Shown here: positions 1-64,000 of the stretch, in pieces | How the letters are laid out: each line of letters begins with the position of its first letter | Numbering within the stretch: the first letter of the stretch is position 1 | Assembly (NCBI GenBank): GCA_035274845.1 | Contig: DATENU010000022.1 | Location: 62,001 to 126,000 of the forward strand | Origin: Chthoniobacterales bacterium | GTDB taxonomy: Bacteria; Verrucomicrobiota; Verrucomicrobiia; Chthoniobacterales; UBA10450 | Length of the DNA: 64,000 nt | Direction: 5' to 3' | Notes under the pieces: generated by a model | What the model saw: the letters and a program-made list of their open reading frames with translations, nothing else | Database searches by the model: none | Told to the model about the DNA's origin: nothing | Made by a program: the position numbers and the translations under genes

Positions 1-83
1 TCGGGCTGCCAGAGCCGGACGAGATAAAGACCTGCAATCAGCGCGACGAGGAGGCCGGCGTAGAACCCATTTCGGAAATTCAC
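1..83 (-). CDS. N-terminus of a membrane protein (partial)
   Basis: A GTG start at 83 reading toward the window edge gives 27 residues beginning MNFRNGFYAGLLVALI and continuing to a hydrophobic segment that ends near RLWQP. This looks like a short cytoplasmic head followed by one transmembrane helix, so the product is probably anchored in the inner membrane. The rest lies outside the window and the family cannot be named. It is divergent from the Nudix gene at 163, so the 79 bases between them should hold both promoters. The frame is open to the edge, but 83 bases is little evidence. Confidence 0.45.
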   Translation of the reverse strand, partial: MNFRNGFYAGLLVALIAGLYLVRLWQP

Positions 84-162
84 CGAGCGTAGGATAGCGC
101 ACGCGTTCCGCGCGCGAAATGAGAGGGCGAAAATTGGATGTCTGCCCTTACTCTTGAGAACA

Positions 163-630
163 ATGAAATATCGCCCTGCCGTGGCCGCTATTGTCCAGGA
201 TCGCGCTGGCCGCATTCTGATCTGCGAACGCGCTGACCGGCCCGGCGCGTGGCAGTTTCCCCAGGGCGGAATTGAGGCCGGCGAGGCGCCTGCCGACGCC
301 CTGGCGCGCGAGGTCCTCGAAGAGATTTCGCTGCCTCGAACGGCCTATGGGATTGCCGCGGTTCGCGGGCCGTACCGCTATCGCTTTCCCGCCGGGACCA
401 CAAAGAAAGGATATCGCGGCCAGGCGCATTACTATTTTCTTCTGCGTTTGCGCGGATCGAAAACACTGGTCAACACGGGTCCAGCGACCGCGGAGTTTCG
501 CGGCGCACGCTGGATTCGGCCGGACGAATTCGATCTGGGCTGGCTGCCGCCGATGAAGCGCCGGGCCTACCGCCGCGTCCTTCGCGATTTCTTCGAAGTG
601 GCTCGATTTGCCGGCACGAATTCCGGTTGA
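163..630 (+). CDS. rppH: RppH-like Nudix hydrolase (RNA pyrophosphohydrolase)
   Basis: A protein of 155 residues, starting at ATG 163 with MKYRPAVAAIV. The hallmark WQFPQGGIEAGE leads into the Nudix box at about residues 35-57 (G-x5-E-x7-RE-x2-EE), in which the usual last Gly is replaced by Ser. The WQFPQGG stretch and the C-terminal region with WLPPMKRRAYRRV resemble RppH, which removes pyrophosphate from the 5' end of triphosphorylated mRNA to trigger decay, or hydrolyses diadenosine polyphosphates. An in-frame TTG nine bases upstream (154) is possible but gives no better ribosome site. It appears monocistronic. Family assignment is firm; the exact substrate is inferred. Confidence 0.8.
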   Translation: MKYRPAVAAIVQDRAGRILICERADRPGAWQFPQGGIEAGEAPADALAREVLEEISLPRTAYGIAAVRGPYRYRFPAGTTKKGYRGQAHYYFLLRLRGSKTLVNTGPATAEFRGARWIRPDEFDLGWLPPMKRRAYRRVLRDFFEVARFAGTNSG

Positions 631-681
631 CGCGGAGCAGCTACGGGGGCATGAACCGTGCTGACGTAATCGCCTCTTTTC

Positions 682-771
682 ATGCTCACCATTGGTTCAT
701 TTGCGGTCGCGATTTTTGCTGTAATTGGTTGCGTTTTATGGGCATGTGTAACCGACCACGATCAGACCTGA
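682..771 (+). CDS. possible 29-residue single-helix membrane peptide
   Basis: A short reading frame, MLTIGSFAVAIFAVIGCVLW followed by a polar tail ending DHDQT, lies between the Nudix gene and the receiver gene. It would form one transmembrane helix with a short charged end. No clear Shine-Dalgarno sequence precedes it and there is no homology evidence, so it could be chance. It ends 15 bases before the next start codon. Confidence 0.25.
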   Translation: MLTIGSFAVAIFAVIGCVLWACVTDHDQT

Positions 772-786
772 CCGGTCCCCCTGTTT

Positions 787-1602
787 ATGCTCGATCATGA
801 GGATTTGAAGTGGATCGCCACCACTTCCACGGAACTGAATTCAATGTTGCAGCAAATCTCGCGGTACGCGGATTTGGCGCGACAGCACAAGGGTGAATAC
901 AACTACATCGAAATGCTCGGGGAACGCGTCGAGCTCGCCTCCAAAACCGCCCAATCTCTCTTTGACCGGATAACGTCGCGGATCCTGGAAGGGACCGCTA
1001 CCAAATCAAAGAAGACGCCCGATCCGGGCCGTCCCCCGGAATTCACGGTGGTTCGGCCTCCCACGGAAGAGGAAATCGCCAGCGCAAAAACCAAAACCGC
1101 GGCGGAGAAATCGTCCGGCCGAAGCAAGACCGCTCCCCCCGAAAGCAAGAAGAGTTCGACCAAGTCTGGAGAGATTCCCGAGGAGATCAACGTCCTGAAC
1201 CGAAAAGGAAATCGCGAGCTTATTCTGCTGGTTGAAGACGAACTGGAGATCGCCGAGCTGGCGGCCGAGATGCTGACCGACGAAGGCTACAAGGTGATCC
1301 TGGCCAAGGATGGATTCGAAGCGCTCAAGATCTACCAGCTGATTGGAAAACAAATCGGCCTGGTCATTCTTGATTTTTTCCTTCCGGTGATGGACGGCGA
1401 CGCCGTCTTCGACGAACTGCGCGCGCTGAACCCAGAGGTGGCAGTGGTTTTGAGCAGCGGTTTTGCGGAGCAGAGCAAGCTTGGCAATATGCTGGCGCAG
1501 GGTCTGAAAGGATTCATTCCGAAGCCCTACACGCGCGAGAAATTGCTCGAGCAAGTTCGCTCCACGCTGGAATCGGCGGCGGAACCCAGTTCCCTCGGGT
1601 AA
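787..1602 (+). CDS. response regulator with helical N-terminus and C-terminal receiver
   Basis: A protein of 271 residues. Residues 1-70 are helical (ELNSMLQQISRYADLARQHKG) and recall the dimerisation or phosphotransfer helices seen before hybrid kinases, but no H-box is obvious. Residues 72-140 are a Lys/Pro/Ser-rich flexible linker. Residues 143-262 are a receiver: acidic pair E150-D151, phospho-acceptor D196 in LVILDFFLP, S224, and K246 in the IPKPY loop. No output domain follows, so it probably acts by protein-protein contact. It sits 78 bases before pilT, so a role in type IV pilus control is plausible but inferred. Confidence 0.75.
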   Translation: MLDHEDLKWIATTSTELNSMLQQISRYADLARQHKGEYNYIEMLGERVELASKTAQSLFDRITSRILEGTATKSKKTPDPGRPPEFTVVRPPTEEEIASAKTKTAAEKSSGRSKTAPPESKKSSTKSGEIPEEINVLNRKGNRELILLVEDELEIAELAAEMLTDEGYKVILAKDGFEALKIYQLIGKQIGLVILDFFLPVMDGDAVFDELRALNPEVAVVLSSGFAEQSKLGNMLAQGLKGFIPKPYTREKLLEQVRSTLESAAEPSSLG

Positions 1603-1680
1603 ACTGCCGGAATCGGGCCGCGCTTCCCTCGGTGAATCCACCCTGGATGGCACCGATTTAGCTTTAAAGGGGCCGCGCCC

Positions 1681-2763
1681 ATGGCCCGTATTGACTCATT
1701 CTTCAAGCTAATGGGAGAGCAGAAGGCATCCGACCTTCATCTCTCTACCGGCAACCCGCCGATGCTCCGCATCAATGGCGAACTCGTCCGCGTCGATTAT
1801 CCAGCGCTGCAAAACGACGAGTTAAAAGCGATGGTTTATGAAATCGCTCCCGAAGGAAAAATCAAGATCTTCGAGGAAACCTCCGACATCGACTTCGGCT
1901 ACGAGGTTCCTGGCATGGCGCGTTATCGCGCGAACTTCTTTCAGCAAAAGTACGGTATCTCGGCGGTTTTCCGTTTGATTCCTTCCAACGTGTTGACCGT
2001 GGACGAGCTGGGGCTGCCGCCCGTCCTGAGAAAATTTCCGATGCTGAAGAAGGGCCTCGTCCTGGTCACCGGCCCGACCGGCTCCGGTAAATCCACCACC
2101 CTGGCGGCAATGATGGATTACGCGAACCTGCAACGGCATGACCACATCATCACGGTCGAGGACCCAATCGAATTTGTGCATCGCAGCCAGAACTGCCTGG
2201 TCCAGCACCGCGAAGTCGGAGTCCATACCCGCTCTTTTGCCTCCGCCCTGCGCGGCGCGCTCCGCGAAGATCCCGATATTCTGCTCGTCGGTGAAATGCG
2301 CGACCTCGAGACGATCGAGCTGGCCTTGACCGCGGCCGCCACCGGCCACTTGGTTTTTGGAACCCTCCATACTTCCAGTGCCGCCAAAGCCGTCGACCGT
2401 ATCATTGACGTTTTCCCAACCGACCAACAAAACCAGATTCGAGCGACCCTGGCCGAATCGCTCAAAGGCGTCATCGCGCAAAATCTTTTCAAGCGCATCG
2501 ACAAGCCGGGACGGGTAGCTGCCCTCGAGATTCTGGTCGTGGACATGGCGATCGCGAACCTCGTTCGCGAAGGAAAGACACACCAGATCCCCGGCATGAT
2601 TCAGGTCGGCAAGAAGAAGGGCAACCAGCCCCTGGACGACGCCATCATGGAGCATTTGCGCCATGCCCGAATTTCGCCGGAAGAAGCCTACGACAAAGCG
2701 ATCGACAAAAAGAAATTCCGCCCGTTCCTGAAAGAACCGCCGGCCGACGGCAGCGAAGAATAG
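1681..2763 (+). CDS. pilT: PilT, type IV pilus retraction ATPase
   Basis: A protein of 360 residues, close to the usual PilT length of about 345-370. The N-terminal PAS-like domain (ASDLHLSTGNPPMLRINGEL) is followed by the hexameric secretion-ATPase core: Walker A GPTGSGKSTT at 131-140, Asp box EDPIEFVH at 160-167, Walker B LLVGEMRD at 201-208 and His box TGHLVFGTLHT at 221-231. PilT powers depolymerisation of pilins at the inner-membrane base of the pilus, giving twitching motility and DNA uptake. A second PilT-family gene starts 12 bases after its stop, so they are very likely co-transcribed. Confidence 0.93.
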   Translation: MARIDSFFKLMGEQKASDLHLSTGNPPMLRINGELVRVDYPALQNDELKAMVYEIAPEGKIKIFEETSDIDFGYEVPGMARYRANFFQQKYGISAVFRLIPSNVLTVDELGLPPVLRKFPMLKKGLVLVTGPTGSGKSTTLAAMMDYANLQRHDHIITVEDPIEFVHRSQNCLVQHREVGVHTRSFASALRGALREDPDILLVGEMRDLETIELALTAAATGHLVFGTLHTSSAAKAVDRIIDVFPTDQQNQIRATLAESLKGVIAQNLFKRIDKPGRVAALEILVVDMAIANLVREGKTHQIPGMIQVGKKKGNQPLDDAIMEHLRHARISPEEAYDKAIDKKKFRPFLKEPPADGSEE

Positions 2764-2775
2764 GGCTCACACGCA

Positions 2776-3942
2776 ATGAGAATTCCCGATCTCGACAAAA
2801 TTCTATTCGCGATGCTGCAAACCTATGACGGCATCTCTGACCTCAACTTTTCCGTCGGTCACCCAATGCAGGTGGAAGATTTCGGCGAACTGAAGCCTGT
2901 CTATGTGGATCCGCCCATCGAGGCCCTCACCCCGTACCAGACGGAACAAATTGCCCTGACCTTAATGCAGGGAAATCGCCGGCTGATTTACGATTATCTC
3001 ACCGGCGGATCGTGCGATTGCAGCTATTCGCTCGGAACCGATGCGCGTTTCCGCGTCAATATATTCCGCCAACAGGGACACTTCTCGATCGTGCTACGCA
3101 AACTGGAAGGGCATATCCCAACGATCACGAGTCTGGGATTGCCCGGAATTTTTTCAGAAATCGCCAAGGAAAAAACGGGATTGGTCCTTGTGACTGGCGC
3201 GACGGGAAGCGGCAAGACCACCACGCTGGCGGCATTGCTCAACGAGATCAACGAGCAGCAGCCGGTGCACATTGTTACCCTGGAGGATCCGATCGAGTTC
3301 GTGCACCCGACCAAGAAGGCCACCTTCAATCAACGCGAGCTGGGTCACGACTTTAACAACTATCCCAACGGGTTGCGCGCGGCTCTCCGCCAGGCGCCCA
3401 AAGTCATTCTGGTGGGTGAAATGCGCGATCGGGCCACGGTCGAAGTCGCCCTCATGGCGGCGGAAACCGGGCACCTGGTCTTGAGCACGCTTCACACGGT
3501 GGATGCCGGCCAGGCCATCAACCGTATTCTTGGCCTGTTTTCCCTCGGGGAAGAGCAACAGCTTCGCATCCGGCTGGCCGACACCTTGCGCTACATCGTG
3601 AGCCAGCGCCTCGCCCCAAAAGTCGGCGGAGGGCGGCAGTTGCTTACCGAAATTGTCGGGAACAACCTGCGGACCCGGGAAACGATCGCGATTGGCGAAG
3701 GCGAGCATCGCAGTTTCTACGAAATCATCGAGGCCAGCTCGCCCTTCGGCTGGATGACCTTCGATCAATCGATCCTGAACGCCTACGAGAGCGACAACAT
3801 CACGGAAGAGACGGCCCGACTTTTCGCCTCTCGAAAGGGACGGGTCGGGCGCGGAATCGATCTGATCCAGAAGAGCCGCGGGGTCGACAACGACCTGGAT
3901 TCCGGGCTGCGGATGGACGTCCCGATCAACGCATTTCGCTAA
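2776..3942 (+). CDS. second PilT/PilU-family ATPase
   Basis: A protein of 388 residues, paralogous to the preceding PilT. Walker A GATGSGKTTT is at 141-150, followed by EDPIEFVH, VILVGEMRD and TGHLVLSTLHT. The N-terminus (DGISDLNFSVGHPMQVEDFG) keeps the PilT PAS-like fold but diverges in the 'ASDLHL' motif. The C-terminus has an extension ending in a polar segment, as in PilU-type accessory retraction ATPases. By analogy it may hetero-assemble with or assist PilT. Catalytic motifs are intact. The pilus structural genes are not in the window. Confidence 0.85.
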   Translation: MRIPDLDKILFAMLQTYDGISDLNFSVGHPMQVEDFGELKPVYVDPPIEALTPYQTEQIALTLMQGNRRLIYDYLTGGSCDCSYSLGTDARFRVNIFRQQGHFSIVLRKLEGHIPTITSLGLPGIFSEIAKEKTGLVLVTGATGSGKTTTLAALLNEINEQQPVHIVTLEDPIEFVHPTKKATFNQRELGHDFNNYPNGLRAALRQAPKVILVGEMRDRATVEVALMAAETGHLVLSTLHTVDAGQAINRILGLFSLGEEQQLRIRLADTLRYIVSQRLAPKVGGGRQLLTEIVGNNLRTRETIAIGEGEHRSFYEIIEASSPFGWMTFDQSILNAYESDNITEETARLFASRKGRVGRGIDLIQKSRGVDNDLDSGLRMDVPINAFR

Positions 3943-3945
3943 CCC

Positions 3946-4410
3946 ATGGAAACTCAAGACGCTTCCTTTTTCGACCTCGGCGACAACACGGCGCTCGTTT
4001 GCGTCGACCATCAGCAGTACCAGAAAATGGTGGTGCCGCAGTTGATCGACATGACCTACAAGGTCCACCTCGGCCTCTTCGAGGAGGACGTGCTCCTGAA
4101 GTTGAAGACCTACAGCTACAACGTCGTCATTATTTACGAAAACTTCAAAGGTTCCGATCCTCGAAACAATCCGATTCTGCGCGCGATGATCGAACGCCCG
4201 GGCGCCGAAAGACGCCAGTATTTCGTCGTTCTTCTCAGCCATCGTTTTCCTACAAACGACGCCATGAGCGCGTTTGTGCAAAGCGTGGACCAGATCATTA
4301 ACATCGCGGATTTGGCGAACTTTAAGCCGGTCCTGCGGCGCGGCGTCGCTCAGTATCGGGAGCTCTACAGCTCCTTTCACGAGACGCTCAAGGCCGTTCA
4401 GGCCATCTAA
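3946..4410 (+). CDS. receiver-like (pseudo-receiver) protein of the pilT operon
   Basis: A protein of 154 residues starting three bases after the stop of the second ATPase, so translationally linked to it. The alternation of hydrophobic strands and helices (TALVCVDHQQYQ, YNVVIIYENFKG, YFVVLLSHRF) resembles a CheY-like fold, with Glu where the phosphorylated Asp would be and no C-terminal Lys motif. If so, it would be a constitutive or non-phosphorylated signalling module. I do not recognise a named family. Its position suggests a partner or regulator of the two ATPases. Confidence 0.6.
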   Translation: METQDASFFDLGDNTALVCVDHQQYQKMVVPQLIDMTYKVHLGLFEEDVLLKLKTYSYNVVIIYENFKGSDPRNNPILRAMIERPGAERRQYFVVLLSHRFPTNDAMSAFVQSVDQIINIADLANFKPVLRRGVAQYRELYSSFHETLKAVQAI

Positions 4411-4539
4411 TCCCGACGGAAATTTCCCGTCGTCTGGCGACAGAAAATTCGCCCGGCGAACTGCACCTTTGGACGATATTCTTCCTCGAACGCGCAGTTG
4501 CGGGCCGTCCGCGCGCGCCGATACTACCGGACGATCTGT

Positions 4540-5064
4540 ATGAATTTGAGCAACTGGATTCGTTTTCGCTGGGACCTGACTCAGCTCCCCTCTTTCCCGA
4601 ACGAGTTGCCCGAGCATTACGAGATCGGACCGGCCACCGCGGAGGACGAAAAAGAACTGCGGAAAATTATCTCGAGCTCCTTTGTTCTCGACCCGGCCTG
4701 GAGCCCGGCCATGCAGGAAGTCATGGAAAGGCTTGAGCATTGGCTCGAACGGGCCTTCAGCTCGTCAACCACCTGTCGCTGCCTGGCGTTGCGGCATGGG
4801 CTGCGCATTATTGGCGCCGCCGTGATTTGCCCGGAAGCGGACGCCGACTTTCATCTCGTCCCCGGCCCCTGTATCTCGACGGAATATCGGAATCGCGGCT
4901 TCGGCACACGTTTGCTCGAGCAATCCCTCACTCGGCTGCGGGAGGCGGGACTTCAGGAAGCCAGCGGCGTGGCCAAAGAAAACGCGCCCGTCTCCAAATT
5001 CCTTTATCCGAAATTCAACAGCACCGCTTCGCCGCACGATTTCACGCCCCTTCTGGCGGTCTGA
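4540..5064 (+). CDS. GNAT-family N-acetyltransferase
   Basis: A protein of 174 residues from ATG 4540 (MNLSNWIRFRW). A GNAT core is visible: the N-terminal EIGPATAEDEKELRKII opening, a beta-strand pair around RCLALRHGLRIIGAAVI, and the acetyl-CoA pyrophosphate loop RNRGFGTRLLEQSL, where the signature is R-x-x-G-x-G. The substrate cannot be predicted. A TTG 42 bases upstream keeps the frame open, but the ATG start removes an Arg-rich, GNAT-unlike extension. It converges tail-to-tail with the cupin gene, and the two stop codons abut. Confidence 0.75.
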   Translation: MNLSNWIRFRWDLTQLPSFPNELPEHYEIGPATAEDEKELRKIISSSFVLDPAWSPAMQEVMERLEHWLERAFSSSTTCRCLALRHGLRIIGAAVICPEADADFHLVPGPCISTEYRNRGFGTRLLEQSLTRLREAGLQEASGVAKENAPVSKFLYPKFNSTASPHDFTPLLAV

Positions 5065-5391
5065 TCATCCCTTCGTTCCGGGTGGATACTCGGGTGGTGA
5101 ATAAACATTGAAGGTAACGGCCCGTTGCCGGCCGGGATTCACGAAACGGTGCGGCGTTCCGGCACGGATCAATAGGATGTCGCCCTTCTTCAAACTGACA
5201 GTTTCGCTGCCCACGGTGCCCGACAGTTTTCCCGAGATCATCAGCAGAACCTGATCGCTTTTTTTGTGCGCCTCGGCTTTGCGGCCGGTCTTCTCCCCGG
5301 GCGCGAGCGTCATGATCGCCGTCTGGGTCCGCTTGCTGGTTTGGAGCACTTCGAACCATTCCGTGGCCTCTTTGGTGTTGGCTAAGTCCAT
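5065..5391 (-). CDS. small cupin-domain protein
   Basis: A protein of 108 residues starting MDLANTKEATEWFE at 5391, preceded by a good ribosome site (AAGGTG 6 bases upstream). A single Cupin_2 barrel is visible: first motif around AEAHKKSDQVLLMISGKLSG and second motif GDILLIRAGTPHRFVN. The first motif has one His and lacks the second His of the usual HxH, so metal binding may be altered. Such proteins bind small ligands or act as isomerases or sensors; no substrate can be assigned. The frame stays open far upstream, but that is antisense to the permease and is not coding. Confidence 0.75.
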   Translation of the reverse strand: MDLANTKEATEWFEVLQTSKRTQTAIMTLAPGEKTGRKAEAHKKSDQVLLMISGKLSGTVGSETVSLKKGDILLIRAGTPHRFVNPGRQRAVTFNVYSPPEYPPGTKG

Positions 5392-5484
5392 TTTGCACCT
5401 TCTGCCGCCGTGCCGCCCGGGGCAACATCCTCGCGGGATGCGATTTTTGAATCCAATCTCCGGCAGACCCGCATCCCACTGCAT

Positions 5485-8070
5485 ATGATCCACGATCTCA
5501 AGTTTGCCCTCCGGCAGCTCATCAAGGCGCCAGGATTCACCGCCGCGGCTGTGATCGTCCTCGCCCTCGGTATTGGCGCCAACACCGCCGTCTTTAGCCT
5601 CGTCCACACGATGTTTTTCGCACCGCCGCCCTACGCGAAGGCCCAGGAAGTCGTCCAGGTTTTCTCGCAGGATAAGAAGAACCCCAAAACCTATCGCGGC
5701 TTTTCCTATCCGACCTACGCGGACATCCGTGCCCAGAACACCGTCTTTGCCGATGTCATGTCGTACAACCTCGCCATGATCGGCCTCGGCCAGAAGGGCG
5801 ACACCCGCCGGACCTTCGGGGCCATCGTTAGCTCGAACTACTTTTCTGTGCTCGGCGTTCCGCTCGTCCGCGGCCGGACGTTCACCGCCGAAGAGGAAGC
5901 GCTCGGCCGGAACACCCCGGTCGCGATCGTCAGTTACGCCTATTGGCAAAAGCATAATCTCGATCCGTCGGTGCTCGGGTCGGAGCTGCTCGTTAACGGT
6001 CACCCATTCACCATCGTCGGCATTGCCCCGCGCGGGTTCACCGGGACCCTGCAAATTTTTTCGGTCGAAGTCTGGCTCCCGTTCAGCAATTACGACCGGA
6101 TCGCCAACGATTTCGAACAGGCGAGCAAAACCACTTTCGGAGACCGGGCCGGGCAACAGTTGATCGTCGTAGGCCGGCTCAAACCGGGGATGACCGCCGC
6201 TGCGGCGAAACCGGCGCTCGAAGGGCTGGCGACGAATCTTGAGAAAGCGTTCCCGGTCGAACAAAAGGACCAAACGTTCACCACCACCCCGATCTCGCGC
6301 TTTTCTGTCAGCACGTCGCCATCGGGCGATAGCGGAATTGCGACTATCGCGCCGATGCTATTGGGAATGGCGGTCGTCGTCTTGCTGGTGGCGTGCCTTA
6401 ATCTCGCCAACATGCTGCTGGCCCGCGGCACTGCCCGGCGGAAGGAAATCGCGATTCGGCTGGCCCTGGGTGGAAGCCGGAGGCGGATTGTGCGCCAGTT
6501 GCTGACGGAAGGTTTCGTTCTGGCCCTGCTCGGTGGCGCGTTCGGCCTGCTCCTCGGTTTGTGGTCGTCCGACCTTCTCGTGATGTCGTTAGGCAAAATG
6601 ATGCCGCTCGACATCGTCTGGCTGGCGGGGCCTAATCTGGCGATCCTCGCCGCCACGTTCGGCTTCTGTGTGGTTGGCACGCTCGGTTTCGCCCTGGGAC
6701 CGGCGCTCAAGCTTTCGAAAAGCGCGGTCGTCGCCGACCTTAAGGAACAGGCCGGCGAAGATGTGGTGAAACGGCGCTGGAGATTCATGCCGCGCAATCC
6801 TCTCGTGGTGGCGCAGATCGCCTTCTCGCTCGCCCTCCTCACCGCGGCGGCTCTGTTTATCCGGGGCGCCGGCAAAGCTGCCTCGGTTGATACCGGCCTG
6901 GCGCCGGGCGCGAGCTTCCTTGTCGAAACGGATGCCAGCCTCGCCGGCTACGACCAAAAGCGGGGGCAGGATCTTTACCGCAGCCTCGAAGAACGGCTCG
7001 CGGCCTTGCCCGGTGTCGAACATGCGAGCATTTCGGCGACGATCCCATTCGGAATGATTTCCCTCAGCCGTAACGTCCAACGCGCCGGTCTGCAATCGGC
7101 CCCGGACGCAAAGCCGGCGATGGCAGCCGAAGGTCTCGCCTTTAACGCCGCCTGGGACAGCGTCGGCGCCGATTATTTCGGCACGGTCGGCCTGCGCATC
7201 GTCCGCGGCCGCGTTTTCACCCAGGCCGAAGCGACCCAACCCGGCGGGCCGATGGTGGCGATCATCGACGAGGTCCTTGCGAAAAAGCTCTGGCCCGACG
7301 GTGACGCGCTCGGCCAGCGCATCCAATACGCCAGCGATAACGCGCCCAAAGCAAAGAACAACGGCCGCGGCGTCGGGATGAGCGGCGATCTCAGTGGGGA
7401 AACCGGCAAAGAAACGATCGAAATCGTCGGCATTGTTCCGACCACCAAGCAGGGGCTCTTTGAAAAGGATCCGTCCGGCCAGATTTACCTTCCCTTCGCG
7501 AAAGGATTCCAGAGCAACGTGAACTTTTTCGTTCGCTTCCATTCGCTGGCGCCGGGAAGCGAAGGTGCCACCGCCGATCTGCTCCGCCGCACCGTCCGCG
7601 AAGTCGATCCCGCGCTGCCGATCTTGTCGCTAAAGAGTTTCGCGCAACACCTCGACAGCAACTTCCAGCTTTGGGTTGTTCGCGCGGGCGCGGCGATGTT
7701 CTCGGTCTTCGGCGGTCTCGCCCTCGGTCTCGCCATCGTCGGCCTTTACGGGGTGAAAGCCTATTCCGTGGCCCGGCGCACTCGCGAGATCGGCATCCGG
7801 ATGGCGCTAGGGGCTCAACCTGGCGCCGTTCTCCGCATGATCATGCGGGAAGGCTCGGTCATGCTGCTGACCGGGATCGTCATTGGCCTGCTCCTCGCCG
7901 CCGGCACCGGCAAAATCCTGAGCGGAATGCTTTACGAAGTAGGCGCGCTCGATCCGGTCGCGTTCACGATCGCTCCGCTTACTCTCGCGGCCGCCGCCCT
8001 GTTCGCGACCTGGCTTCCCGCCCGTCGCGCCACTCGCATTAGTCCGATGGCAGCGTTACGAACCGAATAG
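5485..8070 (+). CDS. ADOP-type MacB-like ABC permease
   Basis: A protein of 861 residues from ATG 5485. The opening MIHDLKFALRQLIKAPGFTA followed by LALGIGANTAVFSLV is the signature of the large permeases (Acidobacterial duplicated orphan permease type) that fuse two MacB periplasmic-core plus FtsX modules. It has a first helix near residues 20-42, a periplasmic domain, three FtsX helices around 310-430 (ending RKEIAIRLALGGSRRR), a second periplasmic domain, and three more helices near 755-850 with REIGIRMALGAQPG. It ends ISPMAALRTE. These proteins lack a fused ATPase, and none lies nearby. The likely role is export or mechanotransmission of lipids or small molecules; the substrate is unknown. 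Confidence 0.88.
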   Translation: MIHDLKFALRQLIKAPGFTAAAVIVLALGIGANTAVFSLVHTMFFAPPPYAKAQEVVQVFSQDKKNPKTYRGFSYPTYADIRAQNTVFADVMSYNLAMIGLGQKGDTRRTFGAIVSSNYFSVLGVPLVRGRTFTAEEEALGRNTPVAIVSYAYWQKHNLDPSVLGSELLVNGHPFTIVGIAPRGFTGTLQIFSVEVWLPFSNYDRIANDFEQASKTTFGDRAGQQLIVVGRLKPGMTAAAAKPALEGLATNLEKAFPVEQKDQTFTTTPISRFSVSTSPSGDSGIATIAPMLLGMAVVVLLVACLNLANMLLARGTARRKEIAIRLALGGSRRRIVRQLLTEGFVLALLGGAFGLLLGLWSSDLLVMSLGKMMPLDIVWLAGPNLAILAATFGFCVVGTLGFALGPALKLSKSAVVADLKEQAGEDVVKRRWRFMPRNPLVVAQIAFSLALLTAAALFIRGAGKAASVDTGLAPGASFLVETDASLAGYDQKRGQDLYRSLEERLAALPGVEHASISATIPFGMISLSRNVQRAGLQSAPDAKPAMAAEGLAFNAAWDSVGADYFGTVGLRIVRGRVFTQAEATQPGGPMVAIIDEVLAKKLWPDGDALGQRIQYASDNAPKAKNNGRGVGMSGDLSGETGKETIEIVGIVPTTKQGLFEKDPSGQIYLPFAKGFQSNVNFFVRFHSLAPGSEGATADLLRRTVREVDPALPILSLKSFAQHLDSNFQLWVVRAGAAMFSVFGGLALGLAIVGLYGVKAYSVARRTREIGIRMALGAQPGAVLRMIMREGSVMLLTGIVIGLLLAAGTGKILSGMLYEVGALDPVAFTIAPLTLAAAALFATWLPARRATRISPMAALRTE

Positions 8071-8107
8071 CAGGCTCTTTTGGAGTTGGCAGAAACCTGG
8101 ATCGCTA

Positions 8108-8551
8108 TTAGCGACGCGGAGCCACGATGACGGTGTGGGTCCGGGTGTTGATGGCTCGAATCTCTTCGAGGTGATGTTTCCGCTCCGTCGGCGTCATTTG
8201 CTCCAGATAATTCAAATTGGTGTTTCGCGCATCAGGGGCCACGACAATGTGCTGGTTATTGGCGGGCTGGTGAACTGGTGGGGCGACATAAGTCGGACGT
8301 TGCGTGGCCACACGCGAGCGGCCGGTGAGCGCATCGCGTTCGGCCCGTAAGGTCGCGCGCATATCGGCATCCTGCTGGGTCCCGGTCAGGGGGGCGCTGA
8401 GCAGCCGGTCTATTTCGACAATCCGGTCAGTCGATGACTTGGGGGCTTCCTGCATCACAGGAACATCCTGGGTCATCAGGGGCGGATTTTGGATATCAAC
8501 TTTCGAGCAGCTGCAAATAGCCAGGGCAGGAATAAGGAGGAGTCTTTTCAT
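8108..8551 (-). CDS. small lipoprotein, unknown function
   Basis: A protein of 147 residues starting MKRLLLIPALAICSCSKV. The basic start, short hydrophobic run and LAIC lipobox predict signal peptidase II cleavage and lipid attachment at Cys 13. The mature part is hydrophilic, Pro/Thr/Gln-rich in the middle (RPTYVAPPVHQP) and helical near the end (TPTERKHHLEEIRAI). No domain is recognised. It converges with the permease and is divergent from the cupredoxin gene, leaving about 93 bases for both promoters. Confidence 0.65.
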   Translation of the reverse strand: MKRLLLIPALAICSCSKVDIQNPPLMTQDVPVMQEAPKSSTDRIVEIDRLLSAPLTGTQQDADMRATLRAERDALTGRSRVATQRPTYVAPPVHQPANNQHIVVAPDARNTNLNYLEQMTPTERKHHLEEIRAINTRTHTVIVAPRR

Positions 8552-8644
8552 TGTTCGTTAGGGCTATAGCAAAAGCCGGACCCAGGCCACAAACACGAAG
8601 AAGACTAGCACGACATGGCACCTTTCTCGCTATTCTGAGAAGAT

Positions 8645-9298
8645 GTGCGGCAGGGCTTCTCCATCCTGATTTTGCTACTCGGCTTCGTTGCTGGACCCGT
8701 TTGTGCCCAAGGCGTTATCGAAGGCACGGTCCAACTGCCAAAGCCCTCGGTCGACCGTGGCCTGAACCAGCGCTACAACGCCGGAACGGACGTGGCTTTG
8801 GCGCCCACAAATCCCCCCGCGGCAGTGGTTTATCTGGAAGGCGATTTCCGCTCGGCAGTGGCCAGCGCGTCGAAGTCACCGGGCCAGGTCGCCCAAAAGA
8901 ACATCGCCTTCGCGCCCGATCTATTGCCGGTCCTGGTCGGCAGCGCGGTCGAGTTTCCGAACATGGACGACATTTACCACAATGTTTTTTCCTACTCGAA
9001 AACCAAGCGGTTCGACCTTGGCCGTTTTCGCAAGGACGAAAAACCAACTTCGGTCGTTTTCGACAAACCGGGAGCGGTCACCATCCACTGCGAAATTCAT
9101 GAGAGAATGCGCGGCACGATCCTCGTCTTGGAAACACCCTATTTTCAGAAAACTGACACCGCCGGTCGCTATCGTCTGGAACACCTCCCCCCCGGCAGTT
9201 ACTTCCTGAAAGCCTGGGTGGCGGGCGACGACGTCCGGCAGCATCCCGTGGAACTGAAAACCGGCGTGACTTTGCATGTCGATTTTCCAGCCAGGTAA
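8645..9298 (+). CDS. secreted cupredoxin-like (plastocyanin-type) protein
   Basis: A protein of 217 residues from GTG 8645, with GAGAAG just upstream as ribosome site. The signal peptide is MRQGFSILILLLGFVAGPV, with likely cleavage after CA. Type-1 copper ligands appear to be present: His in FPNMDDIYHNVFS, then Cys-x2-His in the loop VTIHCEIHERMRG, with Met as axial ligand. The last 60 residues (DTAGRYRLEHLPPGSYFLKAW) look like a carboxypeptidase-regulatory-like beta-sandwich. It probably acts in periplasmic electron transfer. It is followed by the sensor kinase and beta-barrel genes on the same strand. Confidence 0.75.
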   Translation: MRQGFSILILLLGFVAGPVCAQGVIEGTVQLPKPSVDRGLNQRYNAGTDVALAPTNPPAAVVYLEGDFRSAVASASKSPGQVAQKNIAFAPDLLPVLVGSAVEFPNMDDIYHNVFSYSKTKRFDLGRFRKDEKPTSVVFDKPGAVTIHCEIHERMRGTILVLETPYFQKTDTAGRYRLEHLPPGSYFLKAWVAGDDVRQHPVELKTGVTLHVDFPAR

Positions 9299-9364
9299 CC
9301 TCCCATTCCCTTCAAATACAATCTTACGGCAGCTCTGAGTTTCCGCGCCAGGCTCCTCCTCGCG

Positions 9365-11539
9365 ATGATGCTGGTCGTCCTCGCGGTCACGACAGCCACG
9401 GTCTACCTCGCGGAGAAAAATCAGCGGACCAATCAGCAGCAACTGCTCGACGCGCAATTCCAAAACCGCGTCCAATCGTTCTTGAAAATCCAGGCGGCGC
9501 AGTCCGAGGCCATCACGGAAAGGTGCGCGGGGCTTTCCCACTCGGTCCGGCTCCGGGCGGCCTTGGAAGAGCGTGACGTCGACGATCTGTATCAGAACGC
9601 GTTGACCGAACTCGAGGGAATGCTGGACCGCACCGCCAATCCCGCCGACGGGACGCGCGCTTCGTTCTTTCGCTTCTTTGACGCCGACGGCCTGATCTTG
9701 TCTCCGGAGAATCATCCCGCCGGGCTCACGGATCAGCCGGCATTGCAGGACGCGTTGTCGGGCCTGGCTCAGGGCGTCCGGGACGATGACGACCAGGCGG
9801 TCGGCTTTATTCCCCTGGCGCGCGGCAACCGGCCTTCGGCGCTGTGCAAAATTGTCCTGACAAAAATCCGGGCGCCGAGCGGCAAGACGCTCGGTGAATT
9901 GGTCGTCGGCTTTCCTCTCAGCCATTTTCAGGACACGGAGGTCGACCGCGCCGGCGCCATCCAAAGCGGCATCTGGCTAAACCAGCGTCTTTACATTGAA
10001 AGCCTGAGCGCCGCCGATCGCCGGCTTGTCAGCGAGCGAATGCGCGGCGCCTCGAACGAAAAAACGGCGAATCATCTTCCGATCGAGCTCGAGAGCGGTC
10101 CGCACCTCCTCTTTTACAAGGCGCTCGATCCTGAGACCCAGTTTGCACCCGCCTACCAGGTTTGCCTTTACCCGCTGGCCGCCTCCATCCGGGACGAGCA
10201 GGCGTTGCGCTGGAAGATCATAGCGTTCGGACTCGTTGTCCTTTCCTTCGGCTTTGCCGCCAGCCTGTTTGTAGCCAAGGGCCTTTCCAAACCCGTGGAG
10301 AAAATTGTTGCCGGTTCCGTGGAAAACCTGACGCGGCGCAAGGCGGCGGAGGAGAATTTACGCGACACCAACCGCGAGCTTGAGAAAACGCTCGTGGAGT
10401 TGAAGGCCACCCAGCAGCAGGTCATCCAGCAGGAACGGCTCAGCGCGATAGGCCAGATGGCGAGCGGCATCGCCCACGATTTCAACAACACGCTGATGCC
10501 CATTCTGGGATTCTCGGAGCTGCTCCTGGAAAGTCCCGGGTTGCTCGAGAACAAAACCGAGACGCGGCGTTGCCTCCAAATGCTGCGGACCTCCGCGAAA
10601 GACGCGGCCAGCGTGGTCAGCCGGTTGCGTGAGTTTTATCGGCCGATTGAGACCGACGAAGAATTTCCGGTAGTCGATCTCGCTAAGATCATGCAACAGG
10701 CGGTTTCGCTGACAGAACCGAAATGGCGGCGCCAGACGCAAGCCTCGGGCTTGACCGTCGACGTGGTTGCGGAAGCGAAAGCGTCTCCCTTCGTCGCCGG
10801 CCAGGAATCCGCTTTGCGCGAAGTCCTGACCAATCTCATCTTCAACGCCGTCGACGCGATGCCGCAAGGCGGCCGCATTTGCCTTGAAACGACGATCGAA
10901 AACGGCGACGCCGTTCTTCGCGTTCGCGACAACGGGACCGGCATGAGCGAAAGCGTCCGCCAGCGTTGCCTTGAGCCGTTTTTCTCGACCAAAGGCGAGC
11001 GCGGCACCGGCCTCGGATTGTCAATGGTTTACGGAATCATCGACCGTCATCGAGGGAAACTGGAAGTCGAATCGGCGCCAGGCCGTGGAACGACGTTCAT
11101 CATTCGCCTGCCACTGGCGAGTACCGCCGCCCTGGAGGAGGAACAGGAAAGGCCCGGCCGGGCTCGATCGAAATCCGCGCTGAACGTCCTCCTTGTTGAT
11201 GACGAGCCGCGGGTGCTCGAAGTCGTCTCGTCCTATCTGCGTTGCGACGGGCATTCCGTTTCGACCGCGGCCAGCGGGCGCGAGGGCCTGGAAAAATTTC
11301 GACGAAACCAGTTCGATCTTGTGGTCCTGGACCGTGTCATGCCGGAGATGAGCGGCGATCAAACAGCGCGTTTCATTAAACAGGTGAACCAAGACATTCC
11401 GGTCATCATGCTCACCGGGTTCGGCGGCTTGATCGAGACAAAAGGATCGCAACCCGCCGCGATCGACGTCGTTCTCAACAAGCCGGTCACGCTCGATGAG
11501 TTGCGAAAAACCATCGGCAAACTGCTCCATGCGGCCTAA
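9365..11539 (+). CDS. hybrid sensor histidine kinase with receiver domain
   Basis: A protein of 724 residues from the first ATG. An N-terminal helix is followed by a periplasmic Cache-like region (about 25-280), TM2 at 284-304, a coiled segment, HisKA with H371 in SGIAHDFNNTLMPILGF, HATPase_c with N, G1 and G2 boxes (NLIFNAVDAM, VRDNGTGMS, GTGLGLSMV), and a C-terminal receiver with D656 and K706. The frame is open upstream of the ATG to 9299, with sequence that fits an inner-membrane start (LSFRARLLLAMM), so initiation may be at CTG 9335 or ATT 9305. It is coupled to the beta-barrel gene by an 11-base overlap. The ligand is unknown. Confidence 0.88.
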   Translation: MMLVVLAVTTATVYLAEKNQRTNQQQLLDAQFQNRVQSFLKIQAAQSEAITERCAGLSHSVRLRAALEERDVDDLYQNALTELEGMLDRTANPADGTRASFFRFFDADGLILSPENHPAGLTDQPALQDALSGLAQGVRDDDDQAVGFIPLARGNRPSALCKIVLTKIRAPSGKTLGELVVGFPLSHFQDTEVDRAGAIQSGIWLNQRLYIESLSAADRRLVSERMRGASNEKTANHLPIELESGPHLLFYKALDPETQFAPAYQVCLYPLAASIRDEQALRWKIIAFGLVVLSFGFAASLFVAKGLSKPVEKIVAGSVENLTRRKAAEENLRDTNRELEKTLVELKATQQQVIQQERLSAIGQMASGIAHDFNNTLMPILGFSELLLESPGLLENKTETRRCLQMLRTSAKDAASVVSRLREFYRPIETDEEFPVVDLAKIMQQAVSLTEPKWRRQTQASGLTVDVVAEAKASPFVAGQESALREVLTNLIFNAVDAMPQGGRICLETTIENGDAVLRVRDNGTGMSESVRQRCLEPFFSTKGERGTGLGLSMVYGIIDRHRGKLEVESAPGRGTTFIIRLPLASTAALEEEQERPGRARSKSALNVLLVDDEPRVLEVVSSYLRCDGHSVSTAASGREGLEKFRRNQFDLVVLDRVMPEMSGDQTARFIKQVNQDIPVIMLTGFGGLIETKGSQPAAIDVVLNKPVTLDELRKTIGKLLHAA

Positions 11540-12761
11540 AGCTTTTCTCGCGATCCTGGCAGCTGGCGTGGCGTTCCTGCCCCCGGCGCGGGCCGATTTT
11601 TTCGAGAAAGTCCATGACGCGTTCTCGCTGAACGATCCGCAAAACCGCTTTCATCTTCAGCTGAGCGGACTCGCCGACCTCGAAGCGTATTCAATCGATC
11701 AACCGGCGTCCGGTCTCATTTTCTCCGAGCACGACTTTCTGTTTAATCCGCGGCTGACCCTTTACCTCGACCTTGAGATTGGCTCTCAGCTTTACGTTTT
11801 CGCGCAAACCCGAGTAGATCGCGGTTTCGATCCAAGCGATGACGGCGCCCAGATCAGATTGGACGAATACTTTGTCCGCTACAGTCCGGCCAGGAATGTT
11901 CACTTCCAGATCGGACAGTTCGCGACCGTCATCGGCAATTGGGTCGCACGACACGACACCTGGCAAAACCCGTTCATCAACGCGCCGTTGCCTTACGAGA
12001 ATCTGACCGGGATCTGGGACACCTCGGCGCCGGAAGATACCGACGAGCTCTTGGAATGGGGACACGTCGGCGAATACAACAACGGAGATTTTTCGGACAA
12101 AACCTGGCGCTCACCCATCGTGTGGGGTCCGAGTTACGCGAGCGGCTTCGCGGTCTCCGGTTCCTGCGGCCGGTTCGATTATGCGGCGGAGATGAAGAAC
12201 AGCGCGCTCGCTTCGAGGCCGGAATCCTGGCGGATTACCCAGACCGGTTTCGAACATCCAACCTTTAGCGGTCGCGCTGGGTTTCGCCCGAATGAAATGT
12301 GGACGTTCGGCGTGTCCGGCAGCGGCGGTACTTATTTTACCTCCGACGCCGCGGACAGCCTGCCGCCCGGTCGCAGCCTCGGCGATTATCGGGAGCTGGT
12401 CCTGGCGCAGGACGTTTCGTTCGCCTGGCATCATCTCCAGTTGTGGGCCGAGTTTTACGAAGCGCGCTTCGAGGTCCCGCGGATCGGGAATGCCGATACC
12501 TTCTCCTATTATTTAGAGGCGAAATACAAAATCACGCCGCAGTTATTCGGTGCGTTGCGCTGGAACCAGCAGCTCTACGGGACTGTCCGCGATGAAGATC
12601 GGTGGACGAGATGGGGCAACGACATCTGGCGGATCGACGCCGCCCTCGGGCACCGATTCACCGATCATCTCCAGTTGAAAATCCAGTACAGCTTCAGCCG
12701 GCAGGATTCGATCCGGGAAGGCGAACACCTTTTCGCCGGACAACTGACCGCGAGGTTCTGA
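11529..12761 (+). CDS. outer-membrane beta-barrel protein (porin-like)
   Basis: A protein of 410 residues from ATG 11529, overlapping the kinase stop. The signal peptide MRPKAFLAILAAGVAFLPP ends with an ARA cleavage site. The mature protein alternates hydrophobic and polar residues with many Tyr/Trp/Phe, and carries segments such as VHFQIGQFATVIGNW typical of phosphate-porin-like (OprP/O-like) or DUF1302-like barrels. The last residues AGQLTARF end in the C-terminal Phe used for BAM-dependent insertion. The overlap with the sensor kinase suggests co-expression and perhaps sensing of a solute that the porin admits; this is inference. Confidence 0.72.
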   Translation: MRPKAFLAILAAGVAFLPPARADFFEKVHDAFSLNDPQNRFHLQLSGLADLEAYSIDQPASGLIFSEHDFLFNPRLTLYLDLEIGSQLYVFAQTRVDRGFDPSDDGAQIRLDEYFVRYSPARNVHFQIGQFATVIGNWVARHDTWQNPFINAPLPYENLTGIWDTSAPEDTDELLEWGHVGEYNNGDFSDKTWRSPIVWGPSYASGFAVSGSCGRFDYAAEMKNSALASRPESWRITQTGFEHPTFSGRAGFRPNEMWTFGVSGSGGTYFTSDAADSLPPGRSLGDYRELVLAQDVSFAWHHLQLWAEFYEARFEVPRIGNADTFSYYLEAKYKITPQLFGALRWNQQLYGTVRDEDRWTRWGNDIWRIDAALGHRFTDHLQLKIQYSFSRQDSIREGEHLFAGQLTARF

Positions 12762-12818
12762 AATAGCGCCAGGTTTTCGGGCAAAACGCGCCTTAACAGC
12801 CCGGGAAATCCGACGCCG

Positions 12819-12851
12819 GCTAGCCCAATGGCGGCGCTGCGGACGGAATAG
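12819..12851 (+). pseudogene. 3'-terminal relic of an ADOP-type permease
   Basis: The plus strand encodes ASPMAALRTE followed by TAG, matching the C-terminal SPMAALRTE of the permease ending at 8070, with synonymous differences in several codons. Nothing upstream is recognisable as permease. It lies at the very end of the opposite-strand glycosyltransferase gene, whose stop codon falls inside it. It is best read as the remnant of a second permease copy. Confidence 0.5.
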
Positions 12852-14265
12852 GTTTTCGCGCCAGAGACGAACTATCCTGAGGTCCAGCCGCGATAGCTGC
12901 CTTCGCTGGGCCCGGCGGGGTCCGGTGTAATTCGCGAAAAACCTGGAGATCAATCGCGCCGTAGCGCGCGAGATCGATGCCGTGCACGTCGTATTCGAAT
13001 TGGCGCATCGCGGGCAGATAGTAAATCGTGTAGCCAGTCTTGAGGAATTCCGTCAGCTCGTTAGGCGGGAGCAGATAGACAAAGTGACCGCTCTTTGATT
13101 CGGGCGCGATCAACCCAAGGGCGTGGAAAAACCCGCCGATCACAAAGACGTTCTTTCCTTCAATGGTGCGCGCGTAGTCGTAGAAATTGCGGATGTTCGC
13201 CATGGTCCGCAGCCGCTGGGCGCGATCCTGAAAAACAGGCCCGACGGCAGGCGCGCCGTTCTCCCACCCGACGAATGCACCGGCGATCGTCGCCATGCAG
13301 AAGGTGTGGAACAACCGCCGGGGACTGAAACGGGCCAGGAGGAGAATGGCAAATGGAACCGCGGGCAAGAAATAGGCGGCCTGATCTGGGAAGGCAACAT
13401 AGAGAGCGGCATAGATCAGAACCACCGCTCCCCAGGCTAGGGCAGGATACGCCGCCGGGCCCCCGATTGATGATGGCGACCGTCGAAACCAGAACGCGCC
13501 CGCGACGGCGGCGGCCAGTCCGACACAGCCAAGAGCGCCCCAGACGTCCACCGAGCCGCGGGACGCGACGGTAAGCCACGACGGATAATAGACGGGCTCA
13601 AAATAAGTCAGGAATGAAACGCCATAGCGAGCGAAGGCCGGAAGGAATGCGAGAACGGCGACGACCGCTGTCGCCGTGGCGAATTGCATGAGTTGCCGGA
13701 ACCGGCTCTCGCGCGATTGAAGATTGAAAAGCATCAAGGCAAGGGGAAGCAGCATCGCGCCTGAGGTCAGGCGGCAACCCATCGCCAACCCGAGCGCGAT
13801 CCCGGCCCGGAACGGCCAACCCTTCGCAATGAAAAGCGCACTAAGCAACACGAACGCGCAGGCGACGGTGAAATCCTTGGAGGTGACGCTGCTGATGTAA
13901 AAGACCGAACAAAAGCCCAGGGTGGCAGCGGCCAATAACCAATCGCGGCAGCCGAATCTACGGGCGAGCAGGGCGAAGATCGCCACGCACGCCGCCCCGG
14001 CGACGGCCGACAAACCATTGAGCGCCCAAGGACCACCCCAGGAAAGAAGCGCCGTGGTTAATTCGTAAACCGGCGCCCCTGGCACTCGCGCCATGGTGTA
14101 GCGACCGGTTGTCGCGATCTCTTGCGCGATCCTGGCGTTTCCCCAGGCATCCCAGTGCAAGCCGTAGCCGGCGTCGAGAAACGGGATGCGCGAGAGTAGC
14201 ACAACGCTGACCAGCAGAAGCAGCGGCGCCCATTCACGCGCCCAGGACCAGAGACGACTTAACAC
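12820..14265 (-). CDS. GT-C-like membrane glycosyltransferase (PMT/ArnT-type)
   Basis: A protein of 481 residues with roughly nine to eleven transmembrane helices. The first loop after helix 1 carries GYGLHWDAWGNARIAQEI, where the Asp sits in the position of the catalytic acidic residue of GT-C enzymes that use lipid-linked sugars. The C-terminal 120 residues (AQRLRTMANIRNFYDYAR onward) form a soluble domain. The acceptor is unknown. The last few residues (IPSAAPPLG) are encoded by the permease relic on the other strand, so the original C-terminus may have been altered. It seems monocistronic. Confidence 0.68.
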   Translation of the reverse strand: MLSRLWSWAREWAPLLLLVSVVLLSRIPFLDAGYGLHWDAWGNARIAQEIATTGRYTMARVPGAPVYELTTALLSWGGPWALNGLSAVAGAACVAIFALLARRFGCRDWLLAAATLGFCSVFYISSVTSKDFTVACAFVLLSALFIAKGWPFRAGIALGLAMGCRLTSGAMLLPLALMLFNLQSRESRFRQLMQFATATAVVAVLAFLPAFARYGVSFLTYFEPVYYPSWLTVASRGSVDVWGALGCVGLAAAVAGAFWFRRSPSSIGGPAAYPALAWGAVVLIYAALYVAFPDQAAYFLPAVPFAILLLARFSPRRLFHTFCMATIAGAFVGWENGAPAVGPVFQDRAQRLRTMANIRNFYDYARTIEGKNVFVIGGFFHALGLIAPESKSGHFVYLLPPNELTEFLKTGYTIYYLPAMRQFEYDVHGIDLARYGAIDLQVFRELHRTPPGPAKAAIAAGPQDSSSLARKPIPSAAPPLG

Positions 14266-14346
14266 GGCAGACTGGTCAGCACGAAGGACGCCACCTCGAG
14301 GCGATCCTCTCGCGCTTCTCGGAAGATTATGGGACAGCTTTCTGCC

Positions 14347-15648
14347 TCACTTCGCCAGGTTTTCTTTTCCCGTTACTTCCTGACCCACCAGCGTCCAGAC
14401 GCCTTTGGCGCGGTTCCCCTCAAAGATATACGCCACAACTCCCAGAGGAGTTTTGTCCCCCGACGCGACGAAGAGGTTGTCCCCTACCCTGAGCCCCACA
14501 CCCTTGATTGTCGTCCCCAACACCTGCCATTCGAGCTGGAAGGTCTGGCTAGTCTTTACGATCTTCAGTTTGCCCTGATAGTTGGTGCCGTCCGAATTTA
14601 GCCCCTTCACGGTGTAGTTCCCCTCGATCTTCCCGGCAGAACGCCCGGTCGCGTTTTCAAAGGCATCAGGATCACCTTCCGAAAAGGCAGAGCTGGCCCA
14701 TCGGCCTTTCAAGGTTCCATCCGGTTGAATCTGATAAAAAATAACGCTGAAAGTGTCTGAGCCGAACGCGACGCATAATTTGTTGCCGTCGGCCAGGGCA
14801 ATGCCGCTGTAGTCGGCTCCGGCGGCGCGCCACTGAAGGCGGTAGCGCGTGCCGGATGGCGTTATCGACAAGGTGCCGGAATACGACTCGCCCGGCAGCG
14901 TCATTGCTTCGGTAATTCGCCAATCGCCGGCAAACGGATCTTCCTCCGGCTCGCGGGTGGAAGCGGAATCGTCTACAGCCTGCCATTCACGCTGGACCGC
15001 GGGCGATGGCGTACTCGCTGGAGCAGAGAGATTTTGGGCGGGAGTACTTTTCGGCGGGGCGGTCGCAACCACAGGAGGTGCGGGCTTTCTCTGATTCAGG
15101 AAAAGAAAAACCAGCCCGCCGAGAGCGAGAATGGCGAAAAAAACAAACGCAAGGCCTGCGATGATCCAGGGCGCTTTGGATGACGCGGGAGCAGGCGCGA
15201 CCGGCGATGCTGGTGGCGGTGGAATTTGCGAACCCGGACCTGACTCCACGCCGGCTACTTGCCGAATCGTTCCGGCGAGCCGGTCGATGTGTTGCTCGAG
15301 TGGCCTGGTCACGGCGTCGAGCCAGTGGGTCTTGGCGAGGTAGTAGGCGAGACCCTTGTCGATCTCCACGTTTTCCACCCGAAAAGGGATGATCACTTTG
15401 CCCAGGCTGAAGGCGCGATCGATCTCGCTCTTCACGTGCCGCGAGCTGTTGGAGCCGCTCGAAAATACCATCACCATAATGGTCGACCGCTCCAGGGCGT
15501 CGGCGATCTGGTTGCTGTAATCCGCGCCCGGATTCACATCGCGCGGCGCAATCCAGCACCGGATATTCTGGTTCTCGAGACGCGAGCAGATCGCGTCGGC
15601 AATCAGCTTATCCTGCGAGGAATAAGAAAGAAAAATCAGCGGATTCAA
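14347..15648 (-). CDS. membrane-anchored TIR-domain protein with duplicated C-terminal module
   Basis: A TIR_2-type domain begins NPLIFLSYSSQDKLIADAIC, has the CWIAPRDVNPG loop, and keeps the Glu of VKSEIDRAF in the position of the NAD-cleaving Glu. A Pro-rich linker and one helix (PWIIAGLAFVFFAILAL) follow, then a second Pro/Ala-rich linker and two similar beta-rich repeats of about 95 residues (GTLSITPSGTRYRLQWRA and GKLKIVKTSQTFQLEWQV). I place the start at TTG 15648. The frame extends to GTG 15726, but that part is translated from the tRNA-like repeat. A role in NAD depletion defence or signalling is possible but unproven. Confidence 0.72.
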   Translation of the reverse strand: MNPLIFLSYSSQDKLIADAICSRLENQNIRCWIAPRDVNPGADYSNQIADALERSTIMVMVFSSGSNSSRHVKSEIDRAFSLGKVIIPFRVENVEIDKGLAYYLAKTHWLDAVTRPLEQHIDRLAGTIRQVAGVESGPGSQIPPPPASPVAPAPASSKAPWIIAGLAFVFFAILALGGLVFLFLNQRKPAPPVVATAPPKSTPAQNLSAPASTPSPAVQREWQAVDDSASTREPEEDPFAGDWRITEAMTLPGESYSGTLSITPSGTRYRLQWRAAGADYSGIALADGNKLCVAFGSDTFSVIFYQIQPDGTLKGRWASSAFSEGDPDAFENATGRSAGKIEGNYTVKGLNSDGTNYQGKLKIVKTSQTFQLEWQVLGTTIKGVGLRVGDNLFVASGDKTPLGVVAYIFEGNRAKGVWTLVGQEVTGKENLAK

Positions 15649-15695
15649 TTCGCCAAAGGTGAAACCAGGAAGCCGCGTCTGACAATCCCAAAGAG

Positions 15696-15728
15696 GTGGC
15701 TGGGGAAGGAATTGAACCCCCGACACGA
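15696..15728. repeat. truncated tRNA-Phe 3' end, candidate attachment site
   Basis: These 33 bases repeat 19261-19293 with a single mismatch (AAGG here, AGGG there). They correspond to the discriminator base, 3' acceptor strand, whole T-arm and variable loop of the tRNA-Phe gene on the minus strand. The sequence beyond 15728 does not continue as a tRNA and no matching 5' acceptor strand is present, so it is a fragment. Paired with the intact gene, it is the expected footprint of integration at a tRNA 3' end. Confidence 0.75.
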
Positions 15729-15815
15729 TTCAGCCTGTAAATCGTTGGTCCTTACCGGTCATCCTCCTAGTGAAATGGTCATTGACCGCCTAATTTTTTT
15801 TGGAAACCCGCACGA

Positions 15816-15842
15816 ACACCTTTGGCAGTTGCCCAAAGGTGT
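15816..15842 (-). terminator. hairpin copy 1, downstream of the 15868-16761 gene
   Basis: A perfect 10-bp stem ACACCTTTGG/CCAAAGGTGT encloses a 7-base loop. It lies 25 bases past the stop of the minus-strand gene at 15868, as expected for a terminator or 3' stabilising structure, but no T-run follows. The flank AAAAGTCTAGGGG is shared with the second copy at 16952, so the element is larger than the stem. Confidence 0.5.
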
Positions 15843-15867
15843 AGTCAAAAGTCTAGGGGAACTGTGT

Positions 15868-16761
15868 CTAGTGAGCCCCCTTCGCGCGTTTTGGCAATCC
15901 CTTCATCTGATATCCGGCGCCCTCGGTCACTGCCTGCACGGAATCAATCTCCAGCTTTTGAATGGTGGACAGGTTAATAGCCCACTCACCATCTCCCACC
16001 TTGGACGCGCGAACGCCAACCACCGGAAATAGCTTTCTGATGTACAAGTCGGAAAGACTTGCGAGAGTTGCCTCATGGGCGTCAGTAATCACAAAATTAT
16101 AATCAGTTCGATTGAAAGAATCGTCTGCAGGTCCCTTTGTCTCTAGAGGACCGGCAGCTAAACGCGTAGACATCTGACTCACGAGCCGCTGAAGACCGTC
16201 CAACCGATCTAAAACATACTTCTGTGGTTCGCCGGCGACAGCCTCCCTCATCACGCGATCTTTCGTGACTCGAAATACCGGATTGTCAGGCTCCGACTCT
16301 CCCAGAGCGGCTTCGATGGACAACTTTAGTTTTGGCTTCAGTTCTTCCGCCCCCGCCATATCATCAGCATAGAAAATCGTGCGTTCATCCGCGACGTCGA
16401 ATGGCAGCCGCGTGCCTAATTTCGCAATGACCACAACGGGCATTCCTTTGCAGTGTCGAACCGCGAGTTCGTACATCACGTTCGGGTTTAATTCGGTCAG
16501 ATTGGCAATCACCAGATCATCGTTTAGCAAGTGTTCGATAACCTGCCTTGTGATCGATCCTGGCGCGGCAATCTCGTGAGCCACGTGCAGATCGATTTTC
16601 AAGTCATCACATACCGGTCGCAGCGCCGCAGACAACAACCCTGACGTGGCCCGCCGTGTTTCCGAGTTATCATCCCCCACCGGCGTCACGCAAAAGGCGA
16701 TCTTTCGCGGCTGGTCTGCGCCATTAGATTTCGGTTTATGATGCTTTGTTGGCTCGGCCAT
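15868..16761 (-). CDS. protein with nucleoside-deoxyribosyltransferase/TIR-like Rossmann domain
   Basis: A protein of 297 residues. Residues 20-150 form a Rossmann-like domain: IAFCVTPVGDDNSETRRA, an HEIAAPGSITRQVIEHL helix, then DDLVIANLTELNPNVMYELA, where E98 falls in the helix that carries the catalytic Glu in deoxyribosyltransferase and TIR-like enzymes. Such domains are often effectors that split nucleotides or NAD in phage defence. The remaining half is unrecognised. The gene ends 26 bases before the hairpin at 15842 and lies inside the tRNA-flanked block. The enzymatic activity is inferred from fold resemblance only. Confidence 0.6.
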   Translation of the reverse strand: MAEPTKHHKPKSNGADQPRKIAFCVTPVGDDNSETRRATSGLLSAALRPVCDDLKIDLHVAHEIAAPGSITRQVIEHLLNDDLVIANLTELNPNVMYELAVRHCKGMPVVVIAKLGTRLPFDVADERTIFYADDMAGAEELKPKLKLSIEAALGESEPDNPVFRVTKDRVMREAVAGEPQKYVLDRLDGLQRLVSQMSTRLAAGPLETKGPADDSFNRTDYNFVITDAHEATLASLSDLYIRKLFPVVGVRASKVGDGEWAINLSTIQKLEIDSVQAVTEGAGYQMKGLPKRAKGAH

Positions 16762-16951
16762 GCTTTGACAATTAAGTTTGCGTTACGAATCGCAGATTGT
16801 CCATCAAGTCGGCCAGTTCAGTCAGCAACAACCGAACTCGACGGAAACTTCGCGAGTCGGGGAGGCGTGATAATAGGGAATTCACCAAAAGCAGATTCTA
16901 ATCACGAGCGACCATCAATTGCAATTTGGGTGTCGGGGGAGTCCGTTCAAT

Positions 16952-16979
16952 ACACCTTTGGCATTCGCCCCAAAGGTGT
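16952..16979 (-). terminator. hairpin copy 2, downstream of the 17026-18189 gene
   Basis: The same 10-bp stem as at 15816 with an 8-base loop of different sequence, followed by the same CAAAAGTCTAGGGGGA flank. It lies 46 bases beyond the stop of the minus-strand gene at 17026. Conservation of stem and flank with a variable loop suggests either a shared transcript end or a repeated cassette boundary. Confidence 0.5.
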
Positions 16980-17025
16980 AACCAAAAGTCTAGGGGGAAG
17001 AGTTCACCAAGGGCTCGCCTATGAG

Positions 17026-18189
17026 TTATCCCGGTGTCGATGTCTTCTCCGGTGTCGGTGTGCGCGATGGTGTCGACGTGGGAGATGGTGTCGGTGTGCG
17101 AGATGATGTCGGCGATGGCGCTGGTGCCGCTCCATTTTCCACATTCAACGACTCGCTGGCTTTCAAAATATCCTCGTCAGCCTTATCCCTATTCTCAGAC
17201 CACCATTCCAGAAGGAACTCGACCGCCAGCGGCTTTATTTTTAGCTGAGCGAGATGCGTGAAGCATTCGCCTGCGATCTGAACCATTCCGAGACTGGCTT
17301 CGCTACGCATTACCGAGGCGAAGTAATCAAACCTGTCGTTCATCGGAATATCCTGTCGACTCTCCAGGTATTGAAGGAGCGCAAACTTCCCCTCTTTGTA
17401 CGGAGTATCCGCGATTGCGAGTTTCAACCCCTCAAAAGTGATCTTGCTGGGATCGACGCCACGCTTCCAGGGCACAGTGTAGGCAACACCGAACGGCTTT
17501 GAACTCGCATTGAGTATCATTTCATAGGCCTGAGAAGCGCGATCCCGCAACGGATACTTTGCGTCCTTAGACCATTCATGTAATTGATCGAATGATTTGC
17601 GATCGTCGTTCTGAGCCGCAAGAACAATACTCGTGAACGCCGTCAACTCGTTCAGATTGTCTACCGTTTTTGAAGCCTTTTTTAGGGTGTCTTCAATTGT
17701 GTCAAGCTTCTTTGATGCGAGCTCGTTTTTTTCCCCCAGCTCTCTGGCCAGTCTTTCTGCCTCGGTCGCCTTGTTTGCAACCAAATCGACTGTCGCCGCT
17801 TGTGCTTCAATTCGTTCCTTGATCTTTGAAATTTCTTCTGCGTCCCCGGTCGCCTGTCGCGCAGCGGTCTTAATTGAACCGACCTGGGTTATTGTTATCT
17901 CGGTTATGCGCTCGTGAAATATGCAGATTAATCCAATAAAAACGACCAACACTGAAAGAGCCACGGCGGCCGTGACGTTTGGTTTATTTGCGAGAAGCCA
18001 CCAAGCGCAGACCGCAACCGAATTGCCGATCAGAAGAAGGCCCAACAACTCAATAGATTTCACGTGGGTTCGAACCGAAACTTTGTTGCTTGCACCTAGA
18101 GACAACTCTTTGCCTTCCGTCAAGGTTGTTGACCTACCCCCGAATTGAGAGCTCGTAATAATTTTCCGCCGATTGGGGTCATACGCCAA
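17026..18189 (-). CDS. membrane protein with coiled coil and Pro/Thr/Ser tail
   Basis: Up to 387 residues. Two adjacent transmembrane helices (ELLGLLLIGNSVAVCAWWL and VTAAVALSVLVVFIGLICIF) are followed by a charged coiled coil of about 70 residues (KIKERIEAQAATVDLVANKA onward), a helical domain, and a C-terminal tail of TPTPS-type repeats encoded by an imperfect GGTGTCG-like tandem array near 17035-17120. If it starts at ATG 18189 it overlaps the upstream gene by 70 bases; a GTG at 18063 would start just before helix 1 and avoid the overlap. No family is recognised. It may be a membrane partner for the neighbouring Rossmann-domain protein. Confidence 0.6.
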   Translation of the reverse strand: MAYDPNRRKIITSSQFGGRSTTLTEGKELSLGASNKVSVRTHVKSIELLGLLLIGNSVAVCAWWLLANKPNVTAAVALSVLVVFIGLICIFHERITEITITQVGSIKTAARQATGDAEEISKIKERIEAQAATVDLVANKATEAERLARELGEKNELASKKLDTIEDTLKKASKTVDNLNELTAFTSIVLAAQNDDRKSFDQLHEWSKDAKYPLRDRASQAYEMILNASSKPFGVAYTVPWKRGVDPSKITFEGLKLAIADTPYKEGKFALLQYLESRQDIPMNDRFDYFASVMRSEASLGMVQIAGECFTHLAQLKIKPLAVEFLLEWWSENRDKADEDILKASESLNVENGAAPAPSPTSSRTPTPSPTSTPSRTPTPEKTSTPG

Positions 18190-18869
18190 GCCTTCGAGCG
18201 GAATCGATTATACCAAGCATCCCCCGGTCCGGTGAGGCTAAACATCGCATTGATCGAAGCTTGAGTAATTAAGCCACGCGCTTCCAGCTTCGCCACAGAG
18301 TTTATCGCTGGCCCGAGCATTGCGTCCCATTTCATATCTTCTTTTCCCGTACCCAATCCCACGTCCTCGAACCCGGTATCCTCTGTCGAAGATATCCAAT
18401 CGCCTCGCTGCGCTCCGGCGGCAAATTTCTGCAGATATGTGATATCCTGCGCCGTTAGCGTGTCCAAATCATCAATTATTGTCTGACGTTCATCCCGCGT
18501 AGTCGATTCCGGTTGGGCGATAAACGAAGTCAAAACGTTTACGTAATAATGCCGCTTGCCATCCTCCGGCTCGCGTTTCACTCGTCGAACGATGTCTTCC
18601 AGCAATTCCGCCGCGTCTGGTAATTTTTTCACGTTGGCAGCGAGCTCGGCTACCCCTTGCTCCATTGCAGCAACACGCGCCGTGAGTCGGTCGAAAAATT
18701 CGTCCACGCGTGCGCTCTGACTGTACGTTTCGTACTCGTTCCATGCCTGCGAGAACGCCCCACCTACCAGCGGCACGAACTGCGCGAGCGTTCGTATTCC
18801 GCCTTTTATTATCGCACTATTCCGTGTTCCGGTTACGGGCAGCGGGTCTTCTCGGTCTGGGGTGCTCAT
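18120..18869 (-). CDS. unknown protein, first gene of the tRNA-flanked block
   Basis: A protein of 249 residues starting MSTPDREDPLPVTGTRNSAI. It carries a short hydrophobic stretch (TLAQFVPLVGGAFSQAW), then a helical, charged region (RVDEFFDRLTARVAAMEQGV, KREPEDGKRHYYVNVLTSF) and a basic C-terminus that resembles a winged-helix-like end (LEARGLITQASINAMF, AWRMTPIGGKLLRAL). I do not recognise the family. The 3' end overlaps the next gene by up to 70 bases, so the two are probably translated together. Confidence 0.6.
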   Translation of the reverse strand: MSTPDREDPLPVTGTRNSAIIKGGIRTLAQFVPLVGGAFSQAWNEYETYSQSARVDEFFDRLTARVAAMEQGVAELAANVKKLPDAAELLEDIVRRVKREPEDGKRHYYVNVLTSFIAQPESTTRDERQTIIDDLDTLTAQDITYLQKFAAGAQRGDWISSTEDTGFEDVGLGTGKEDMKWDAMLGPAINSVAKLEARGLITQASINAMFSLTGPGDAWYNRFRSKAWRMTPIGGKLLRALNSGVGQQP

Positions 18870-19260
18870 TCTGGCACCCTACGCGAAAAAATCTTTTGCG
18901 CGAGGTTGCGCGCAATTTCAGCCGCCCAGCAATGTCGGCAGCTTCCGCATCCAAAATTCCGCGTCTAAGAACAGGTTTATCGACCGGAGATTCCGCAACC
19001 GCAGCTTCGGCGGCATTTTCGCCCCGCCGGCGCGAAGATGTTTCCCGAAGTGCACCCTCTCACGTTCAAACCATCCCCACGCGATGAGTTCCGAGGAATT
19101 GCAGGCAACGGCTTTCGCAATCCGCCTGATTCGCGCCTGTCGGTTTACCGCCATCATGAAACGACGCGCTGTTCGTAGAACCAATTTCCGGGCGGAGGGG
19201 GTAGATTCTGCCCGGAGGTTTTGCTGCAAAATTTGCTCCACTCTCTGCCGTATCAGAGGT
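18870..19260. other. 391-base gap before tRNA-Phe, no credible gene
   Basis: Both strands have open frames here, but they are Arg/Ser-rich and those at the right end run into the tRNA gene, so I do not treat them as coding. The stretch should contain the minus-strand promoter for the three-gene block. No hairpin or repeat stands out. Confidence 0.5.
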
Positions 19261-19334
<74 letters not shown>

Positions 19335-19389
19335 AACTAGCTGCGATCAAGGACTTTGGATCGATGTTTGAAAACCATTCTTGCCAAAT

Positions 19390-20622
19390 ATGATACCAGA
19401 ATCTGATACTGACTGCCTGAAAAACAGCCAAACAACGCCAACGAAGGTCTCAAGTCCCTGGCATAAATCTTCGGTCGCAAATCTCGTCCGCTACGGCCCA
19501 TCGGGCGTTTACTTTGCGCGCTTCAAAGTAGGCGGCAAGTTAATTCGAAAAAGCCTTCGCACGAAGCTATTAAGCATTGCGCGCAATCGACTGACGGAGC
19601 AAGTCACCGAAGCCCGATCCCATTCCGACTTAGGCAGGAAGATCGCAAAAGGGAAAATTACCTTCGGCGAGGTAGCGGAAACGTATCTCCGCGCTCGTGA
19701 AAGCGACCCCGATCTAAAACCGCGCTCGAAGGAATACCGCCGCGCGTGCCTCGCCGCAATTCGCAAAACGTGGCCGAGCATCGACGCACTCGACGTTCGG
19801 AGAATCTCCAAAGGCGCAGTGCGTGACTGGGCGGCAACGCTTCGCGCCAACGGCACGGGATTCAGGGCGAATCGCACTAAGAGCGCGCACAAAGGAATTT
19901 CTGCCGGGCGTTTTAATAATACGGTGGCGACGTTGCGACAGATTTTAGATTTAGCGATAGAGGAAGGCGCGCTTCACACAAATTCAGCTCGTGCGATCAA
20001 ACGCATGAAGGAACGCGCTAAAGAGCTGTCGCTACCCTCCCGTAGTCAATTTGCCGACTTAGTAAGGATTGTCGAAACCTCGGGCGCGGCACGGGCGCGG
20101 CATTGTGCGGACTTGATTCGATTTCTGGCGTTTAGCGGCTGTCGTCTTGGCGAAGCTCAACAGGTCCAATGGCGGGACGTTGATTGGGAGAAATCCGAGT
20201 TGATTATCCGCGGCGATCTGAAAACCGGCACAAAAAATTGGGGAATCCGTCGCGTGTCGATGATTCCCGAACTGGATCTGATGTTAAGAGATTGGCGGCA
20301 ACGGCGGTTCGGCGAGACACCGGAGACGGCTGTTCTTTGCGTTAAAGAGTGCCAACGGAGCCTCGACCGTGCCTGCAAGACTCTGTGCATTCAAAAAATC
20401 ACGCATCACGATTTGCGGCACCTGTTCGCAACGATGGCCATCGAAAGCGGAATTGATATCCCAACGGTGGCCAGACTGCTCGGGCACAGAGATGGTGGCG
20501 CGCTCGCCATGCGCGTTTACGGTCACCTGCGGCAACAACACGCAAGGGAGCAGGTGCAGAAAATTCGCTTCAACCTGAGCTCTCCGGAAAACGTTGTCAG
20601 CTTTTTTCCACGAACCGGATAG
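19390..20622 (+). CDS. tyrosine recombinase (phage/island integrase)
   Basis: A protein of 410 residues from ATG 19390 (MIPESDTDCLKN). The N-terminal arm-binding part includes GVYFARFKVGGKLIRKSL, followed by the SAM-like core-binding domain (around 90-190) and the catalytic domain. The catalytic set is complete: R252 in SGCRLGEA, H340 and R343 in HHDLRH, H366 in LLGHRDG, and the nucleophile Y377 in RVYGHL. It should cut and rejoin DNA at a tRNA-borne site. It lies on the 5' side of tRNA-Phe, outside the 3.5-kb block, so it more naturally belongs with the HTH protein and remnants to its right. Confidence 0.92.
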   Translation: MIPESDTDCLKNSQTTPTKVSSPWHKSSVANLVRYGPSGVYFARFKVGGKLIRKSLRTKLLSIARNRLTEQVTEARSHSDLGRKIAKGKITFGEVAETYLRARESDPDLKPRSKEYRRACLAAIRKTWPSIDALDVRRISKGAVRDWAATLRANGTGFRANRTKSAHKGISAGRFNNTVATLRQILDLAIEEGALHTNSARAIKRMKERAKELSLPSRSQFADLVRIVETSGAARARHCADLIRFLAFSGCRLGEAQQVQWRDVDWEKSELIIRGDLKTGTKNWGIRRVSMIPELDLMLRDWRQRRFGETPETAVLCVKECQRSLDRACKTLCIQKITHHDLRHLFATMAIESGIDIPTVARLLGHRDGGALAMRVYGHLRQQHAREQVQKIRFNLSSPENVVSFFPRTG

Positions 20623-20873
20623 CGACAAATTGCTTTTTCCGACTGTCCCGCAACCGAACACGTGCCGGCGGTCCCGATACTCGGATTTTTCGGGAGCGCC
20701 CGTCGGCACTATTCCCGAGGAAAGGCTTCGCAGTGGACAGCGAAAGTTGTCAAACAAATTCTGCGGCTAAAAAAGGCCCTGACTGTCCATAAGAGTCTGG
20801 AACAGTCCGCAAGAGTCCAAGGTCAGACCTCCGCCCCTGCGTGATCCTGAAAAAATGGGCTTACTATCCGCCT

Positions 20874-21215
20874 ATGTTGAGCCAAACTACGCCAACTCCA
20901 GCCCCAGCCCGCCTGTCTCGAAACGGAAAGCGCATGGGGAAATCTCCGAAACTCATCCTGCCGTGGAGGGAGTGCGCAGCGGTCACACCGAACCACTTCG
21001 CCGCCATTTTCGGGCGTGAAGTCACCTGGGCGTACCGTAAAATCTATGACGGTAGCGTGAAGACGCTTTCCACGCTCGGTCGACTCCTTATTCCCACCTC
21101 TGAAATTCATAGGCTTCTCGCCGGCGCAGAAACTTATGACGGACTTTCTCGGGACAACGGGCGCGCAGAGCAGGCCCCTGCCACTCAGCAGCCGAACATA
21201 GAGACTCAATCGTAA
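20874..21215 (+). CDS. excisionase-like helix-turn-helix protein
   Basis: A protein of 113 residues from ATG 20874 (MLSQTTPTPAPARLSRN). The core, PWRECAAVTPNHFAAIFGRE then WAYRKIYDGSVKTLSTLGR and LLIPTSEIHRLL, is a MerR-like winged helix of the HTH_17/excisionase kind. Its position 250 bases after the integrase supports a role as recombination directionality factor or element regulator. The stop codon abuts the start of the next frame (TAAATG). The Pro-rich start and Gln-rich end look disordered. An upstream GTG (20841) and an internal ATG (20934) are alternatives. Confidence 0.65.
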   Translation: MLSQTTPTPAPARLSRNGKRMGKSPKLILPWRECAAVTPNHFAAIFGREVTWAYRKIYDGSVKTLSTLGRLLIPTSEIHRLLAGAETYDGLSRDNGRAEQAPATQQPNIETQS

Positions 21216-21689
21216 ATGCTGTCGCACTCCAACGAAATCCTCGCGGGTCCGCAGGCGATTAGGTATGGAGCTCTGCCGAAAGTGGAATTGCCGACGGACG
21301 ATGTATTGCTCTCCGTTTTCGCGCGACAACTGCTGAAGATTATCAAGGCGAGAGGCATCTATCGTTGAGATAATGTGCCAATGTTTCCGTACGCGGAACG
21401 CGCACGGCTTGAGATTCTCGACGCCCACACATTCCGTTCGTGGGTCGAGAGCTTCCTTGTTTGTTATAAGACGAAGATCGACAACGCTGGTGATTCCTAC
21501 GACGTTTTGCGCACGATGAACAGGGACACGGCGGAAGCTGTGCTTAAATGCAACGAGTTTTGGCAGGGGCTACACGAGGTCGTGACTTTCAATCCCGTTC
21601 GACTCCCTGTCGTTTCGTCGATGGGGCAGAGCAGGTTATTGGAGCCTGGTTATGATGAAGATACTCGCACCCTGACTTTCGAAGGCTGA
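21216..21689 (+). pseudogene. interrupted and truncated island replication-protein N-terminus
   Basis: The frame starting at ATG 21216 reads MLSHSNEILAGPQAIRYGAL... to GIYR, meets TGA at 21366, and continues in the same frame as DNVPMFPYAERARLEI... to FEG and a stop at 21687. The second part contains NPVRLPVVSSMGQSRLLEPG followed by YDEDTRTLTF, which recalls the N-terminal region of primase/helicase (VapE/P4-like) proteins of phage-derived islands. The helicase domain is absent. One in-frame stop plus loss of the C-terminus points to a decayed gene. It follows the HTH gene without a gap. Confidence 0.5.
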
Positions 21690-23005
21690 GTCATAAATGC
21701 TTCCCCTTACTCTGCAATCGCGGCCAACCCGGACGCATAACAGCAGACCAAGAGCGGGACAGGGCCTTCGTTGTACGAGAGGACGAATTGGTTTGAAAAT
21801 GCTATCCCGCCGGACTAAGCGGAGCGCAGCCAACGAACATCGCATTTGCGTTCCAGCCCCACCGCGAGGCGCTCAGATGCGCCCCCTCGGACCTATCTTG
21901 ACGTCAATCGTAGCAACTGTGCGGAGCTCAACGGCTTAGCGAATTCTTCCCTCCACCCATGCCGTTTTTCCGATTTTGACCTTGTCCCACCCTATCCCTA
22001 CCCTATCCTTTTCTTAGATTGTTATCTTCTTCTTAGTTAATGAGTTATGATAATGAGGGAATGGGTGGAATAGGTGGGATAGGGTTTTGTGTGGTCTATA
22101 CGGAGAGATTTTAGTTTTTCTTTCGAATGGAATCAGTGGCAGCCGAGCTCACTTTTGCCGTCCAACCCTGTCACCTATGCCCGCTTCATAGGTGAATTCG
22201 CGGGTATAGGTCGCTGGAAGGTGCCCACCACCGTGGAAAAGGAATCTACTTTTGTCGCAGATTTCAATGGGTGGCGAAGCCCCATGTCGCTTTTTTGTGC
22301 GGGACCTAATTTCGAATGTCCCATTCTGGGGCCAAGATTGGGGCAAAAGCGCGCAAGTGAGACATGTCGCATTCGTGTCGCATCGCCTAGGCCGGCAAGA
22401 ATAGTGGACCGTCCACACGATTTTTGTCACGCGGCAAGCATGAATAGCGGTCTGCTGACCGCCGATCACGCGGAAGGAAGAGTCTTGCAGTTCGGCAAAA
22501 TCTGCTTTGAACAGCCTTCTGTCACCTTTCGCTCTCAGCACCCCCTTATCCCAACGCGTCTACACTCTTCCGGGGTCGAAGTGCGCCCGCCATGCGCTCA
22601 AAGCGAGGATGGCAAGAGCTTTTCCACCGCCGCGGCGATCTCCTCGGACGCGGAACCGCGTCTCGATCAACTTTCGGGCCACGGTGGGCATAGGTAGAAC
22701 GACGCTTATGGGCTCGAACCAAAGCCGGGCAGGCCTCCGTTTCCATCATGCCTTCCCGATTGCCAAAAAAGCAGTGCGCTTCCCGTCTACGCAAGGGACG
22801 AACGCCAACGGTGCACCACGCCCGTGGACGAAGAGGCCGCTCAAGAGCTACGCATCGATTCCGCATAGAGGCCATCGCGAGCGGACGCAATTTGCCGTTT
22901 GATCGTGTAAAGTAGTTAGGGTCCTTCGTAGATAGGGGTGGCCGGTCATTACCGGCCGGCCTGAAGCGAACCAGCAAGTGACAAAAACTCTGCGCGACCG
23001 AAGAC
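21690..23005. other. 1.3-kb stretch without a credible gene
   Basis: Open frames here have no recognisable domain and composition unlike the neighbours (Arg/Pro/Ser-rich), so none is called. A C-rich run of CCCTATCC-type repeats near 21986-22008 is followed by a T-rich, TTCTTCTTAG-containing stretch and then a GGGTGGAATAGGTGGGATAGGG run near 22062-22084, giving an imperfect inverted repeat of about 100 bases overall. This may be decayed island DNA left after loss of the replication gene. Confidence 0.5.
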
Positions 23006-24091
23006 ATGCCGACGATTGAACTGTACGAGTATGAACTTCCAATAGCGGTTGATGACTTGAACCGAGTCGCCGACCTCTTACGGGAGGCGAAGGTATTTTG
23101 CGCCGGGCCTACTGCAGCCGATATCTACGACTGGAAGGCGTGCCGGAAGGCTCACGCAGACGGAATAACCGTTGCAGCGCTCCTTGATCGGAATGTCTTC
23201 AACGACGTGGTCATTCTCGCTCGTACAGCATCAGCTGAGGCCGTCTGTCCATTGTCCGGTCGCGCGCGGTTTGGAGCGGCTGTCATGAGTTACTTGCTCT
23301 GCTCCAACATTCTCGTTGATCCAGGCCTCGCTGTTCACGAATGGCCTGCCGGTGCTCTCGAAGAGCTAACGCTGTTTCGTAGAGCGGACGAGACGGATGC
23401 CGCGACGTTTGTCGAGATAGCGTTGGCGCGGGCCGATCGAATCGCTCCTGGTGAGCTTCCACCACCGAAGGTGCACCCGACACCACAGACGTTCCGAGGC
23501 AGTGTTTCGGGACGAGAGGAACATCGTCTGGCCGTGCTCAAAATCTGCGAGTTAGAACTCGCTGCGCTCAATCCATGCGAAAAGATCGAGCGGTTCTTTA
23601 GGTGGACATTCGATCATTACATTTTCCTGCCCGCTGCCATTAGCCTCGCAGCGCAACAATTTAGCCCAAGCCGCCGCAAGCCGCTCTTGCGCCGAGTCGC
23701 TAGTCCTGATCGCCAACGTGCGATGTCGGCGGTCGATAATGCCGTTTGGGATTTGCTCGTTGCGATGCATTGGGCAGAGCGAGTTGAACGGCAGCTTTCC
23801 GAAAAGAAGTTTTGGATTCTGTGTTCGCGCGACGAATCCCTTAAAGCACTCGCCAGAAACCTCCATTTTAGTCGCGAAGCAGGACAGACGCGCGAAAGCG
23901 CGCTCCGCACGATGTTCATCGATTTGTGGGGGTCATTGGACGGCGGGCGGCTGGCAACGCACCTCTTGCAGTTGATGCTCGACGCGAAGAATCCGATACG
24001 GTGGTGCAATCAAGATGGCTTTAAAGAAAGGATCGACGATATGACCCGCCACCTAGAGCATGCCTTTCTTTCGTGGCAGCCGGCGGATTGA
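23006..24091 (+). CDS. unknown protein, possible PIN-like N-terminus
   Basis: A protein of 361 residues starting MPTIELYEYELPIAVDDLNR. Residues about 50-75 (GITVAALLDRNVFNDVVIL) look like the first strand and acidic motif of a PIN-like or related nuclease fold, and a later stretch CSRDESLKALARNLHFSR could carry a second conserved region, but the remaining acidic residues cannot be placed with confidence. No transmembrane segment is present. It converges on the DUF4365 gene with 30 bases between stops. It lies in the accessory region next to nuclease-like genes, which would fit a defence or toxin role; this is inference. Confidence 0.5.
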   Translation: MPTIELYEYELPIAVDDLNRVADLLREAKVFCAGPTAADIYDWKACRKAHADGITVAALLDRNVFNDVVILARTASAEAVCPLSGRARFGAAVMSYLLCSNILVDPGLAVHEWPAGALEELTLFRRADETDAATFVEIALARADRIAPGELPPPKVHPTPQTFRGSVSGREEHRLAVLKICELELAALNPCEKIERFFRWTFDHYIFLPAAISLAAQQFSPSRRKPLLRRVASPDRQRAMSAVDNAVWDLLVAMHWAERVERQLSEKKFWILCSRDESLKALARNLHFSREAGQTRESALRTMFIDLWGSLDGGRLATHLLQLMLDAKNPIRWCNQDGFKERIDDMTRHLEHAFLSWQPAD

Positions 24092-24121
24092 TTGTACCGG
24101 CCGGGCAAAGCGCTATGAGTT

Positions 24122-25723
24122 CTACGGCCCGAGCTTTCGCCGGGACCAGATAGCATTTTCCCCCGCTCGAAAGTTGAGGCGCTTTTTCAATGGGCGGTCA
24201 GTGTCCTCGAAAGAAATTAACTCTACATCGGTCATCGTATTCTCGACATCCGGTATCTCAATCAGATAGCCAAAGAGGTCGAAAGCGGCGGTACCAATTA
24301 TTTTCATCATACCGTGCGGTTGAGGTTCTCCGGTTCGCCACTGAGCCGGGAGGGCAGTTTCGCTTTCGACCGTGCATCCGAATGTGGCACCGCTGATGAA
24401 ATCTTGGAACGAGTCTCCGCGTGTGAGTGCCCACAATGCGTCAAGTTCTCGTTCAGTCTGGTAGGTGATGTCGCTTGGCTTTGGCACTCGCGGGTCGATT
24501 CCGTAATGCTCTGCGACGGAGCGAACCCGTCCGAACCAGTCCAGCTCGCGGTGCATTCGCTGATTGGCGTCATTGTTCGTTGCCGCAAGCTGCCCTCTGC
24601 CAACACGAAGCCCTTCGACGAAATAAGCGAGTTCGACTTCCTCCTCCGTCGCAAGCGTGGCCGCGAGGCTCCGCAATTCGTCAAACCACGCGAGGCAAGA
24701 CAGCGCTTGGCCTTCCCATTCATCTAGTCTGAGTGGCGTTGATACTGAAATGCTGAACTCGTCTGTCGCACCGCGGGTGAGAGATATCTCAACTGAAAGC
24801 GGACTGTGGGGAAGTCTACCGCCAAAGCGCATCACCTCTATCCCACCCTGCCAATAGCCTTCTATTTGGAGAAATTTCGAGTTTTTCCACCGAAGTTGCA
24901 CCGAGCCTGGTCGTGACTCGGGTTCGAACCGCAGCTTGTATCGCCCCGCAGGCATTAGTGTCTGAATCAGAGGAGAGTCGTGCGGGCCGATTAAGTCCAT
25001 GTCCGCAAGGAAGACATCCCCACGTTTCACCATCGCCAGAAACTGTCGGCGAGTTTCCGAGTCACCGCTTGTAAATGTCAGGCAGAGTGGTGCGGTCGGA
25101 TGAAGATCTATAACTTCCCGGCCGGCCTGAAAGGAAACGTCGACGCCAATTGTCGGATCAAGCTTCTGCAAAGTCGTTTTCCGCTGCTCAATCGCCGCCC
25201 CGATCGAGCCAGGATACAAATCCCGCACATATTGCTCCGCTTGCTTCACCGCTTCAGAGAAGCGGGCCAAATCACGGAAGGAGTCCGCCAAATTGAACGT
25301 CACACTCAGCGTGTTCTGGCTGTCGAGCCTTGCTGCGGCAGCGTGTTCACGAAGGTACTTCTGCGCGAAGACCCAGTACGCGTTCCTTTCGGTGACATCT
25401 ACTAGTGCGATAAAGACCGGCAGACGAGCATCGTCTCGGTAGTATAGGAGAGGTTTGCGATTCATGCGGAAGCGAATACCGCCTTTTCGAATCGTAACCG
25501 AGTGAGAGCCTTTTACCTGAACCCCGAGCTGCAGCCCGGTCAGTTCGCCGGCTTCCACAATTTCAACATTGTAGTCGACGAAGAAGTCGGGTACTTGCGC
25601 CCGCCATAGCCACGAGTCAGGGAGAAGTGATTTCAGAACCTCAATCGCCCTTTGCTCGATAACGAAGCTCGGCCCCACCGTCGGTTGGTTTGATCGCTTA
25701 GCGCCCATCAGCACGCCAAACAT
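24122..25723 (-). CDS. DUF4365-type nuclease-like protein
   Basis: A protein of 533 residues. Residues 15-130 match the DUF4365 pattern: helix FVIEQRAIEVLKSLLP, then WRAQVPDFFVDYNVEIVEAG and LQLGVQVKGSHS, giving D50, E54 and the Q69-V-K71 motif of a PD-(D/E)xK-like fold. The strand pair PLLYYRDDARLPVFIALVDV follows, as is usual in this family. The C-terminal 400 residues are unrecognised and probably recognise a target. DUF4365 proteins are common in phage-defence islands. Starts at 25723 or at the Met five codons further in are both possible. It is divergent from the NERD gene. Confidence 0.68.
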   Translation of the reverse strand: MFGVLMGAKRSNQPTVGPSFVIEQRAIEVLKSLLPDSWLWRAQVPDFFVDYNVEIVEAGELTGLQLGVQVKGSHSVTIRKGGIRFRMNRKPLLYYRDDARLPVFIALVDVTERNAYWVFAQKYLREHAAAARLDSQNTLSVTFNLADSFRDLARFSEAVKQAEQYVRDLYPGSIGAAIEQRKTTLQKLDPTIGVDVSFQAGREVIDLHPTAPLCLTFTSGDSETRRQFLAMVKRGDVFLADMDLIGPHDSPLIQTLMPAGRYKLRFEPESRPGSVQLRWKNSKFLQIEGYWQGGIEVMRFGGRLPHSPLSVEISLTRGATDEFSISVSTPLRLDEWEGQALSCLAWFDELRSLAATLATEEEVELAYFVEGLRVGRGQLAATNNDANQRMHRELDWFGRVRSVAEHYGIDPRVPKPSDITYQTERELDALWALTRGDSFQDFISGATFGCTVESETALPAQWRTGEPQPHGMMKIIGTAAFDLFGYLIEIPDVENTMTDVELISFEDTDRPLKKRLNFRAGENAIWSRRKLGP

Positions 25724-25999
25724 ACACCGTTTGAATCGTAGTCTGGAAAATCCGGTGCGGAACTAGCCTGTACACGCTAAATTAAACGGATGCGGCGAGA
25801 CTGTGGCCGCGTTGCTTTCGCACAGATTCGCGAGTTTACTGGCGTTGTTTAGAGGGGCTCATCTGCGCCGTCCTCACGGGCGCTCTCGGTCTTCCGGCCA
25901 ATGGTCTCTCTTGGAAACCACCGCACCGCTGCGGGTGCGCAGATCATCACGAGGCTCACTGCTGATCGATGCGACTCGCGCCGAACATCGGCTTACTGC

Positions 26000-26889
26000 A
26001 TGCTGATTTCATCAGCGATGTTCATCTGGGCCATATTTCTAGAGAGCGCATTCCTCCTTTTACTTGGCGGTACCGTTCTCGGGCTGATTCACTGGAAGAA
26101 TCGGAAAAAACGTCATCCCTTTACACAAAAGATTCTGCGTCCGCCGGGCGAATCCCTACGCATCAAATTGGTCGAACTAGACGAGCGATTGAATGATCGA
26201 CTGATTCAGCTTTTCTTGTCGGCGTATTCGCCGCTCATAATGGCTGGTTTGGTCGCACTCCAAGGCGTCCATACCGGTATCGGAGTATGGATCACGATCG
26301 CTGCCATCGCTGCGATCGCATCGATTTGGTCGGCCTATCGACTGTGGAAAGTGCTCAATCTGCGACCTCGCATTCGCTTGGGTTTCGAAGGCGAGCGACA
26401 CGTTGGCGAAGCGCTCAATCAGCTAATGCTCGTCGGCTACCGCGTTTTTCACGACTTCCTTATTACGGACAAGCCGCGCTCGATTCGAAACATTGATCAC
26501 ATTGTAATTGGTCCGAACGGAGTCTTTGCCGTTGAGACGAAGACCCGTCGAAAAATGAAGGGCGAAAAGGGCGCGACGGTCACCCTTCTGGATAACGCGC
26601 TGCAATATCCATGGGGTATTGATCAACGTGACCTAGCCCAGGCGCAGGAGGAGGCCGCGTGGTTAGCCGAGTGGCTCTCGAAAATCTCTGACCAATCATC
26701 AGAGTGGGATCGATACTTGTCCTTCCGGGCTGGTTTATCGACCGGCGCTCAAAACTGGTAGTCACAGTTCTCAGCGGCAGCGAAGTCGCAGCAAATATTC
26801 CGAAATTGAACGGAACCGCGACGAGCGAGAGCGACGTTCGCCGTTTCGCGGCCATGATCGAAGACCGCAATCGCAATATCGAATACTGA
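26000..26889 (+). pseudogene. NERD-domain membrane protein, frameshifted near the 3' end
   Basis: From ATG 26000, two transmembrane regions (MFIWAIFLESAFLLLLGG and a segment around LIMAGLVALQGVHTGIGVWI) precede a NERD nuclease-related domain: GFEGERHVGEALNQL, then RNIDHIVIGPNGVFAVETKT. After AAWLAEWLSKISDQ the frame degenerates and stops at 26761, while the -1 frame continues naturally as GSILVLPGWFIDRR and on to MIEDRNRNIEY at 26889. A small insertion or deletion between 26692 and 26710 is the simplest explanation. Loss of the C-terminal strand would probably weaken the fold. A sequencing error cannot be excluded. Confidence 0.65.
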
Positions 26890-26981
26890 TGCGGCAGCGC
26901 GCGGAGGGAGACAGCGCCGACGAGATTGGTTGCGATCGCCCGACCCCGTGTCGGGCCGGTACCGGCAACGCGAGTAATCAG

Positions 26982-28787
26982 CTAGTTGCTGGTATTGACC
27001 CTCAAAAATAGCGAACGCCAAAACTCTGGCGGGATCGGTGATTGGTGCTTCAAACATGCGAGCGCAAAAACAGAAGAAGGAACGCGCTCACCCAATTGAA
27101 GAGGAAACCGCTGACGCGCAGCGTAGGCAAAGGACGCTAGCTGCGCAGGGAGCCCAAGATCAGGCAACGCCGAGTCCGGTACGAACTCCGCCGGTATGGC
27201 AACACCATCGAGAACGGCTTCTTCCAAGATTCGGTTCTCCCACTCGGGCGGAGGCGCCCAACTCATCAATTGCATCGGCTGCCGGTCGCCAAGCGGCTTG
27301 CCGTCATCATCTGCGGCTAGGATCAACCGGAGAAAATAATGTCGAAGCAATTCCGCGTGTTTTGCCGCAGGCAGCGAACAGCAGAGTTCGAGAAGCATCA
27401 GAAGCAGGTTGGAACTCGTGTCTCCAAACGCGCGCTCGCTTTTGCCCCCGGCGCGCTCAAATGCCAGTTCCCAAGAATTTGCGCCGGAAATGAAAGGCGG
27501 GCCGCTCTTCCCGAGGCGACGCATTAGAATTCGCTCGCCAAGCATCCAAAGCCAGCCTTCGATGTTGTCGCTTTGTTTAGAAATCCATTGCGCTCTCCAG
27601 ACGAGGAACAGCTCTATGTGCTGAATGTCGAGCATAGGTCGCAATGCACCGGAATTGTTACTGACTAGCCCGTTTAGAACATCGATGACCGCGGTTAAAC
27701 GTGGTCGAAACGCGGCGCGCTCTTCAGTTGGTGCTTTGCCTGATAGCTCCACCAGCGCCCATGTCAGGATGCCGAGCCGACCAAGATGCCAAAATGCCAG
27801 GTATGAACCTGCGACGCTATCAAGGTTAGTGGTAGATTTCTCTGCTTGGAGGCCGTGCTCAACGGTGGCAACAGCAGCGTTGTCCGAATAAAATCGCTCC
27901 AGTTCGCGAAGATAGAATTCGGCCCACATTTCCTGCACCACCTTGTGGACTTCAGGATCATCGCTCTTCTGCGCACAACGCCATGCCGCAAGGACGCCCC
28001 ACTCTGCAAGGTCAAGCCAACCAGTCTCGCGGGTGGGTTCGCGGGCGTAACTGCGAAGAATTACCAGCGTAACAGGAATCAAGCGCAGCATGCGGAGATC
28101 GATCGGCTCGGTGAGGCGCGAAAGAAAACGCCTCCAGTTCGGCACGAGTTGGTTAACCCATTCGTCGGAGCCGTGAATGAAATCGCCAGCCTGCGCGCAT
28201 AAGTAACTAAATTGTCCGAATAGGTTCTGCGGAACTAGCGACGGAGTGAGGAGATGCTGTCGGACAAGCTCGGTGATCTCTACCAGATTCCATCGCGTGA
28301 AAGTCAACGTAGCGTGATCGCCAACTTTTGTTCCAAGCGCGCTGCTCGTCTTCTCGAACGAAGCCACCCCGGCGTCTTCTTGGTCCTTGTTGTACGCAAG
28401 GATGATTTCGACGCGTTTGACCTTTTCGAGACCGGCGGCGGAAAGATCAACCGCGGCCGCCCGGCGCAGGTCTCCATCAAATGACTCGGAAATCCAATTC
28501 TTATAGGAGAGCACTTCGCCTTTAAGGACGAAGATGACGAGCGATTCGCCCTCCTCGCGGAGGAAAGACAAATCGATCCCGAATTCCTCCTCGGTCTTAG
28601 TCTTTGAAATGTCGTCATCGCCTGCTCGTAGCCAAGGCAGGCGAACAGGCTTCCAGCTTAAGGCCAGTCCGAGATTGTAGATGATCCAATCGAATCCATA
28701 CTTCGTCCCCTTTTTTTCCTTTCGTGTCCGCTCCGCGAGTCCGCGAACGTAATACGTGAGAAAAGAAGTGATCGTGTCCGGCGTCAT
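26982..28787 (-). CDS. large unknown protein, partner of the 647-residue gene
   Basis: A protein of 601 residues starting MTPDTITSFLTYYVRGLAER. The N-terminal 110 residues alternate strands and helices (FGIDLSFLREEGESLVIFVL, followed by KGE) in a way that recalls a PD-(D/E)xK fold with D72 and K89, but the usual acidic residue two before the Lys is Val, so activity is doubtful. The rest is alpha-helical, rich in Leu, Trp and Arg, like a scaffold of helical repeats. Its ATG overlaps the upstream stop by four bases (ATGA), which shows tight coupling. No family is recognised. It could act as a sensor-effector pair with its neighbour. Confidence 0.58.
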   Translation of the reverse strand: MTPDTITSFLTYYVRGLAERTRKEKKGTKYGFDWIIYNLGLALSWKPVRLPWLRAGDDDISKTKTEEEFGIDLSFLREEGESLVIFVLKGEVLSYKNWISESFDGDLRRAAAVDLSAAGLEKVKRVEIILAYNKDQEDAGVASFEKTSSALGTKVGDHATLTFTRWNLVEITELVRQHLLTPSLVPQNLFGQFSYLCAQAGDFIHGSDEWVNQLVPNWRRFLSRLTEPIDLRMLRLIPVTLVILRSYAREPTRETGWLDLAEWGVLAAWRCAQKSDDPEVHKVVQEMWAEFYLRELERFYSDNAAVATVEHGLQAEKSTTNLDSVAGSYLAFWHLGRLGILTWALVELSGKAPTEERAAFRPRLTAVIDVLNGLVSNNSGALRPMLDIQHIELFLVWRAQWISKQSDNIEGWLWMLGERILMRRLGKSGPPFISGANSWELAFERAGGKSERAFGDTSSNLLLMLLELCCSLPAAKHAELLRHYFLRLILAADDDGKPLGDRQPMQLMSWAPPPEWENRILEEAVLDGVAIPAEFVPDSALPDLGLPAQLASFAYAARQRFPLQLGERVPSSVFALACLKHQSPIPPEFWRSLFLRVNTSN

Positions 28788-30727
28788 TGCGCTTTTCTCG
28801 ATTCGCTTAAACGATGAATCATCTGCAATGCGTGCAGTCGCCGGAGGGCCATGTCTTCGGGGGCGATAAATTCAAGGTTCGGAAATTCGAATTCGAACGA
28901 GTGCTCGCCCATTGGGGTTGTTTCGGAAAGATTCGCGTCGTCGTAAGACGAGAAAGCATCGCCGTAGAGCATCTCCACATTTTTCATTAGCTGGGCAAAG
29001 ACGGATTGCTCTTCAGCTTTGTCGTGGATTTCGCGGTTCATGGTGCGCCACTTCCGTTCCGCCTGCCAGCGGTAATAAGGCACTTGCATCGCATTGAGCG
29101 GTGATGCGCGCACCTCCGTTCGAGCTTTGAAGTAATGTTCAGCTTTTTCCACTGCAGCGCGGATGACCTCAGGTTGGCTTTCAAGCTGCTTCAAACTGGC
29201 AAGACACGCGTTGGGATAGTTCTTGCATTGGACAAAGAGTTCATCGGAAAACTCTCGCTTCGCGTCTTCGCTGCTCTGCTCAAATCGCGGTGCGACCGCC
29301 GAAAAGAATCGCGCGATGACGTTCCCGTGCACTCCAAGGGTCTGAAAAACAAACAAGGTTATCCGGAGGTCATCCTCATGGATCGCGCTCAGCATCTCGG
29401 TTGAAAATGCGGCAAGCCCGAGGCACTCAAAGAGCGCAAGACCGAGTTCCCTTCCACCGATCGCCGACTGAAACATCAATCGGCCTACCAATTGGCCATT
29501 GTCTTGCGCGGCCATCTTCGAAAGTAGCGCGGTAAAGATTTTGTCAGAACGCACCAGCGGATACAGGACCCCGGGACTGCGCTCGCCAATGGCTTGCAGC
29601 GTTTGCTCGAAACCACGCTTGTCGTGGTTCGATTGCTTTATCAGGAAGGATTCGAGAACACGCCACGTGCCGAGACATTTGGGGCCAATGGGCAGAATCT
29701 GATTAAGCAGATCCAGGAGATTCGCCTCCGGCCGATCCGCTAAGGAACGGCAGCGGTCGGCGACCGCATTGATTGCTACTGTGATGATGTGTTTCGACTG
29801 AATAGATAGATCGGAAGACGCTTTTTCTCGGAGCCATGCGAGAGCAGCTAATAAGCATTGTTCGTTGAGTGCGGCAGCGCAAGCGATCCTGCAAACAACC
29901 CCAACGCCCTCCGCGAGGTCCTCCGGGGTACCGGCCTCGCACTGGCGAAGGACTGCTTTGAGCTGGTTGATATCCATCGTGCCACGTCGAGCGGTCGAAA
30001 TCCACGATCGAAGGGAACAATGCCGCTGGGTGGGGCTTGAGCTGCGAGCGAGTTGCTTGTTTAGACTTAACAGTTTCGCATCCTCCGCCGGTTCTAGCGT
30101 TACGCTGCGCAAAGTTCCGAGCATCTGGGCCGCGATCTCCATCGCTATTGTCGACTGCTCGCGCGCCGCGAGAGCCTCGGCAGTTTCGAGAGCCGCGCTT
30201 CGATTTACTTCACAGTAGCGGGTGATCGCGCCCCACACTCCCGAAGTAGCTTGGTCATCGCCAAGACGCGTAGCTAATGCCGGAAACCACTCGATGGCGA
30301 AACGCCCCGGGAGGGAGAGAGCATCCACCACTGCGGGCAAACCTTCATGGACGCGAAAAAATGCGTGACCGGTTTTGGCAAACGCCAGTAAGAGAGCTTC
30401 TGCGTCCTCTTGATTCAGCGAGCGAAGCGCCGCGATCCAAATCTGCGTCCCGATTTTTTTTTCGCTTGGGGCTGCGAATCCGAGGTGATTACAGAAGCTT
30501 TCCACCTGCGCGTAAAAGTTTGCGTCGCACGGAATACCATTTTGAAACAGAGCACGCACAACACCCGCTGCAGAGTCGGAATCGGCGGACAGCCACTCAC
30601 GCTCCGCCTCCAGCGTGGAATGGCGTTCTGGACTGTGCGGCGTATCAAAATCAACCGGAGCGTTCGAGGCAGCGCGACGCGCGGCTGCGAAGATCAGGCT
30701 ATTCTCGGGACTAAACGACGCCGACAT
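28784..30727 (-). CDS. large alpha-helical protein, partner of the 601-residue gene
   Basis: A protein of 647 residues, almost entirely predicted helix, with many Ala/Leu/Glu-rich stretches (AALETAEALAAREQSTIAM, NEQCLLAALAWLREKA) resembling HEAT/TPR-like solenoids, and an acidic C-terminus (GEHSFEFEFPNLEFIAPEDM). No Walker motifs, signal peptide or transmembrane helix are visible. It starts three bases after the stop of the ankyrin ORF and overlaps the next gene by four bases, so three consecutive minus-strand genes form one unit. Function unknown; a scaffold or recognition subunit is a guess from shape only. Confidence 0.58.
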   Translation of the reverse strand: MSASFSPENSLIFAAARRAASNAPVDFDTPHSPERHSTLEAEREWLSADSDSAAGVVRALFQNGIPCDANFYAQVESFCNHLGFAAPSEKKIGTQIWIAALRSLNQEDAEALLLAFAKTGHAFFRVHEGLPAVVDALSLPGRFAIEWFPALATRLGDDQATSGVWGAITRYCEVNRSAALETAEALAAREQSTIAMEIAAQMLGTLRSVTLEPAEDAKLLSLNKQLARSSSPTQRHCSLRSWISTARRGTMDINQLKAVLRQCEAGTPEDLAEGVGVVCRIACAAALNEQCLLAALAWLREKASSDLSIQSKHIITVAINAVADRCRSLADRPEANLLDLLNQILPIGPKCLGTWRVLESFLIKQSNHDKRGFEQTLQAIGERSPGVLYPLVRSDKIFTALLSKMAAQDNGQLVGRLMFQSAIGGRELGLALFECLGLAAFSTEMLSAIHEDDLRITLFVFQTLGVHGNVIARFFSAVAPRFEQSSEDAKREFSDELFVQCKNYPNACLASLKQLESQPEVIRAAVEKAEHYFKARTEVRASPLNAMQVPYYRWQAERKWRTMNREIHDKAEEQSVFAQLMKNVEMLYGDAFSSYDDANLSETTPMGEHSFEFEFPNLEFIAPEDMALRRLHALQMIHRLSESRKAQ

Positions 30728-30730
30728 GCT

Positions 30731-31132
30731 TTACCCAAGCAAACATTCGATCTCCTGTCGAACGCACGTGTCTGGTTCGTCGCGCCGCAAAAGGTGGTGC
30801 GCGCGTGCGCTGCGCTCCTCCATATCAATTCCACGAGTGATTATCCACCGGATCAGTTGGCAACGTGAATCGAAAGTGTCTCCAACCGCACTTGAGTGCG
30901 GGTCCGCGCCGTACTCGACCAAGAGCTGCGCCAACTCAAGTCGGCGGGCGAATATGGCGGTGCGAAGTGCAGAATTTCTGCCTTCTTGGGGCACGCCAGC
31001 GCGCAGAAACACTTCAACGAGACTGTGAAAACCGGTGTCGAGCGCTACACGGGTGGCGTGCGGCCGCTCCGGCCGGCGGGAGGTACGGCACAAGTCTGCC
31101 CGCACCCTTGTTGGTGGCGTTGCTTCTCGCAT
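30731..31132 (-). CDS. small ankyrin-repeat protein
   Basis: A 133-residue frame containing two to three ankyrin-like units: TGFHSLVEVFLRAGVPQEGR, SALRTAIFARRLELAQLLVE with YGADPHSS, and a weaker CQLIRWIITRGIDMEER. The first 30 residues are Arg/Pro-rich and do not look like a natural start. It is in frame with the ATPase remnant upstream, separated from it only by a TAG at about 31148-31150, so the present start may be a by-product of that rearrangement. Its stop lies three bases before the 647-residue gene. Ankyrin units mediate protein contacts. Confidence 0.45.
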   Translation of the reverse strand: MREATPPTRVRADLCRTSRRPERPHATRVALDTGFHSLVEVFLRAGVPQEGRNSALRTAIFARRLELAQLLVEYGADPHSSAVGDTFDSRCQLIRWIITRGIDMEERSARAHHLLRRDEPDTCVRQEIECLLG

Positions 31133-31147
31133 TGGGCGCCAGTTTTT

Positions 31148-32097
31148 CTACATGTGCCGGTCACGCACTTCCGAGGGCAACCGCAATGCGCGCCTCTCAA
31201 TGGTGCCAAGTGACAGACGCTTCTTCGGCAAGACTGCAAGGGCGCGATTGATCACTTTGTGCGCTACCAGACGCTGGAAATCGTCTGGCGTGTGAAGCAA
31301 AGCGGGGAATGGCCACCCGGGCGGGAATGCGTTGCTGAGATCAAGCACTCCCTGCGGCACGGTCTCCTCGGCCTTCAATCGAGACGCAACGCCGAACACT
31401 TCGTTCCCAAATACGTCCGTCAGCGCTTCTGGGGCTTCGAGGCCAGCGGCGGTATAGACACGACACCGCACGGTCCATCCCCGCTGGTTTTGGAGCCAGA
31501 GCCCGAGGAAAGTTTCGAGCGCTCCGGGCTGCTCTTTTCCCCGAATACAAGAGCATGTTTTCTCATCTGCTCATCGAATACGGCACGCAAGATTGCTATT
31601 TCCTCTGCGGCGAGTTTTCGTGCGGTGAATTCAACTTCCGCGGCGCGAAGCGCACTGTGTCGCAACAACAACAGCGGCGCGAAGGTCAACCACCGTGCGA
31701 TGCGGGTCGACGGGATGTCGGGTACAATCACGGAATTCGCGCGGTCGGCGTGCGCAGCTGTACGATCAAAACCAACCGCAGGAGTCAGCGCGAGCCCTCT
31801 GCAACGAGGTACCAGCTCAAACGACCGGTTTTTCCCCAGAGACTGACGGACAGCACCGAGTTCATTATTACCGAACAACATCCCGCGAGACCGCATCGAT
31901 TCGAGAGCGACTCGCAGCTGCTCCTTCAAACGCGGAGCGCCCGGCCGTTGGTCCGCTCCCTCGAATGCAACCCGTACCCGTTCGCCATCGCGGGAATAGA
32001 CGAGCCGCAACATCATTCCCGGCTGCGCGAGTTCCAGTAACCCCGCAACCAGCGCAAGCCTTTCGTCGCCCTCCTCCTCTGCCGTCTCCCGAGACAA
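31148..32097 (-). pseudogene. decayed N-terminus of a DUF87/T4SS-like ATPase, cut before the P-loop
   Basis: Two minus-strand frames together make one protein-like sequence. The first, from ATG 32097, runs to about MRKHALVFGE; a -1 shift near 31530, at a GGGGAAAA run, then continues as QPGALETFLGLWLQNQRGW, DVFGNEVFGVASR, HTPDDFQRLVAHKVINRAL and LPSEVRDRHM before TAG. From memory of the family, this order is typical of large DUF87/VirD4-like ATPases, where the next residues are the Walker A motif (Y-x-x-G-x-TGTGKS). That motif is missing. The gene is thus both frameshifted and truncated, consistent with a broken mobile-element gene. Confidence 0.5.
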
Positions 32098-32514
32098 GCT
32101 AAACTCTCCTCTTCATTGAAGGTTTGTTCCGCGATCGCTTGCGCGCTCTCGCAGGCAGAATGCTGGTTTTCACGCTTCGTCCCAGTTCCACCTACGGCGC
32201 CCAGGTAAAACCGGAACTCCGCCTTTATCCGTTCCGTTCTCTCGCCGCGCGACTCTTGGTTGTACTCGCGTTTTTCACTCTTAGTTGATTCAGCTCCCAC
32301 AAACGCAAGGCGTGACCAAAAGAGCGAGCGTCGTGACGCGTCACGTACCGCCGGACCGTCTTGAAAGACAAATCGTCGCCACGCCGCGCCTTGAAAAATC
32401 GAATCCATCTCGATGTAAGAATAGAGGAGGGCGGCGTTCCCATCCACCATCCTGGGGCCGCTGTGACAAGCTTTGTCACGCACTAACGCAAACGGGAACC
32501 AACAGGCGGGCGAA
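32098..32514. other. 417-base divergent intergenic region
   Basis: It lies between the ATPase remnant (minus) and the importer operon (plus). Open frames on the minus strand are present but have no recognisable domain. The notable element is the inverted repeat at 32463-32479 immediately upstream of the importer. Confidence 0.4.
32463..32479. promoter_or_regulatory. inverted repeat upstream of the importer operon
   Basis: GTGACAA-GCT-TTGTCAC has perfect 7-base arms around a 3-base centre, 36 bases before the first importer start codon, a position suitable for a repressor or activator site. The half-site TTTGTCACGC recurs at 47665-47674 upstream of the secreted-protein gene. Confidence 0.35.
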
Positions 32515-33387
32515 ATGCAAATCCTCTTAAATGGCCTCATAGCCGGTTGCGCGATCTCGTTGCTCGCAGTGGCCTTTCAACTCGTCTATTTGCCGACGCG
32601 TGTATTTTTCATCGGCCTCGCCGGCCTTTATTCGCTCACGCCATATTTCGTCCGGGCGTGCCAGACGGTAGGGCTGTCACTCGCGCTCGGAATAGCAGTA
32701 GCCGTGGTTGCTGCGATCTTATTATCCGTTCTTTGCGAATGGATGAATCATGCGCCCCTCACACGGAATCGCGCTTCCGAGGGTGCTCATCTGATCTCAT
32801 CCCTCGGTATTTACATAGTGCTCGTTCAGACGGCAGCCATGATTTGGGGCAACGAGACGAAAACCCTGCGTACGGGTATCGATTCAACAATCCACTTCAG
32901 TGGCGCGGTGCTCACCTCGGCCCAATTCGTAACGGCCGGTGTCGCCGCAGCGATGCTGACAGCGTTCTGGATCCTACTTCGCACGACCACGATCGGACTA
33001 CGATTGCGCGCCTTGGCGGATAATCCGACACAATTCGCGCTCTTTGGTTACAACAACAATGCTCACAGACTGATCGCCTTTGCTCTGGGGGGAGCGTTCG
33101 CTGCCGCCAGTTCGTTGTTGACCAGTTACGACATTGGATTTGATCCATATACCGGGCTGCACGCAGTGCTTCTCGCGATAGTCGCCGTAATCATTGGTGG
33201 ACGTTACTCCTTCGCCGGACCTGCAATCGGCGGATTGCTGCTCGGCTTTGTTCGGGAGGAAGTGGTTTGGTATTTTTCGGCTCGTTGGCAAGAAGCCGCC
33301 ACGTTCGCGATCCTGGCATGCTTCCTTTTGCTCCGGCCGCAAGGCCTGTTTGGGCAACAGACGCGGCTTGAAGCAACTACTTCATGA
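32515..33387 (+). CDS. livH: branched-chain amino acid ABC permease, LivH type
   Basis: A protein of 290 residues from ATG 32515, after the purine-rich GGCGGGCGAA. The start MQILLNGLIAGCAISLLAVA, about eight helices and the conserved cytoplasmic loop (TTIGLRLRALADNPTQFAL) match LivH, one of two inner-membrane permeases of hydrophobic amino-acid or amide importers. It ends RPQGLFGQQTR, typical of the family. Its stop overlaps the LivM-type start by four bases. This opens a long co-directional array. Substrates of such systems range from Leu/Ile/Val to urea or short amides, so specificity is open. Confidence 0.85.
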   Translation: MQILLNGLIAGCAISLLAVAFQLVYLPTRVFFIGLAGLYSLTPYFVRACQTVGLSLALGIAVAVVAAILLSVLCEWMNHAPLTRNRASEGAHLISSLGIYIVLVQTAAMIWGNETKTLRTGIDSTIHFSGAVLTSAQFVTAGVAAAMLTAFWILLRTTTIGLRLRALADNPTQFALFGYNNNAHRLIAFALGGAFAAASSLLTSYDIGFDPYTGLHAVLLAIVAVIIGGRYSFAGPAIGGLLLGFVREEVVWYFSARWQEAATFAILACFLLLRPQGLFGQQTRLEATTS

Positions 33388-34283
33388 ACTACCTGCTTCA
33401 CCTTTTCATTTACTTCGACATCTATGTGATTGTCGCTCTTAGCCTCAATCTTCTTGTCGGCTATTGCGGGCTGCTCACGTTGGCTCACGCTGGTTTCTAT
33501 GCAGTCGGCGGCTATGTGTACGCTCTGCTCGCACTTAGACTCGACTGGGGTTTCATACCTGCGGTTGCTGTCGCCATTCTTATCGGCGGCTTGTTGAGTT
33601 TGACGGTTTCTCTGCCGGCGTGGCGGCTGAAAGGGGATTTCTTCGTGCTGGTCAGTCTCGCTGTCCAGGCGCTCATTTTCAGCGTTATCTACAACTGGTC
33701 TGATCCGGACTCGGCTCTCGGCTCATTCAGAAATCTTACGAACGGTCCGTTTGGGATTGCTGGAATACCGAAACCAAATGTTCTCGGATTCGAATTCGAC
33801 CATCCCGCCAGCTTCGCCGTTCTCGCTACTACATTGGCTGCATTCTGCGCTTTCATCATCTGGCGGCTAAAGAAGTCACCTTGGGGGCGTGTTCTCGTTT
33901 CGATGCGCGATGACGAACTCGCGGCCCGAACCTTGGGCAAGAACACACGTCTTTTGAAATTGCAGGCTGTCGCAATCTCAGCCGCAATGGTTGCAATTGC
34001 CGGAGCGCTTTATGCTGCCCATCTCAGCTATGTCGATCCAACGACGGCGTCTCTCGATGAGAGTATCTTGATGCTCAGCATGGTCATTGTCGGCGGAGCC
34101 GGCAATTTCCGCGGACCGCTGGTGGGCGCTTTAGTCCTCATTGCGCTTCCCGAACTTCTCCGCTTCACACACTTGCCCGGAGCGTTTGCAGCCAACCTGC
34201 GTCTCGGGACCTACGGCTTGCTTCTCATCCTGATGATGCATTTCCGCCCGCAGGGAATAGCCGGGCAATACCGCTTCAAATAA
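33384..34283 (+). CDS. livM: branched-chain amino acid ABC permease, LivM type
   Basis: A protein of 299 residues with about eight to ten helices. It has LSLNLLVGYCGLLTLAHAGF near the start, the LivM GHA-type motif region, and a cytoplasmic coupling loop SPWGRVLVSMRDDELAARTL that should contact the ATPase. It ends with MMHFRPQGIAG, as is usual for the family. It is overlapped with LivH by ATGA, and the ATPase gene follows after 27 bases. Together these form the membrane channel of the importer. Confidence 0.87.
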   Translation: MNYLLHLFIYFDIYVIVALSLNLLVGYCGLLTLAHAGFYAVGGYVYALLALRLDWGFIPAVAVAILIGGLLSLTVSLPAWRLKGDFFVLVSLAVQALIFSVIYNWSDPDSALGSFRNLTNGPFGIAGIPKPNVLGFEFDHPASFAVLATTLAAFCAFIIWRLKKSPWGRVLVSMRDDELAARTLGKNTRLLKLQAVAISAAMVAIAGALYAAHLSYVDPTTASLDESILMLSMVIVGGAGNFRGPLVGALVLIALPELLRFTHLPGAFAANLRLGTYGLLLILMMHFRPQGIAGQYRFK

Positions 34284-34310
34284 TTTGTCACCATCAAGCG
34301 GATCGCGAAC

Positions 34311-35912
34311 ATGATTACTCTAGTGGAAACACCAAGAGAACGACACGAGGCGACAGAATTGGATGCCGATCACGACGATCAATCAGGAGGGAAGATTCTC
34401 CTCTCCGCTCGTGGCTTGCGTAAGACTTTTGGCGGCGAGGTTGTTCTCAACGGACTCGATTTCGATCTGCACGAAGGTGAAGTCGTTCTATTGCGTGGCG
34501 AGAATGGCTCGGGAAAGACCACGTTGATCAATATCCTCACAGGAAATATCGAGCCCGATTCTGGCGCAATTCACTATAGCAGTAATGGATCATCGCGCGC
34601 TTATGAATTTCCACGACGGCTGTGGCAAGGGTTAGGTCCTCAAGATCATTTTCGGCCGGAATTCGTCGCCCAGAGCGGAATTGGCCGAACCTGGCAGGAT
34701 GTACGTCTGTTCAATTCTCAATCATTGCGGGACAACATTGCCGTCGGTGTTTCAGCCCAGCCAGGCGAGAATCCTTTGCGCACTCTATTTACTCCGCGAC
34801 ACACCCGCCGAGTAGAGCGCCAAGTCGGTCAGAAGGCTGACAAGATACTTGCCGATCTTGATCTTGGCGGACGCGAAGATTCTTCGGCGGATAAAATCTC
34901 GCTCGGACAATCCAAGCGGGTTGCCATCGCGCGCGCATTCGCAGCCGGCGCTCGATTGTTCTTCCTTGATGAACCGTTGGCCGGGCTGGACCGGCAAGGC
35001 ATCATCAACGTCCTCGCCTTGCTCGAGTCACTGATTCGCCAGCACAGGGTTACCGTTGTTGTTGTGGAACACGTTTTTAATCAAATTCATCTACACGGCC
35101 TTTTGACGACGGACTGGCTACTGGCGAATGGCAGGATTCAACGAACTGCCAGCGAAAAGATCATTGGAAATCGCAATACGCTAACGCCACAACATCGACC
35201 CGCCTGGTTCGACCTTCTCGTGCCGAGTCGGGCGGAAGTTTTGGAAGAAACTTTACCACGTGGGGCCATACTAACTCGAATTCGGTCTGGCAAGCGCGGC
35301 TCAGAATCCAGAAAAATCCTTGAGATTCGCAACCTAGTCGTGAATCGCGGTTCACACACCTCGATTGGTCTCGATGATGGACGTGAGATTTCTGGACTCA
35401 ATCTCGCACTTTACGAAGGCGAAACCGCCGTCTTGCAGGCTCCAAACGGTTGGGGGAAAACGACACTCGGCGAAGCGATCATAGGCCTTATTCCCATCGA
35501 TCGCGGCGAGATTCTATTCGACGGTCAGGACATTAAACAGCTGCATGTGTGGCAACGCGCTCGTGCAAGACTTCACTTCGTTCCCGCACGCAGCAATGTA
35601 TTTCCAACACTCACGGTCGAGGAATCTCTACGCGCGGCCGGCATCCAGGATGCCCCCCCGCACTTAAAACCTCTCTTACAGCGCACGGCAGCGCAACTTA
35701 GCGGAGGCGAGCGACAAAAACTCTCCCTCGCTTCAGTGCCAGCAAATAGCCGCCTCGTTGTGTACGACGAGCCTTTTTCAGCTCTCGATTCCGCTGCTCT
35801 GATGACTCACGCAAACACCATCGTCCAAGGGCATAATGCCAAATTGATTATGTTGCCCCAATCTGACGCACCGCTTTCCACGGCAAATGAAACCAATATG
35901 AACAGCGACTAA
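34311..35912 (+). CDS. fused LivG-LivF double ABC ATPase
   Basis: A protein of 533 residues with two ABC cassettes. The first (LivG-like) has Walker A GENGSGKT at 63-70, signature LSLGQSKR and Walker B RLFFLDEPLAGLD. The second (LivF-like) has APNGWGKT at 377-384, signature LSGGERQKL and LVVYDEPFSALD. LivG and LivF are normally separate genes, so this is a fusion, with a linker near residues 285-350. Catalytic residues look intact in both halves. It should energise the LivH/LivM pair. The binding-protein gene follows after two bases. Confidence 0.87.
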   Translation: MITLVETPRERHEATELDADHDDQSGGKILLSARGLRKTFGGEVVLNGLDFDLHEGEVVLLRGENGSGKTTLINILTGNIEPDSGAIHYSSNGSSRAYEFPRRLWQGLGPQDHFRPEFVAQSGIGRTWQDVRLFNSQSLRDNIAVGVSAQPGENPLRTLFTPRHTRRVERQVGQKADKILADLDLGGREDSSADKISLGQSKRVAIARAFAAGARLFFLDEPLAGLDRQGIINVLALLESLIRQHRVTVVVVEHVFNQIHLHGLLTTDWLLANGRIQRTASEKIIGNRNTLTPQHRPAWFDLLVPSRAEVLEETLPRGAILTRIRSGKRGSESRKILEIRNLVVNRGSHTSIGLDDGREISGLNLALYEGETAVLQAPNGWGKTTLGEAIIGLIPIDRGEILFDGQDIKQLHVWQRARARLHFVPARSNVFPTLTVEESLRAAGIQDAPPHLKPLLQRTAAQLSGGERQKLSLASVPANSRLVVYDEPFSALDSAALMTHANTIVQGHNAKLIMLPQSDAPLSTANETNMNSD

Positions 35913-35914
35913 TC

Positions 35915-37090
35915 ATGATGAATCCATCTTCCAAACGAAAATCGATTGGCATTTCAGCTCTCGCGGGATTTTTCGTCCTTTTCCTCGTTGGCAGTTGTAA
36001 CAAACAAACTTCCACGGAAGCGCAAAAGGAAACGGGCACTGACAAGATTCTCGTGGGATCTATTTTGGCGCTCACCGGACCAGCTGCGTCATACGGAGAG
36101 ATGATGCAACGCGGACTTCAGCTCGCGGAATCCGAGATCAACGCTTCAGGAGGGATCGGAGGTAAACAGTTGAGCGTTATTATCGAAGATTCACAGTTTT
36201 CGGCACCCAAGGCCGTCTCCGCATTTCAGAAACTGACTTCGGTGCAAAACGTCAAAGCGATTGTTGGGATTACTGGCAGCAAGATCGCTCTTCCAGTAGC
36301 CGAAGCGGCAAAATCAGGAAACTATCTCATCATTGATGCGCTTAGTACCGCGCCGGCTCTGACAGAGCGAGGGGGTCCTCGCTATTTCCGTGTCATCGCA
36401 TCGGATGCGTTGGCTGGGAAATACAATACCGACTGGGCAATTGAAGAGGGCATGAAAAAGCCTGCCCTCATCTATGTAGAAGACGAATGGGGGGCGAGTT
36501 ATCGGAACGCCCTTCAAACATATCTCAAATCGAAAGGGTTTCCTGATCCGTTGATTGAAGGCGTAGCCGCGGGAAGCCGGGACTTCCGCACTCAGCTTCA
36601 GAAAATTAAAGATAGCGTTTGCGATGTTGTCTTTCTCCTTACGTACAGCAACGAAGGAGCGCCCTTCGTTCAACAACTGCGTGAAGCTGGCGTCACTTCA
36701 CGAGTCTATGGCAGCGACAACCTTAGTTCGCCTGAGTTTACTGCCGTAGGCGCAACCGTTATCGAAGGCGTCCGCGTCGCCCTTCCATTGCCAACGGAAG
36801 GAACGGAGTACGACGAATTCGTCAAAAGGTTCAAGACCGAATTCGGAATGGACCCCGATGTGAACGCTCTTAAGAGCTACGACGCGCTAAACGTTGCCGC
36901 GAAAGGAATGAAAGAAGTCGGAACAGATCCAAACAAAATTGCCGACTATCTGCATTCGCCTCAGTTCTCGTATCGCGGCATCTCCGGCGAGATTCGCTTT
37001 GATCAAAACGGCGATTTAGTGAGTCAACAATATCGACGCCAGGTTTACCAAAACGGATCGTTGGTGCCTTGGAAGATGTCCAAAGAATAA
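35915..37090 (+). CDS. substrate-binding lipoprotein, LivJ/LivK type
   Basis: A protein of 391 residues. The lipoprotein signal is KRKSIGISALAGFFVLFLV followed by GSC, with Cys 27 or so as the lipid-modified residue. The mature protein is a type I periplasmic binding protein (Peripla_BP_6): ILVGSILALTGPAASYGEMM, GIGGKQLSVIIEDSQF, KALVYVEDEWG-like lobe hinges and the end RGISGEIRFDQNGDLV. It delivers ligand to the importer encoded just upstream. Ligand residues cannot be read with enough certainty to name the substrate. Its stop overlaps the methyltransferase start (TAATG). Confidence 0.87.
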   Translation: MMNPSSKRKSIGISALAGFFVLFLVGSCNKQTSTEAQKETGTDKILVGSILALTGPAASYGEMMQRGLQLAESEINASGGIGGKQLSVIIEDSQFSAPKAVSAFQKLTSVQNVKAIVGITGSKIALPVAEAAKSGNYLIIDALSTAPALTERGGPRYFRVIASDALAGKYNTDWAIEEGMKKPALIYVEDEWGASYRNALQTYLKSKGFPDPLIEGVAAGSRDFRTQLQKIKDSVCDVVFLLTYSNEGAPFVQQLREAGVTSRVYGSDNLSSPEFTAVGATVIEGVRVALPLPTEGTEYDEFVKRFKTEFGMDPDVNALKSYDALNVAAKGMKEVGTDPNKIADYLHSPQFSYRGISGEIRFDQNGDLVSQQYRRQVYQNGSLVPWKMSKE

Positions 37091-37872
37091 TGATAGCGGA
37101 TACGACATCGCGTTTCGCAGATGCCACGGCGGACATCACCGACCCAAAGAATCTCGAACTCGCGCAGGCAACGTTTAACGAGGAGTTGCTTTACGAAGCG
37201 ATCGTCTCGTTTGCGAGCGATTGGTTCGCCCGTGTACAACGACCTGCTCGAATTCTCGATCTCTGCGCCGCCACTGGGCTAACAGCCAAGAAAGTTTCGG
37301 ACGCTATTTCAACGGACTCGGTTACCCTCGTAGATAACAGCCCGCAAGCTTTAAGCGAGAGTCACGGACATTTCCCAACAAACCTTCCAGTTCGACGCTG
37401 TTGTGTCGATGCTGTGACTTTCACCAGCGACACACATTACGACATCATTCTGGCAAATTCAGCATATCACCACATAGAGGATGATCGGAAAGGGGCGTTT
37501 TTAAGGAATGCAACTTGCCTGTTGTCACGGGATGGCATCCTCATTCTGGGCGACCACTTTCTTCCGGCGTACGTAGACGAGGCGGGACATGCCCGCGCCA
37601 CCGAGCAATTCTATTGCGCCCTTGTCTCGGAACTTGAAACGCGAAACTCAAATCCACGCGCAATTGAAGTAATACGTAGCGCGGCGAATCACGGCGTTCG
37701 CTCAAACGGTGAATACAAGGTTTGCTGGAGTTATTTTCTTTCCAGCCTCGACTCAACTCGTCTACTACTACAAACATTCAAGCTTGTCTGGACGCATCCA
37801 TTGAGTCGGGCGAAACAACTCGTTGGTTCTGTGGCGAGCGTTCTCAAGGCCGATTTTAGGCCAGTTTCCTGA
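37090..37872 (+). CDS. class I SAM-dependent methyltransferase
   Basis: A protein of 260 residues from ATG 37090 (MIADTTSRFADATADITDPK). The Rossmann motif I is ARILDLCAATGLTAKKV, an acidic strand-2 end lies at SVTLVDNSPQAL, and motif IV-like YDIILANSAYHHIEDD is followed by the LLSRDGILILGDHF strand. This is the standard order of a Methyltransf_25-type enzyme. The acceptor is unknown. The start overlaps the stop of the binding-protein gene, so it is part of the importer transcript and may act on the imported substrate or a derivative. Confidence 0.75.
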   Translation: MIADTTSRFADATADITDPKNLELAQATFNEELLYEAIVSFASDWFARVQRPARILDLCAATGLTAKKVSDAISTDSVTLVDNSPQALSESHGHFPTNLPVRRCCVDAVTFTSDTHYDIILANSAYHHIEDDRKGAFLRNATCLLSRDGILILGDHFLPAYVDEAGHARATEQFYCALVSELETRNSNPRAIEVIRSAANHGVRSNGEYKVCWSYFLSSLDSTRLLLQTFKLVWTHPLSRAKQLVGSVASVLKADFRPVS

Positions 37873-37873
37873 A

Positions 37874-39538
37874 ATGGCCGCTAGAGCTGCAGAGCTTGAT
37901 TTACTTGACCGGCTCCAGGCCGGCGCCGGTTTTCGCAACGAGCGCGAAGCGCTCCAATTATTCGGAAGTCAGTCCGCCAACAACGTCGATTTGACTATTG
38001 GTGGCGAAATTATCAACACGTTGACTAACGGAACCGACGCGTGTTCCGAGGTGCTTTGGCTGGAGCCAGAATGTGCGGCCGCTTCCAAGTCAGATACCGA
38101 AAAGTCTGCACGAATGTGGCCCTTTGCCATGAAACATGCGTGTCAGAAAACAGTCGAAGCCGTCCACGAGCCTTTTCTTAAAGGCGAATCAGCGTGGATA
38201 CTAAAAACCAAGTACTGGTTCTCACTCAGCAGTATCATGGCAGCGGAACGCAGAATGGCGCTGGCGAACGCCAACGGTCAGCGTGGTTCACACCCAGAAG
38301 TTTTTCTGATTCTTCTCGATGGCGTGGCACCGGAGGCATTCCAAAAGTGGGAGCGGTTTCAGGGCGGACTCGTGGCGCTAGTCTATCGTGAAAATTTCAT
38401 ACCAATACTGGAGACCTGTACTGAAAAGCGATTTCTCTGCAGCATCATGCTTGAAGGCGATCCAGAAAAGGATGCCAAGTGTTTCAAGAATTTCTATGAC
38501 TGGCTCCAGGAGGTCCGGACCAACACATTTTCGGATCTTGGAGTCTATGCCGGTTTCAGAATGGGGGCGAAACAAGCCAAATTATGGGCCGCTCTCACAA
38601 CAGCGGTCAAACCTACAACGCTAACCGTTCTTGAATCCTTTTATGATCGGTTTCAAGCGCGCTATGCAGACCTAATTCGGCGAGCCGCGAGTGACGGACT
38701 AGAGGTCTTCTGGGAGGAAACGAAACACCTAAATCACGATACGATTGAAAGCGGTCAGGCAGATGAATTTTTGCGACGGTTTATCGATCAGCCTGGTACA
38801 GATTGGCCGAAGGGATTGGATGAAGCAACTGTTCGCGAGGCTCTCAAAACAATGTGTGGCCAAAACTGTGCATTCGCCTCAGGGGGGCAGCAGAAACCGA
38901 CAGAGAGCCTCACTACGTTGGGCGGTTTTTTCTTTCTCCTAGCTGCAATTGCTTCGAAATTTGGTTCGACCAATAATTGGTTGAAGAGGATTGAGATCGA
39001 GCTTCAGAACGGATACGATGCGCGCAATGATCATTTATTACCCGAACAAAATGACAAGATAGCGACAGCCGCTGCGCGATACCTCTTCAAACTGTTTACG
39101 CTCATATGCGAGCACCGTAAACCGACGTCTGTCATTGATCCGTTCTTGGTTCGTAAGGTTATTCTAAACCGCGACTATTTAGAGATTCATGTCGCACTGG
39201 ATTCCCAGAGTCTGTCCAAGTCGGTTGGATACGAGCTAAGCCGGTTAGTCTCAATCAAAACCGAATCTGACAATCCGACGCAACCAACAGACACAACAAT
39301 CCAAGCTCTAGATATTGCGTTATCGGATGACCAATACCACGCGGGGACCGTCGCGCAAAACATAGCAAGATTCGTGACGTTAGCCGCTATACGGGTAATC
39401 GCTCCCAATGTGGAGTGTCATCACGAGTTATTCTTTCCACCGTCGACTCTTCAACTGATCTCCAAACCAGAAAACACGGGTAACAGAGACGAAAAGAGGC
39501 TAATTCTACGTTTCAACAAATGCAAGACATCCTTGTAA
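37874..39538 (+). CDS. unknown 554-residue protein of the importer array
   Basis: From ATG 37874 (MAARAAELDLLDRLQAG), one base after the methyltransferase stop. The sequence is mixed alpha/beta with no signal peptide or membrane segment. Segments SHPEVFLILLDGVAPEAFQK and GGLVALVYRENFIPILETC suggest a nucleotide-binding-like or hydrolase fold, but no catalytic signature can be assigned. The middle part is charged and helical (FYDRFQARYADLIRRAASDG). It overlaps the following gene by 19 bases, so the two products are probably made in fixed ratio. I do not recognise the family. Confidence 0.6.
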   Translation: MAARAAELDLLDRLQAGAGFRNEREALQLFGSQSANNVDLTIGGEIINTLTNGTDACSEVLWLEPECAAASKSDTEKSARMWPFAMKHACQKTVEAVHEPFLKGESAWILKTKYWFSLSSIMAAERRMALANANGQRGSHPEVFLILLDGVAPEAFQKWERFQGGLVALVYRENFIPILETCTEKRFLCSIMLEGDPEKDAKCFKNFYDWLQEVRTNTFSDLGVYAGFRMGAKQAKLWAALTTAVKPTTLTVLESFYDRFQARYADLIRRAASDGLEVFWEETKHLNHDTIESGQADEFLRRFIDQPGTDWPKGLDEATVREALKTMCGQNCAFASGGQQKPTESLTTLGGFFFLLAAIASKFGSTNNWLKRIEIELQNGYDARNDHLLPEQNDKIATAAARYLFKLFTLICEHRKPTSVIDPFLVRKVILNRDYLEIHVALDSQSLSKSVGYELSRLVSIKTESDNPTQPTDTTIQALDIALSDDQYHAGTVAQNIARFVTLAAIRVIAPNVECHHELFFPPSTLQLISKPENTGNRDEKRLILRFNKCKTSL

Positions 39539-40464
39539 TCGACGGCGACTCTGAACGTGCCACCGCTTGGGCTACGCGTCTCCGCGCGAGCATTCAGGAG
39601 ATCAATGTCTGGCTAATCACGGAATCCGATCTGGCCAGAAAAGGAAAGGCCCGAAACGTAGCGCGATGCTTAAATGAGTCGTGCCCTCAGCCGGATGTTG
39701 TGCTCATCCACTATCGAGACAACAAGCCTCACATGAGGCCCGCGCATATTTCGCTTCCATACACAACATTCTGGTATGGAGGCGCAGGTGCGGAACCCGA
39801 GACAACGAAGGGGTGGCACATCGTGTGTTCCCTAAATCGAGGCGATGATGTCACAACCAAGATTTCTGTTCCTGAAATTAGGAAGCTTCTGCTTTGGGCG
39901 TTTGATCCAAAGCGCGATCCGGAAAAGCCACCAAGCCTCTTAAGGCTCTCATCTCCGAGTGAGGCGTTGCCCGCGCTATCTATGTTATGCCAGGGCTATC
40001 TCGCCGCATTCGCCGGCTCAAACAGTGATCAACACTCAGACGACCTGGATCGCGCGCTGGATCAGATGCAGTTCTCGGAAATGCCTCGCGAGTTTGCCAG
40101 CGAAATCGCGAATCGATTTACGCAAATACGACAAAAGACTTGGTGGAGGTCTCCATTTGAGAAAGCGAATCTAACAGGGGAGACCCGAACGGAGGCGCAG
40201 GATGCGGGTTGCAGCGACATTCCGAAGCCAATATTGGATCTGCTTAAAACAATTGAGGAAGGTGATGGACAACAGACGCTTGGCCATAGCAACAACCTCT
40301 CCGATAACGATTCACAGAAACTGCTGGCAGAGGCGGACTTAGTGGCAAAAGCCTTCTGCGAGGTAGAGAAACTGCTCCTTAAAAGGAGCAACGAGCTCCT
40401 TCGGCCGAATGAAACTGGGGGCGGAACGTCAAATACTGTTACGCAGGGCAAAAGGGCAACATGA
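39520..40464 (+). CDS. degenerate receiver-like protein
   Basis: A protein of 314 residues. The first 120 read like a CheY fold: DILVIDGDSERATAWATRLR contains the strand-1 end with acidic residues, and PDVVLIHYRDNKPHMRPAHI occupies the strand-3 region, with His in place of the phospho-acceptor Asp. The C-terminal half is helical and Lys/Glu-rich (KLLAEADLVAKAFCEVEKLL). It overlaps both neighbours (19 and 4 bases). A phosphorylation-independent adaptor is a reasonable guess. It is one of three receiver-like products in the array. Confidence 0.52.
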   Translation: MQDILVIDGDSERATAWATRLRASIQEINVWLITESDLARKGKARNVARCLNESCPQPDVVLIHYRDNKPHMRPAHISLPYTTFWYGGAGAEPETTKGWHIVCSLNRGDDVTTKISVPEIRKLLLWAFDPKRDPEKPPSLLRLSSPSEALPALSMLCQGYLAAFAGSNSDQHSDDLDRALDQMQFSEMPREFASEIANRFTQIRQKTWWRSPFEKANLTGETRTEAQDAGCSDIPKPILDLLKTIEEGDGQQTLGHSNNLSDNDSQKLLAEADLVAKAFCEVEKLLLKRSNELLRPNETGGGTSNTVTQGKRAT

Positions 40465-41225
40465 ATACAACCGCCACAGTCACATTTCCAATTTCCGCCC
40501 TCAAGCGGTTCGGCGAGCATCTTGTCGAAATTGCGCATCGCGATCTAGGAATGACACGCGATACTGCCGCCAGCTTCTCACAGGACGCGCATCAGCTGCT
40601 ATCAAGAGATGGTGATTTCACCCGGTTGAGTGCGCTATTGGCAAGCAGCGGCATTCGGGATCGTTGGAATAAGGCGTGCGCCAAATACCGCGCCACCGAA
40701 CTCGCGAAGTGGATTGCTCCACATGTTCGCGGACGTTTGATGGATTTATTGTCTGGAGACGGCCGGATCGGTGAAAATCTGGCCAGCAATGGAGCCGATG
40801 TGTTGCTGGTAGAGCGGCCGGACGTTTATGATGTCGATCACAGCTCACACTCAGCACCGTTCAGACTTTTTGACGAAGACAAACCATTGCCAATGGTCGA
40901 TACGGTTCTCTTGAGTACAGTTTTGCATCACGAACCTGACGCAGACGGGCTCTTGCAGCTTGCCGCTAAATCGGCTCGCCGCCGTCTCATCCTGGTCGAG
41001 AACTGCCTGGAGTCTGAGCACCCTTCAGAGTTCCAAGAGTTCATGGATTTGTTTTTCAACCATTGTCTGAATCATACCGGATTGGATTCGCCTATGAATC
41101 ATCGGACGGAGGAACAATGGATTCAGACGTGCGCATTCTACGGAGTTCCAGTTGCTGTCGACCGCAAAGAACGACTGCCAGGTATTCCACTATCCCATCA
41201 CTTGATCGTTATCGAAACAAAATGA
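40461..41225 (+). CDS. second class I SAM-dependent methyltransferase
   Basis: A protein of 254 residues. An N-terminal helical lid (ALKRFGEHLVEIAHRDLGM) precedes motif I, GRLMDLLSGDGRIGENLASN, an acidic residue at DVLLVERPDVYD, and motif IV region VDTVLLSTVLHHEPDADGL followed by RRRLILVENCLES. The two His after TVL are common in small-molecule methyltransferases. The acceptor is unknown. It begins within the stop of the receiver-like gene and ends within the start of the PLP-enzyme gene (ATGA at both ends), so it belongs to the same translational chain. Confidence 0.75.
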   Translation: MNTTATVTFPISALKRFGEHLVEIAHRDLGMTRDTAASFSQDAHQLLSRDGDFTRLSALLASSGIRDRWNKACAKYRATELAKWIAPHVRGRLMDLLSGDGRIGENLASNGADVLLVERPDVYDVDHSSHSAPFRLFDEDKPLPMVDTVLLSTVLHHEPDADGLLQLAAKSARRRLILVENCLESEHPSEFQEFMDLFFNHCLNHTGLDSPMNHRTEEQWIQTCAFYGVPVAVDRKERLPGIPLSHHLIVIETK

Positions 41226-42781
41226 CGCGACTACTCCAACGGCGTCAGCAGCCAAATCAAGAGATTCAAACTGATGACCAAGTTAGTCTTCGGGCAAAGG
41301 CAAGCGATAGGGATCAGGACGAGAGAGAGTTTTTACGTTACTTCACGTGCCTGGCCGACGGCCTTGATCAGGAATTGCGCCAACGCATTAACCGCACAGC
41401 AATTCGGACGCGCGAGATTGATTCATGGAATTCAAGTCTTTCTGATTTTCGTCGTTTTATTGCGCAGCTTTCCGAGTCACAGCTATGCGGCGGAACCGTT
41501 GCGGATGTAATCGCTCAATATGAGCAACTCGCTCGAAAAAAAGGCTGCACGCTAAACAATGTCGCTGAGGTCGCGCGCGCGTACGAAAGCATGGACGCGT
41601 TTTGGAATGATGTTAGCGCGCAATCTCGTGGCGATAGTTCACACACGTATTGGGACACATACGAACATGGTCGTCGCCGCCAGTTGGAGCACCTACTTGC
41701 ACAGATGTATGGCAGTGAAGACGGATTACTCCTGAACAGTGGAATGTCGGGAATCGCCGTTGTCTGCGAAATGCTAAATCTGCGTCCCGGCGACACAGTA
41801 GTAACAGGCGAGCGTTCCTACTTCGAAATCACCGATTTTCTCGACCGCTTCGTTTCAGAACGGGGAATCCGTGTTGTTCGAGTTCCAGTAGGCGATTTCC
41901 AAAAAGTAATTGCGGCCTTACAAGAATCCAAACCGCGTCTGGTGATTATCGAAACGGTAACGAATGTTCCGAGTGTTGATGTGCCTGAGAATGTTCCAGC
42001 ATGGCTCGAGGCAGCGAAGCAGGCTTTATTCTTAATCGACAATTCCGTTCAAAGTCATCTGACCTGCTGGTTTTCCATTCTGCCGCAACACGAACGACTC
42101 ATTATTTTGGAAAGCGGAGTTAAATATCTTGCGCATCATTGCATGGCCGGCATTCTTTACGGCAACCGGACAACATTGGAACGAGCGCGCAACTACGCGC
42201 GAGTAGCTGGCCAGCAATTGCAGGAAAAGGCGTTTAATTTTATCAACGTGGCAGAGACCGAGCACCTGCCTGAAAAACTAGCGCGGCATACGCAAAACGT
42301 GCGACTTTTTCATCAAACACTCCAGCCGTACGCTCGATGCTTTTCATTAATGAACGTGCTCGATTCGACAGCGACACACGGCGCGGCGAATACGATCTTC
42401 GACGAAGGTATCGGGGCGTTACTCTTTGTCGCGCTGCCTCATGACAGCGGGAACGCAAACACCGCTCATCGGCGTTTGCTCGACGATTGGCGTCAAGGAG
42501 CCGCTCAAAATGGGCTCATCGTTCAAATTCGTTGCGGCTTTGGATGGAATCAGACCACTGCGCGTGTCTACGAATCCGGTTTCTTAAACCAACCAGATGC
42601 GCCGACGTACTTGCGAGTCTCGGTCGGAATTGAACCGCAATGGATTGTTCGCAGTTTGGCGGAGACTCTGGGCAAGACAGCGCTCGCGATCAGCCAGGTG
42701 AAATTGTCGGCCGTTCATACGAGCGGAAGCTCAGAAGGTTCCACTGAGGTCCAGCTCTTTTATCCAGGTTTTGTTGCATAG
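41222..42781 (+). CDS. PLP-dependent enzyme, Cys/Met-metabolism-like, with N-terminal extension
   Basis: A protein of 519 residues from ATG 41222. Residues 1-140 are an extra helical, Arg/Gln-rich region. Residues 140 onward match fold-type I trans-sulfuration-like enzymes: YWDTYEHGRRRQLEHLLAQM, GLLLNSGMSGIAVVCEM, RLVIIETVTNVPSVDVPE, LIDNSVQSH holding the pyridine-binding Asp, and K301 in LESGVKYLAHHCMAGILYG as the Schiff-base Lys. It could catalyse gamma/beta-elimination or replacement on a sulfur or hydroxy amino acid. It directly follows a methyltransferase and lies downstream of an amino-acid importer, which suggests a modified amino-acid pathway. Confidence 0.72.
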   Translation: MTRLLQRRQQPNQEIQTDDQVSLRAKASDRDQDEREFLRYFTCLADGLDQELRQRINRTAIRTREIDSWNSSLSDFRRFIAQLSESQLCGGTVADVIAQYEQLARKKGCTLNNVAEVARAYESMDAFWNDVSAQSRGDSSHTYWDTYEHGRRRQLEHLLAQMYGSEDGLLLNSGMSGIAVVCEMLNLRPGDTVVTGERSYFEITDFLDRFVSERGIRVVRVPVGDFQKVIAALQESKPRLVIIETVTNVPSVDVPENVPAWLEAAKQALFLIDNSVQSHLTCWFSILPQHERLIILESGVKYLAHHCMAGILYGNRTTLERARNYARVAGQQLQEKAFNFINVAETEHLPEKLARHTQNVRLFHQTLQPYARCFSLMNVLDSTATHGAANTIFDEGIGALLFVALPHDSGNANTAHRRLLDDWRQGAAQNGLIVQIRCGFGWNQTTARVYESGFLNQPDAPTYLRVSVGIEPQWIVRSLAETLGKTALAISQVKLSAVHTSGSSEGSTEVQLFYPGFVA

Positions 42782-42814
42782 ACGGCGGCGCCGTAAGGCT
42801 ACGGGATTCTCCGA

Positions 42815-44359
42815 ATGGCAACTCCTCTTGCGAACGCGCTCAGGCAAGTCTTGGGAAAAGAATCTGACCTGATCGTAATTGACTACCGAGACAAGAATAC
42901 TTTCTCGGACCTGTGGCTCCACGGACTAACGTCAGACAAACCGACCATCCGAGGATTGTCCTGCAATTGGAATGATCCAAATTCGATACTAGTGATCGTC
43001 GGTAGTCTTCCGCCGAGCGAAATGTTCACCGAACGGCAAAGTGCTTCGACGTTGATTAATTTTCGCGATCATTTCACAGCAGCTTCGTGGCTGGCCGCTT
43101 GGAAACTGACGTTTACTCCTGACCAGAAGAACGAGAAACAACGCCGAACCGAGCCCCTCGTGAGGATCGCGATTATCGATCCTAATACGTCGGAAGTTTC
43201 CGGCCCCGCTGCCCGCGCTATCCAGACGCTCTTTGGCGCGAAAGATGCCACTGGTAAAAACCTGGCTCCTCGCGCAACCGTCCTCCGCGCGCCAAGTCTG
43301 AAGTCGATCTCCAAATGGATTCACGATGCCAAGACCGATGCTCACGACACGCCTCAAAATGTTTGTGATCTCCTTAAATCTACAATTTGGGCCGAGCTCA
43401 CTTCGAACCGCGAAAGACATCATGCCATTAGCAATGTTCTCGGCGCATTTCTACTCAGACGGGAAGTACGCGGCGAGTCGGCATCAGACTCGATAATCGA
43501 TCAGCTTCTGGAGCAGTTAGTAAAGTCGGTTGTCGATCTGCAGCTCGATGATTCCGGCCGGACACTAAACGAACTCGTTAGAGAATTATTCGAAACAGCG
43601 AGTAAATCGAGAAATCATGCGGTTAGAGAACTGCAATATGCATTGATCGATGACATGGTCGACCTATGGGAGCCGTTCTTGCGCGGTGTACTCGATCTGC
43701 AGGATTCAAACCGGCTGCATACGGCATCGGGGGAAGCCTTTGGTGATATGATCGAAAGCCTGCCGACAAGACTGGAGAATTTTTTGGGCCGGCAAAGCCC
43801 TAGTCTTAGTATTGGCGATCTTTTTGAGGATGGCCCCACTGACATTAGGAATTTCGTTCTCTTCCTCGATCTGCGTCTTTTTCCGAAGTCTGATGCTACG
43901 AAAGAAAAGAGCGAGCCGGAGAAGAAATTCATCAAAGACCTCGTCGACTTCGGAATCAAGTTGATCCATTCCGAGCGGAATCTCCCGTGGTTAAATGGGA
44001 CGAGAGGGAAGGACAATCTGTCTGATGAACTGGATGCATTGAGGTGCGATGCAAAAGTTGCGTCTTCGCCCGGCAAATCCGCTCCGCCGCCCGACGAAAC
44101 GCTACTCGCGCGCTTGGTCAGCCTGCTCGACCCGACTCTTCCGATTGTCGTTTTCTCATCCACACATCGGACAGAGCTGACCGCGGCGTTCCGCGATTAC
44201 GGCAACATCATTACTACATTTCGGAAGCCGATCCTGAGCGGCATGACTGGCGACTGGACCGCAATCTTTGAAGAGCTCCGTGCCGACTTCATTGATGCAA
44301 TGCAACGCGCCGCTGCCATCTCGGAAACTCGCCGTTTGCTGGCAGAAATCGCTTCATAA
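42815..44359 (+). CDS. unknown protein with C-terminal split receiver-like domain
   Basis: A protein of 514 residues. The last 180 resemble a receiver interrupted by an insertion: DIRNFVLFLDLRLFPKSD with D352 at the phospho-acceptor position, about 80 inserted residues, then LPIVVFSSTHRTEL with S448-T450 and K471 in TTFRKPI. The N-terminal 330 residues are unrecognised, with Rossmann-like strands at DLIVIDYRDKN and LVRIAIIDPNTSE and a helical middle. Phosphorylation is possible since Asp, Ser/Thr and Lys are kept. It follows the PLP gene by 33 bases and precedes a DUF3800-like gene by 14. Confidence 0.55.
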   Translation: MATPLANALRQVLGKESDLIVIDYRDKNTFSDLWLHGLTSDKPTIRGLSCNWNDPNSILVIVGSLPPSEMFTERQSASTLINFRDHFTAASWLAAWKLTFTPDQKNEKQRRTEPLVRIAIIDPNTSEVSGPAARAIQTLFGAKDATGKNLAPRATVLRAPSLKSISKWIHDAKTDAHDTPQNVCDLLKSTIWAELTSNRERHHAISNVLGAFLLRREVRGESASDSIIDQLLEQLVKSVVDLQLDDSGRTLNELVRELFETASKSRNHAVRELQYALIDDMVDLWEPFLRGVLDLQDSNRLHTASGEAFGDMIESLPTRLENFLGRQSPSLSIGDLFEDGPTDIRNFVLFLDLRLFPKSDATKEKSEPEKKFIKDLVDFGIKLIHSERNLPWLNGTRGKDNLSDELDALRCDAKVASSPGKSAPPPDETLLARLVSLLDPTLPIVVFSSTHRTELTAAFRDYGNIITTFRKPILSGMTGDWTAIFEELRADFIDAMQRAAAISETRRLLAEIAS

Positions 44360-44373
44360 CCTACTGAACCAGC

Positions 44374-45534
44374 ATGAAAGCAATCGAGATTTACATCGAC
44401 GAATCGGGCGTGATGGACTCCAAGAAGCCGATGAATGTCACCGGCTTAACACTGCTGTTGTCCGATGTTGATCAGTCGGAATCTTTTCATGCGCAGTTTT
44501 ACGATCGCGTGAAACAGAAGAAGTGTCTGGCGGGACGTTGCAGTAATGCCCCCGGCAAAAGTGGAAGTATCAGCGCTCCTAGGGAATATCTGAAGAAACG
44601 TCTTCCGAAAGGAGTTTCCGCTGCCGAAGCACAGCACCAGCAAGCTAAATTGACAGAATTCGTTAGCTCCGCTGTAGAGACGGCGAAGCAACATGGGATC
44701 ACGATTTCTGCGTTTTCGCTTCAGTTCCCGGCAATAGCGTTTCCACCATGGGAAGCGGCCAATGACTGGGAGGTGAGCCTTCTTGATCGCTCTTACATAG
44801 AGCGTGTGAAAGATTTGTTAGAGCTGCTTTTGTTTGAGACACCATGGGTTACTCTGGCACTTCAGGCTGATTGCGTTTTGTCACTCGATCTGCCCACGCG
44901 ATCCGTAAAGGTGGAAAGCACGTTGGTGCCGGCCGGTCTCAGTCTGACGGAAGTGAGCGACTATGCTTGGACCACTTGGGGTCTCCGGAATGATCGCCAA
45001 AATGTTCGGGAACTCGGGGCTGCGTCTGTTTCACCGGAGGATGGAGGTGGAATTCTCACCGAAGTCATCACCCGGAGACGAAGCAACCCTTTTCACCGTT
45101 TGAAGGTACAGCGAGCTAGATGTGTGCGGTTGATGGATTGGGGCACGTGGACCAAGGATTGTCCCACCGCAAACGCCCGCAACGCGTGGAGTCAAAAGTA
45201 TCTCCCGCCTAAACAGGTTCATTATTTGGCTGATTTTCTCGCAAACGCGATTTACAGATCAGGAGAGTTATTGCATAACAAGACTATCCAGGAATGGTTC
45301 AAAGACGGGTTTCAGTTGGATGCCTGTAACGATGCTGTCGATCCTTGGATAGAAGCAATGCGAGCTTTTGCAAATAAGGACCGCGTCGGTGCAATCGAAA
45401 TGCTCGGCCACTCAGCTGCGTCAAACGCCGCCGGTGGGCAATTCGCGTTCTTTCGGAGCCGGGCTTCGAAGTGGCACCAAGAGATCGAGGGCGCTGACTT
45501 GCGGCGTTTGTTTCAGATCCAACGAAATGCGTGA
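44374..45534 (+). CDS. DUF3800-like protein (RNase H-like fold)
   Basis: A protein of 386 residues. It opens with KAIEIYIDESGVMDSKKP, the D-E-S-G motif typical of DUF3800 proteins, which are predicted to have an RNase H-like fold, with D9 and E10 as candidate metal ligands. A later QVHYLADFLANAIYR is where this family keeps further acidic residues. It is longer than many DUF3800 proteins, with an internal insertion around residues 45-110. DUF3800 genes are often found in mobile and defence regions. Nuclease activity is a prediction. A gap of 142 bases separates it from the next gene. Confidence 0.55.
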   Translation: MKAIEIYIDESGVMDSKKPMNVTGLTLLLSDVDQSESFHAQFYDRVKQKKCLAGRCSNAPGKSGSISAPREYLKKRLPKGVSAAEAQHQQAKLTEFVSSAVETAKQHGITISAFSLQFPAIAFPPWEAANDWEVSLLDRSYIERVKDLLELLLFETPWVTLALQADCVLSLDLPTRSVKVESTLVPAGLSLTEVSDYAWTTWGLRNDRQNVRELGAASVSPEDGGGILTEVITRRRSNPFHRLKVQRARCVRLMDWGTWTKDCPTANARNAWSQKYLPPKQVHYLADFLANAIYRSGELLHNKTIQEWFKDGFQLDACNDAVDPWIEAMRAFANKDRVGAIEMLGHSAASNAAGGQFAFFRSRASKWHQEIEGADLRRLFQIQRNA

Positions 45535-45676
45535 CAGCAACCAGCTACGTAAACTGTGCGATCCCTTGCTGGTATTCGGCGACTTTCTTGGACGCGGACG
45601 CGTGCGTATCCTAAACAGTCACCGTGCGGCCAGATTACGCTTCGTAGTTTGTTCCAGAAACTATTAGATTCTGGCT

Positions 45677-46384
45677 GTGTCGATCGCAAAGTTAAAGGCA
45701 GAAAAGTTCGGCCGCACCTTCATTGTGGGCGACGGCGTATATGCACGCTCTCTCGCACACGTACTTGGCGCGTATTGGATCGTCTCAGAGTCAAGTCCCG
45801 ACACCGCAATAGGAATTGATGGGCGAGCACCCGGCGGGCGATCCACGGTTGTCTTAGTACTGGCCTCGAATGACACGGGCTCGACCGTTGTTCGAAGGCA
45901 CCGAGATCTCTGGCTGAGGATTCCCGGCGAAGCGCTGGCTTGGATTATCGTTGCCGAAAACGAGCAGCAGCGCATTCAAATACGCAATCAAGACGTGTAC
46001 GGACGGGCCGATGGCACTGAAACCTTCGGCGCGGAATCATGGCGCAAACGTTATGCCATCTTATCAAGAGTGTGCAGACTTAGCACCGTGCTCAACCACC
46101 GCAGGGCGTTGATGCCAATGATGCGTTCAACGTGGGAGCGAAGCGATGTCGGTGCCGCGACAATACAAGAGCTGCTGCGCAGAATTGAAGCCGCAATCAC
46201 CGGCAACCCTGGGTCCCTTGTGGAGCAACTCACGAGCGGACTACCGTTCTTGGTTTGGGAGTGTTTTTGCGATCATCTTTATGCCAACAAGATTCGAGAT
46301 TGGATGTCGCGTGACAAACAGTGTACCGCATGGCTTCTGGAGGGAAGACAGCTCCTCATGGAGCTTGGACACGAAAACAAATGA
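45677..46384 (+). CDS. unknown protein preceding the receiver gene
   Basis: A protein of 235 residues from GTG 45677 (MSIAKLKAEKFGRTFIVGDG). The first half has strands typical of an alpha/beta sandwich (RTFIVGDGVYARSLAHVLGA, TVVLVLASNDTGSTVVRRHR, LAWIIVAENEQQRIQ) and could be another degenerate receiver or Rossmann-like unit. The second half is helical and Trp/Arg-rich (FLVWECFCDHLYANKIRDWM). No family is recognised. Its stop overlaps the start of the receiver gene by four bases, so the two act together in all likelihood. Confidence 0.55.
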   Translation: MSIAKLKAEKFGRTFIVGDGVYARSLAHVLGAYWIVSESSPDTAIGIDGRAPGGRSTVVLVLASNDTGSTVVRRHRDLWLRIPGEALAWIIVAENEQQRIQIRNQDVYGRADGTETFGAESWRKRYAILSRVCRLSTVLNHRRALMPMMRSTWERSDVGAATIQELLRRIEAAITGNPGSLVEQLTSGLPFLVWECFCDHLYANKIRDWMSRDKQCTAWLLEGRQLLMELGHENK

Positions 46385-47598
46385 GATATTCGATCCGCAT
46401 CTTAATCGCGGAGGACATCAAAGAGTGGCGTACCGCGCTGCGAGAGGAGTTGCACGATCGTTTCCACGCCATTCGCCACTATCGCGAGGTCGAAATCGAT
46501 ACAGTTGAAGACGGCGACCAAGCGATCGATTACGTAAGAAAACGGAAATATGATCTCGCTGCTCTCGATGTTGGCTTGGGGAAAACACCTGATCCAAGCG
46601 GACTGGACGTTTTGGAGATGATCGAGGAACAAAACGCCGCCTTTTTTGTGGCGCTAGTAACCGGAGCCGCCACCGACTCGTCTCTTGTGAAACGTTACGG
46701 ACCGGACGCAGCGGCTGTTATGCAGGTTGGCTTGCAGTGCGAAGCGGCCAAACGTTTCGCGCCCGACAGAATCCGAGTGGTGAACAAGCCACCGACCGGA
46801 GGGTTCGAAAAACGGTGGGGCGCCGTGAAAGCTGCTCTGGACAGTGTGATAGAAGCATTCGAGTACGCCGCTGCATGGCGATATGTCTTCCGTCCAATAA
46901 ATCAAGGCGGCAAATTATGGGAAGCCCGTTGGAATGGTGGTCCATACGTCCGGATCGGGGACATGGCCGGCTTCGCCGAAGTTCGTTACATCCTCAAGAG
47001 CGTCGATCGTGAAGACGAACTCACAGTCAATGAAATGATGGACCGAGTGAGAGAATCCCTCAGTCGGCGCAGAGGAGGTGGCAAGCGTAAGGGAAAAGCG
47101 AAGGCAGGCTCAGAGCCGGACACAGCTGCAAAACAAACTTTGGTGCTTGACGATGTGGTCAAAATGCTCCGCGAGGGCTGGCGAAGCGGCGAGATTACCG
47201 AAGATGCCTTGGCAGATTGGCAGGAATACCTAGGCTCCAAACAAATAGAGAAGGTTGGACAATTCTTTCAGCGCAAGGGAGGCGACGAAACACTAGTGAA
47301 AGCGTTGAATGGCATGCTCAAAGACGCGACTAAGAACGGTGAGAAATTTGATGGCAAGGTTCGCTTGGTTCCGCGAAGGCCCGGCAATCAAAACCGCGCC
47401 GACGATGCTGAAGATCCTAATCGTGAGCGGAACCTAGGAGCATTCCGACAGCAGTGGAGGCGGGTTAAGGCAAGGCTTTCAGAGGTAGGCTTAGAAGGAA
47501 TGGCGGAACATTTCGAAGCAACGATTGACCGCGGGGACCGCAACCCGGGCCGTTGCCCATACGATGCCAACCTCGCTGTCCGATGGGTGCTGGATTGA
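46381..47598 (+). CDS. response regulator with unknown C-terminal domain
   Basis: A protein of 405 residues from ATG 46381. Residues 4-140 are an intact receiver: SIRILIAEDIKEWRTALREE with E11-D12, phospho-acceptor D63 in YDLAALDVGLG, T94 in ALVTGAATD and K136 in RVVNKPPTGG. The loop after D63 is slightly extended. The C-terminal 260 residues are not a known DNA-binding output: a basic GGGKRKGKAKAG linker, then helical segments (VVKMLREGWRSGEITEDALA). No histidine kinase lies in the array, so the phosphodonor must come from elsewhere. It is the last gene of the first co-directional run. Confidence 0.72.
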   Translation: MRYSIRILIAEDIKEWRTALREELHDRFHAIRHYREVEIDTVEDGDQAIDYVRKRKYDLAALDVGLGKTPDPSGLDVLEMIEEQNAAFFVALVTGAATDSSLVKRYGPDAAAVMQVGLQCEAAKRFAPDRIRVVNKPPTGGFEKRWGAVKAALDSVIEAFEYAAAWRYVFRPINQGGKLWEARWNGGPYVRIGDMAGFAEVRYILKSVDREDELTVNEMMDRVRESLSRRRGGGKRKGKAKAGSEPDTAAKQTLVLDDVVKMLREGWRSGEITEDALADWQEYLGSKQIEKVGQFFQRKGGDETLVKALNGMLKDATKNGEKFDGKVRLVPRRPGNQNRADDAEDPNRERNLGAFRQQWRRVKARLSEVGLEGMAEHFEATIDRGDRNPGRCPYDANLAVRWVLD

Positions 47599-47664
47599 AT
47601 CGTTTGGGTGACCTTCACTGAGTCGGCGGCCCCGCGTTTCGCACCGGTCCCGCTGAGGCAGATT

Positions 47665-47703
47665 TTGTCACGCGCTCGCGCGGTTTCGTCACGTTTATCA
47701 CGT
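47665..47703. promoter_or_regulatory. triple GTCACG-type repeat before the secreted-protein gene
   Basis: Three related motifs, TTTGTCACG, TTTCGTCACG and TTTATCACG, lie in the 40 bases just before the start codon at 47705. The first includes TTTGTCACGC, identical to the right arm of the inverted repeat upstream of the importer operon. They could be sites for a shared regulator, or chance in a CG-rich leader. Confidence 0.3.
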
Positions 47704-47704
47704 G

Positions 47705-48616
47705 ATGAAAACAAACAAACTTCACCTCACTGGGTTTACTCTCTCACTCGCGCTCGCAACGGCGCTCGTCACTCCGTGCAGAGCTGCTGAGCTAAACAAA
47801 GAAGCGCTCGGCGTCGCAAAGCCAGCCTTCAGCGTGTTTCTGATCGACGACGAAACAGGGGAGGAACTGACGACCAAACATGGCATCCGTCCCCTCGCTG
47901 CAAGTGATCTTGAAGCCCTGATCAACGTCGTGCTTCGCGGGAGTACTCCGGTGAGGTTGCTCCATCAGGCAGTTGACGAGGATTCCGCAGATAATGCCTT
48001 GGCCCGGATGGATTTCCATCCTTACGGCGGCGGACAGCCGCCCAAAGCACCGTCCCCAGGACTCCCTTTGCGCCAACTATCCGAAGAGATGAAGACCTAC
48101 AGAGCAGTGCGAGGGGAATGGCAACGCGGGATTCGCGCCTACCGCACAAACGTAGTCGCCGGGGTCGAAAGATTCATCAAGGGAATCGCCGCTACGCAGG
48201 CTGAAGTCTCGGAGCGTTTCGATCGGATGTTGGCCGAGCGTAATGGGCGCGATTTCAACAGAAGTGATATCCTGACGTGTATCACGACAGCTAACCGCCT
48301 GCTCGGATCGGAAGGCAGGCGATTTCTGGTACTCAATACAGACGCAGAAGATTTGCCAGCCCACCGTCAGCCGCGCAGAACAGCGCTGACCGTTCAGGAA
48401 CTCGACTCACAAATAGAACTGATTTTCGTTAATACTAGCCACCTCCCAGACCAGAGCCTGCTTTTCCACGGTCTCGCAAACCCGGTTCATCACGCAGACT
48501 CGATGCAAGCAGCGATGGACATCATTGTTGGGTCTCTCAACACGGAAATGGCCGGGGAGGACAGCGAGACGGATCGTGTCACGAGTGCCCTGCCTGATGT
48601 CACGCCAGGTAGTTAA
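47705..48616 (+). CDS. secreted unknown protein, first gene of the AAA-ATPase module
   Basis: A protein of 303 residues from ATG 47705. The signal peptide is MKTNKLHLTGFTLSLALAT, ending near CRA-AEL, so the product is periplasmic or exported. The mature protein has an alpha/beta character (PAFSVFLIDDETGEELTTK; SDILTCITTANRLLG; RRFLVLNTDAEDLP), with a DxxT-like strand order that loosely recalls von Willebrand A domains, but a complete MIDAS motif is not visible. The next gene encodes a membrane protein 15 bases downstream. No family is recognised. Confidence 0.55.
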   Translation: MKTNKLHLTGFTLSLALATALVTPCRAAELNKEALGVAKPAFSVFLIDDETGEELTTKHGIRPLAASDLEALINVVLRGSTPVRLLHQAVDEDSADNALARMDFHPYGGGQPPKAPSPGLPLRQLSEEMKTYRAVRGEWQRGIRAYRTNVVAGVERFIKGIAATQAEVSERFDRMLAERNGRDFNRSDILTCITTANRLLGSEGRRFLVLNTDAEDLPAHRQPRRTALTVQELDSQIELIFVNTSHLPDQSLLFHGLANPVHHADSMQAAMDIIVGSLNTEMAGEDSETDRVTSALPDVTPGS

Positions 48617-48631
48617 CCAACCCCAAAAACC

Positions 48632-49888
48632 ATGCCGAACCAAATCACATCGAAATACGAAGTCGCCCGTCACCAAGATGCAAACACAGCACGGCAAGTC
48701 CGTGCGCGCCACCGCGTGATCGGTGCCGTGCGCAAGGGGGTGGAACACGCGCTCGGACTCGATCGTCAAGCCGGAGAACTGGAACGGCAGGTCGCTGCTT
48801 ACGATGCCGACACGGACGGATTCCAGCAACGAGTCCATAGCGACCACGTCGCATGGAATCTCCGCCTCATCTTTTTCAGTGCGATTCTACTTTATGTTTT
48901 CCTTGAGTTAATCTCGTCGGGAGACATCGCCGAATTTCTGGCGCATCAAATGGCTCCGCTCTTCCGACTCGACACGGCGGGCGAAACACCGATGTGGCTG
49001 CGCCGCCTCGCTGGAGCGGCTTTCATCGGAGGAATGTTGGGAGCTACGTTGCTTATCAAATTCGTGACAACGTGGTTCGCGGGTGTGTTCAGGGCCGCGC
49101 GAGCGTCAACCATGCCCGGCGAACATCTCCGCTACTGGAGTCTCACCGGAGCGATATGGGGAATGTATTTTGCCAAAGTGGTGTATGTCGGCGCGGCGGC
49201 CTGCCTCTACGTATGGCTGTTCGGATTCGCTCAGCAACGCGCGGCGTTGATGGCAGACATCGCTACGGAACAGAAACAGGTCGTAGAATCGACCGACCTC
49301 GGAATTAAGATCCAAAGGGGCGCCGTAGAAACAGAGACAGTAGCTGTCGCCAAACCCGCAGGGACTGTCGATTCAGCCGCAACCACACGCTTGGCTGGCG
49401 CATCCGGCGTCTTTTATGCGGTGATAGTTCTTCTGCATGCGCTTGTCTTGTTGCTGCCAACAGAAGGTTTTGCGCGAGAGCTTGAATTTGCTCATTTCAA
49501 ACGGGGCAAGGCAAACGCACGAGCCACCGCCTTCCACGCAGAGGAAGAGAGGACGCTCCGCGATATTTATGAACGGATTCGGCTTGCGCCGGCCGACTAC
49601 CAGCAAGACCTCGTTTATTCGGCAGAGCCGGTAGTTCCAAAAATCAATAAATTGTACGGCAGCCGGGTTATTCGAATTGCCGGGCGTGATCAGAATTCCT
49701 CACTTGATGGCAATGAGCCGGGCGGGGATGCCACAAGGCTAGCGCCGCTGTCTCCCCGGACGCCGAACGGGCCGACCGGCGATGGCACGGCAGCAGTGGC
49801 AGAAAGCAGCCGCGACAACAGTGCCCCGATCGACCAGGTGCCCGCTACGAATTGGGACACCATTTTTCCGGGAGCGCAACACAGCTAA
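48632..49888 (+). CDS. unknown multi-pass membrane protein
   Basis: A protein of 418 residues. The cytoplasmic head is charged and helical (RKGVEHALGLDRQAGELER). Four hydrophobic segments follow: LRLIFFSAILLYVFLELI, LAGAAFIGGMLGATLLIKF, AKVVYVGAAACLYVWLFGF and GVFYAVIVLLHALVLLLPTE. A long polar C-terminus, Pro/Asn/Ser-rich toward its end, completes the protein. A coiled segment between helices 3 and 4 may be periplasmic. It could place the neighbouring secreted protein and the AAA ATPase on opposite faces of the inner membrane. Function unknown. Confidence 0.6.
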   Translation: MPNQITSKYEVARHQDANTARQVRARHRVIGAVRKGVEHALGLDRQAGELERQVAAYDADTDGFQQRVHSDHVAWNLRLIFFSAILLYVFLELISSGDIAEFLAHQMAPLFRLDTAGETPMWLRRLAGAAFIGGMLGATLLIKFVTTWFAGVFRAARASTMPGEHLRYWSLTGAIWGMYFAKVVYVGAAACLYVWLFGFAQQRAALMADIATEQKQVVESTDLGIKIQRGAVETETVAVAKPAGTVDSAATTRLAGASGVFYAVIVLLHALVLLLPTEGFARELEFAHFKRGKANARATAFHAEEERTLRDIYERIRLAPADYQQDLVYSAEPVVPKINKLYGSRVIRIAGRDQNSSLDGNEPGGDATRLAPLSPRTPNGPTGDGTAAVAESSRDNSAPIDQVPATNWDTIFPGAQHS

Positions 49889-49925
49889 ATCAAACGAGAC
49901 GCCGTCCTAACCCACATCCACTACC

Positions 49926-50690
49926 ATGAGCGAAATTCGCAGGACAACCACCATCGACAAAATTGACGTACCACCCCGCGTACCCTTGATTTCATTCAGC
50001 GAAGTGATCACTGCCATCGGCTGGATCGCATATCAGGGAACGAAGTTTGCTGTAAAAGGGGCGATCACGGGCAGTACGCTAGCCTACAAAGGCGGCAAAG
50101 CTTTGGCAGCCGCCGCGAAGGAATCGCGCGAGCGAAGCCTGAGTCTTCACCAGATCACTCAACTGGTTGATTCAGCGGCGACGGCAAAACATGCCGTGGT
50201 TGCCCTCGCCGCTGCCCCTGGCATCGAGTTGCCACGGCAGCAGGCGGAAGCCATCGCGGCCAAGCTGAAAGTGCTGGTTGCCAAAAACGACAAGGCAGGC
50301 CTCACCGCAGTTGCTCGAGATCTGGTCCTAGGCAGACAGGATCGCCTTCGCGCAACGCTGGTGCCTCTTGTTGCGGAGTCGTGTGAAGCAAGCGGTTTTG
50401 TGGCAAAGACGCTAAGCACCGAAAACGGACTAATCGCAGCTAACAGAAAAGGAACGCGACAAAGCATCGCGATTGAAGTGGCCAAGGGAAAAGAAGGCGG
50501 CATCCAATTGCACTTCGACGCCGAGGGATTCGAAGGCGGTACATGCGTCCAGGCGCTCGATGCAATTCAACATGAATTGCGGACTCGCGGCGTTCATTGC
50601 GACCTGCGCGAACGGCGGCGCAAACACCGCCGCCCAGTGTTTGATCGGAGCAGAGTAGGAAACCATCTCGTTATGCAAACGGCCCGATGA
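49926..50690 (+). CDS. unknown protein with DUF2997-like C-terminal segment
   Basis: A protein of 254 residues. The N-terminus has an amphipathic or weak membrane-associated region (VITAIGWIAYQGTKFAVKG). The middle is a helical Ala-rich domain. The C-terminal segment (AIEVAKGKEGGIQLHFDAEG, FEGGTCVQALDAIQHEL) resembles DUF2997, a small domain found next to Ycf46-type AAA ATPases and DUF1257 in other bacteria, but the match is by eye. Its stop overlaps the start of the AAA gene (ATGA), which supports a physical partnership. Confidence 0.52.
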   Translation: MSEIRRTTTIDKIDVPPRVPLISFSEVITAIGWIAYQGTKFAVKGAITGSTLAYKGGKALAAAAKESRERSLSLHQITQLVDSAATAKHAVVALAAAPGIELPRQQAEAIAAKLKVLVAKNDKAGLTAVARDLVLGRQDRLRATLVPLVAESCEASGFVAKTLSTENGLIAANRKGTRQSIAIEVAKGKEGGIQLHFDAEGFEGGTCVQALDAIQHELRTRGVHCDLRERRRKHRRPVFDRSRVGNHLVMQTAR

Positions 50691-52519
50691 GCGCAAACGC
50701 CAAAGACAACATGAGCATACCCACCGAACGCACAGCCACCGCAATTGACCCGATCATCAACGCGTACCGGTCCGGCCATCAGACCGTCCTTCTGTCTGGT
50801 CGATCGCTGTTTGATCTACACATCAATGAGCGTGGCGAATTACGTCCGCTGCGTCACACGTTGATCCGACGCGCACGAGAGGAGTTCGGCATGACTACGC
50901 TTCTCTACAATCTCGCCTTGGGACCTCGCTGGAGTTGGGAAGGTTTCGACGGCAAAGAAAGGCGCGACTTCGAATCAAAGTTGGAAGCGGCGAGGGTTCC
51001 TCTATATGAGGAAGTCCGCAACAACATCACAGGGCGTCCCCCTCACGAACGTGCGGTCGATTTGCTGAAGTCGATCCAACAGACCATCGAGCAGGGCTCG
51101 GATATTCCGCCCGTGTTGGCGCTTTTGGAATGGGGTGAAGACTTGGTGCCGGATTCGGAACGCGGAGCAATCAACGATTGGATCATGCAAATGAATGAGC
51201 TGCTGGTCATGATAGGCAGCGATTACTTGCGCCGGAGGCATCCCTTTCTCATGGTCTTGGCGGGCACTCCGGAACGGATGGACCGTCGTGTTGTGAACAG
51301 CCTTCAACCTGTTCATCTCGCGCAACCCGAACGCGACGAGAAGACACTCTTCATCCAAATGTTGCGCGGGATGCCGCATCTCAAAGGCGCTTCCTACGAG
51401 GAAGGCTTAGACGATTCCGCGGTAGCTAATCTAACGGCTCGGACGCCAAACCAGAGCCTCGAGGAAGCATTCTTCGAATCCGATCGCACCGGTCGTCCCA
51501 TCACGCACACTCGCATTGTCGAACGCAAACGCGCGGATGTTGTCGCCTTATCGGAAGGCACAATGACACTTCTTGATGCCGAGCGAGTCGCCGGGATCAA
51601 GCTTGTGGGACGAACCATAGAACATGTTCTGACTCTCCTATTAAGATGGGCGCAAGGTCTCAAACAAGGCGATCCGCTCACCCCAATGAATATTCTCCTC
51701 GCAGGAGCACCTTCGTCGGCTAAGACCGATCTGGCCCTATTCGCCGCACTCATGTCTCAAACGCCAGCCTATGCACTCTTAAGTCCAAAAGGCTCGTTAG
51801 TGGGCCAAACTGAAAAACTGGTTCGTCTGCTTTTCCGTATTTTCAAAGAACTGAGTCCAGCATTCGGCGTGATTGATGAAATTACCGAGGCATGGCAAAC
51901 GCAGCGAAACAGCACAAATCTCGATTCTGGCGCGTCGGATTCAGTACTCGCTGAAATGCTAACCGCACTCTCGGATTCGTCGCGAGCAGGCCGCACGCTG
52001 CTGATAGCCACTACAAACTGTCCGTGGAAAATTGGCGCGGCAGCTGCGGACCGATTTATGTTCGTACCCGTTCTTTCAGCACTGGAAGAAGATTTCTCTG
52101 CGATCCTATGTGCCATCGGCGAAAGGCTGCTTCCAGACGCGGACTGGGATGCGAGCAGCGCCGAGGTCAAAAACGCAGCTACTGTATTTTATCGCAAGAA
52201 CGCAACTCCTAGGACAATGCGCTCAATCCTTTCCTCCAAGATCGCCAGCGGAGAGGAGCGAGTGCTGCGGCACCTACTTCCCAAGGCAGCTGCAGATTGT
52301 GCACCTCGCCATCCCCGAGATCGAGCGAGTGCCGAATACGCAGACTTGTACGCGATCAGCGTTTGTTCAGACTTGGCCTTACTTCCCTGGCACAATCGAA
52401 TCTTTGACTATCCATTACCGGCTTACCTAAAGGGAATCGTGAGCGAAACCGACGGCACGATTGATATCGATCGGTTGAATCGTCGGATTGAGGAGCTCAG
52501 ACCCAATGTCAACGTCTGA
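50687..52519 (+). CDS. AAA ATPase, Ycf46-like, with atypical Walker A
   Basis: A protein of 610 residues. The N-terminal 270 residues (INAYRSGHQTVLLSGRSLFD; NDWIMQMNELLVMIGSDYL; HPFLMVLAGTPERMDRRVV) look like the degenerate AAA-like module that precedes the active one in Ycf46-type proteins. The second module has Walker A LLAGAPSSAKTDL near 337-347, where Ala replaces the Gly before the catalytic Lys, Walker B AFGVIDEI near 391-396, and a sensor region LLIATTNCPWKIGAAAADRF. ATP binding is still plausible. It may remodel the partner proteins encoded just upstream. It overlaps the next gene by 14 bases. Confidence 0.65.
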   Translation: MSANAKDNMSIPTERTATAIDPIINAYRSGHQTVLLSGRSLFDLHINERGELRPLRHTLIRRAREEFGMTTLLYNLALGPRWSWEGFDGKERRDFESKLEAARVPLYEEVRNNITGRPPHERAVDLLKSIQQTIEQGSDIPPVLALLEWGEDLVPDSERGAINDWIMQMNELLVMIGSDYLRRRHPFLMVLAGTPERMDRRVVNSLQPVHLAQPERDEKTLFIQMLRGMPHLKGASYEEGLDDSAVANLTARTPNQSLEEAFFESDRTGRPITHTRIVERKRADVVALSEGTMTLLDAERVAGIKLVGRTIEHVLTLLLRWAQGLKQGDPLTPMNILLAGAPSSAKTDLALFAALMSQTPAYALLSPKGSLVGQTEKLVRLLFRIFKELSPAFGVIDEITEAWQTQRNSTNLDSGASDSVLAEMLTALSDSSRAGRTLLIATTNCPWKIGAAAADRFMFVPVLSALEEDFSAILCAIGERLLPDADWDASSAEVKNAATVFYRKNATPRTMRSILSSKIASGEERVLRHLLPKAAADCAPRHPRDRASAEYADLYAISVCSDLALLPWHNRIFDYPLPAYLKGIVSETDGTIDIDRLNRRIEELRPNVNV

Positions 52520-53282
52520 AGCGACATTACCATCTAGAGCAGCCAGCCGCGTCGCAGAATACGTCGATGTGTTCATGAATGAACCGCTAGCGTTTCGCGG
52601 ACAACAGTTGCGCGGCACAGGCCCCATTCACGAATTCGAAGGGTTGCTCGCCAAGCGCTGTGGATTTCCGTTTTGCGTCTCCACCTGCAATGCTACGACT
52701 GCGCTGCTTGTCGTTGCGATAGCGGCCAAACTTCGTGGACGCGAGGTAATCTGTCCGCCAAATAACTGGGCGGCCACCTTCGGGCTATTAGAGTTCGCGG
52801 GCGCAAAGCTCATCCGTGCTGAGGCCGACGAACTGCGGAACATTTGTCCAAGGTCCGTTGAAAGTCTCATGTCAGCAGCGACAGCGGCCGTCCTCGCCGC
52901 CGATTGGAAGGGAGAGCGGCATCAGGTGGAGATGATCGCAGTCGCCTGTCGCCACAACGGATGCCTCTATATTGAAGACACTTCTTACATTCCGCCTGAA
53001 CGCTCGGAAAGCGACAGAGCTTCGGTCGCTGACGTTCAAGTAATCTCGTTCGGACCGGGAAAACCCCTCAGCCTCGGTGAAGGCGGGGCGATACTCACCC
53101 GCTCCTCGGCAATTTACGAGACCGCCGTGGCCTTAAGCCAGCATCCTGAACGGTGCCGCGCCGAAGGCATCAAGCCGATGTCAGGTCATCAGTTTCTAAA
53201 TGCCCGAATGCATCCGCTCGCAGCGATTCTGGGCGTCGAGCTGTTGAAACAACAAGCAAACTCACCGAGCCGATTTGTCTGA
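52506..53282 (+). CDS. DegT/DnrJ/EryC1-type aminotransferase, C-terminally short
   Basis: A protein of 258 residues from ATG 52506. Conserved parts of sugar aminotransferases are present: FRGQQLRGTGPIHEFEGLLA, FCVSTCNATTALLVVAIA, PPNNWAATFGLLEFAGAKLI, D158 in YIEDTS and K186 in ISFGPGKPLSLGEGGAIL. It stops soon after GVELLKQQANSPSRFV, while family members usually run to 370-400 residues, so the C-terminal small domain is missing. Either the gene is truncated or the product depends on another subunit. The 750 bases downstream hold no continuation that I can recognise. Confidence 0.65.
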   Translation: MSTSEATLPSRAASRVAEYVDVFMNEPLAFRGQQLRGTGPIHEFEGLLAKRCGFPFCVSTCNATTALLVVAIAAKLRGREVICPPNNWAATFGLLEFAGAKLIRAEADELRNICPRSVESLMSAATAAVLAADWKGERHQVEMIAVACRHNGCLYIEDTSYIPPERSESDRASVADVQVISFGPGKPLSLGEGGAILTRSSAIYETAVALSQHPERCRAEGIKPMSGHQFLNARMHPLAAILGVELLKQQANSPSRFV

Positions 53283-54029
53283 GTGATCGCGCCGCTTACG
53301 CTAAGCTGGCGTGACGCTCCGCCGTTGGGCACGCTTTTGATTTCCCTCTACATTAATCTTTTAAAATCGATGATTTCGCAATCCCAAGTCTACCGCGTTT
53401 GCCGGTTCACTACCTAGTGGCTCGGTAATTTTCACAAACAACCGGATTGTACTGGAATTTCCCAGAAACCGTCTCCAGGAGCAAATAATCGTCAGACGCG
53501 TCCCGTTGCGGAAACGGGCATTCAATCGCGTCTAGCACAATAGGCCTCCAACAGACTCTCTACTCGTGTTGATGGCCACGACGCACCAGACATGCAGTCG
53601 AGGAACGCGTCTGGGGATCTCCCCCCTCCATCGAAGCAGCCAGAGACATCCTGCTAAGAGCACAACCGATCTTTTCTACGAAGCGGTGATTACTTTAATC
53701 TCACCTGTTACTTTGTCAGTTCGGGGACTTGCAAACAGCCAAGGATCACCTCCGCCGGACTTTCGCGCGATGGGATCGTGGAATTGGAATTACTGCGGCC
53801 TGGACGTCGCGCCCCTCAACCTCTGACTCCCCTCAGGCCGCTACGGACGCCCAGGTGCTAGGCCGAGGGCGGCCGGTGGTTCACATCAAGCAGTTTACCA
53901 GCAGGGGCCGATTTCACTCTCGTGGTTTCCGTTCCCCAACGTGAACTTGCCCCTGTTCTCCTACCTTTGCGCACAAATTTCGGTACTTGACGCCTTTTCC
54001 GTCCGTCCACAGATTCGTCCGATTGTGAT
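53283..54029. other. 747-base stretch without a credible gene
   Basis: Open frames are short and show no domain. The clearest structure is the nested stem-loop at 53495-53532. The sequence is less GC-rich at its left end (TTAATCTTTTAAAATCGATG around 53350-53372). It may contain decayed sequence from the aminotransferase gene and the promoter for the amidase gene. Confidence 0.45.
53495..53532. other. nested stem-loop, possible structured RNA or repeat element
   Basis: An outer stem GACGCG/CGCGTC (53495-53500 with 53527-53532) encloses an inner stem CCCGTT/AACGGG (53502-53507 with 53513-53518) with a GCGGA loop; CATTCAAT separates the inner stem from the outer 3' arm. The arrangement is compact, but only one copy was seen and no T-run follows. 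Confidence 0.3.
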
Positions 54030-54542
54030 ATGGCTACAGAACGTGATTCACGCGCCGAGAAGCCAACGAACTCTTCCGTGGCAGCGGAAAGCGTCCTGCA
54101 GACACTGTTCATAAGCGATTGGTCCTATAGCAGGATTCTAGCTAGGTTTGGGATGACAGGTTGCACAGTTCCTGGATGTCCATTTCACGATGATGGCAGC
54201 GGCACGCCGGCAATTTTCTTTTGCGCGTTGAATCTCTCTGACGCAATTCTGCGGGCTGGTCATACGCTCCCGCCAGCGAGCAATGTGAATTACTGCACCC
54301 ATGCGAATCCGCGCGTGCGCAACGCTGATGGTATGGCGCGCATCGTCCGGGCCAAGAATGGAGGTGCGATCGATGTGTCGGGTTGGGCAAACCGACCATC
54401 CTGGCAAGGAATCGTCTACTTTGAGGGGGGCCCCGACTTGCAGAACGCGACGGGCCACATTGACCTTTGGAACGGGACACAGGGAGTGCATGCGCAATAT
54501 CCCACGGCGACTACGATCTGGTTCTGGCGCCTGGCGGCCTGA
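54030..54542 (+). CDS. Tae4-like peptidoglycan amidase (T6SS effector family)
   Basis: A protein of 170 residues. The second half matches the Tae4 pattern: candidate nucleophile C65 in FFCALNLSDAILRAG, a VRNADGMARIVRAKNG strand region, GIVYFEGGPDLQNA, then H143 in the hallmark TGHIDLWNG and a closing TIWFWRLA strand. Tae4 enzymes are NlpC/P60-like amidases that cut the gamma-D-Glu-mDAP bond of target-cell peptidoglycan after delivery by a type VI system. There is no signal peptide, no T6SS gene in the window, and no obvious immunity gene beside it. It converges on the giant gene at 54743. Activity is inferred from motif similarity. Confidence 0.72.
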   Translation: MATERDSRAEKPTNSSVAAESVLQTLFISDWSYSRILARFGMTGCTVPGCPFHDDGSGTPAIFFCALNLSDAILRAGHTLPPASNVNYCTHANPRVRNADGMARIVRAKNGGAIDVSGWANRPSWQGIVYFEGGPDLQNATGHIDLWNGTQGVHAQYPTATTIWFWRLAA

Positions 54543-54742
54543 CAACCGGTGACGGACACCCCTGCGGAAGCTCCACCGTATCCGGGCCAGTTGCCAAACT
54601 TCTTCCTTTAGGGTCCCGCGCCTTTTTGACGTAGCATCATCCTCGAAAACGCGGAACGCCTTATCCGGCTGCATCGTACATTCCCCGATGCGGCTCAGTT
54701 TGGTTTTCTTGGCTCATGCTTTCCATTATGGCTTAGGACGCT

Positions 54743-57700
54743 TTAAACGACTCGAAAAGCGAGACGATCCGATACAACGGGAGAGGCAGCACCTGGATCG
54801 TTTTCCACTTCCGTTAGTTTAGGGGATACTTCACGTGTGCGCGCCCCGGACTCGCCGAAGAGCAGTTCCCAGGGAGACCTGTCTCGGTCTAGCGCGACAT
54901 CGTTGCGTTTGCGCACCAAAATGAAGCGCACATAACCATCCTTCAGTGAGCCAATATTCGAATTCGACGGTGGATCGATAACTGTGAAGGGCAGCTCGGT
55001 AGCCTCAGCGCCCGCCGCCTCGCCGCGGTAGGCCAATGTAGCCACATAGCTCTCGCACGGCTGGCCTCCGATGTCATAAACTCGTTGGGTCACCACAAGC
55101 CAGCGCTCCATGCGTTCCTCGAAGGTGCGGTCGAAACGCTGCGCGTTCGGCACATTGATAAACCCATCCGCCACTCGGAGATTCACATGACCCTGACACT
55201 TCGCCTGGTCGCGCCAGCCCTTGGGAATGATGAAGTCCACGGACGGCAGGAATTGCACCCACTCCGGCGCGGTCAAGGGGCTGTCCAGCGTAGGCAGCGG
55301 TTGGCGTGCGTCGGCCGCGTTCTCCTCGTTGTCCTCCTCCTGCCGGGGCAAGGGCACCTCACAGAGTTCGGGGTAGAGCTTGCGGCGGACGGAAACGCGC
55401 ATCATGAACAAAGCCTTGAGCGCTTCGTTGAGGCGCAGAGGTTCTTTTCCTTCCACTGGGATTTCGTTCGGCAGCGCGAGGATGAACGCGCTGCCTATCA
55501 GGCGCGGCGTTTGCGCGGCGAAGTCGAATGTCAGGCCCACCGGACCGGCGGGTCGTGCGTTCACCACTGGCATATACTCGAAGCCCGGCAGCGCCTCACC
55601 CGTGAGGGTTGGGTCATAGCCGGCATTCACGTACCAGCGCTGGCTGGCACCCGGGCTCTTCAGCACCTCCACGCCTACTTCCAATTGTTCGGCGAGGCCG
55701 GCTTCGGTATACCAGCGATCATTGAGCACAATCAGCAGCGAGGCCGCGGTATCATCGGGACTCGCATGCCCGTTCGTACCATTGAAGGATTTTGTCAGCG
55801 GCAAGATGAAGCGGATGGCGGGCTTAGGCATCGGCTTGCTCCGCGAAGCACGCCGGATGAACCGTCGCCACGGGTTCACCACCTCGGGTTCGTTCTCCAC
55901 GACCACCGCGGTATCTACTGGATCCGCGAAAGCTCCGCCCAGCACCGCGTACCTGGAGTAGGCGGTGGCAGAGAAGCGGTAATACAAGGCCTTCTCTTCC
56001 TTGGGCCGATGGTCGGCAAAAAGTTCCTCCTCGTCCTCCACCTTATCCACGGCAGCGCCGGTCGGGGGGTCGTAACGCCAGAGGCGCAGGTGGCACTCCT
56101 TGGTCAGGCGCGCGAAGTCCGGCCGGTCGGCGAAGGCCCACGCCTCCCACTTCATCGCCAGCGTGGTCCGCGGCCCGCCGCCGGAGGGGTCCAGCTGGGT
56201 TTGATCGCGTGCCACCTCGGCGAGCTGGGCAGTGTCTATCAGCCGTCCATTCCAGTTCCAGACTTGATGATGCACATCGATCCGGCCGATGAGCGCAAAT
56301 CGGGCAAAGTCGCCCTGCTGCCGCAACAGGCCGGCGGACACCTTGTCACCATTCTGCCGGATGGTGAGGGACTGCCACACCTCCTCGGGGAAAGTTCCGT
56401 CGGCGGGAAAGGCCTGGGCCGACTCGAACCAGAGCTCGATGGGCCTCGTGATCGCGTAGTCGTTGGTCTGGGCGTGCGACGAGACATCGGGGGTCAGTTC
56501 GAGCACCCCGCCCGGGTTGCCTTCCGTGATGCCCATCCACTCGTGAAACCGCCTCTGGCCGCCGGTAAAGTCATCGCGCCGCAGCACGGCGTGAGAGGAG
56601 ATACGAACCACCTGCCCCACGGGCACGGTCACCCGCACCGCGGAACCGGCCACCTGGACTGCGAGATTCGCCTGGGCCGCCTCCGTGACCGTGAGTTGAA
56701 TCTCCGGGTCATCCAGAAGCATGTCCCCAACGTCCGGGAAGGGCACTGAGTAGTACGACTTGGTTTTTACCGGGAACAAACATTCCACCAACAGCATCAG
56801 GCGATGCTCCACAGCGGGATCGCACAGGGCGGAACCCAGCAGTCCCGCATCCGTTTTGCTCTCGCGGAAGGGCCGATCGCGTTGCAGCAGATCCCGGGTA
56901 TAGGCGGTCTTCTTCTGCGCCGCCGTTGTCGTGTCCCCCGCCCACGCATACCAGTTCCAGAAGCTGGTGCTTGGCTTACGCAGCGCGACGGTCACGGCGC
57001 TTTGCCGAAAGATGGTGGGATCTGCTTGGGTCGTGAGCAGATACCACTTGCGATCCGGCGTTACGACGCCGGACTTTGCTTCCTGCCTGATCGCATCCCC
57101 GGCGATCCACTCCGGCAGTTCGCTGGCGATGGAGCGCACCTCCTTGGGAGCGATTTGGTTGGTGATCTCCCCCTGGGCATCGCGCGCATTGACGACACGG
57201 ACAGAGGAGACACCGACACGGCGGTAGTGCTTGTATCCAACCTGGTTCTCCGGGGCCGCGAGATCGACGATTCCGAAGTTGCTTCTGGGAACGTTCCATA
57301 CGGCCGCATTCTCCCGGAGCGCTGCGGATAGCACACCGCTATTCAGCGCCACGAAACCGGCGAATTCATAGTGATAGCCGTACAACAGCGCCCAAGCCAC
57401 ATGCGTTGGGTCGAAGATGAATGAAAGACCTGGCTGAAGGGGCTCAGTATCGACCGAATTCTCCAGTTTTTCTCGCTGGCCGGCGATGAGCGAGAGCGCC
57501 TCGTTGCCCAGCGTGAGGAAGCAGCGGCGCGCACCGGACACCTCCGGCATGAAGGCTGGAGGAAGCAGAGGCAGAGCAAGTGGCCGCGACACGATTTGCC
57601 CCGCGTTGTCCTTCGTGCGGCATTCACTTTTCACGCGATTGAAGCTGCGCCACTCCTGACCAGCGGCCGCCGTTCCCCGGGTCACGCCACGACGGCTAAA

Positions 57701-59572
57701 GACGAGATGGCCGCTGATTTCATCGTTGAGGTCGCCGGTGGAGCTATCGTCTTCGGGGCCCGGTCGATCCACCGTGACCCGTATGGGTGGCGGGATGTCG
57801 TACACTTTATTCTCGCCGGGGAACAGATCCGCCAGTGCATCAGTCCAGAGCGGATCGTTGTTCATGAATGCGACGAAGCCAGCCCAGGTGGGCGCGCCCA
57901 CCATGTCTACAGGTGGATTTGCGAACGGGTCAGGTTCGGCAACTTCGACGGAAGGGCGCAGATCCTGCACGGGGTGGACCCTGTCGCGCCTGTTCTCCGC
58001 ATACTGCTGGAGACAGAGCTTTAAATTAGTCACGATCTGCTTGGGGATGTCTTCGGCCGTGACGTTTGCAGGAATGTTCAACAGTTGCGCGCGGTACCGC
58101 GTTATCAGGCTATCGCCCTGCAACAGCCGCGAGGAAGGCAGTTCCGCGAGTAGAGTCCGCAATGCGTTTTTCACGCCGCTCCATTGTGTGGCGTCAAGGC
58201 CGGCCGGCTGGCCACTCGTTTCCCACTGCAGCAGGACGATCCGATCGGCGAAGTCCTTCCCCTGCATTGCCTGCAGCACGATTCTCCACGCCCCCAGCCA
58301 GTGAGGGAGCGCCTTCCGGAGGGCTTCGGCGGAGGGATTAACTGCCGCCAAAGCAACAAAATCCGGCGTTACTGCACTGGTTTCTTCATAGGACGACACC
58401 GCGCCGTTCAATCGGTTGCGCCAGGTCGCAAGGTCGGGCGGCTCATTTGCCGGAAAATGAGCACCCAGAGCGGCCAACAGCGTGCGCAACACGGCGGCTT
58501 GGTCTTCCTCGCTGCCGCCGGAGGCAGCTGCAAAAGCTGCCGCCGCCCTCTTGACCAAGGAACCTCCATCCCCTTCCTCGAACCGACCGAAACCCAGCAT
58601 GTCACGGGTCACGGTCAGGAGGAATCGCTCGATGCGCTGAAGGTAGTTGACGTACTCCCGCTCCTGGGCTTGCGCGACGGTTACGCTCAGAACCGACTCC
58701 GCTCCACGCAGATAGCCGAGAAGGCGCGCGGGCAGGTCCAAGTATTGCGCGGCGCGATAGTTGAGGCCCGGCAGCCAGTCTTCGGTATCCGTCACCCCTC
58801 CCGCGCCCATTCGTACCTGGCCGTAGAATGCGCCGTCGTGAACAAGACGGATGGGCGAATTGGGATTGGTCACGCCGCTGCTGCGATCGACAATGGTGAT
58901 GGGGCAGTAAACCCGGAATACTCCTACGGGTGCTCCAGGGTCAGCATACGAATACCCGATGTGATTGGCGATGTCCGTGAATCGGTTATTCGTCCAATTC
59001 CACCACGCCCCTCCCGTGGGGAAGAGGACGAAATGCGTGGCGTCCGCCGGTATGATGATCCCCGCATCCGAGGCGAGGAAGACGAGGCGAAGTCCCTGGT
59101 TATGCGGTGGCGTCTTCTGGGCCAGCTCGGCGATCCGTCCTTTGAAATAGCCCTGGATGGTGGCGGGATCCGAGGTGTCATTCACTTCAACCACCTGGGC
59201 CGCCATGCTGGACAGGATTTTGGATGGAATGACGTGACCTTGCTGGTCGAAGATTGCTTCGCCGAGACTTTGCTCCGCGTGATTCCGAATGATGTCGGTA
59301 TCCGGCTGGTAGCCCGCAGCGAACGCCTGCAGCGCGAGGTTCGTGGGCGCTCCAACTTCCGAGCCGTTCTGGTTCAGCCAGAACAGGCGCACCTGCGTCG
59401 GCAGGTCCCAGCGCCAGGGATAGAGATGCTTTTCCGTGAGATCAGGCACCGCTGGCTGGAGGCTGGGGTCCTGCCAAAAGACACCGGACAAACTCAAGGT
59501 GAAGTCCCCGGCCTGAGTCTGACCTGGCTCGAGTTTGCTGAGGGTGGAGGCGTCCAGGGTAATATGAAGCAT
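54743..59572 (-). CDS. giant unknown protein (1609 residues)
   Basis: It starts MLHITLDASTLSKLEPGQTQ at 59572, 18 bases after the upstream giant gene. No signal peptide or transmembrane helix is obvious. The composition is beta-rich and aromatic (VFWQDPSLQPAVPDL, HLYPWRWDLPTQVRLFWLNQ), with a helical middle around residues 300-520, consistent with a modular, possibly extracellular or virion-like structural protein, but I recognise no domain. The C-terminal part (NVPNAQRFDRTFEERMERW) is again mixed. Codon use is GC-rich, unlike the array to the left. Together the two giant genes occupy over 9 kb and probably form one complex. Confidence 0.7.
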   Translation of the reverse strand: MLHITLDASTLSKLEPGQTQAGDFTLSLSGVFWQDPSLQPAVPDLTEKHLYPWRWDLPTQVRLFWLNQNGSEVGAPTNLALQAFAAGYQPDTDIIRNHAEQSLGEAIFDQQGHVIPSKILSSMAAQVVEVNDTSDPATIQGYFKGRIAELAQKTPPHNQGLRLVFLASDAGIIIPADATHFVLFPTGGAWWNWTNNRFTDIANHIGYSYADPGAPVGVFRVYCPITIVDRSSGVTNPNSPIRLVHDGAFYGQVRMGAGGVTDTEDWLPGLNYRAAQYLDLPARLLGYLRGAESVLSVTVAQAQEREYVNYLQRIERFLLTVTRDMLGFGRFEEGDGGSLVKRAAAAFAAASGGSEEDQAAVLRTLLAALGAHFPANEPPDLATWRNRLNGAVSSYEETSAVTPDFVALAAVNPSAEALRKALPHWLGAWRIVLQAMQGKDFADRIVLLQWETSGQPAGLDATQWSGVKNALRTLLAELPSSRLLQGDSLITRYRAQLLNIPANVTAEDIPKQIVTNLKLCLQQYAENRRDRVHPVQDLRPSVEVAEPDPFANPPVDMVGAPTWAGFVAFMNNDPLWTDALADLFPGENKVYDIPPPIRVTVDRPGPEDDSSTGDLNDEISGHLVFSRRGVTRGTAAAGQEWRSFNRVKSECRTKDNAGQIVSRPLALPLLPPAFMPEVSGARRCFLTLGNEALSLIAGQREKLENSVDTEPLQPGLSFIFDPTHVAWALLYGYHYEFAGFVALNSGVLSAALRENAAVWNVPRSNFGIVDLAAPENQVGYKHYRRVGVSSVRVVNARDAQGEITNQIAPKEVRSIASELPEWIAGDAIRQEAKSGVVTPDRKWYLLTTQADPTIFRQSAVTVALRKPSTSFWNWYAWAGDTTTAAQKKTAYTRDLLQRDRPFRESKTDAGLLGSALCDPAVEHRLMLLVECLFPVKTKSYYSVPFPDVGDMLLDDPEIQLTVTEAAQANLAVQVAGSAVRVTVPVGQVVRISSHAVLRRDDFTGGQRRFHEWMGITEGNPGGVLELTPDVSSHAQTNDYAITRPIELWFESAQAFPADGTFPEEVWQSLTIRQNGDKVSAGLLRQQGDFARFALIGRIDVHHQVWNWNGRLIDTAQLAEVARDQTQLDPSGGGPRTTLAMKWEAWAFADRPDFARLTKECHLRLWRYDPPTGAAVDKVEDEEELFADHRPKEEKALYYRFSATAYSRYAVLGGAFADPVDTAVVVENEPEVVNPWRRFIRRASRSKPMPKPAIRFILPLTKSFNGTNGHASPDDTAASLLIVLNDRWYTEAGLAEQLEVGVEVLKSPGASQRWYVNAGYDPTLTGEALPGFEYMPVVNARPAGPVGLTFDFAAQTPRLIGSAFILALPNEIPVEGKEPLRLNEALKALFMMRVSVRRKLYPELCEVPLPRQEEDNEENAADARQPLPTLDSPLTAPEWVQFLPSVDFIIPKGWRDQAKCQGHVNLRVADGFINVPNAQRFDRTFEERMERWLVVTQRVYDIGGQPCESYVATLAYRGEAAGAEATELPFTVIDPPSNSNIGSLKDGYVRFILVRKRNDVALDRDRSPWELLFGESGARTREVSPKLTEVENDPGAASPVVSDRLAFRVV

Positions 59573-59590
59573 GGCTTGTGAAAGACTTGG

Positions 59591-62500
59591 TTAGTTAAGA
59601 GTGGCAAGAGTGGCGGAAGCGATTGCCCCGCAGCGGGGTTCGGCCTTGTCGCGCGGGAGCCCCGTGATAACGCCAGGTCGATCCACGGCGGCCAAGGCCC
59701 GCGTTCCGTCCCCGCCCGACCGGGCGATCACCTTGGTGTAGGTCTTGTTCACCTTGATCTTAATGAAGCGGCAGATGCGGATCGTAAGCTTCACCTGCCC
59801 GGTGCCGATGAGTTCATTGCCGCCATTCCCCAACGAGCGATAGGTGGCTTGGAGCAGCAGTTGCAGATGGACCGTGATCAGGCTCAGGATATCCACATAC
59901 CCGGTGAAGAGGATGAAGACGGAGATGTTGAACGCGGCGTTCTGTTGGGGCTGTTTGTGATACTCGGCCTCAAAGCCCAGCATGATGGAGACACTGCCGC
60001 TCATCCAACCCAGCGCGATCGTGAATGCTACGCTAGCATGGACGCTGATGCTGAAATCCACCGTCAGCCCGCCCGCGGACGGTTCATAGTAGATTGCTCC
60101 GTCCACATGCCCACCACCGCCCAGGATGAACACGGTGAGATTGAAGGGCGCGAGTTTCTTGCCCACATAGAAGCCCACGCCCACGCGGAAGGAAAAGGTG
60201 AGGTTGGGGCGCAGCACCGTCATCTCAAAGAACCCGCCGAAGGACAGGTTCGTGAGCGCGGCCACGCCTCCGCCCACGGAGATGGGCGGGATATCGAGCG
60301 TAGCGCGAATCCCAGCCGGGATGCCTGCACCGACCTTCACGAGGCCCACCTTGAAGACCTCGTCCTCCCCTTCCCCGGCTCCCCCGCTCAGGCCAGAGAG
60401 ATTTTTCGTGGCATCAGTCAAAATCTTCATCAGCCCCGGCATCTCCATGCGGTTGGGATCCAGATCCACGCTCACGCGACCGTCACGGTAGATGATCTTC
60501 GTATCGCGGAAGATCATGAGAGAGCTTCCGCTCAGTCCCATGTGCCAGGAGCCCGTGAGCGTGCCCGTGTTGGTCTTCTTCACCTGGCCGTCGATGCCCA
60601 TCTCCAGGCGCAGGTGCCCTTGGAAGATGCCGTTTTCCAGGTCCACGCGCAGCGGGCCGAAGTTCATGATTGCCTTCTTCCCCGCCAGCGTTACGTCCGC
60701 CTCCGCATTGACCCACGCCATCAGGGTTTGTTTGTCGAAGCCCTGAGTGATCTTGATTTTGTCCCGCGCGAACTGCGGCATTTTGAAGCCGGGGAAGAGC
60801 TTGTCCAGGCGCATGCCACCGATGTCGGACATAAGGTTGCCGAAGCCGAAATTGTCCAGCAACGACTGGCCCACATTCTTCCAGTCAGGCATGGGTGGCA
60901 GGAGGCGGTTTGCCAGGGCGACGACCGGAAGGCGAAGGCCGAGTCCTTCGAGATCCTTGCCGAACTGCTTCACCCGGGAGATGCAGGGTGTGAGAGAAAG
61001 GCGCTGCTGCACGTCCTTGAAGTCCGTGTTCACGATCATGGCCACGGTACGGCGGTTCAGCCCGAGGCCGGGCGCGGTGAACTCTTCCCAGACGCTGCGG
61101 ATATTTCGCAGCGTCTCCTTGCCCGCCTGAATCACCTCGCCCGCTGAACTCGCCGCGGCATCCGCGTCGCGCACTTTCTGGGCGACTTCCCCGGCGAAAC
61201 GTCCCAATTCCTCATTTATACTCTCGCCCAGCGCGGTGGATTCCTGGAGGATGGCGTCCAAGTCACCCGTCCTAATGGCGTCTTGCAGACGCTGATAGGC
61301 GTTTAGGGTCTCCAGCCATTGCGTGACATCCAATCCGGTGTCGCGGATGAAATCCAGCAGGCTGGAAATAATGAGATTCCGCAATTCGAGAAGCAATCCA
61401 TTGAGAACGGTCAGTACCTCGAACACTGTGATGTTAATGCCCGGCAAGGATGGTGGCACCAAGACTTGGGTTAGCGCACCGACGAGCTGGCCTTTCAAGG
61501 CAGTTCTGACTTCCGCCAAGCCGGTGGCTACTATGTCACGAACCCCGGCGGTACTCGTCTGCACGGCGGCCCGCAGGGCGGCCAATCGGATCTTAATATC
61601 CGCCCACACTGTGTCCCACAGCATGGTGAGGGCCGTGCTGATCTCATGGTAAGCATTCCTAGCATCAGCCAATAGCGATGAGGCCTCTGTGTGGATGGTT
61701 TCCAGTTGAGTCCGCAAATCCTGGCGCAGACCCATTGAGCGCGCGTTGATTTCGCGGCGCATGCGCTGGATGAAGCCACCCGTGGTGTTGTCTGCCATTT
61801 GGATGGCGGCAGCAATCTCACTGTGAAATTGCCGTATTCTGTTTTGGATCGCACGGTCGATGGCATCCATCTTTCCATCCCAAGTGTTGTCGCCGAGAGG
61901 CTTCAGGTTCTCGATGAGGGTATGGATGGCAGCGCCAGTTTGGCCCTGTGGCACGGCGTCAGGATTACCAGCGGTGAAGAACAGGCGATCGTTGAGCTGG
62001 GTCAGCCTTGTCTTTGCGTCCGCCAACTGGAGTTCCGGCGCGCGGTTTTCAACCCATTGGTCGAACTGCGTGAACGCGGAGTCGATGGCGGACTCGGCCT
62101 GTCCCCGTACATGGTCCAGAGCCTTCTGCACCGCGGAGAAAGCGCCATCTACAGAAAACTCGATCCCCAGGCGGAAAGCCACGACACGCTCCTCAAAGCG
62201 CAAGAGTGCTGCCTCCAACTCCAGCGTCTCGTTGTTTCCGGCCGCGATGAGGCGGTCGATTTCCTTCAGGATACTGCCGGTCTGTTGGTCATAGAATCCG
62301 AGCGTCTGGTTGACCAAGCCATCGGCCGCAGTCAGCGCCTCCCGCCAGAGCCAGCGCGTAGGATAAGCGAAATTCTCCCCACTGGCCCACAAGAAATCAA
62401 AGTGTTTTAGGGTGGGCTTTGAGACACTCGATTGATCGGCCGGGGGTACGATGCCCGCGACCGCATTGCGCACGCTGCCCGCCACAGAGGTGACCTTGGA

Positions 62501-64000
62501 GAACACGGCATTCTCGTAGTCTGCAATGGCCAAGCTCCCGCTTCGAAAGCGGCTCTCCAGTTCCGCGAATCCGTTCGCCGCTACCGCGAGTGGGGCTGCG
62601 GCCCCCCTTGCTAGGCTCTGCAGCGATGCCCGGGCCGCGCCCGGCTGACTCCACCAAACATTCACCTTCTCTGCATCCGCCACGCTGCGGCTCATGGTGA
62701 CGGTGCGCAGCCGTCCTGTGATGGCGGAGTCCGGGAAATATCGGCTCGCGACCGCAGCCGGCAATTCGACGCGATCCACACGGAAGGTGTAGCGCTCAAA
62801 CCCCGGCGGCACTGAGGTAGCTGCTGGCATGGGCGCATCCAGCAGCGCCGGGCTGTCTCCCGCAGCGGGCTTAATATCCTCCTGCCGCGGATCAGGCAGC
62901 CGCGTGTAGTCCACCTCGACGATCGGCGGCCACGCATGCACGTCCGCCGTGATCTGGATAACTTTGCCCTCGGCATCCACCACTGTCTCGCGCGTATCCG
63001 TGTAGAACCAAAGGTTGTCCGGCTCGCTCAGGCTCACGCGGATGGCCTTCTCATCCGAGTCCGGCGGCGGCGCCAGGTCCAGCATGACCTGCGGTTTCGG
63101 ATAGATCTCCGGATCCGCCCCGCGCTTCCACAGCGGCACCTCCCAGCCGATCGGAAACTCACCCTTGGGAATGTCCCACACATCCTTCCCCCACGTGGAC
63201 AGCACGGGAATGATCTTGCTCTTGAACGTGCAGGCCATTACTGCGCCGGGCGCGGCCGGATCATCATCCATAGGGAAGTCCGGATAGGCCCGCGTGGGCT
63301 CCAGAATCTCCACATATTCGCGCACCTTCCGCACCAGCGGCCGGCCGGGATGCTCTTCCTGCGCACCGGCGAACTGCTTCGAGGGCACGACCGTGCGCTC
63401 GTACTCGATCACGTGCTTCGCCTTATTCCAATACACGCCGATGCGGCCTATGCGCTCTACCGCATAGAAATGGGTACGGCCCAGGCTGGTGTTCGACTTG
63501 ATGATCGTCTTGTCCGCCGCGAACCGCGCCGATTGCCGACCCCAACCGCCCGGTGACGAGAAGGCCAGCCCGTGCGCCTCCGCCGAGGACGAACCTCTGC
63601 TGAAGGCCTCTCGCCAAAACTCCGTGTAGATGGCGAAGGATTCGAATCCATAGTGGAATCCGCCCGCGAGGCCCTCCGTGGCATGCGCCGCGGCCATCCT
63701 CGCCAGCAGGATATCTTTCTGACTGGCGCCAACGGGAAGCTCTACTTCTCCAGGTGGCGGCATTTCCGGAGGAACACTCTCAATTGGCCACCTGAGGTCC
63801 GCGCCCTTGTCCTTCCTATAGGTTACGATTCCCTGATCGTTGGGCGGCGTGGCTTCCACGATGATGCGGGGTGCATAAGACAGCCCCTCGGCGAAGCTCG
63901 CGTTCGAAAACGCGTCGTCCCGAGAAAGCTCCAAGACCGCGAGCCGCGACTGCCAGGCGCGATACACCTCGCGATAGTTTCGCCATTGATCCTCGAAGAC
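59591..64000 (-). CDS. giant unknown protein, 5' end outside the window
   Basis: The frame stays open to the window edge (VFEDQWRNYREVYRAW), so the GTG at 63967 is unlikely to be the true start; at least 1469 residues are present. The first 450 residues are Pro-rich and beta-like. Residues about 470-1000 are long helical, coiled-coil-prone stretches (LRQDLRTQLETIHTEASSLL). The last 400 residues are Gly-rich beta repeats (FSFRVGVGFYVGKKLAPFNL, VFILGGGGHVDGAIYYEP), suggestive of a large lipid-binding or barrel-like sheet. No family is assigned. It is the upstream partner of the 1609-residue gene. Confidence 0.7.
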   Translation of the reverse strand, partial: VFEDQWRNYREVYRAWQSRLAVLELSRDDAFSNASFAEGLSYAPRIIVEATPPNDQGIVTYRKDKGADLRWPIESVPPEMPPPGEVELPVGASQKDILLARMAAAHATEGLAGGFHYGFESFAIYTEFWREAFSRGSSSAEAHGLAFSSPGGWGRQSARFAADKTIIKSNTSLGRTHFYAVERIGRIGVYWNKAKHVIEYERTVVPSKQFAGAQEEHPGRPLVRKVREYVEILEPTRAYPDFPMDDDPAAPGAVMACTFKSKIIPVLSTWGKDVWDIPKGEFPIGWEVPLWKRGADPEIYPKPQVMLDLAPPPDSDEKAIRVSLSEPDNLWFYTDTRETVVDAEGKVIQITADVHAWPPIVEVDYTRLPDPRQEDIKPAAGDSPALLDAPMPAATSVPPGFERYTFRVDRVELPAAVASRYFPDSAITGRLRTVTMSRSVADAEKVNVWWSQPGAARASLQSLARGAAAPLAVAANGFAELESRFRSGSLAIADYENAVFSKVTSVAGSVRNAVAGIVPPADQSSVSKPTLKHFDFLWASGENFAYPTRWLWREALTAADGLVNQTLGFYDQQTGSILKEIDRLIAAGNNETLELEAALLRFEERVVAFRLGIEFSVDGAFSAVQKALDHVRGQAESAIDSAFTQFDQWVENRAPELQLADAKTRLTQLNDRLFFTAGNPDAVPQGQTGAAIHTLIENLKPLGDNTWDGKMDAIDRAIQNRIRQFHSEIAAAIQMADNTTGGFIQRMRREINARSMGLRQDLRTQLETIHTEASSLLADARNAYHEISTALTMLWDTVWADIKIRLAALRAAVQTSTAGVRDIVATGLAEVRTALKGQLVGALTQVLVPPSLPGINITVFEVLTVLNGLLLELRNLIISSLLDFIRDTGLDVTQWLETLNAYQRLQDAIRTGDLDAILQESTALGESINEELGRFAGEVAQKVRDADAAASSAGEVIQAGKETLRNIRSVWEEFTAPGLGLNRRTVAMIVNTDFKDVQQRLSLTPCISRVKQFGKDLEGLGLRLPVVALANRLLPPMPDWKNVGQSLLDNFGFGNLMSDIGGMRLDKLFPGFKMPQFARDKIKITQGFDKQTLMAWVNAEADVTLAGKKAIMNFGPLRVDLENGIFQGHLRLEMGIDGQVKKTNTGTLTGSWHMGLSGSSLMIFRDTKIIYRDGRVSVDLDPNRMEMPGLMKILTDATKNLSGLSGGAGEGEDEVFKVGLVKVGAGIPAGIRATLDIPPISVGGGVAALTNLSFGGFFEMTVLRPNLTFSFRVGVGFYVGKKLAPFNLTVFILGGGGHVDGAIYYEPSAGGLTVDFSISVHASVAFTIALGWMSGSVSIMLGFEAEYHKQPQQNAAFNISVFILFTGYVDILSLITVHLQLLLQATYRSLGNGGNELIGTGQVKLTIRICRFIKIKVNKTYTKVIARSGGDGTRALAAVDRPGVITGLPRDKAEPRCGAIASATLATLN

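Follow-up and report, generated by a model that had tools for sequence, protein, structure and literature searches.

The DNA between positions 32515 and 53282 may hold two horizontally acquired systems lying side by side, here called unit A (32515–47598) and unit B (47705–53282). Unit A is read from its genes as a putative mobile importer-coupled signalling system and unit B as a putative membrane-linked machine; in this arrangement and both functional readings, taken jointly, our confidence falls slightly short of even. The window is the whole stretch of DNA analysed, 64,000 nucleotides from a bacterium of the order Chthoniobacterales.

The original prediction had described the run as a single array of 17 plus-strand genes, many of them overlapping. 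Each predicted gene is present in plus orientation, at its predicted position or close to it, but 18 ORFs were counted in the run. The tight packing was borne out, with junctions that are mostly small overlaps or gaps of at most 37 bases. Two larger gaps, of 142 bp (45535–45676) and 106 bp (47599–47704), split the 18 ORFs into three runs, and a simple scan gave no plus-strand sigma-70-like promoter match in either of them. The first run (32515–45534) contains the importer, enzymes and uncharacterised proteins, the second (45677–47598) an uncharacterised protein and the receiver protein, and the third (47705–53282) the vWA-like, membrane, small, AAA and DegT proteins. GC3 is 0.51–0.61 across the run versus 0.72–0.76 in four genes well outside it, and by this low GC3 the run is clearly foreign DNA. 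The marker 37823 was absent from the 58 relatives searched, 42815 from 213 genomes of the host order, 34311 from the sampled genus at E ≤ 1e-30 and 50687 from 288 genomes of the host phylum at E ≤ 1e-12.

Unit B comprises five genes:

47705–48616, plus strand, exported or membrane-anchored vWA-like protein (homologue in the host-phylum genome G938 at 2e-19; model folds)
48632–49888, plus strand, membrane protein with about four hydrophobic segments (hydropathy; same position in three other loci)
49926–50690, plus strand, small protein, C-terminal stretch possibly DUF2997-like (five-member alignment)
50687–52519, plus strand, putative twin-AAA ATPase, N-terminal copy apparently degenerate, followed by a C-terminal AAA copy (Pfam AAA 2.6e-10)
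52488–53282, plus strand, short DegT-type PLP enzyme (DegT_DnrJ_EryC1 1.9e-29)

The AAA ATPase and the DegT-like enzyme had been predicted as such, and both pass Pfam. When the AAA protein was used in tblastn, the Arthrobacter plasmid pZXY24 was matched, in which five genes follow the window order (exported protein, membrane protein, ~250-aa protein, AAA, DegT). In a genome scan, all five genes turned up again in Pseudolysinimonas yzui, and profile searches added G938 with the same five-gene order and G647 with the last three unit B genes on a short contig. A Rhizobium match from the AAA search was a CDC48-type protein on inspection of its sequence and was discarded. No Liv importer was seen beside unit B in pZXY24, Pseudolysinimonas, G938 or G647. 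Unit B is an independent five-gene module that occurs in two phyla, including on an Actinomycetota plasmid. As the five genes occur elsewhere with no importer beside them, neither the AAA set nor the DegT enzyme is counted as part of unit A. The predicted single array is thereby divided, with 47705–53282 as a separate conserved module, and a single 17-gene system is rejected since unit B occurs alone. By the original prediction's own account, genes of the run occurring elsewhere without the importer would refute it, and this was found for the unit B half.

The vWA-like protein was modelled from three sequences (mean pLDDT 62), and the leading PDB matches were mostly vWA-type, with weak E-values (≥0.001). 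The alignment of the small protein gave a weak hhalign match to a DUF2997 protein (P 0.026). Pfam AAA and CDC48-type models both match the ATPase, as does its G938 homologue (blastp 1e-54), and the C-terminal AAA copy passes Pfam. The DegT enzyme matches its G938 homologue (blastp 1e-25), retains the catalytic Lys and lacks the C-terminal domain; its length is 234–264 aa in the window and G938 versus about 340–356 aa in Actinomycetota.

PspA operons encode a two-AAA protein with an inactive N-terminal copy, for which membrane remodelling was proposed (PMC11237479). Unit B resembles these PspA/Snf7-linked operons in that its ATPase family can be aligned, for the greater part of its length, to an AAA family of Verrucomicrobiota type (profile probability 99.9%), two members of which, L028 and L029, are located near PspA-like genes. 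This alignment spans both halves, with the N-terminal copy judged by eye and the Walker A of the window's protein atypical. In contrast to those operons, unit B contains the DegT enzyme and the exported vWA-like protein and has no adjacent PspA; the surrounding genes that were scanned gave no match to PspA. The pairing of an AAA ATPase with a vWA-type partner is shared with the vWA-MoxR ternary conflict systems (PMC7159879), but the unit B ATPase is not of the MoxR type and no VMAP-like third partner was seen; neither DegT nor sigma factors nor ABC transporters appear in the main text of that paper. Unit B would be a membrane-linked twin-AAA machine whose probable task is to remodel a membrane or a protein, and its DegT partner may modify the remodelled substrate.

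Unit A contains the following genes:

32515–33387, plus strand, Liv-type permease 1, LivH-like (Pfam BPD_transp_2 2.9e-27)
33384–34283, plus strand, Liv-type permease 2, LivM-like (Pfam BPD_transp_2 7.8e-40)
34311–35912, plus strand, fused LivG-LivF-type double ABC ATPase in a single protein (ABC_tran, two stretches)
35915–37090, plus strand, Liv-type periplasmic binding protein (Peripla_BP_6 3.2e-55)
37090–37872, plus strand, class I SAM methyltransferase, accessory enzyme (Methyltransf_25 3.1e-10)
37874–39538, plus strand, uncharacterised soluble protein (operon position shared with 539-, 633- and 975-aa proteins of relatives)
39520–40464, plus strand, LCQGYL-motif family protein (blastp to the Nostoc protein N_521; shared motif)
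40461–41225, plus strand, possible methyltransferase, accessory enzyme (SAM_MT E 0.02 alone)
41222–42781, plus strand, Cys/Met metabolism-type PLP enzyme with an N-terminal extension, accessory (Cys_Met_Meta_PP 2.5e-17)
42815–44359, plus strand, uncharacterised protein, C-terminal stretch receiver-like by eye (no Pfam match)
44374–45534, plus strand, possible DUF3800 protein (DUF3800 E 0.12, below cut-off)
45677–46384, plus strand, uncharacterised protein (likeness to the C-terminal part of N_521 by eye only)
46381–47598, plus strand, receiver domain with a C-terminal region, probable output protein (Response_reg 2.9e-9)

The complete Liv-type importer of the original prediction was confirmed, as the two permeases, the fused double ATPase and the binding protein pass Pfam. 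The Cys/Met-type PLP enzyme passes Pfam too; it matches methionine gamma-lyase structures at E 9e-10, and searches with it gave generic relatives only. Two methyltransferases had been proposed, of which 37090 passes Pfam but 40461 falls below the family cut-off. Of the three proposed receivers, 46381–47598 stands, but 39520 and 42815 have no Pfam receiver match. The DUF3800-like assignment of 44374 was not confirmed, its score lying under the family cut-off.

Relatives of unit A had been sought through the uncharacterised proteins; as neighbourhood queries these found no loci, but the fused ATPase (34311) found three. In direct searches, 37823 had no match in relatives, plasmids or genome contigs, 42815 none in the host order, plasmids or viral contigs and 44374 none in plasmids, and 46381 gave no useful matches. 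When the fused ATPase was searched by tblastn over 72,556 plasmids (E ≤ 1e-40), one record was obtained, a conjugative Nostoc plasmid. A profile built from two fused-ATPase sequences (A8) was run on 230 genomes of the host phylum and at E ≤ 1e-60 found only the window and the genomes G226 and G071; the ATPase was absent from ten further genomes of G071's family. No relatives of unit A or unit B were found among the viral contigs searched. Four unit A clusters are thus known from this analysis, three of them from one phylum.

In all three independent matches of the fused ATPase (Nostoc plasmid, G226 and G071), a soluble array lies behind the importer. On the Nostoc plasmid, the two permeases, the fused ATPase and the binding protein come first, and behind them lie proteins of 975, 485, 521 and 304 aa. 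The 521-aa protein (N_521) matches 39520 (blastp E 3e-5, z 8–11 versus shuffles), and the 304-aa protein (N_304) is similar to 46381 in the latter's receiver part (z 11.5–12). In G226 and G071, the importer is followed by soluble proteins of 633 or 539 aa and then of 499 or 535 aa. Further on come a protein in which the LCQGYL motif or a variant is present, one protein of 196 or 174 aa and a receiver/sigma-54-activator protein. The two receiver/sigma-54-activator end proteins are 49% identical to one another, and the LCQGYL members of G071 and G226 compare with 39520 at z 3.8 and 2.9, with the motif shared. The predicted joining of the importer, the uncharacterised 39520 protein and the receiver 46381 in one unit is supported by this order, which recurs on the Nostoc plasmid and in the two phylum genomes. 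These results show that the importer, the 39520 family and the receiver-type output belong together, in a common order that recurs in two phyla. The parts are known families, and their combination is new relative to searchable papers: no description of it was found in open-access text.

Among the importer proteins, permease 1 shares 52–54% identity with its Nostoc, G226 and G071 homologues at the same position, and permease 2, where aligned, 64% with Nostoc and 61% with G071. The fused ATPase is 44–53% identical to the three relatives (44% to Nostoc). The binding protein, at 24–29% identity (29% to Nostoc), is much more diverged than the permeases (52–64%). This divergence fits ligands that differ between clusters; binding proteins diverge faster in general.

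The middle genes of unit A are linked to the relatives mostly by position only. The 37874 protein matches no Pfam family, and pairwise comparison with the 539-, 633- and 975-aa proteins gave nothing significant, so that it is matched to them by synteny only. The same holds for 42815 versus the 485-, 499- and 535-aa proteins, where similarity was not significant; a short, weak match was obtained to the receiver part of the G071 protein G071_642 (E 0.034). A structure model of 42815 from a single sequence (pLDDT 38) was uninformative and was discarded. That 45677 corresponds to the C-terminal half of N_521 was also considered, and this was rejected as the comparison was not significant.

No histidine kinase (HisKA/HATPase) Pfam match was obtained in the window's uncharacterised proteins, and no kinase Pfam match in the relatives' proteins at the position of 37874. 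A GHKL/HATPase-like stretch was seen by eye, without Pfam support, in the 633-, 539- and 975-aa proteins. No TPR family match was found in the unit A uncharacterised proteins. By hydropathy, the window's unit A signalling proteins have no convincing transmembrane helix, and therefore the ligand would have to be imported.

The enzymes inserted in the array differ from cluster to cluster. In the window these are a confirmed and a possible methyltransferase and a Cys/Met PLP enzyme; none of the window's proteins matches YcaO. The G071 operon contains YcaO/SagD, SagB and ThiF enzymes: the YcaO protein is over the family cut-off (YcaO 6e-29), yet as a SagD-type protein (TIGR03604 1.7e-34) it is below the curated cut-off; the SagB dehydrogenase is above its curated cut-off (TIGR03605); and the ThiF protein best matches ThiF/MoeB models. 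A 57-aa ORF in G071, with a strong ribosome-binding site upstream and a Cys/Ser-rich tail (CESSSACSRPGR), is a possible precursor peptide, one ORF in one genome. The gaps of the other three clusters (window, Nostoc and G226) yielded no convincing precursor-peptide ORF. The Nostoc 975-aa protein carries at most a weak methyltransferase signal, and an NRPS-like protein lies near the Nostoc array on the other strand. As the enzymes differ per cluster and no accessory enzyme was recognised in that of G226, biosynthesis is considered a non-core feature of unit A. The original suggestion of a modified amino-acid-derived signal or metabolite finds indirect support in the G071 operon, but the AAA/DegT part has to be separated from it.

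The run lies in a low-GC3 island and has these neighbours on its left:

19261–19334, minus strand, tRNA-Phe, beside the tyrosine integrase
19381–20622, plus strand, tyrosine integrase (Phage_integrase 1.1e-17)
26982–30727, minus strand, Olokun-like defence pair found by PADLOC (OloB 26982–28787, OloA 28784–30727)

A 32-bp att-like repeat of the tRNA-Phe end lies at 15697. The two Olokun-like genes are adjacent (PADLOC 3.3e-20 for OloB and 1.1e-14 for OloA) and adjoin the array, and TIR genes lie to its left. The neighbourhood of units A and B is defence-rich.

For unit A as an importer-coupled signalling system, the following course is proposed. The binding protein would capture an amino-acid- or peptide-like molecule, which the Liv importer would carry into the cytosol. 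The large soluble proteins may sense the imported ligand and relay the signal to the receiver output. Accessory enzymes, namely the methyltransferase and the Cys/Met PLP enzyme in the window and SagB/SagD/ThiF in G071, may make or modify the ligand or a related product. In a more specific form, which we think unlikely, unit A would be a mobile self-signalling class: the importer would retrieve an enzymatically tailored amino-acid or peptide signal, a soluble relay would lead to receiver or sigma-54-activating outputs, and swappable enzymes with a fast-diverging binding protein would give each copy a private signal. An extracellular self-made signal would require an exporter, and none was identified inside the unit A arrays.

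Unit A could also be a nutrient sensor, whose importer takes up an environmental amino acid, whose relay reports the flux in the manner of transporter-coupled two-component systems and whose enzymes catabolise the compound. Amino acids are the usual cargo of Liv importers, the pairing of a transporter with a receiver protein is already known, and relatives of the Cys/Met PLP enzyme frequently degrade sulfur amino acids. This explanation is doubtful, if somewhat better than merely unlikely: SagB and SagD in G071 are peptide-tailoring rather than catabolic enzymes, and the rarity and mobility of the array (an island, a conjugative plasmid) are atypical of nutrient systems. The same rarity and mobility, together with the adjoining Olokun-like pair, the nearby TIR genes and integrase and the ThiF protein of G071, would suit an anti-phage or inter-bacterial conflict system, in which detection of an alarm molecule or of a rival's compound by importer and relay would set off an effector, for instance the possible DUF3800 protein. 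However, no nuclease, pore or NADase effector was recognised within unit A, PADLOC matched nothing relevant for its proteins and the DUF3800 match is under the cut-off; a conflict role is considered unlikely.

The whole run could instead be one co-regulated system with unit B as its execution module. The single strand, the short gaps and the similar base composition agree with this, and AAA or vWA proteins also occur near other unit A clusters. However, blastp at E 0.01 linked none of those proteins to unit B, unit B is complete without an importer in two phyla, and the 106-bp gap separates the two units; joint operation is considered highly improbable.

As an importer-coupled signalling system, unit A was compared with known systems. 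Its permease, ATPase and Peripla_BP_6 families strongly match those of HAAT/Liv importers, from which it differs in its fused ATPases and in the embedding of the importer in a mobile signalling/enzyme array. With Opp/RRNPP peptide quorum sensing it would share an extracellular ligand, an SBP-dependent importer and cytosolic sensing, and it has a candidate precursor peptide in one cluster (G071); in contrast, it has a Liv rather than an Opp importer, receiver-type outputs, no TPR receptor found and peptide enzymes in just one cluster. Transporter-coupled two-component systems, of which Pst-PhoBR is an example, likewise combine importer genes with outputs such as the receiver or receiver/sigma-54-activator proteins of unit A, but unit A has no recognisable membrane histidine kinase and places several uncharacterised soluble proteins in between. 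The SagD-type YcaO and the SagB dehydrogenase of G071 are shared with SagB/SagD azole-peptide (TOMM) clusters, whereas no YcaO/SagB was seen in the clusters of the window, Nostoc and G226 and the G071 ThiF fits ThiF/MoeB models rather than the TOMM C protein.

Unit B is a new combination in which a DegT enzyme and an exported vWA-like protein accompany a putative twin-AAA membrane machine, common to islands of the host phylum and an actinobacterial plasmid. If the import-and-relay reading of unit A is true, it would represent a private channel for communication or sensing that departs from the Opp/RRNPP paradigm of Gram-positive bacteria, distributed over at least two phyla by mobile elements and placed beside anti-phage genes. 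It would then become a testable question whether defence or transfer is coordinated by chemical signals that mobile islands bring with them.

The surroundings of the 18-gene array in the window are rich in defence genes. Matches to the two components of the Olokun anti-phage system are encoded divergently from the array, TIR-type genes lie further left, beyond the integrase gene, and a gene with a match of type VI secretion amidase effector-like kind lies a short way to the right.

14347-16761, minus strand: two genes left of the integrase, one with a TIR domain, the other matching a TIR effector weakly
26982-30727, minus strand: adjacent genes with OloB and OloA matches (Olokun), divergent from the array
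54030-54542, plus strand: Tae4 match (Pfam; T6SS amidase effector-like), a short way right of the array

The end of the tRNA-Phe gene (window 19262-19293) is repeated over 32 bp at 15697-15728, with 31 of the 32 positions identical. The two copies are probably what is left of the attachment sites of a small element. The island's right end yielded no copy of the 32-bp repeat.

The importers of unit A, the importer and signalling part of the array, were also compared by their surroundings in other genomes. In G226, a relative from the host's phylum (L038/L039), a sigma-like gene runs divergently from the importer, as do genes that encode a vWA-type membrane protein and a protein in which a tubulin-like motif, GGTGAG, occurs. 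A gene related to this sigma-like gene is placed before the importer of G071, the other relative from the phylum; in Nostoc, what precedes the importer matches sigma-70 region 4 weakly. The window showed no such gene. Downstream of the G071 array, a 1093-aa protein (L041 3767-7048) has a receiver match; HD- and CYTH-like stretches were also noticed in it by eye.

The actinobacterial copies of unit B, the five-gene part with the twin-AAA ATPase and the DegT-like enzyme, are flanked by genes of several other types.

L010 (Pseudolysinimonas), 12131-13252: Matrixin-like metalloprotease gene (Pfam), directly 3' of DegT
L015, about 3700-4633: Matrixin-like metalloprotease gene (by eye), directly 3' of DegT
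L010, about 2302-4260, minus strand: ATP-grasp gene with ATPgrasp_Ter match, left of unit B
L002 (pZXY24), 2645-7714: nucleotidyltransferase, HIT and inositol-phosphate synthase genes, left of unit B

The Walker A motif of the window ATPase (50687-52519) reads GAPSSAKT and is missing the usual Gly before Lys; the Actinomycetota relatives retain a GPPGNGK-type motif. In arrays at three loci of other genomes (L026, L028 and L029), genes for a vWA lipoprotein-like protein and for an AAA ATPase occur together with a PspA-like gene; these arrays resemble the PspA-AAA operons of PMC11237479. On a Citrobacter IncC plasmid (L008 6491-9079), a DUF2997 gene lies near one for an AAA ATPase, and the DUF2997 domain may be common to this plasmid gene and the small protein of unit B.
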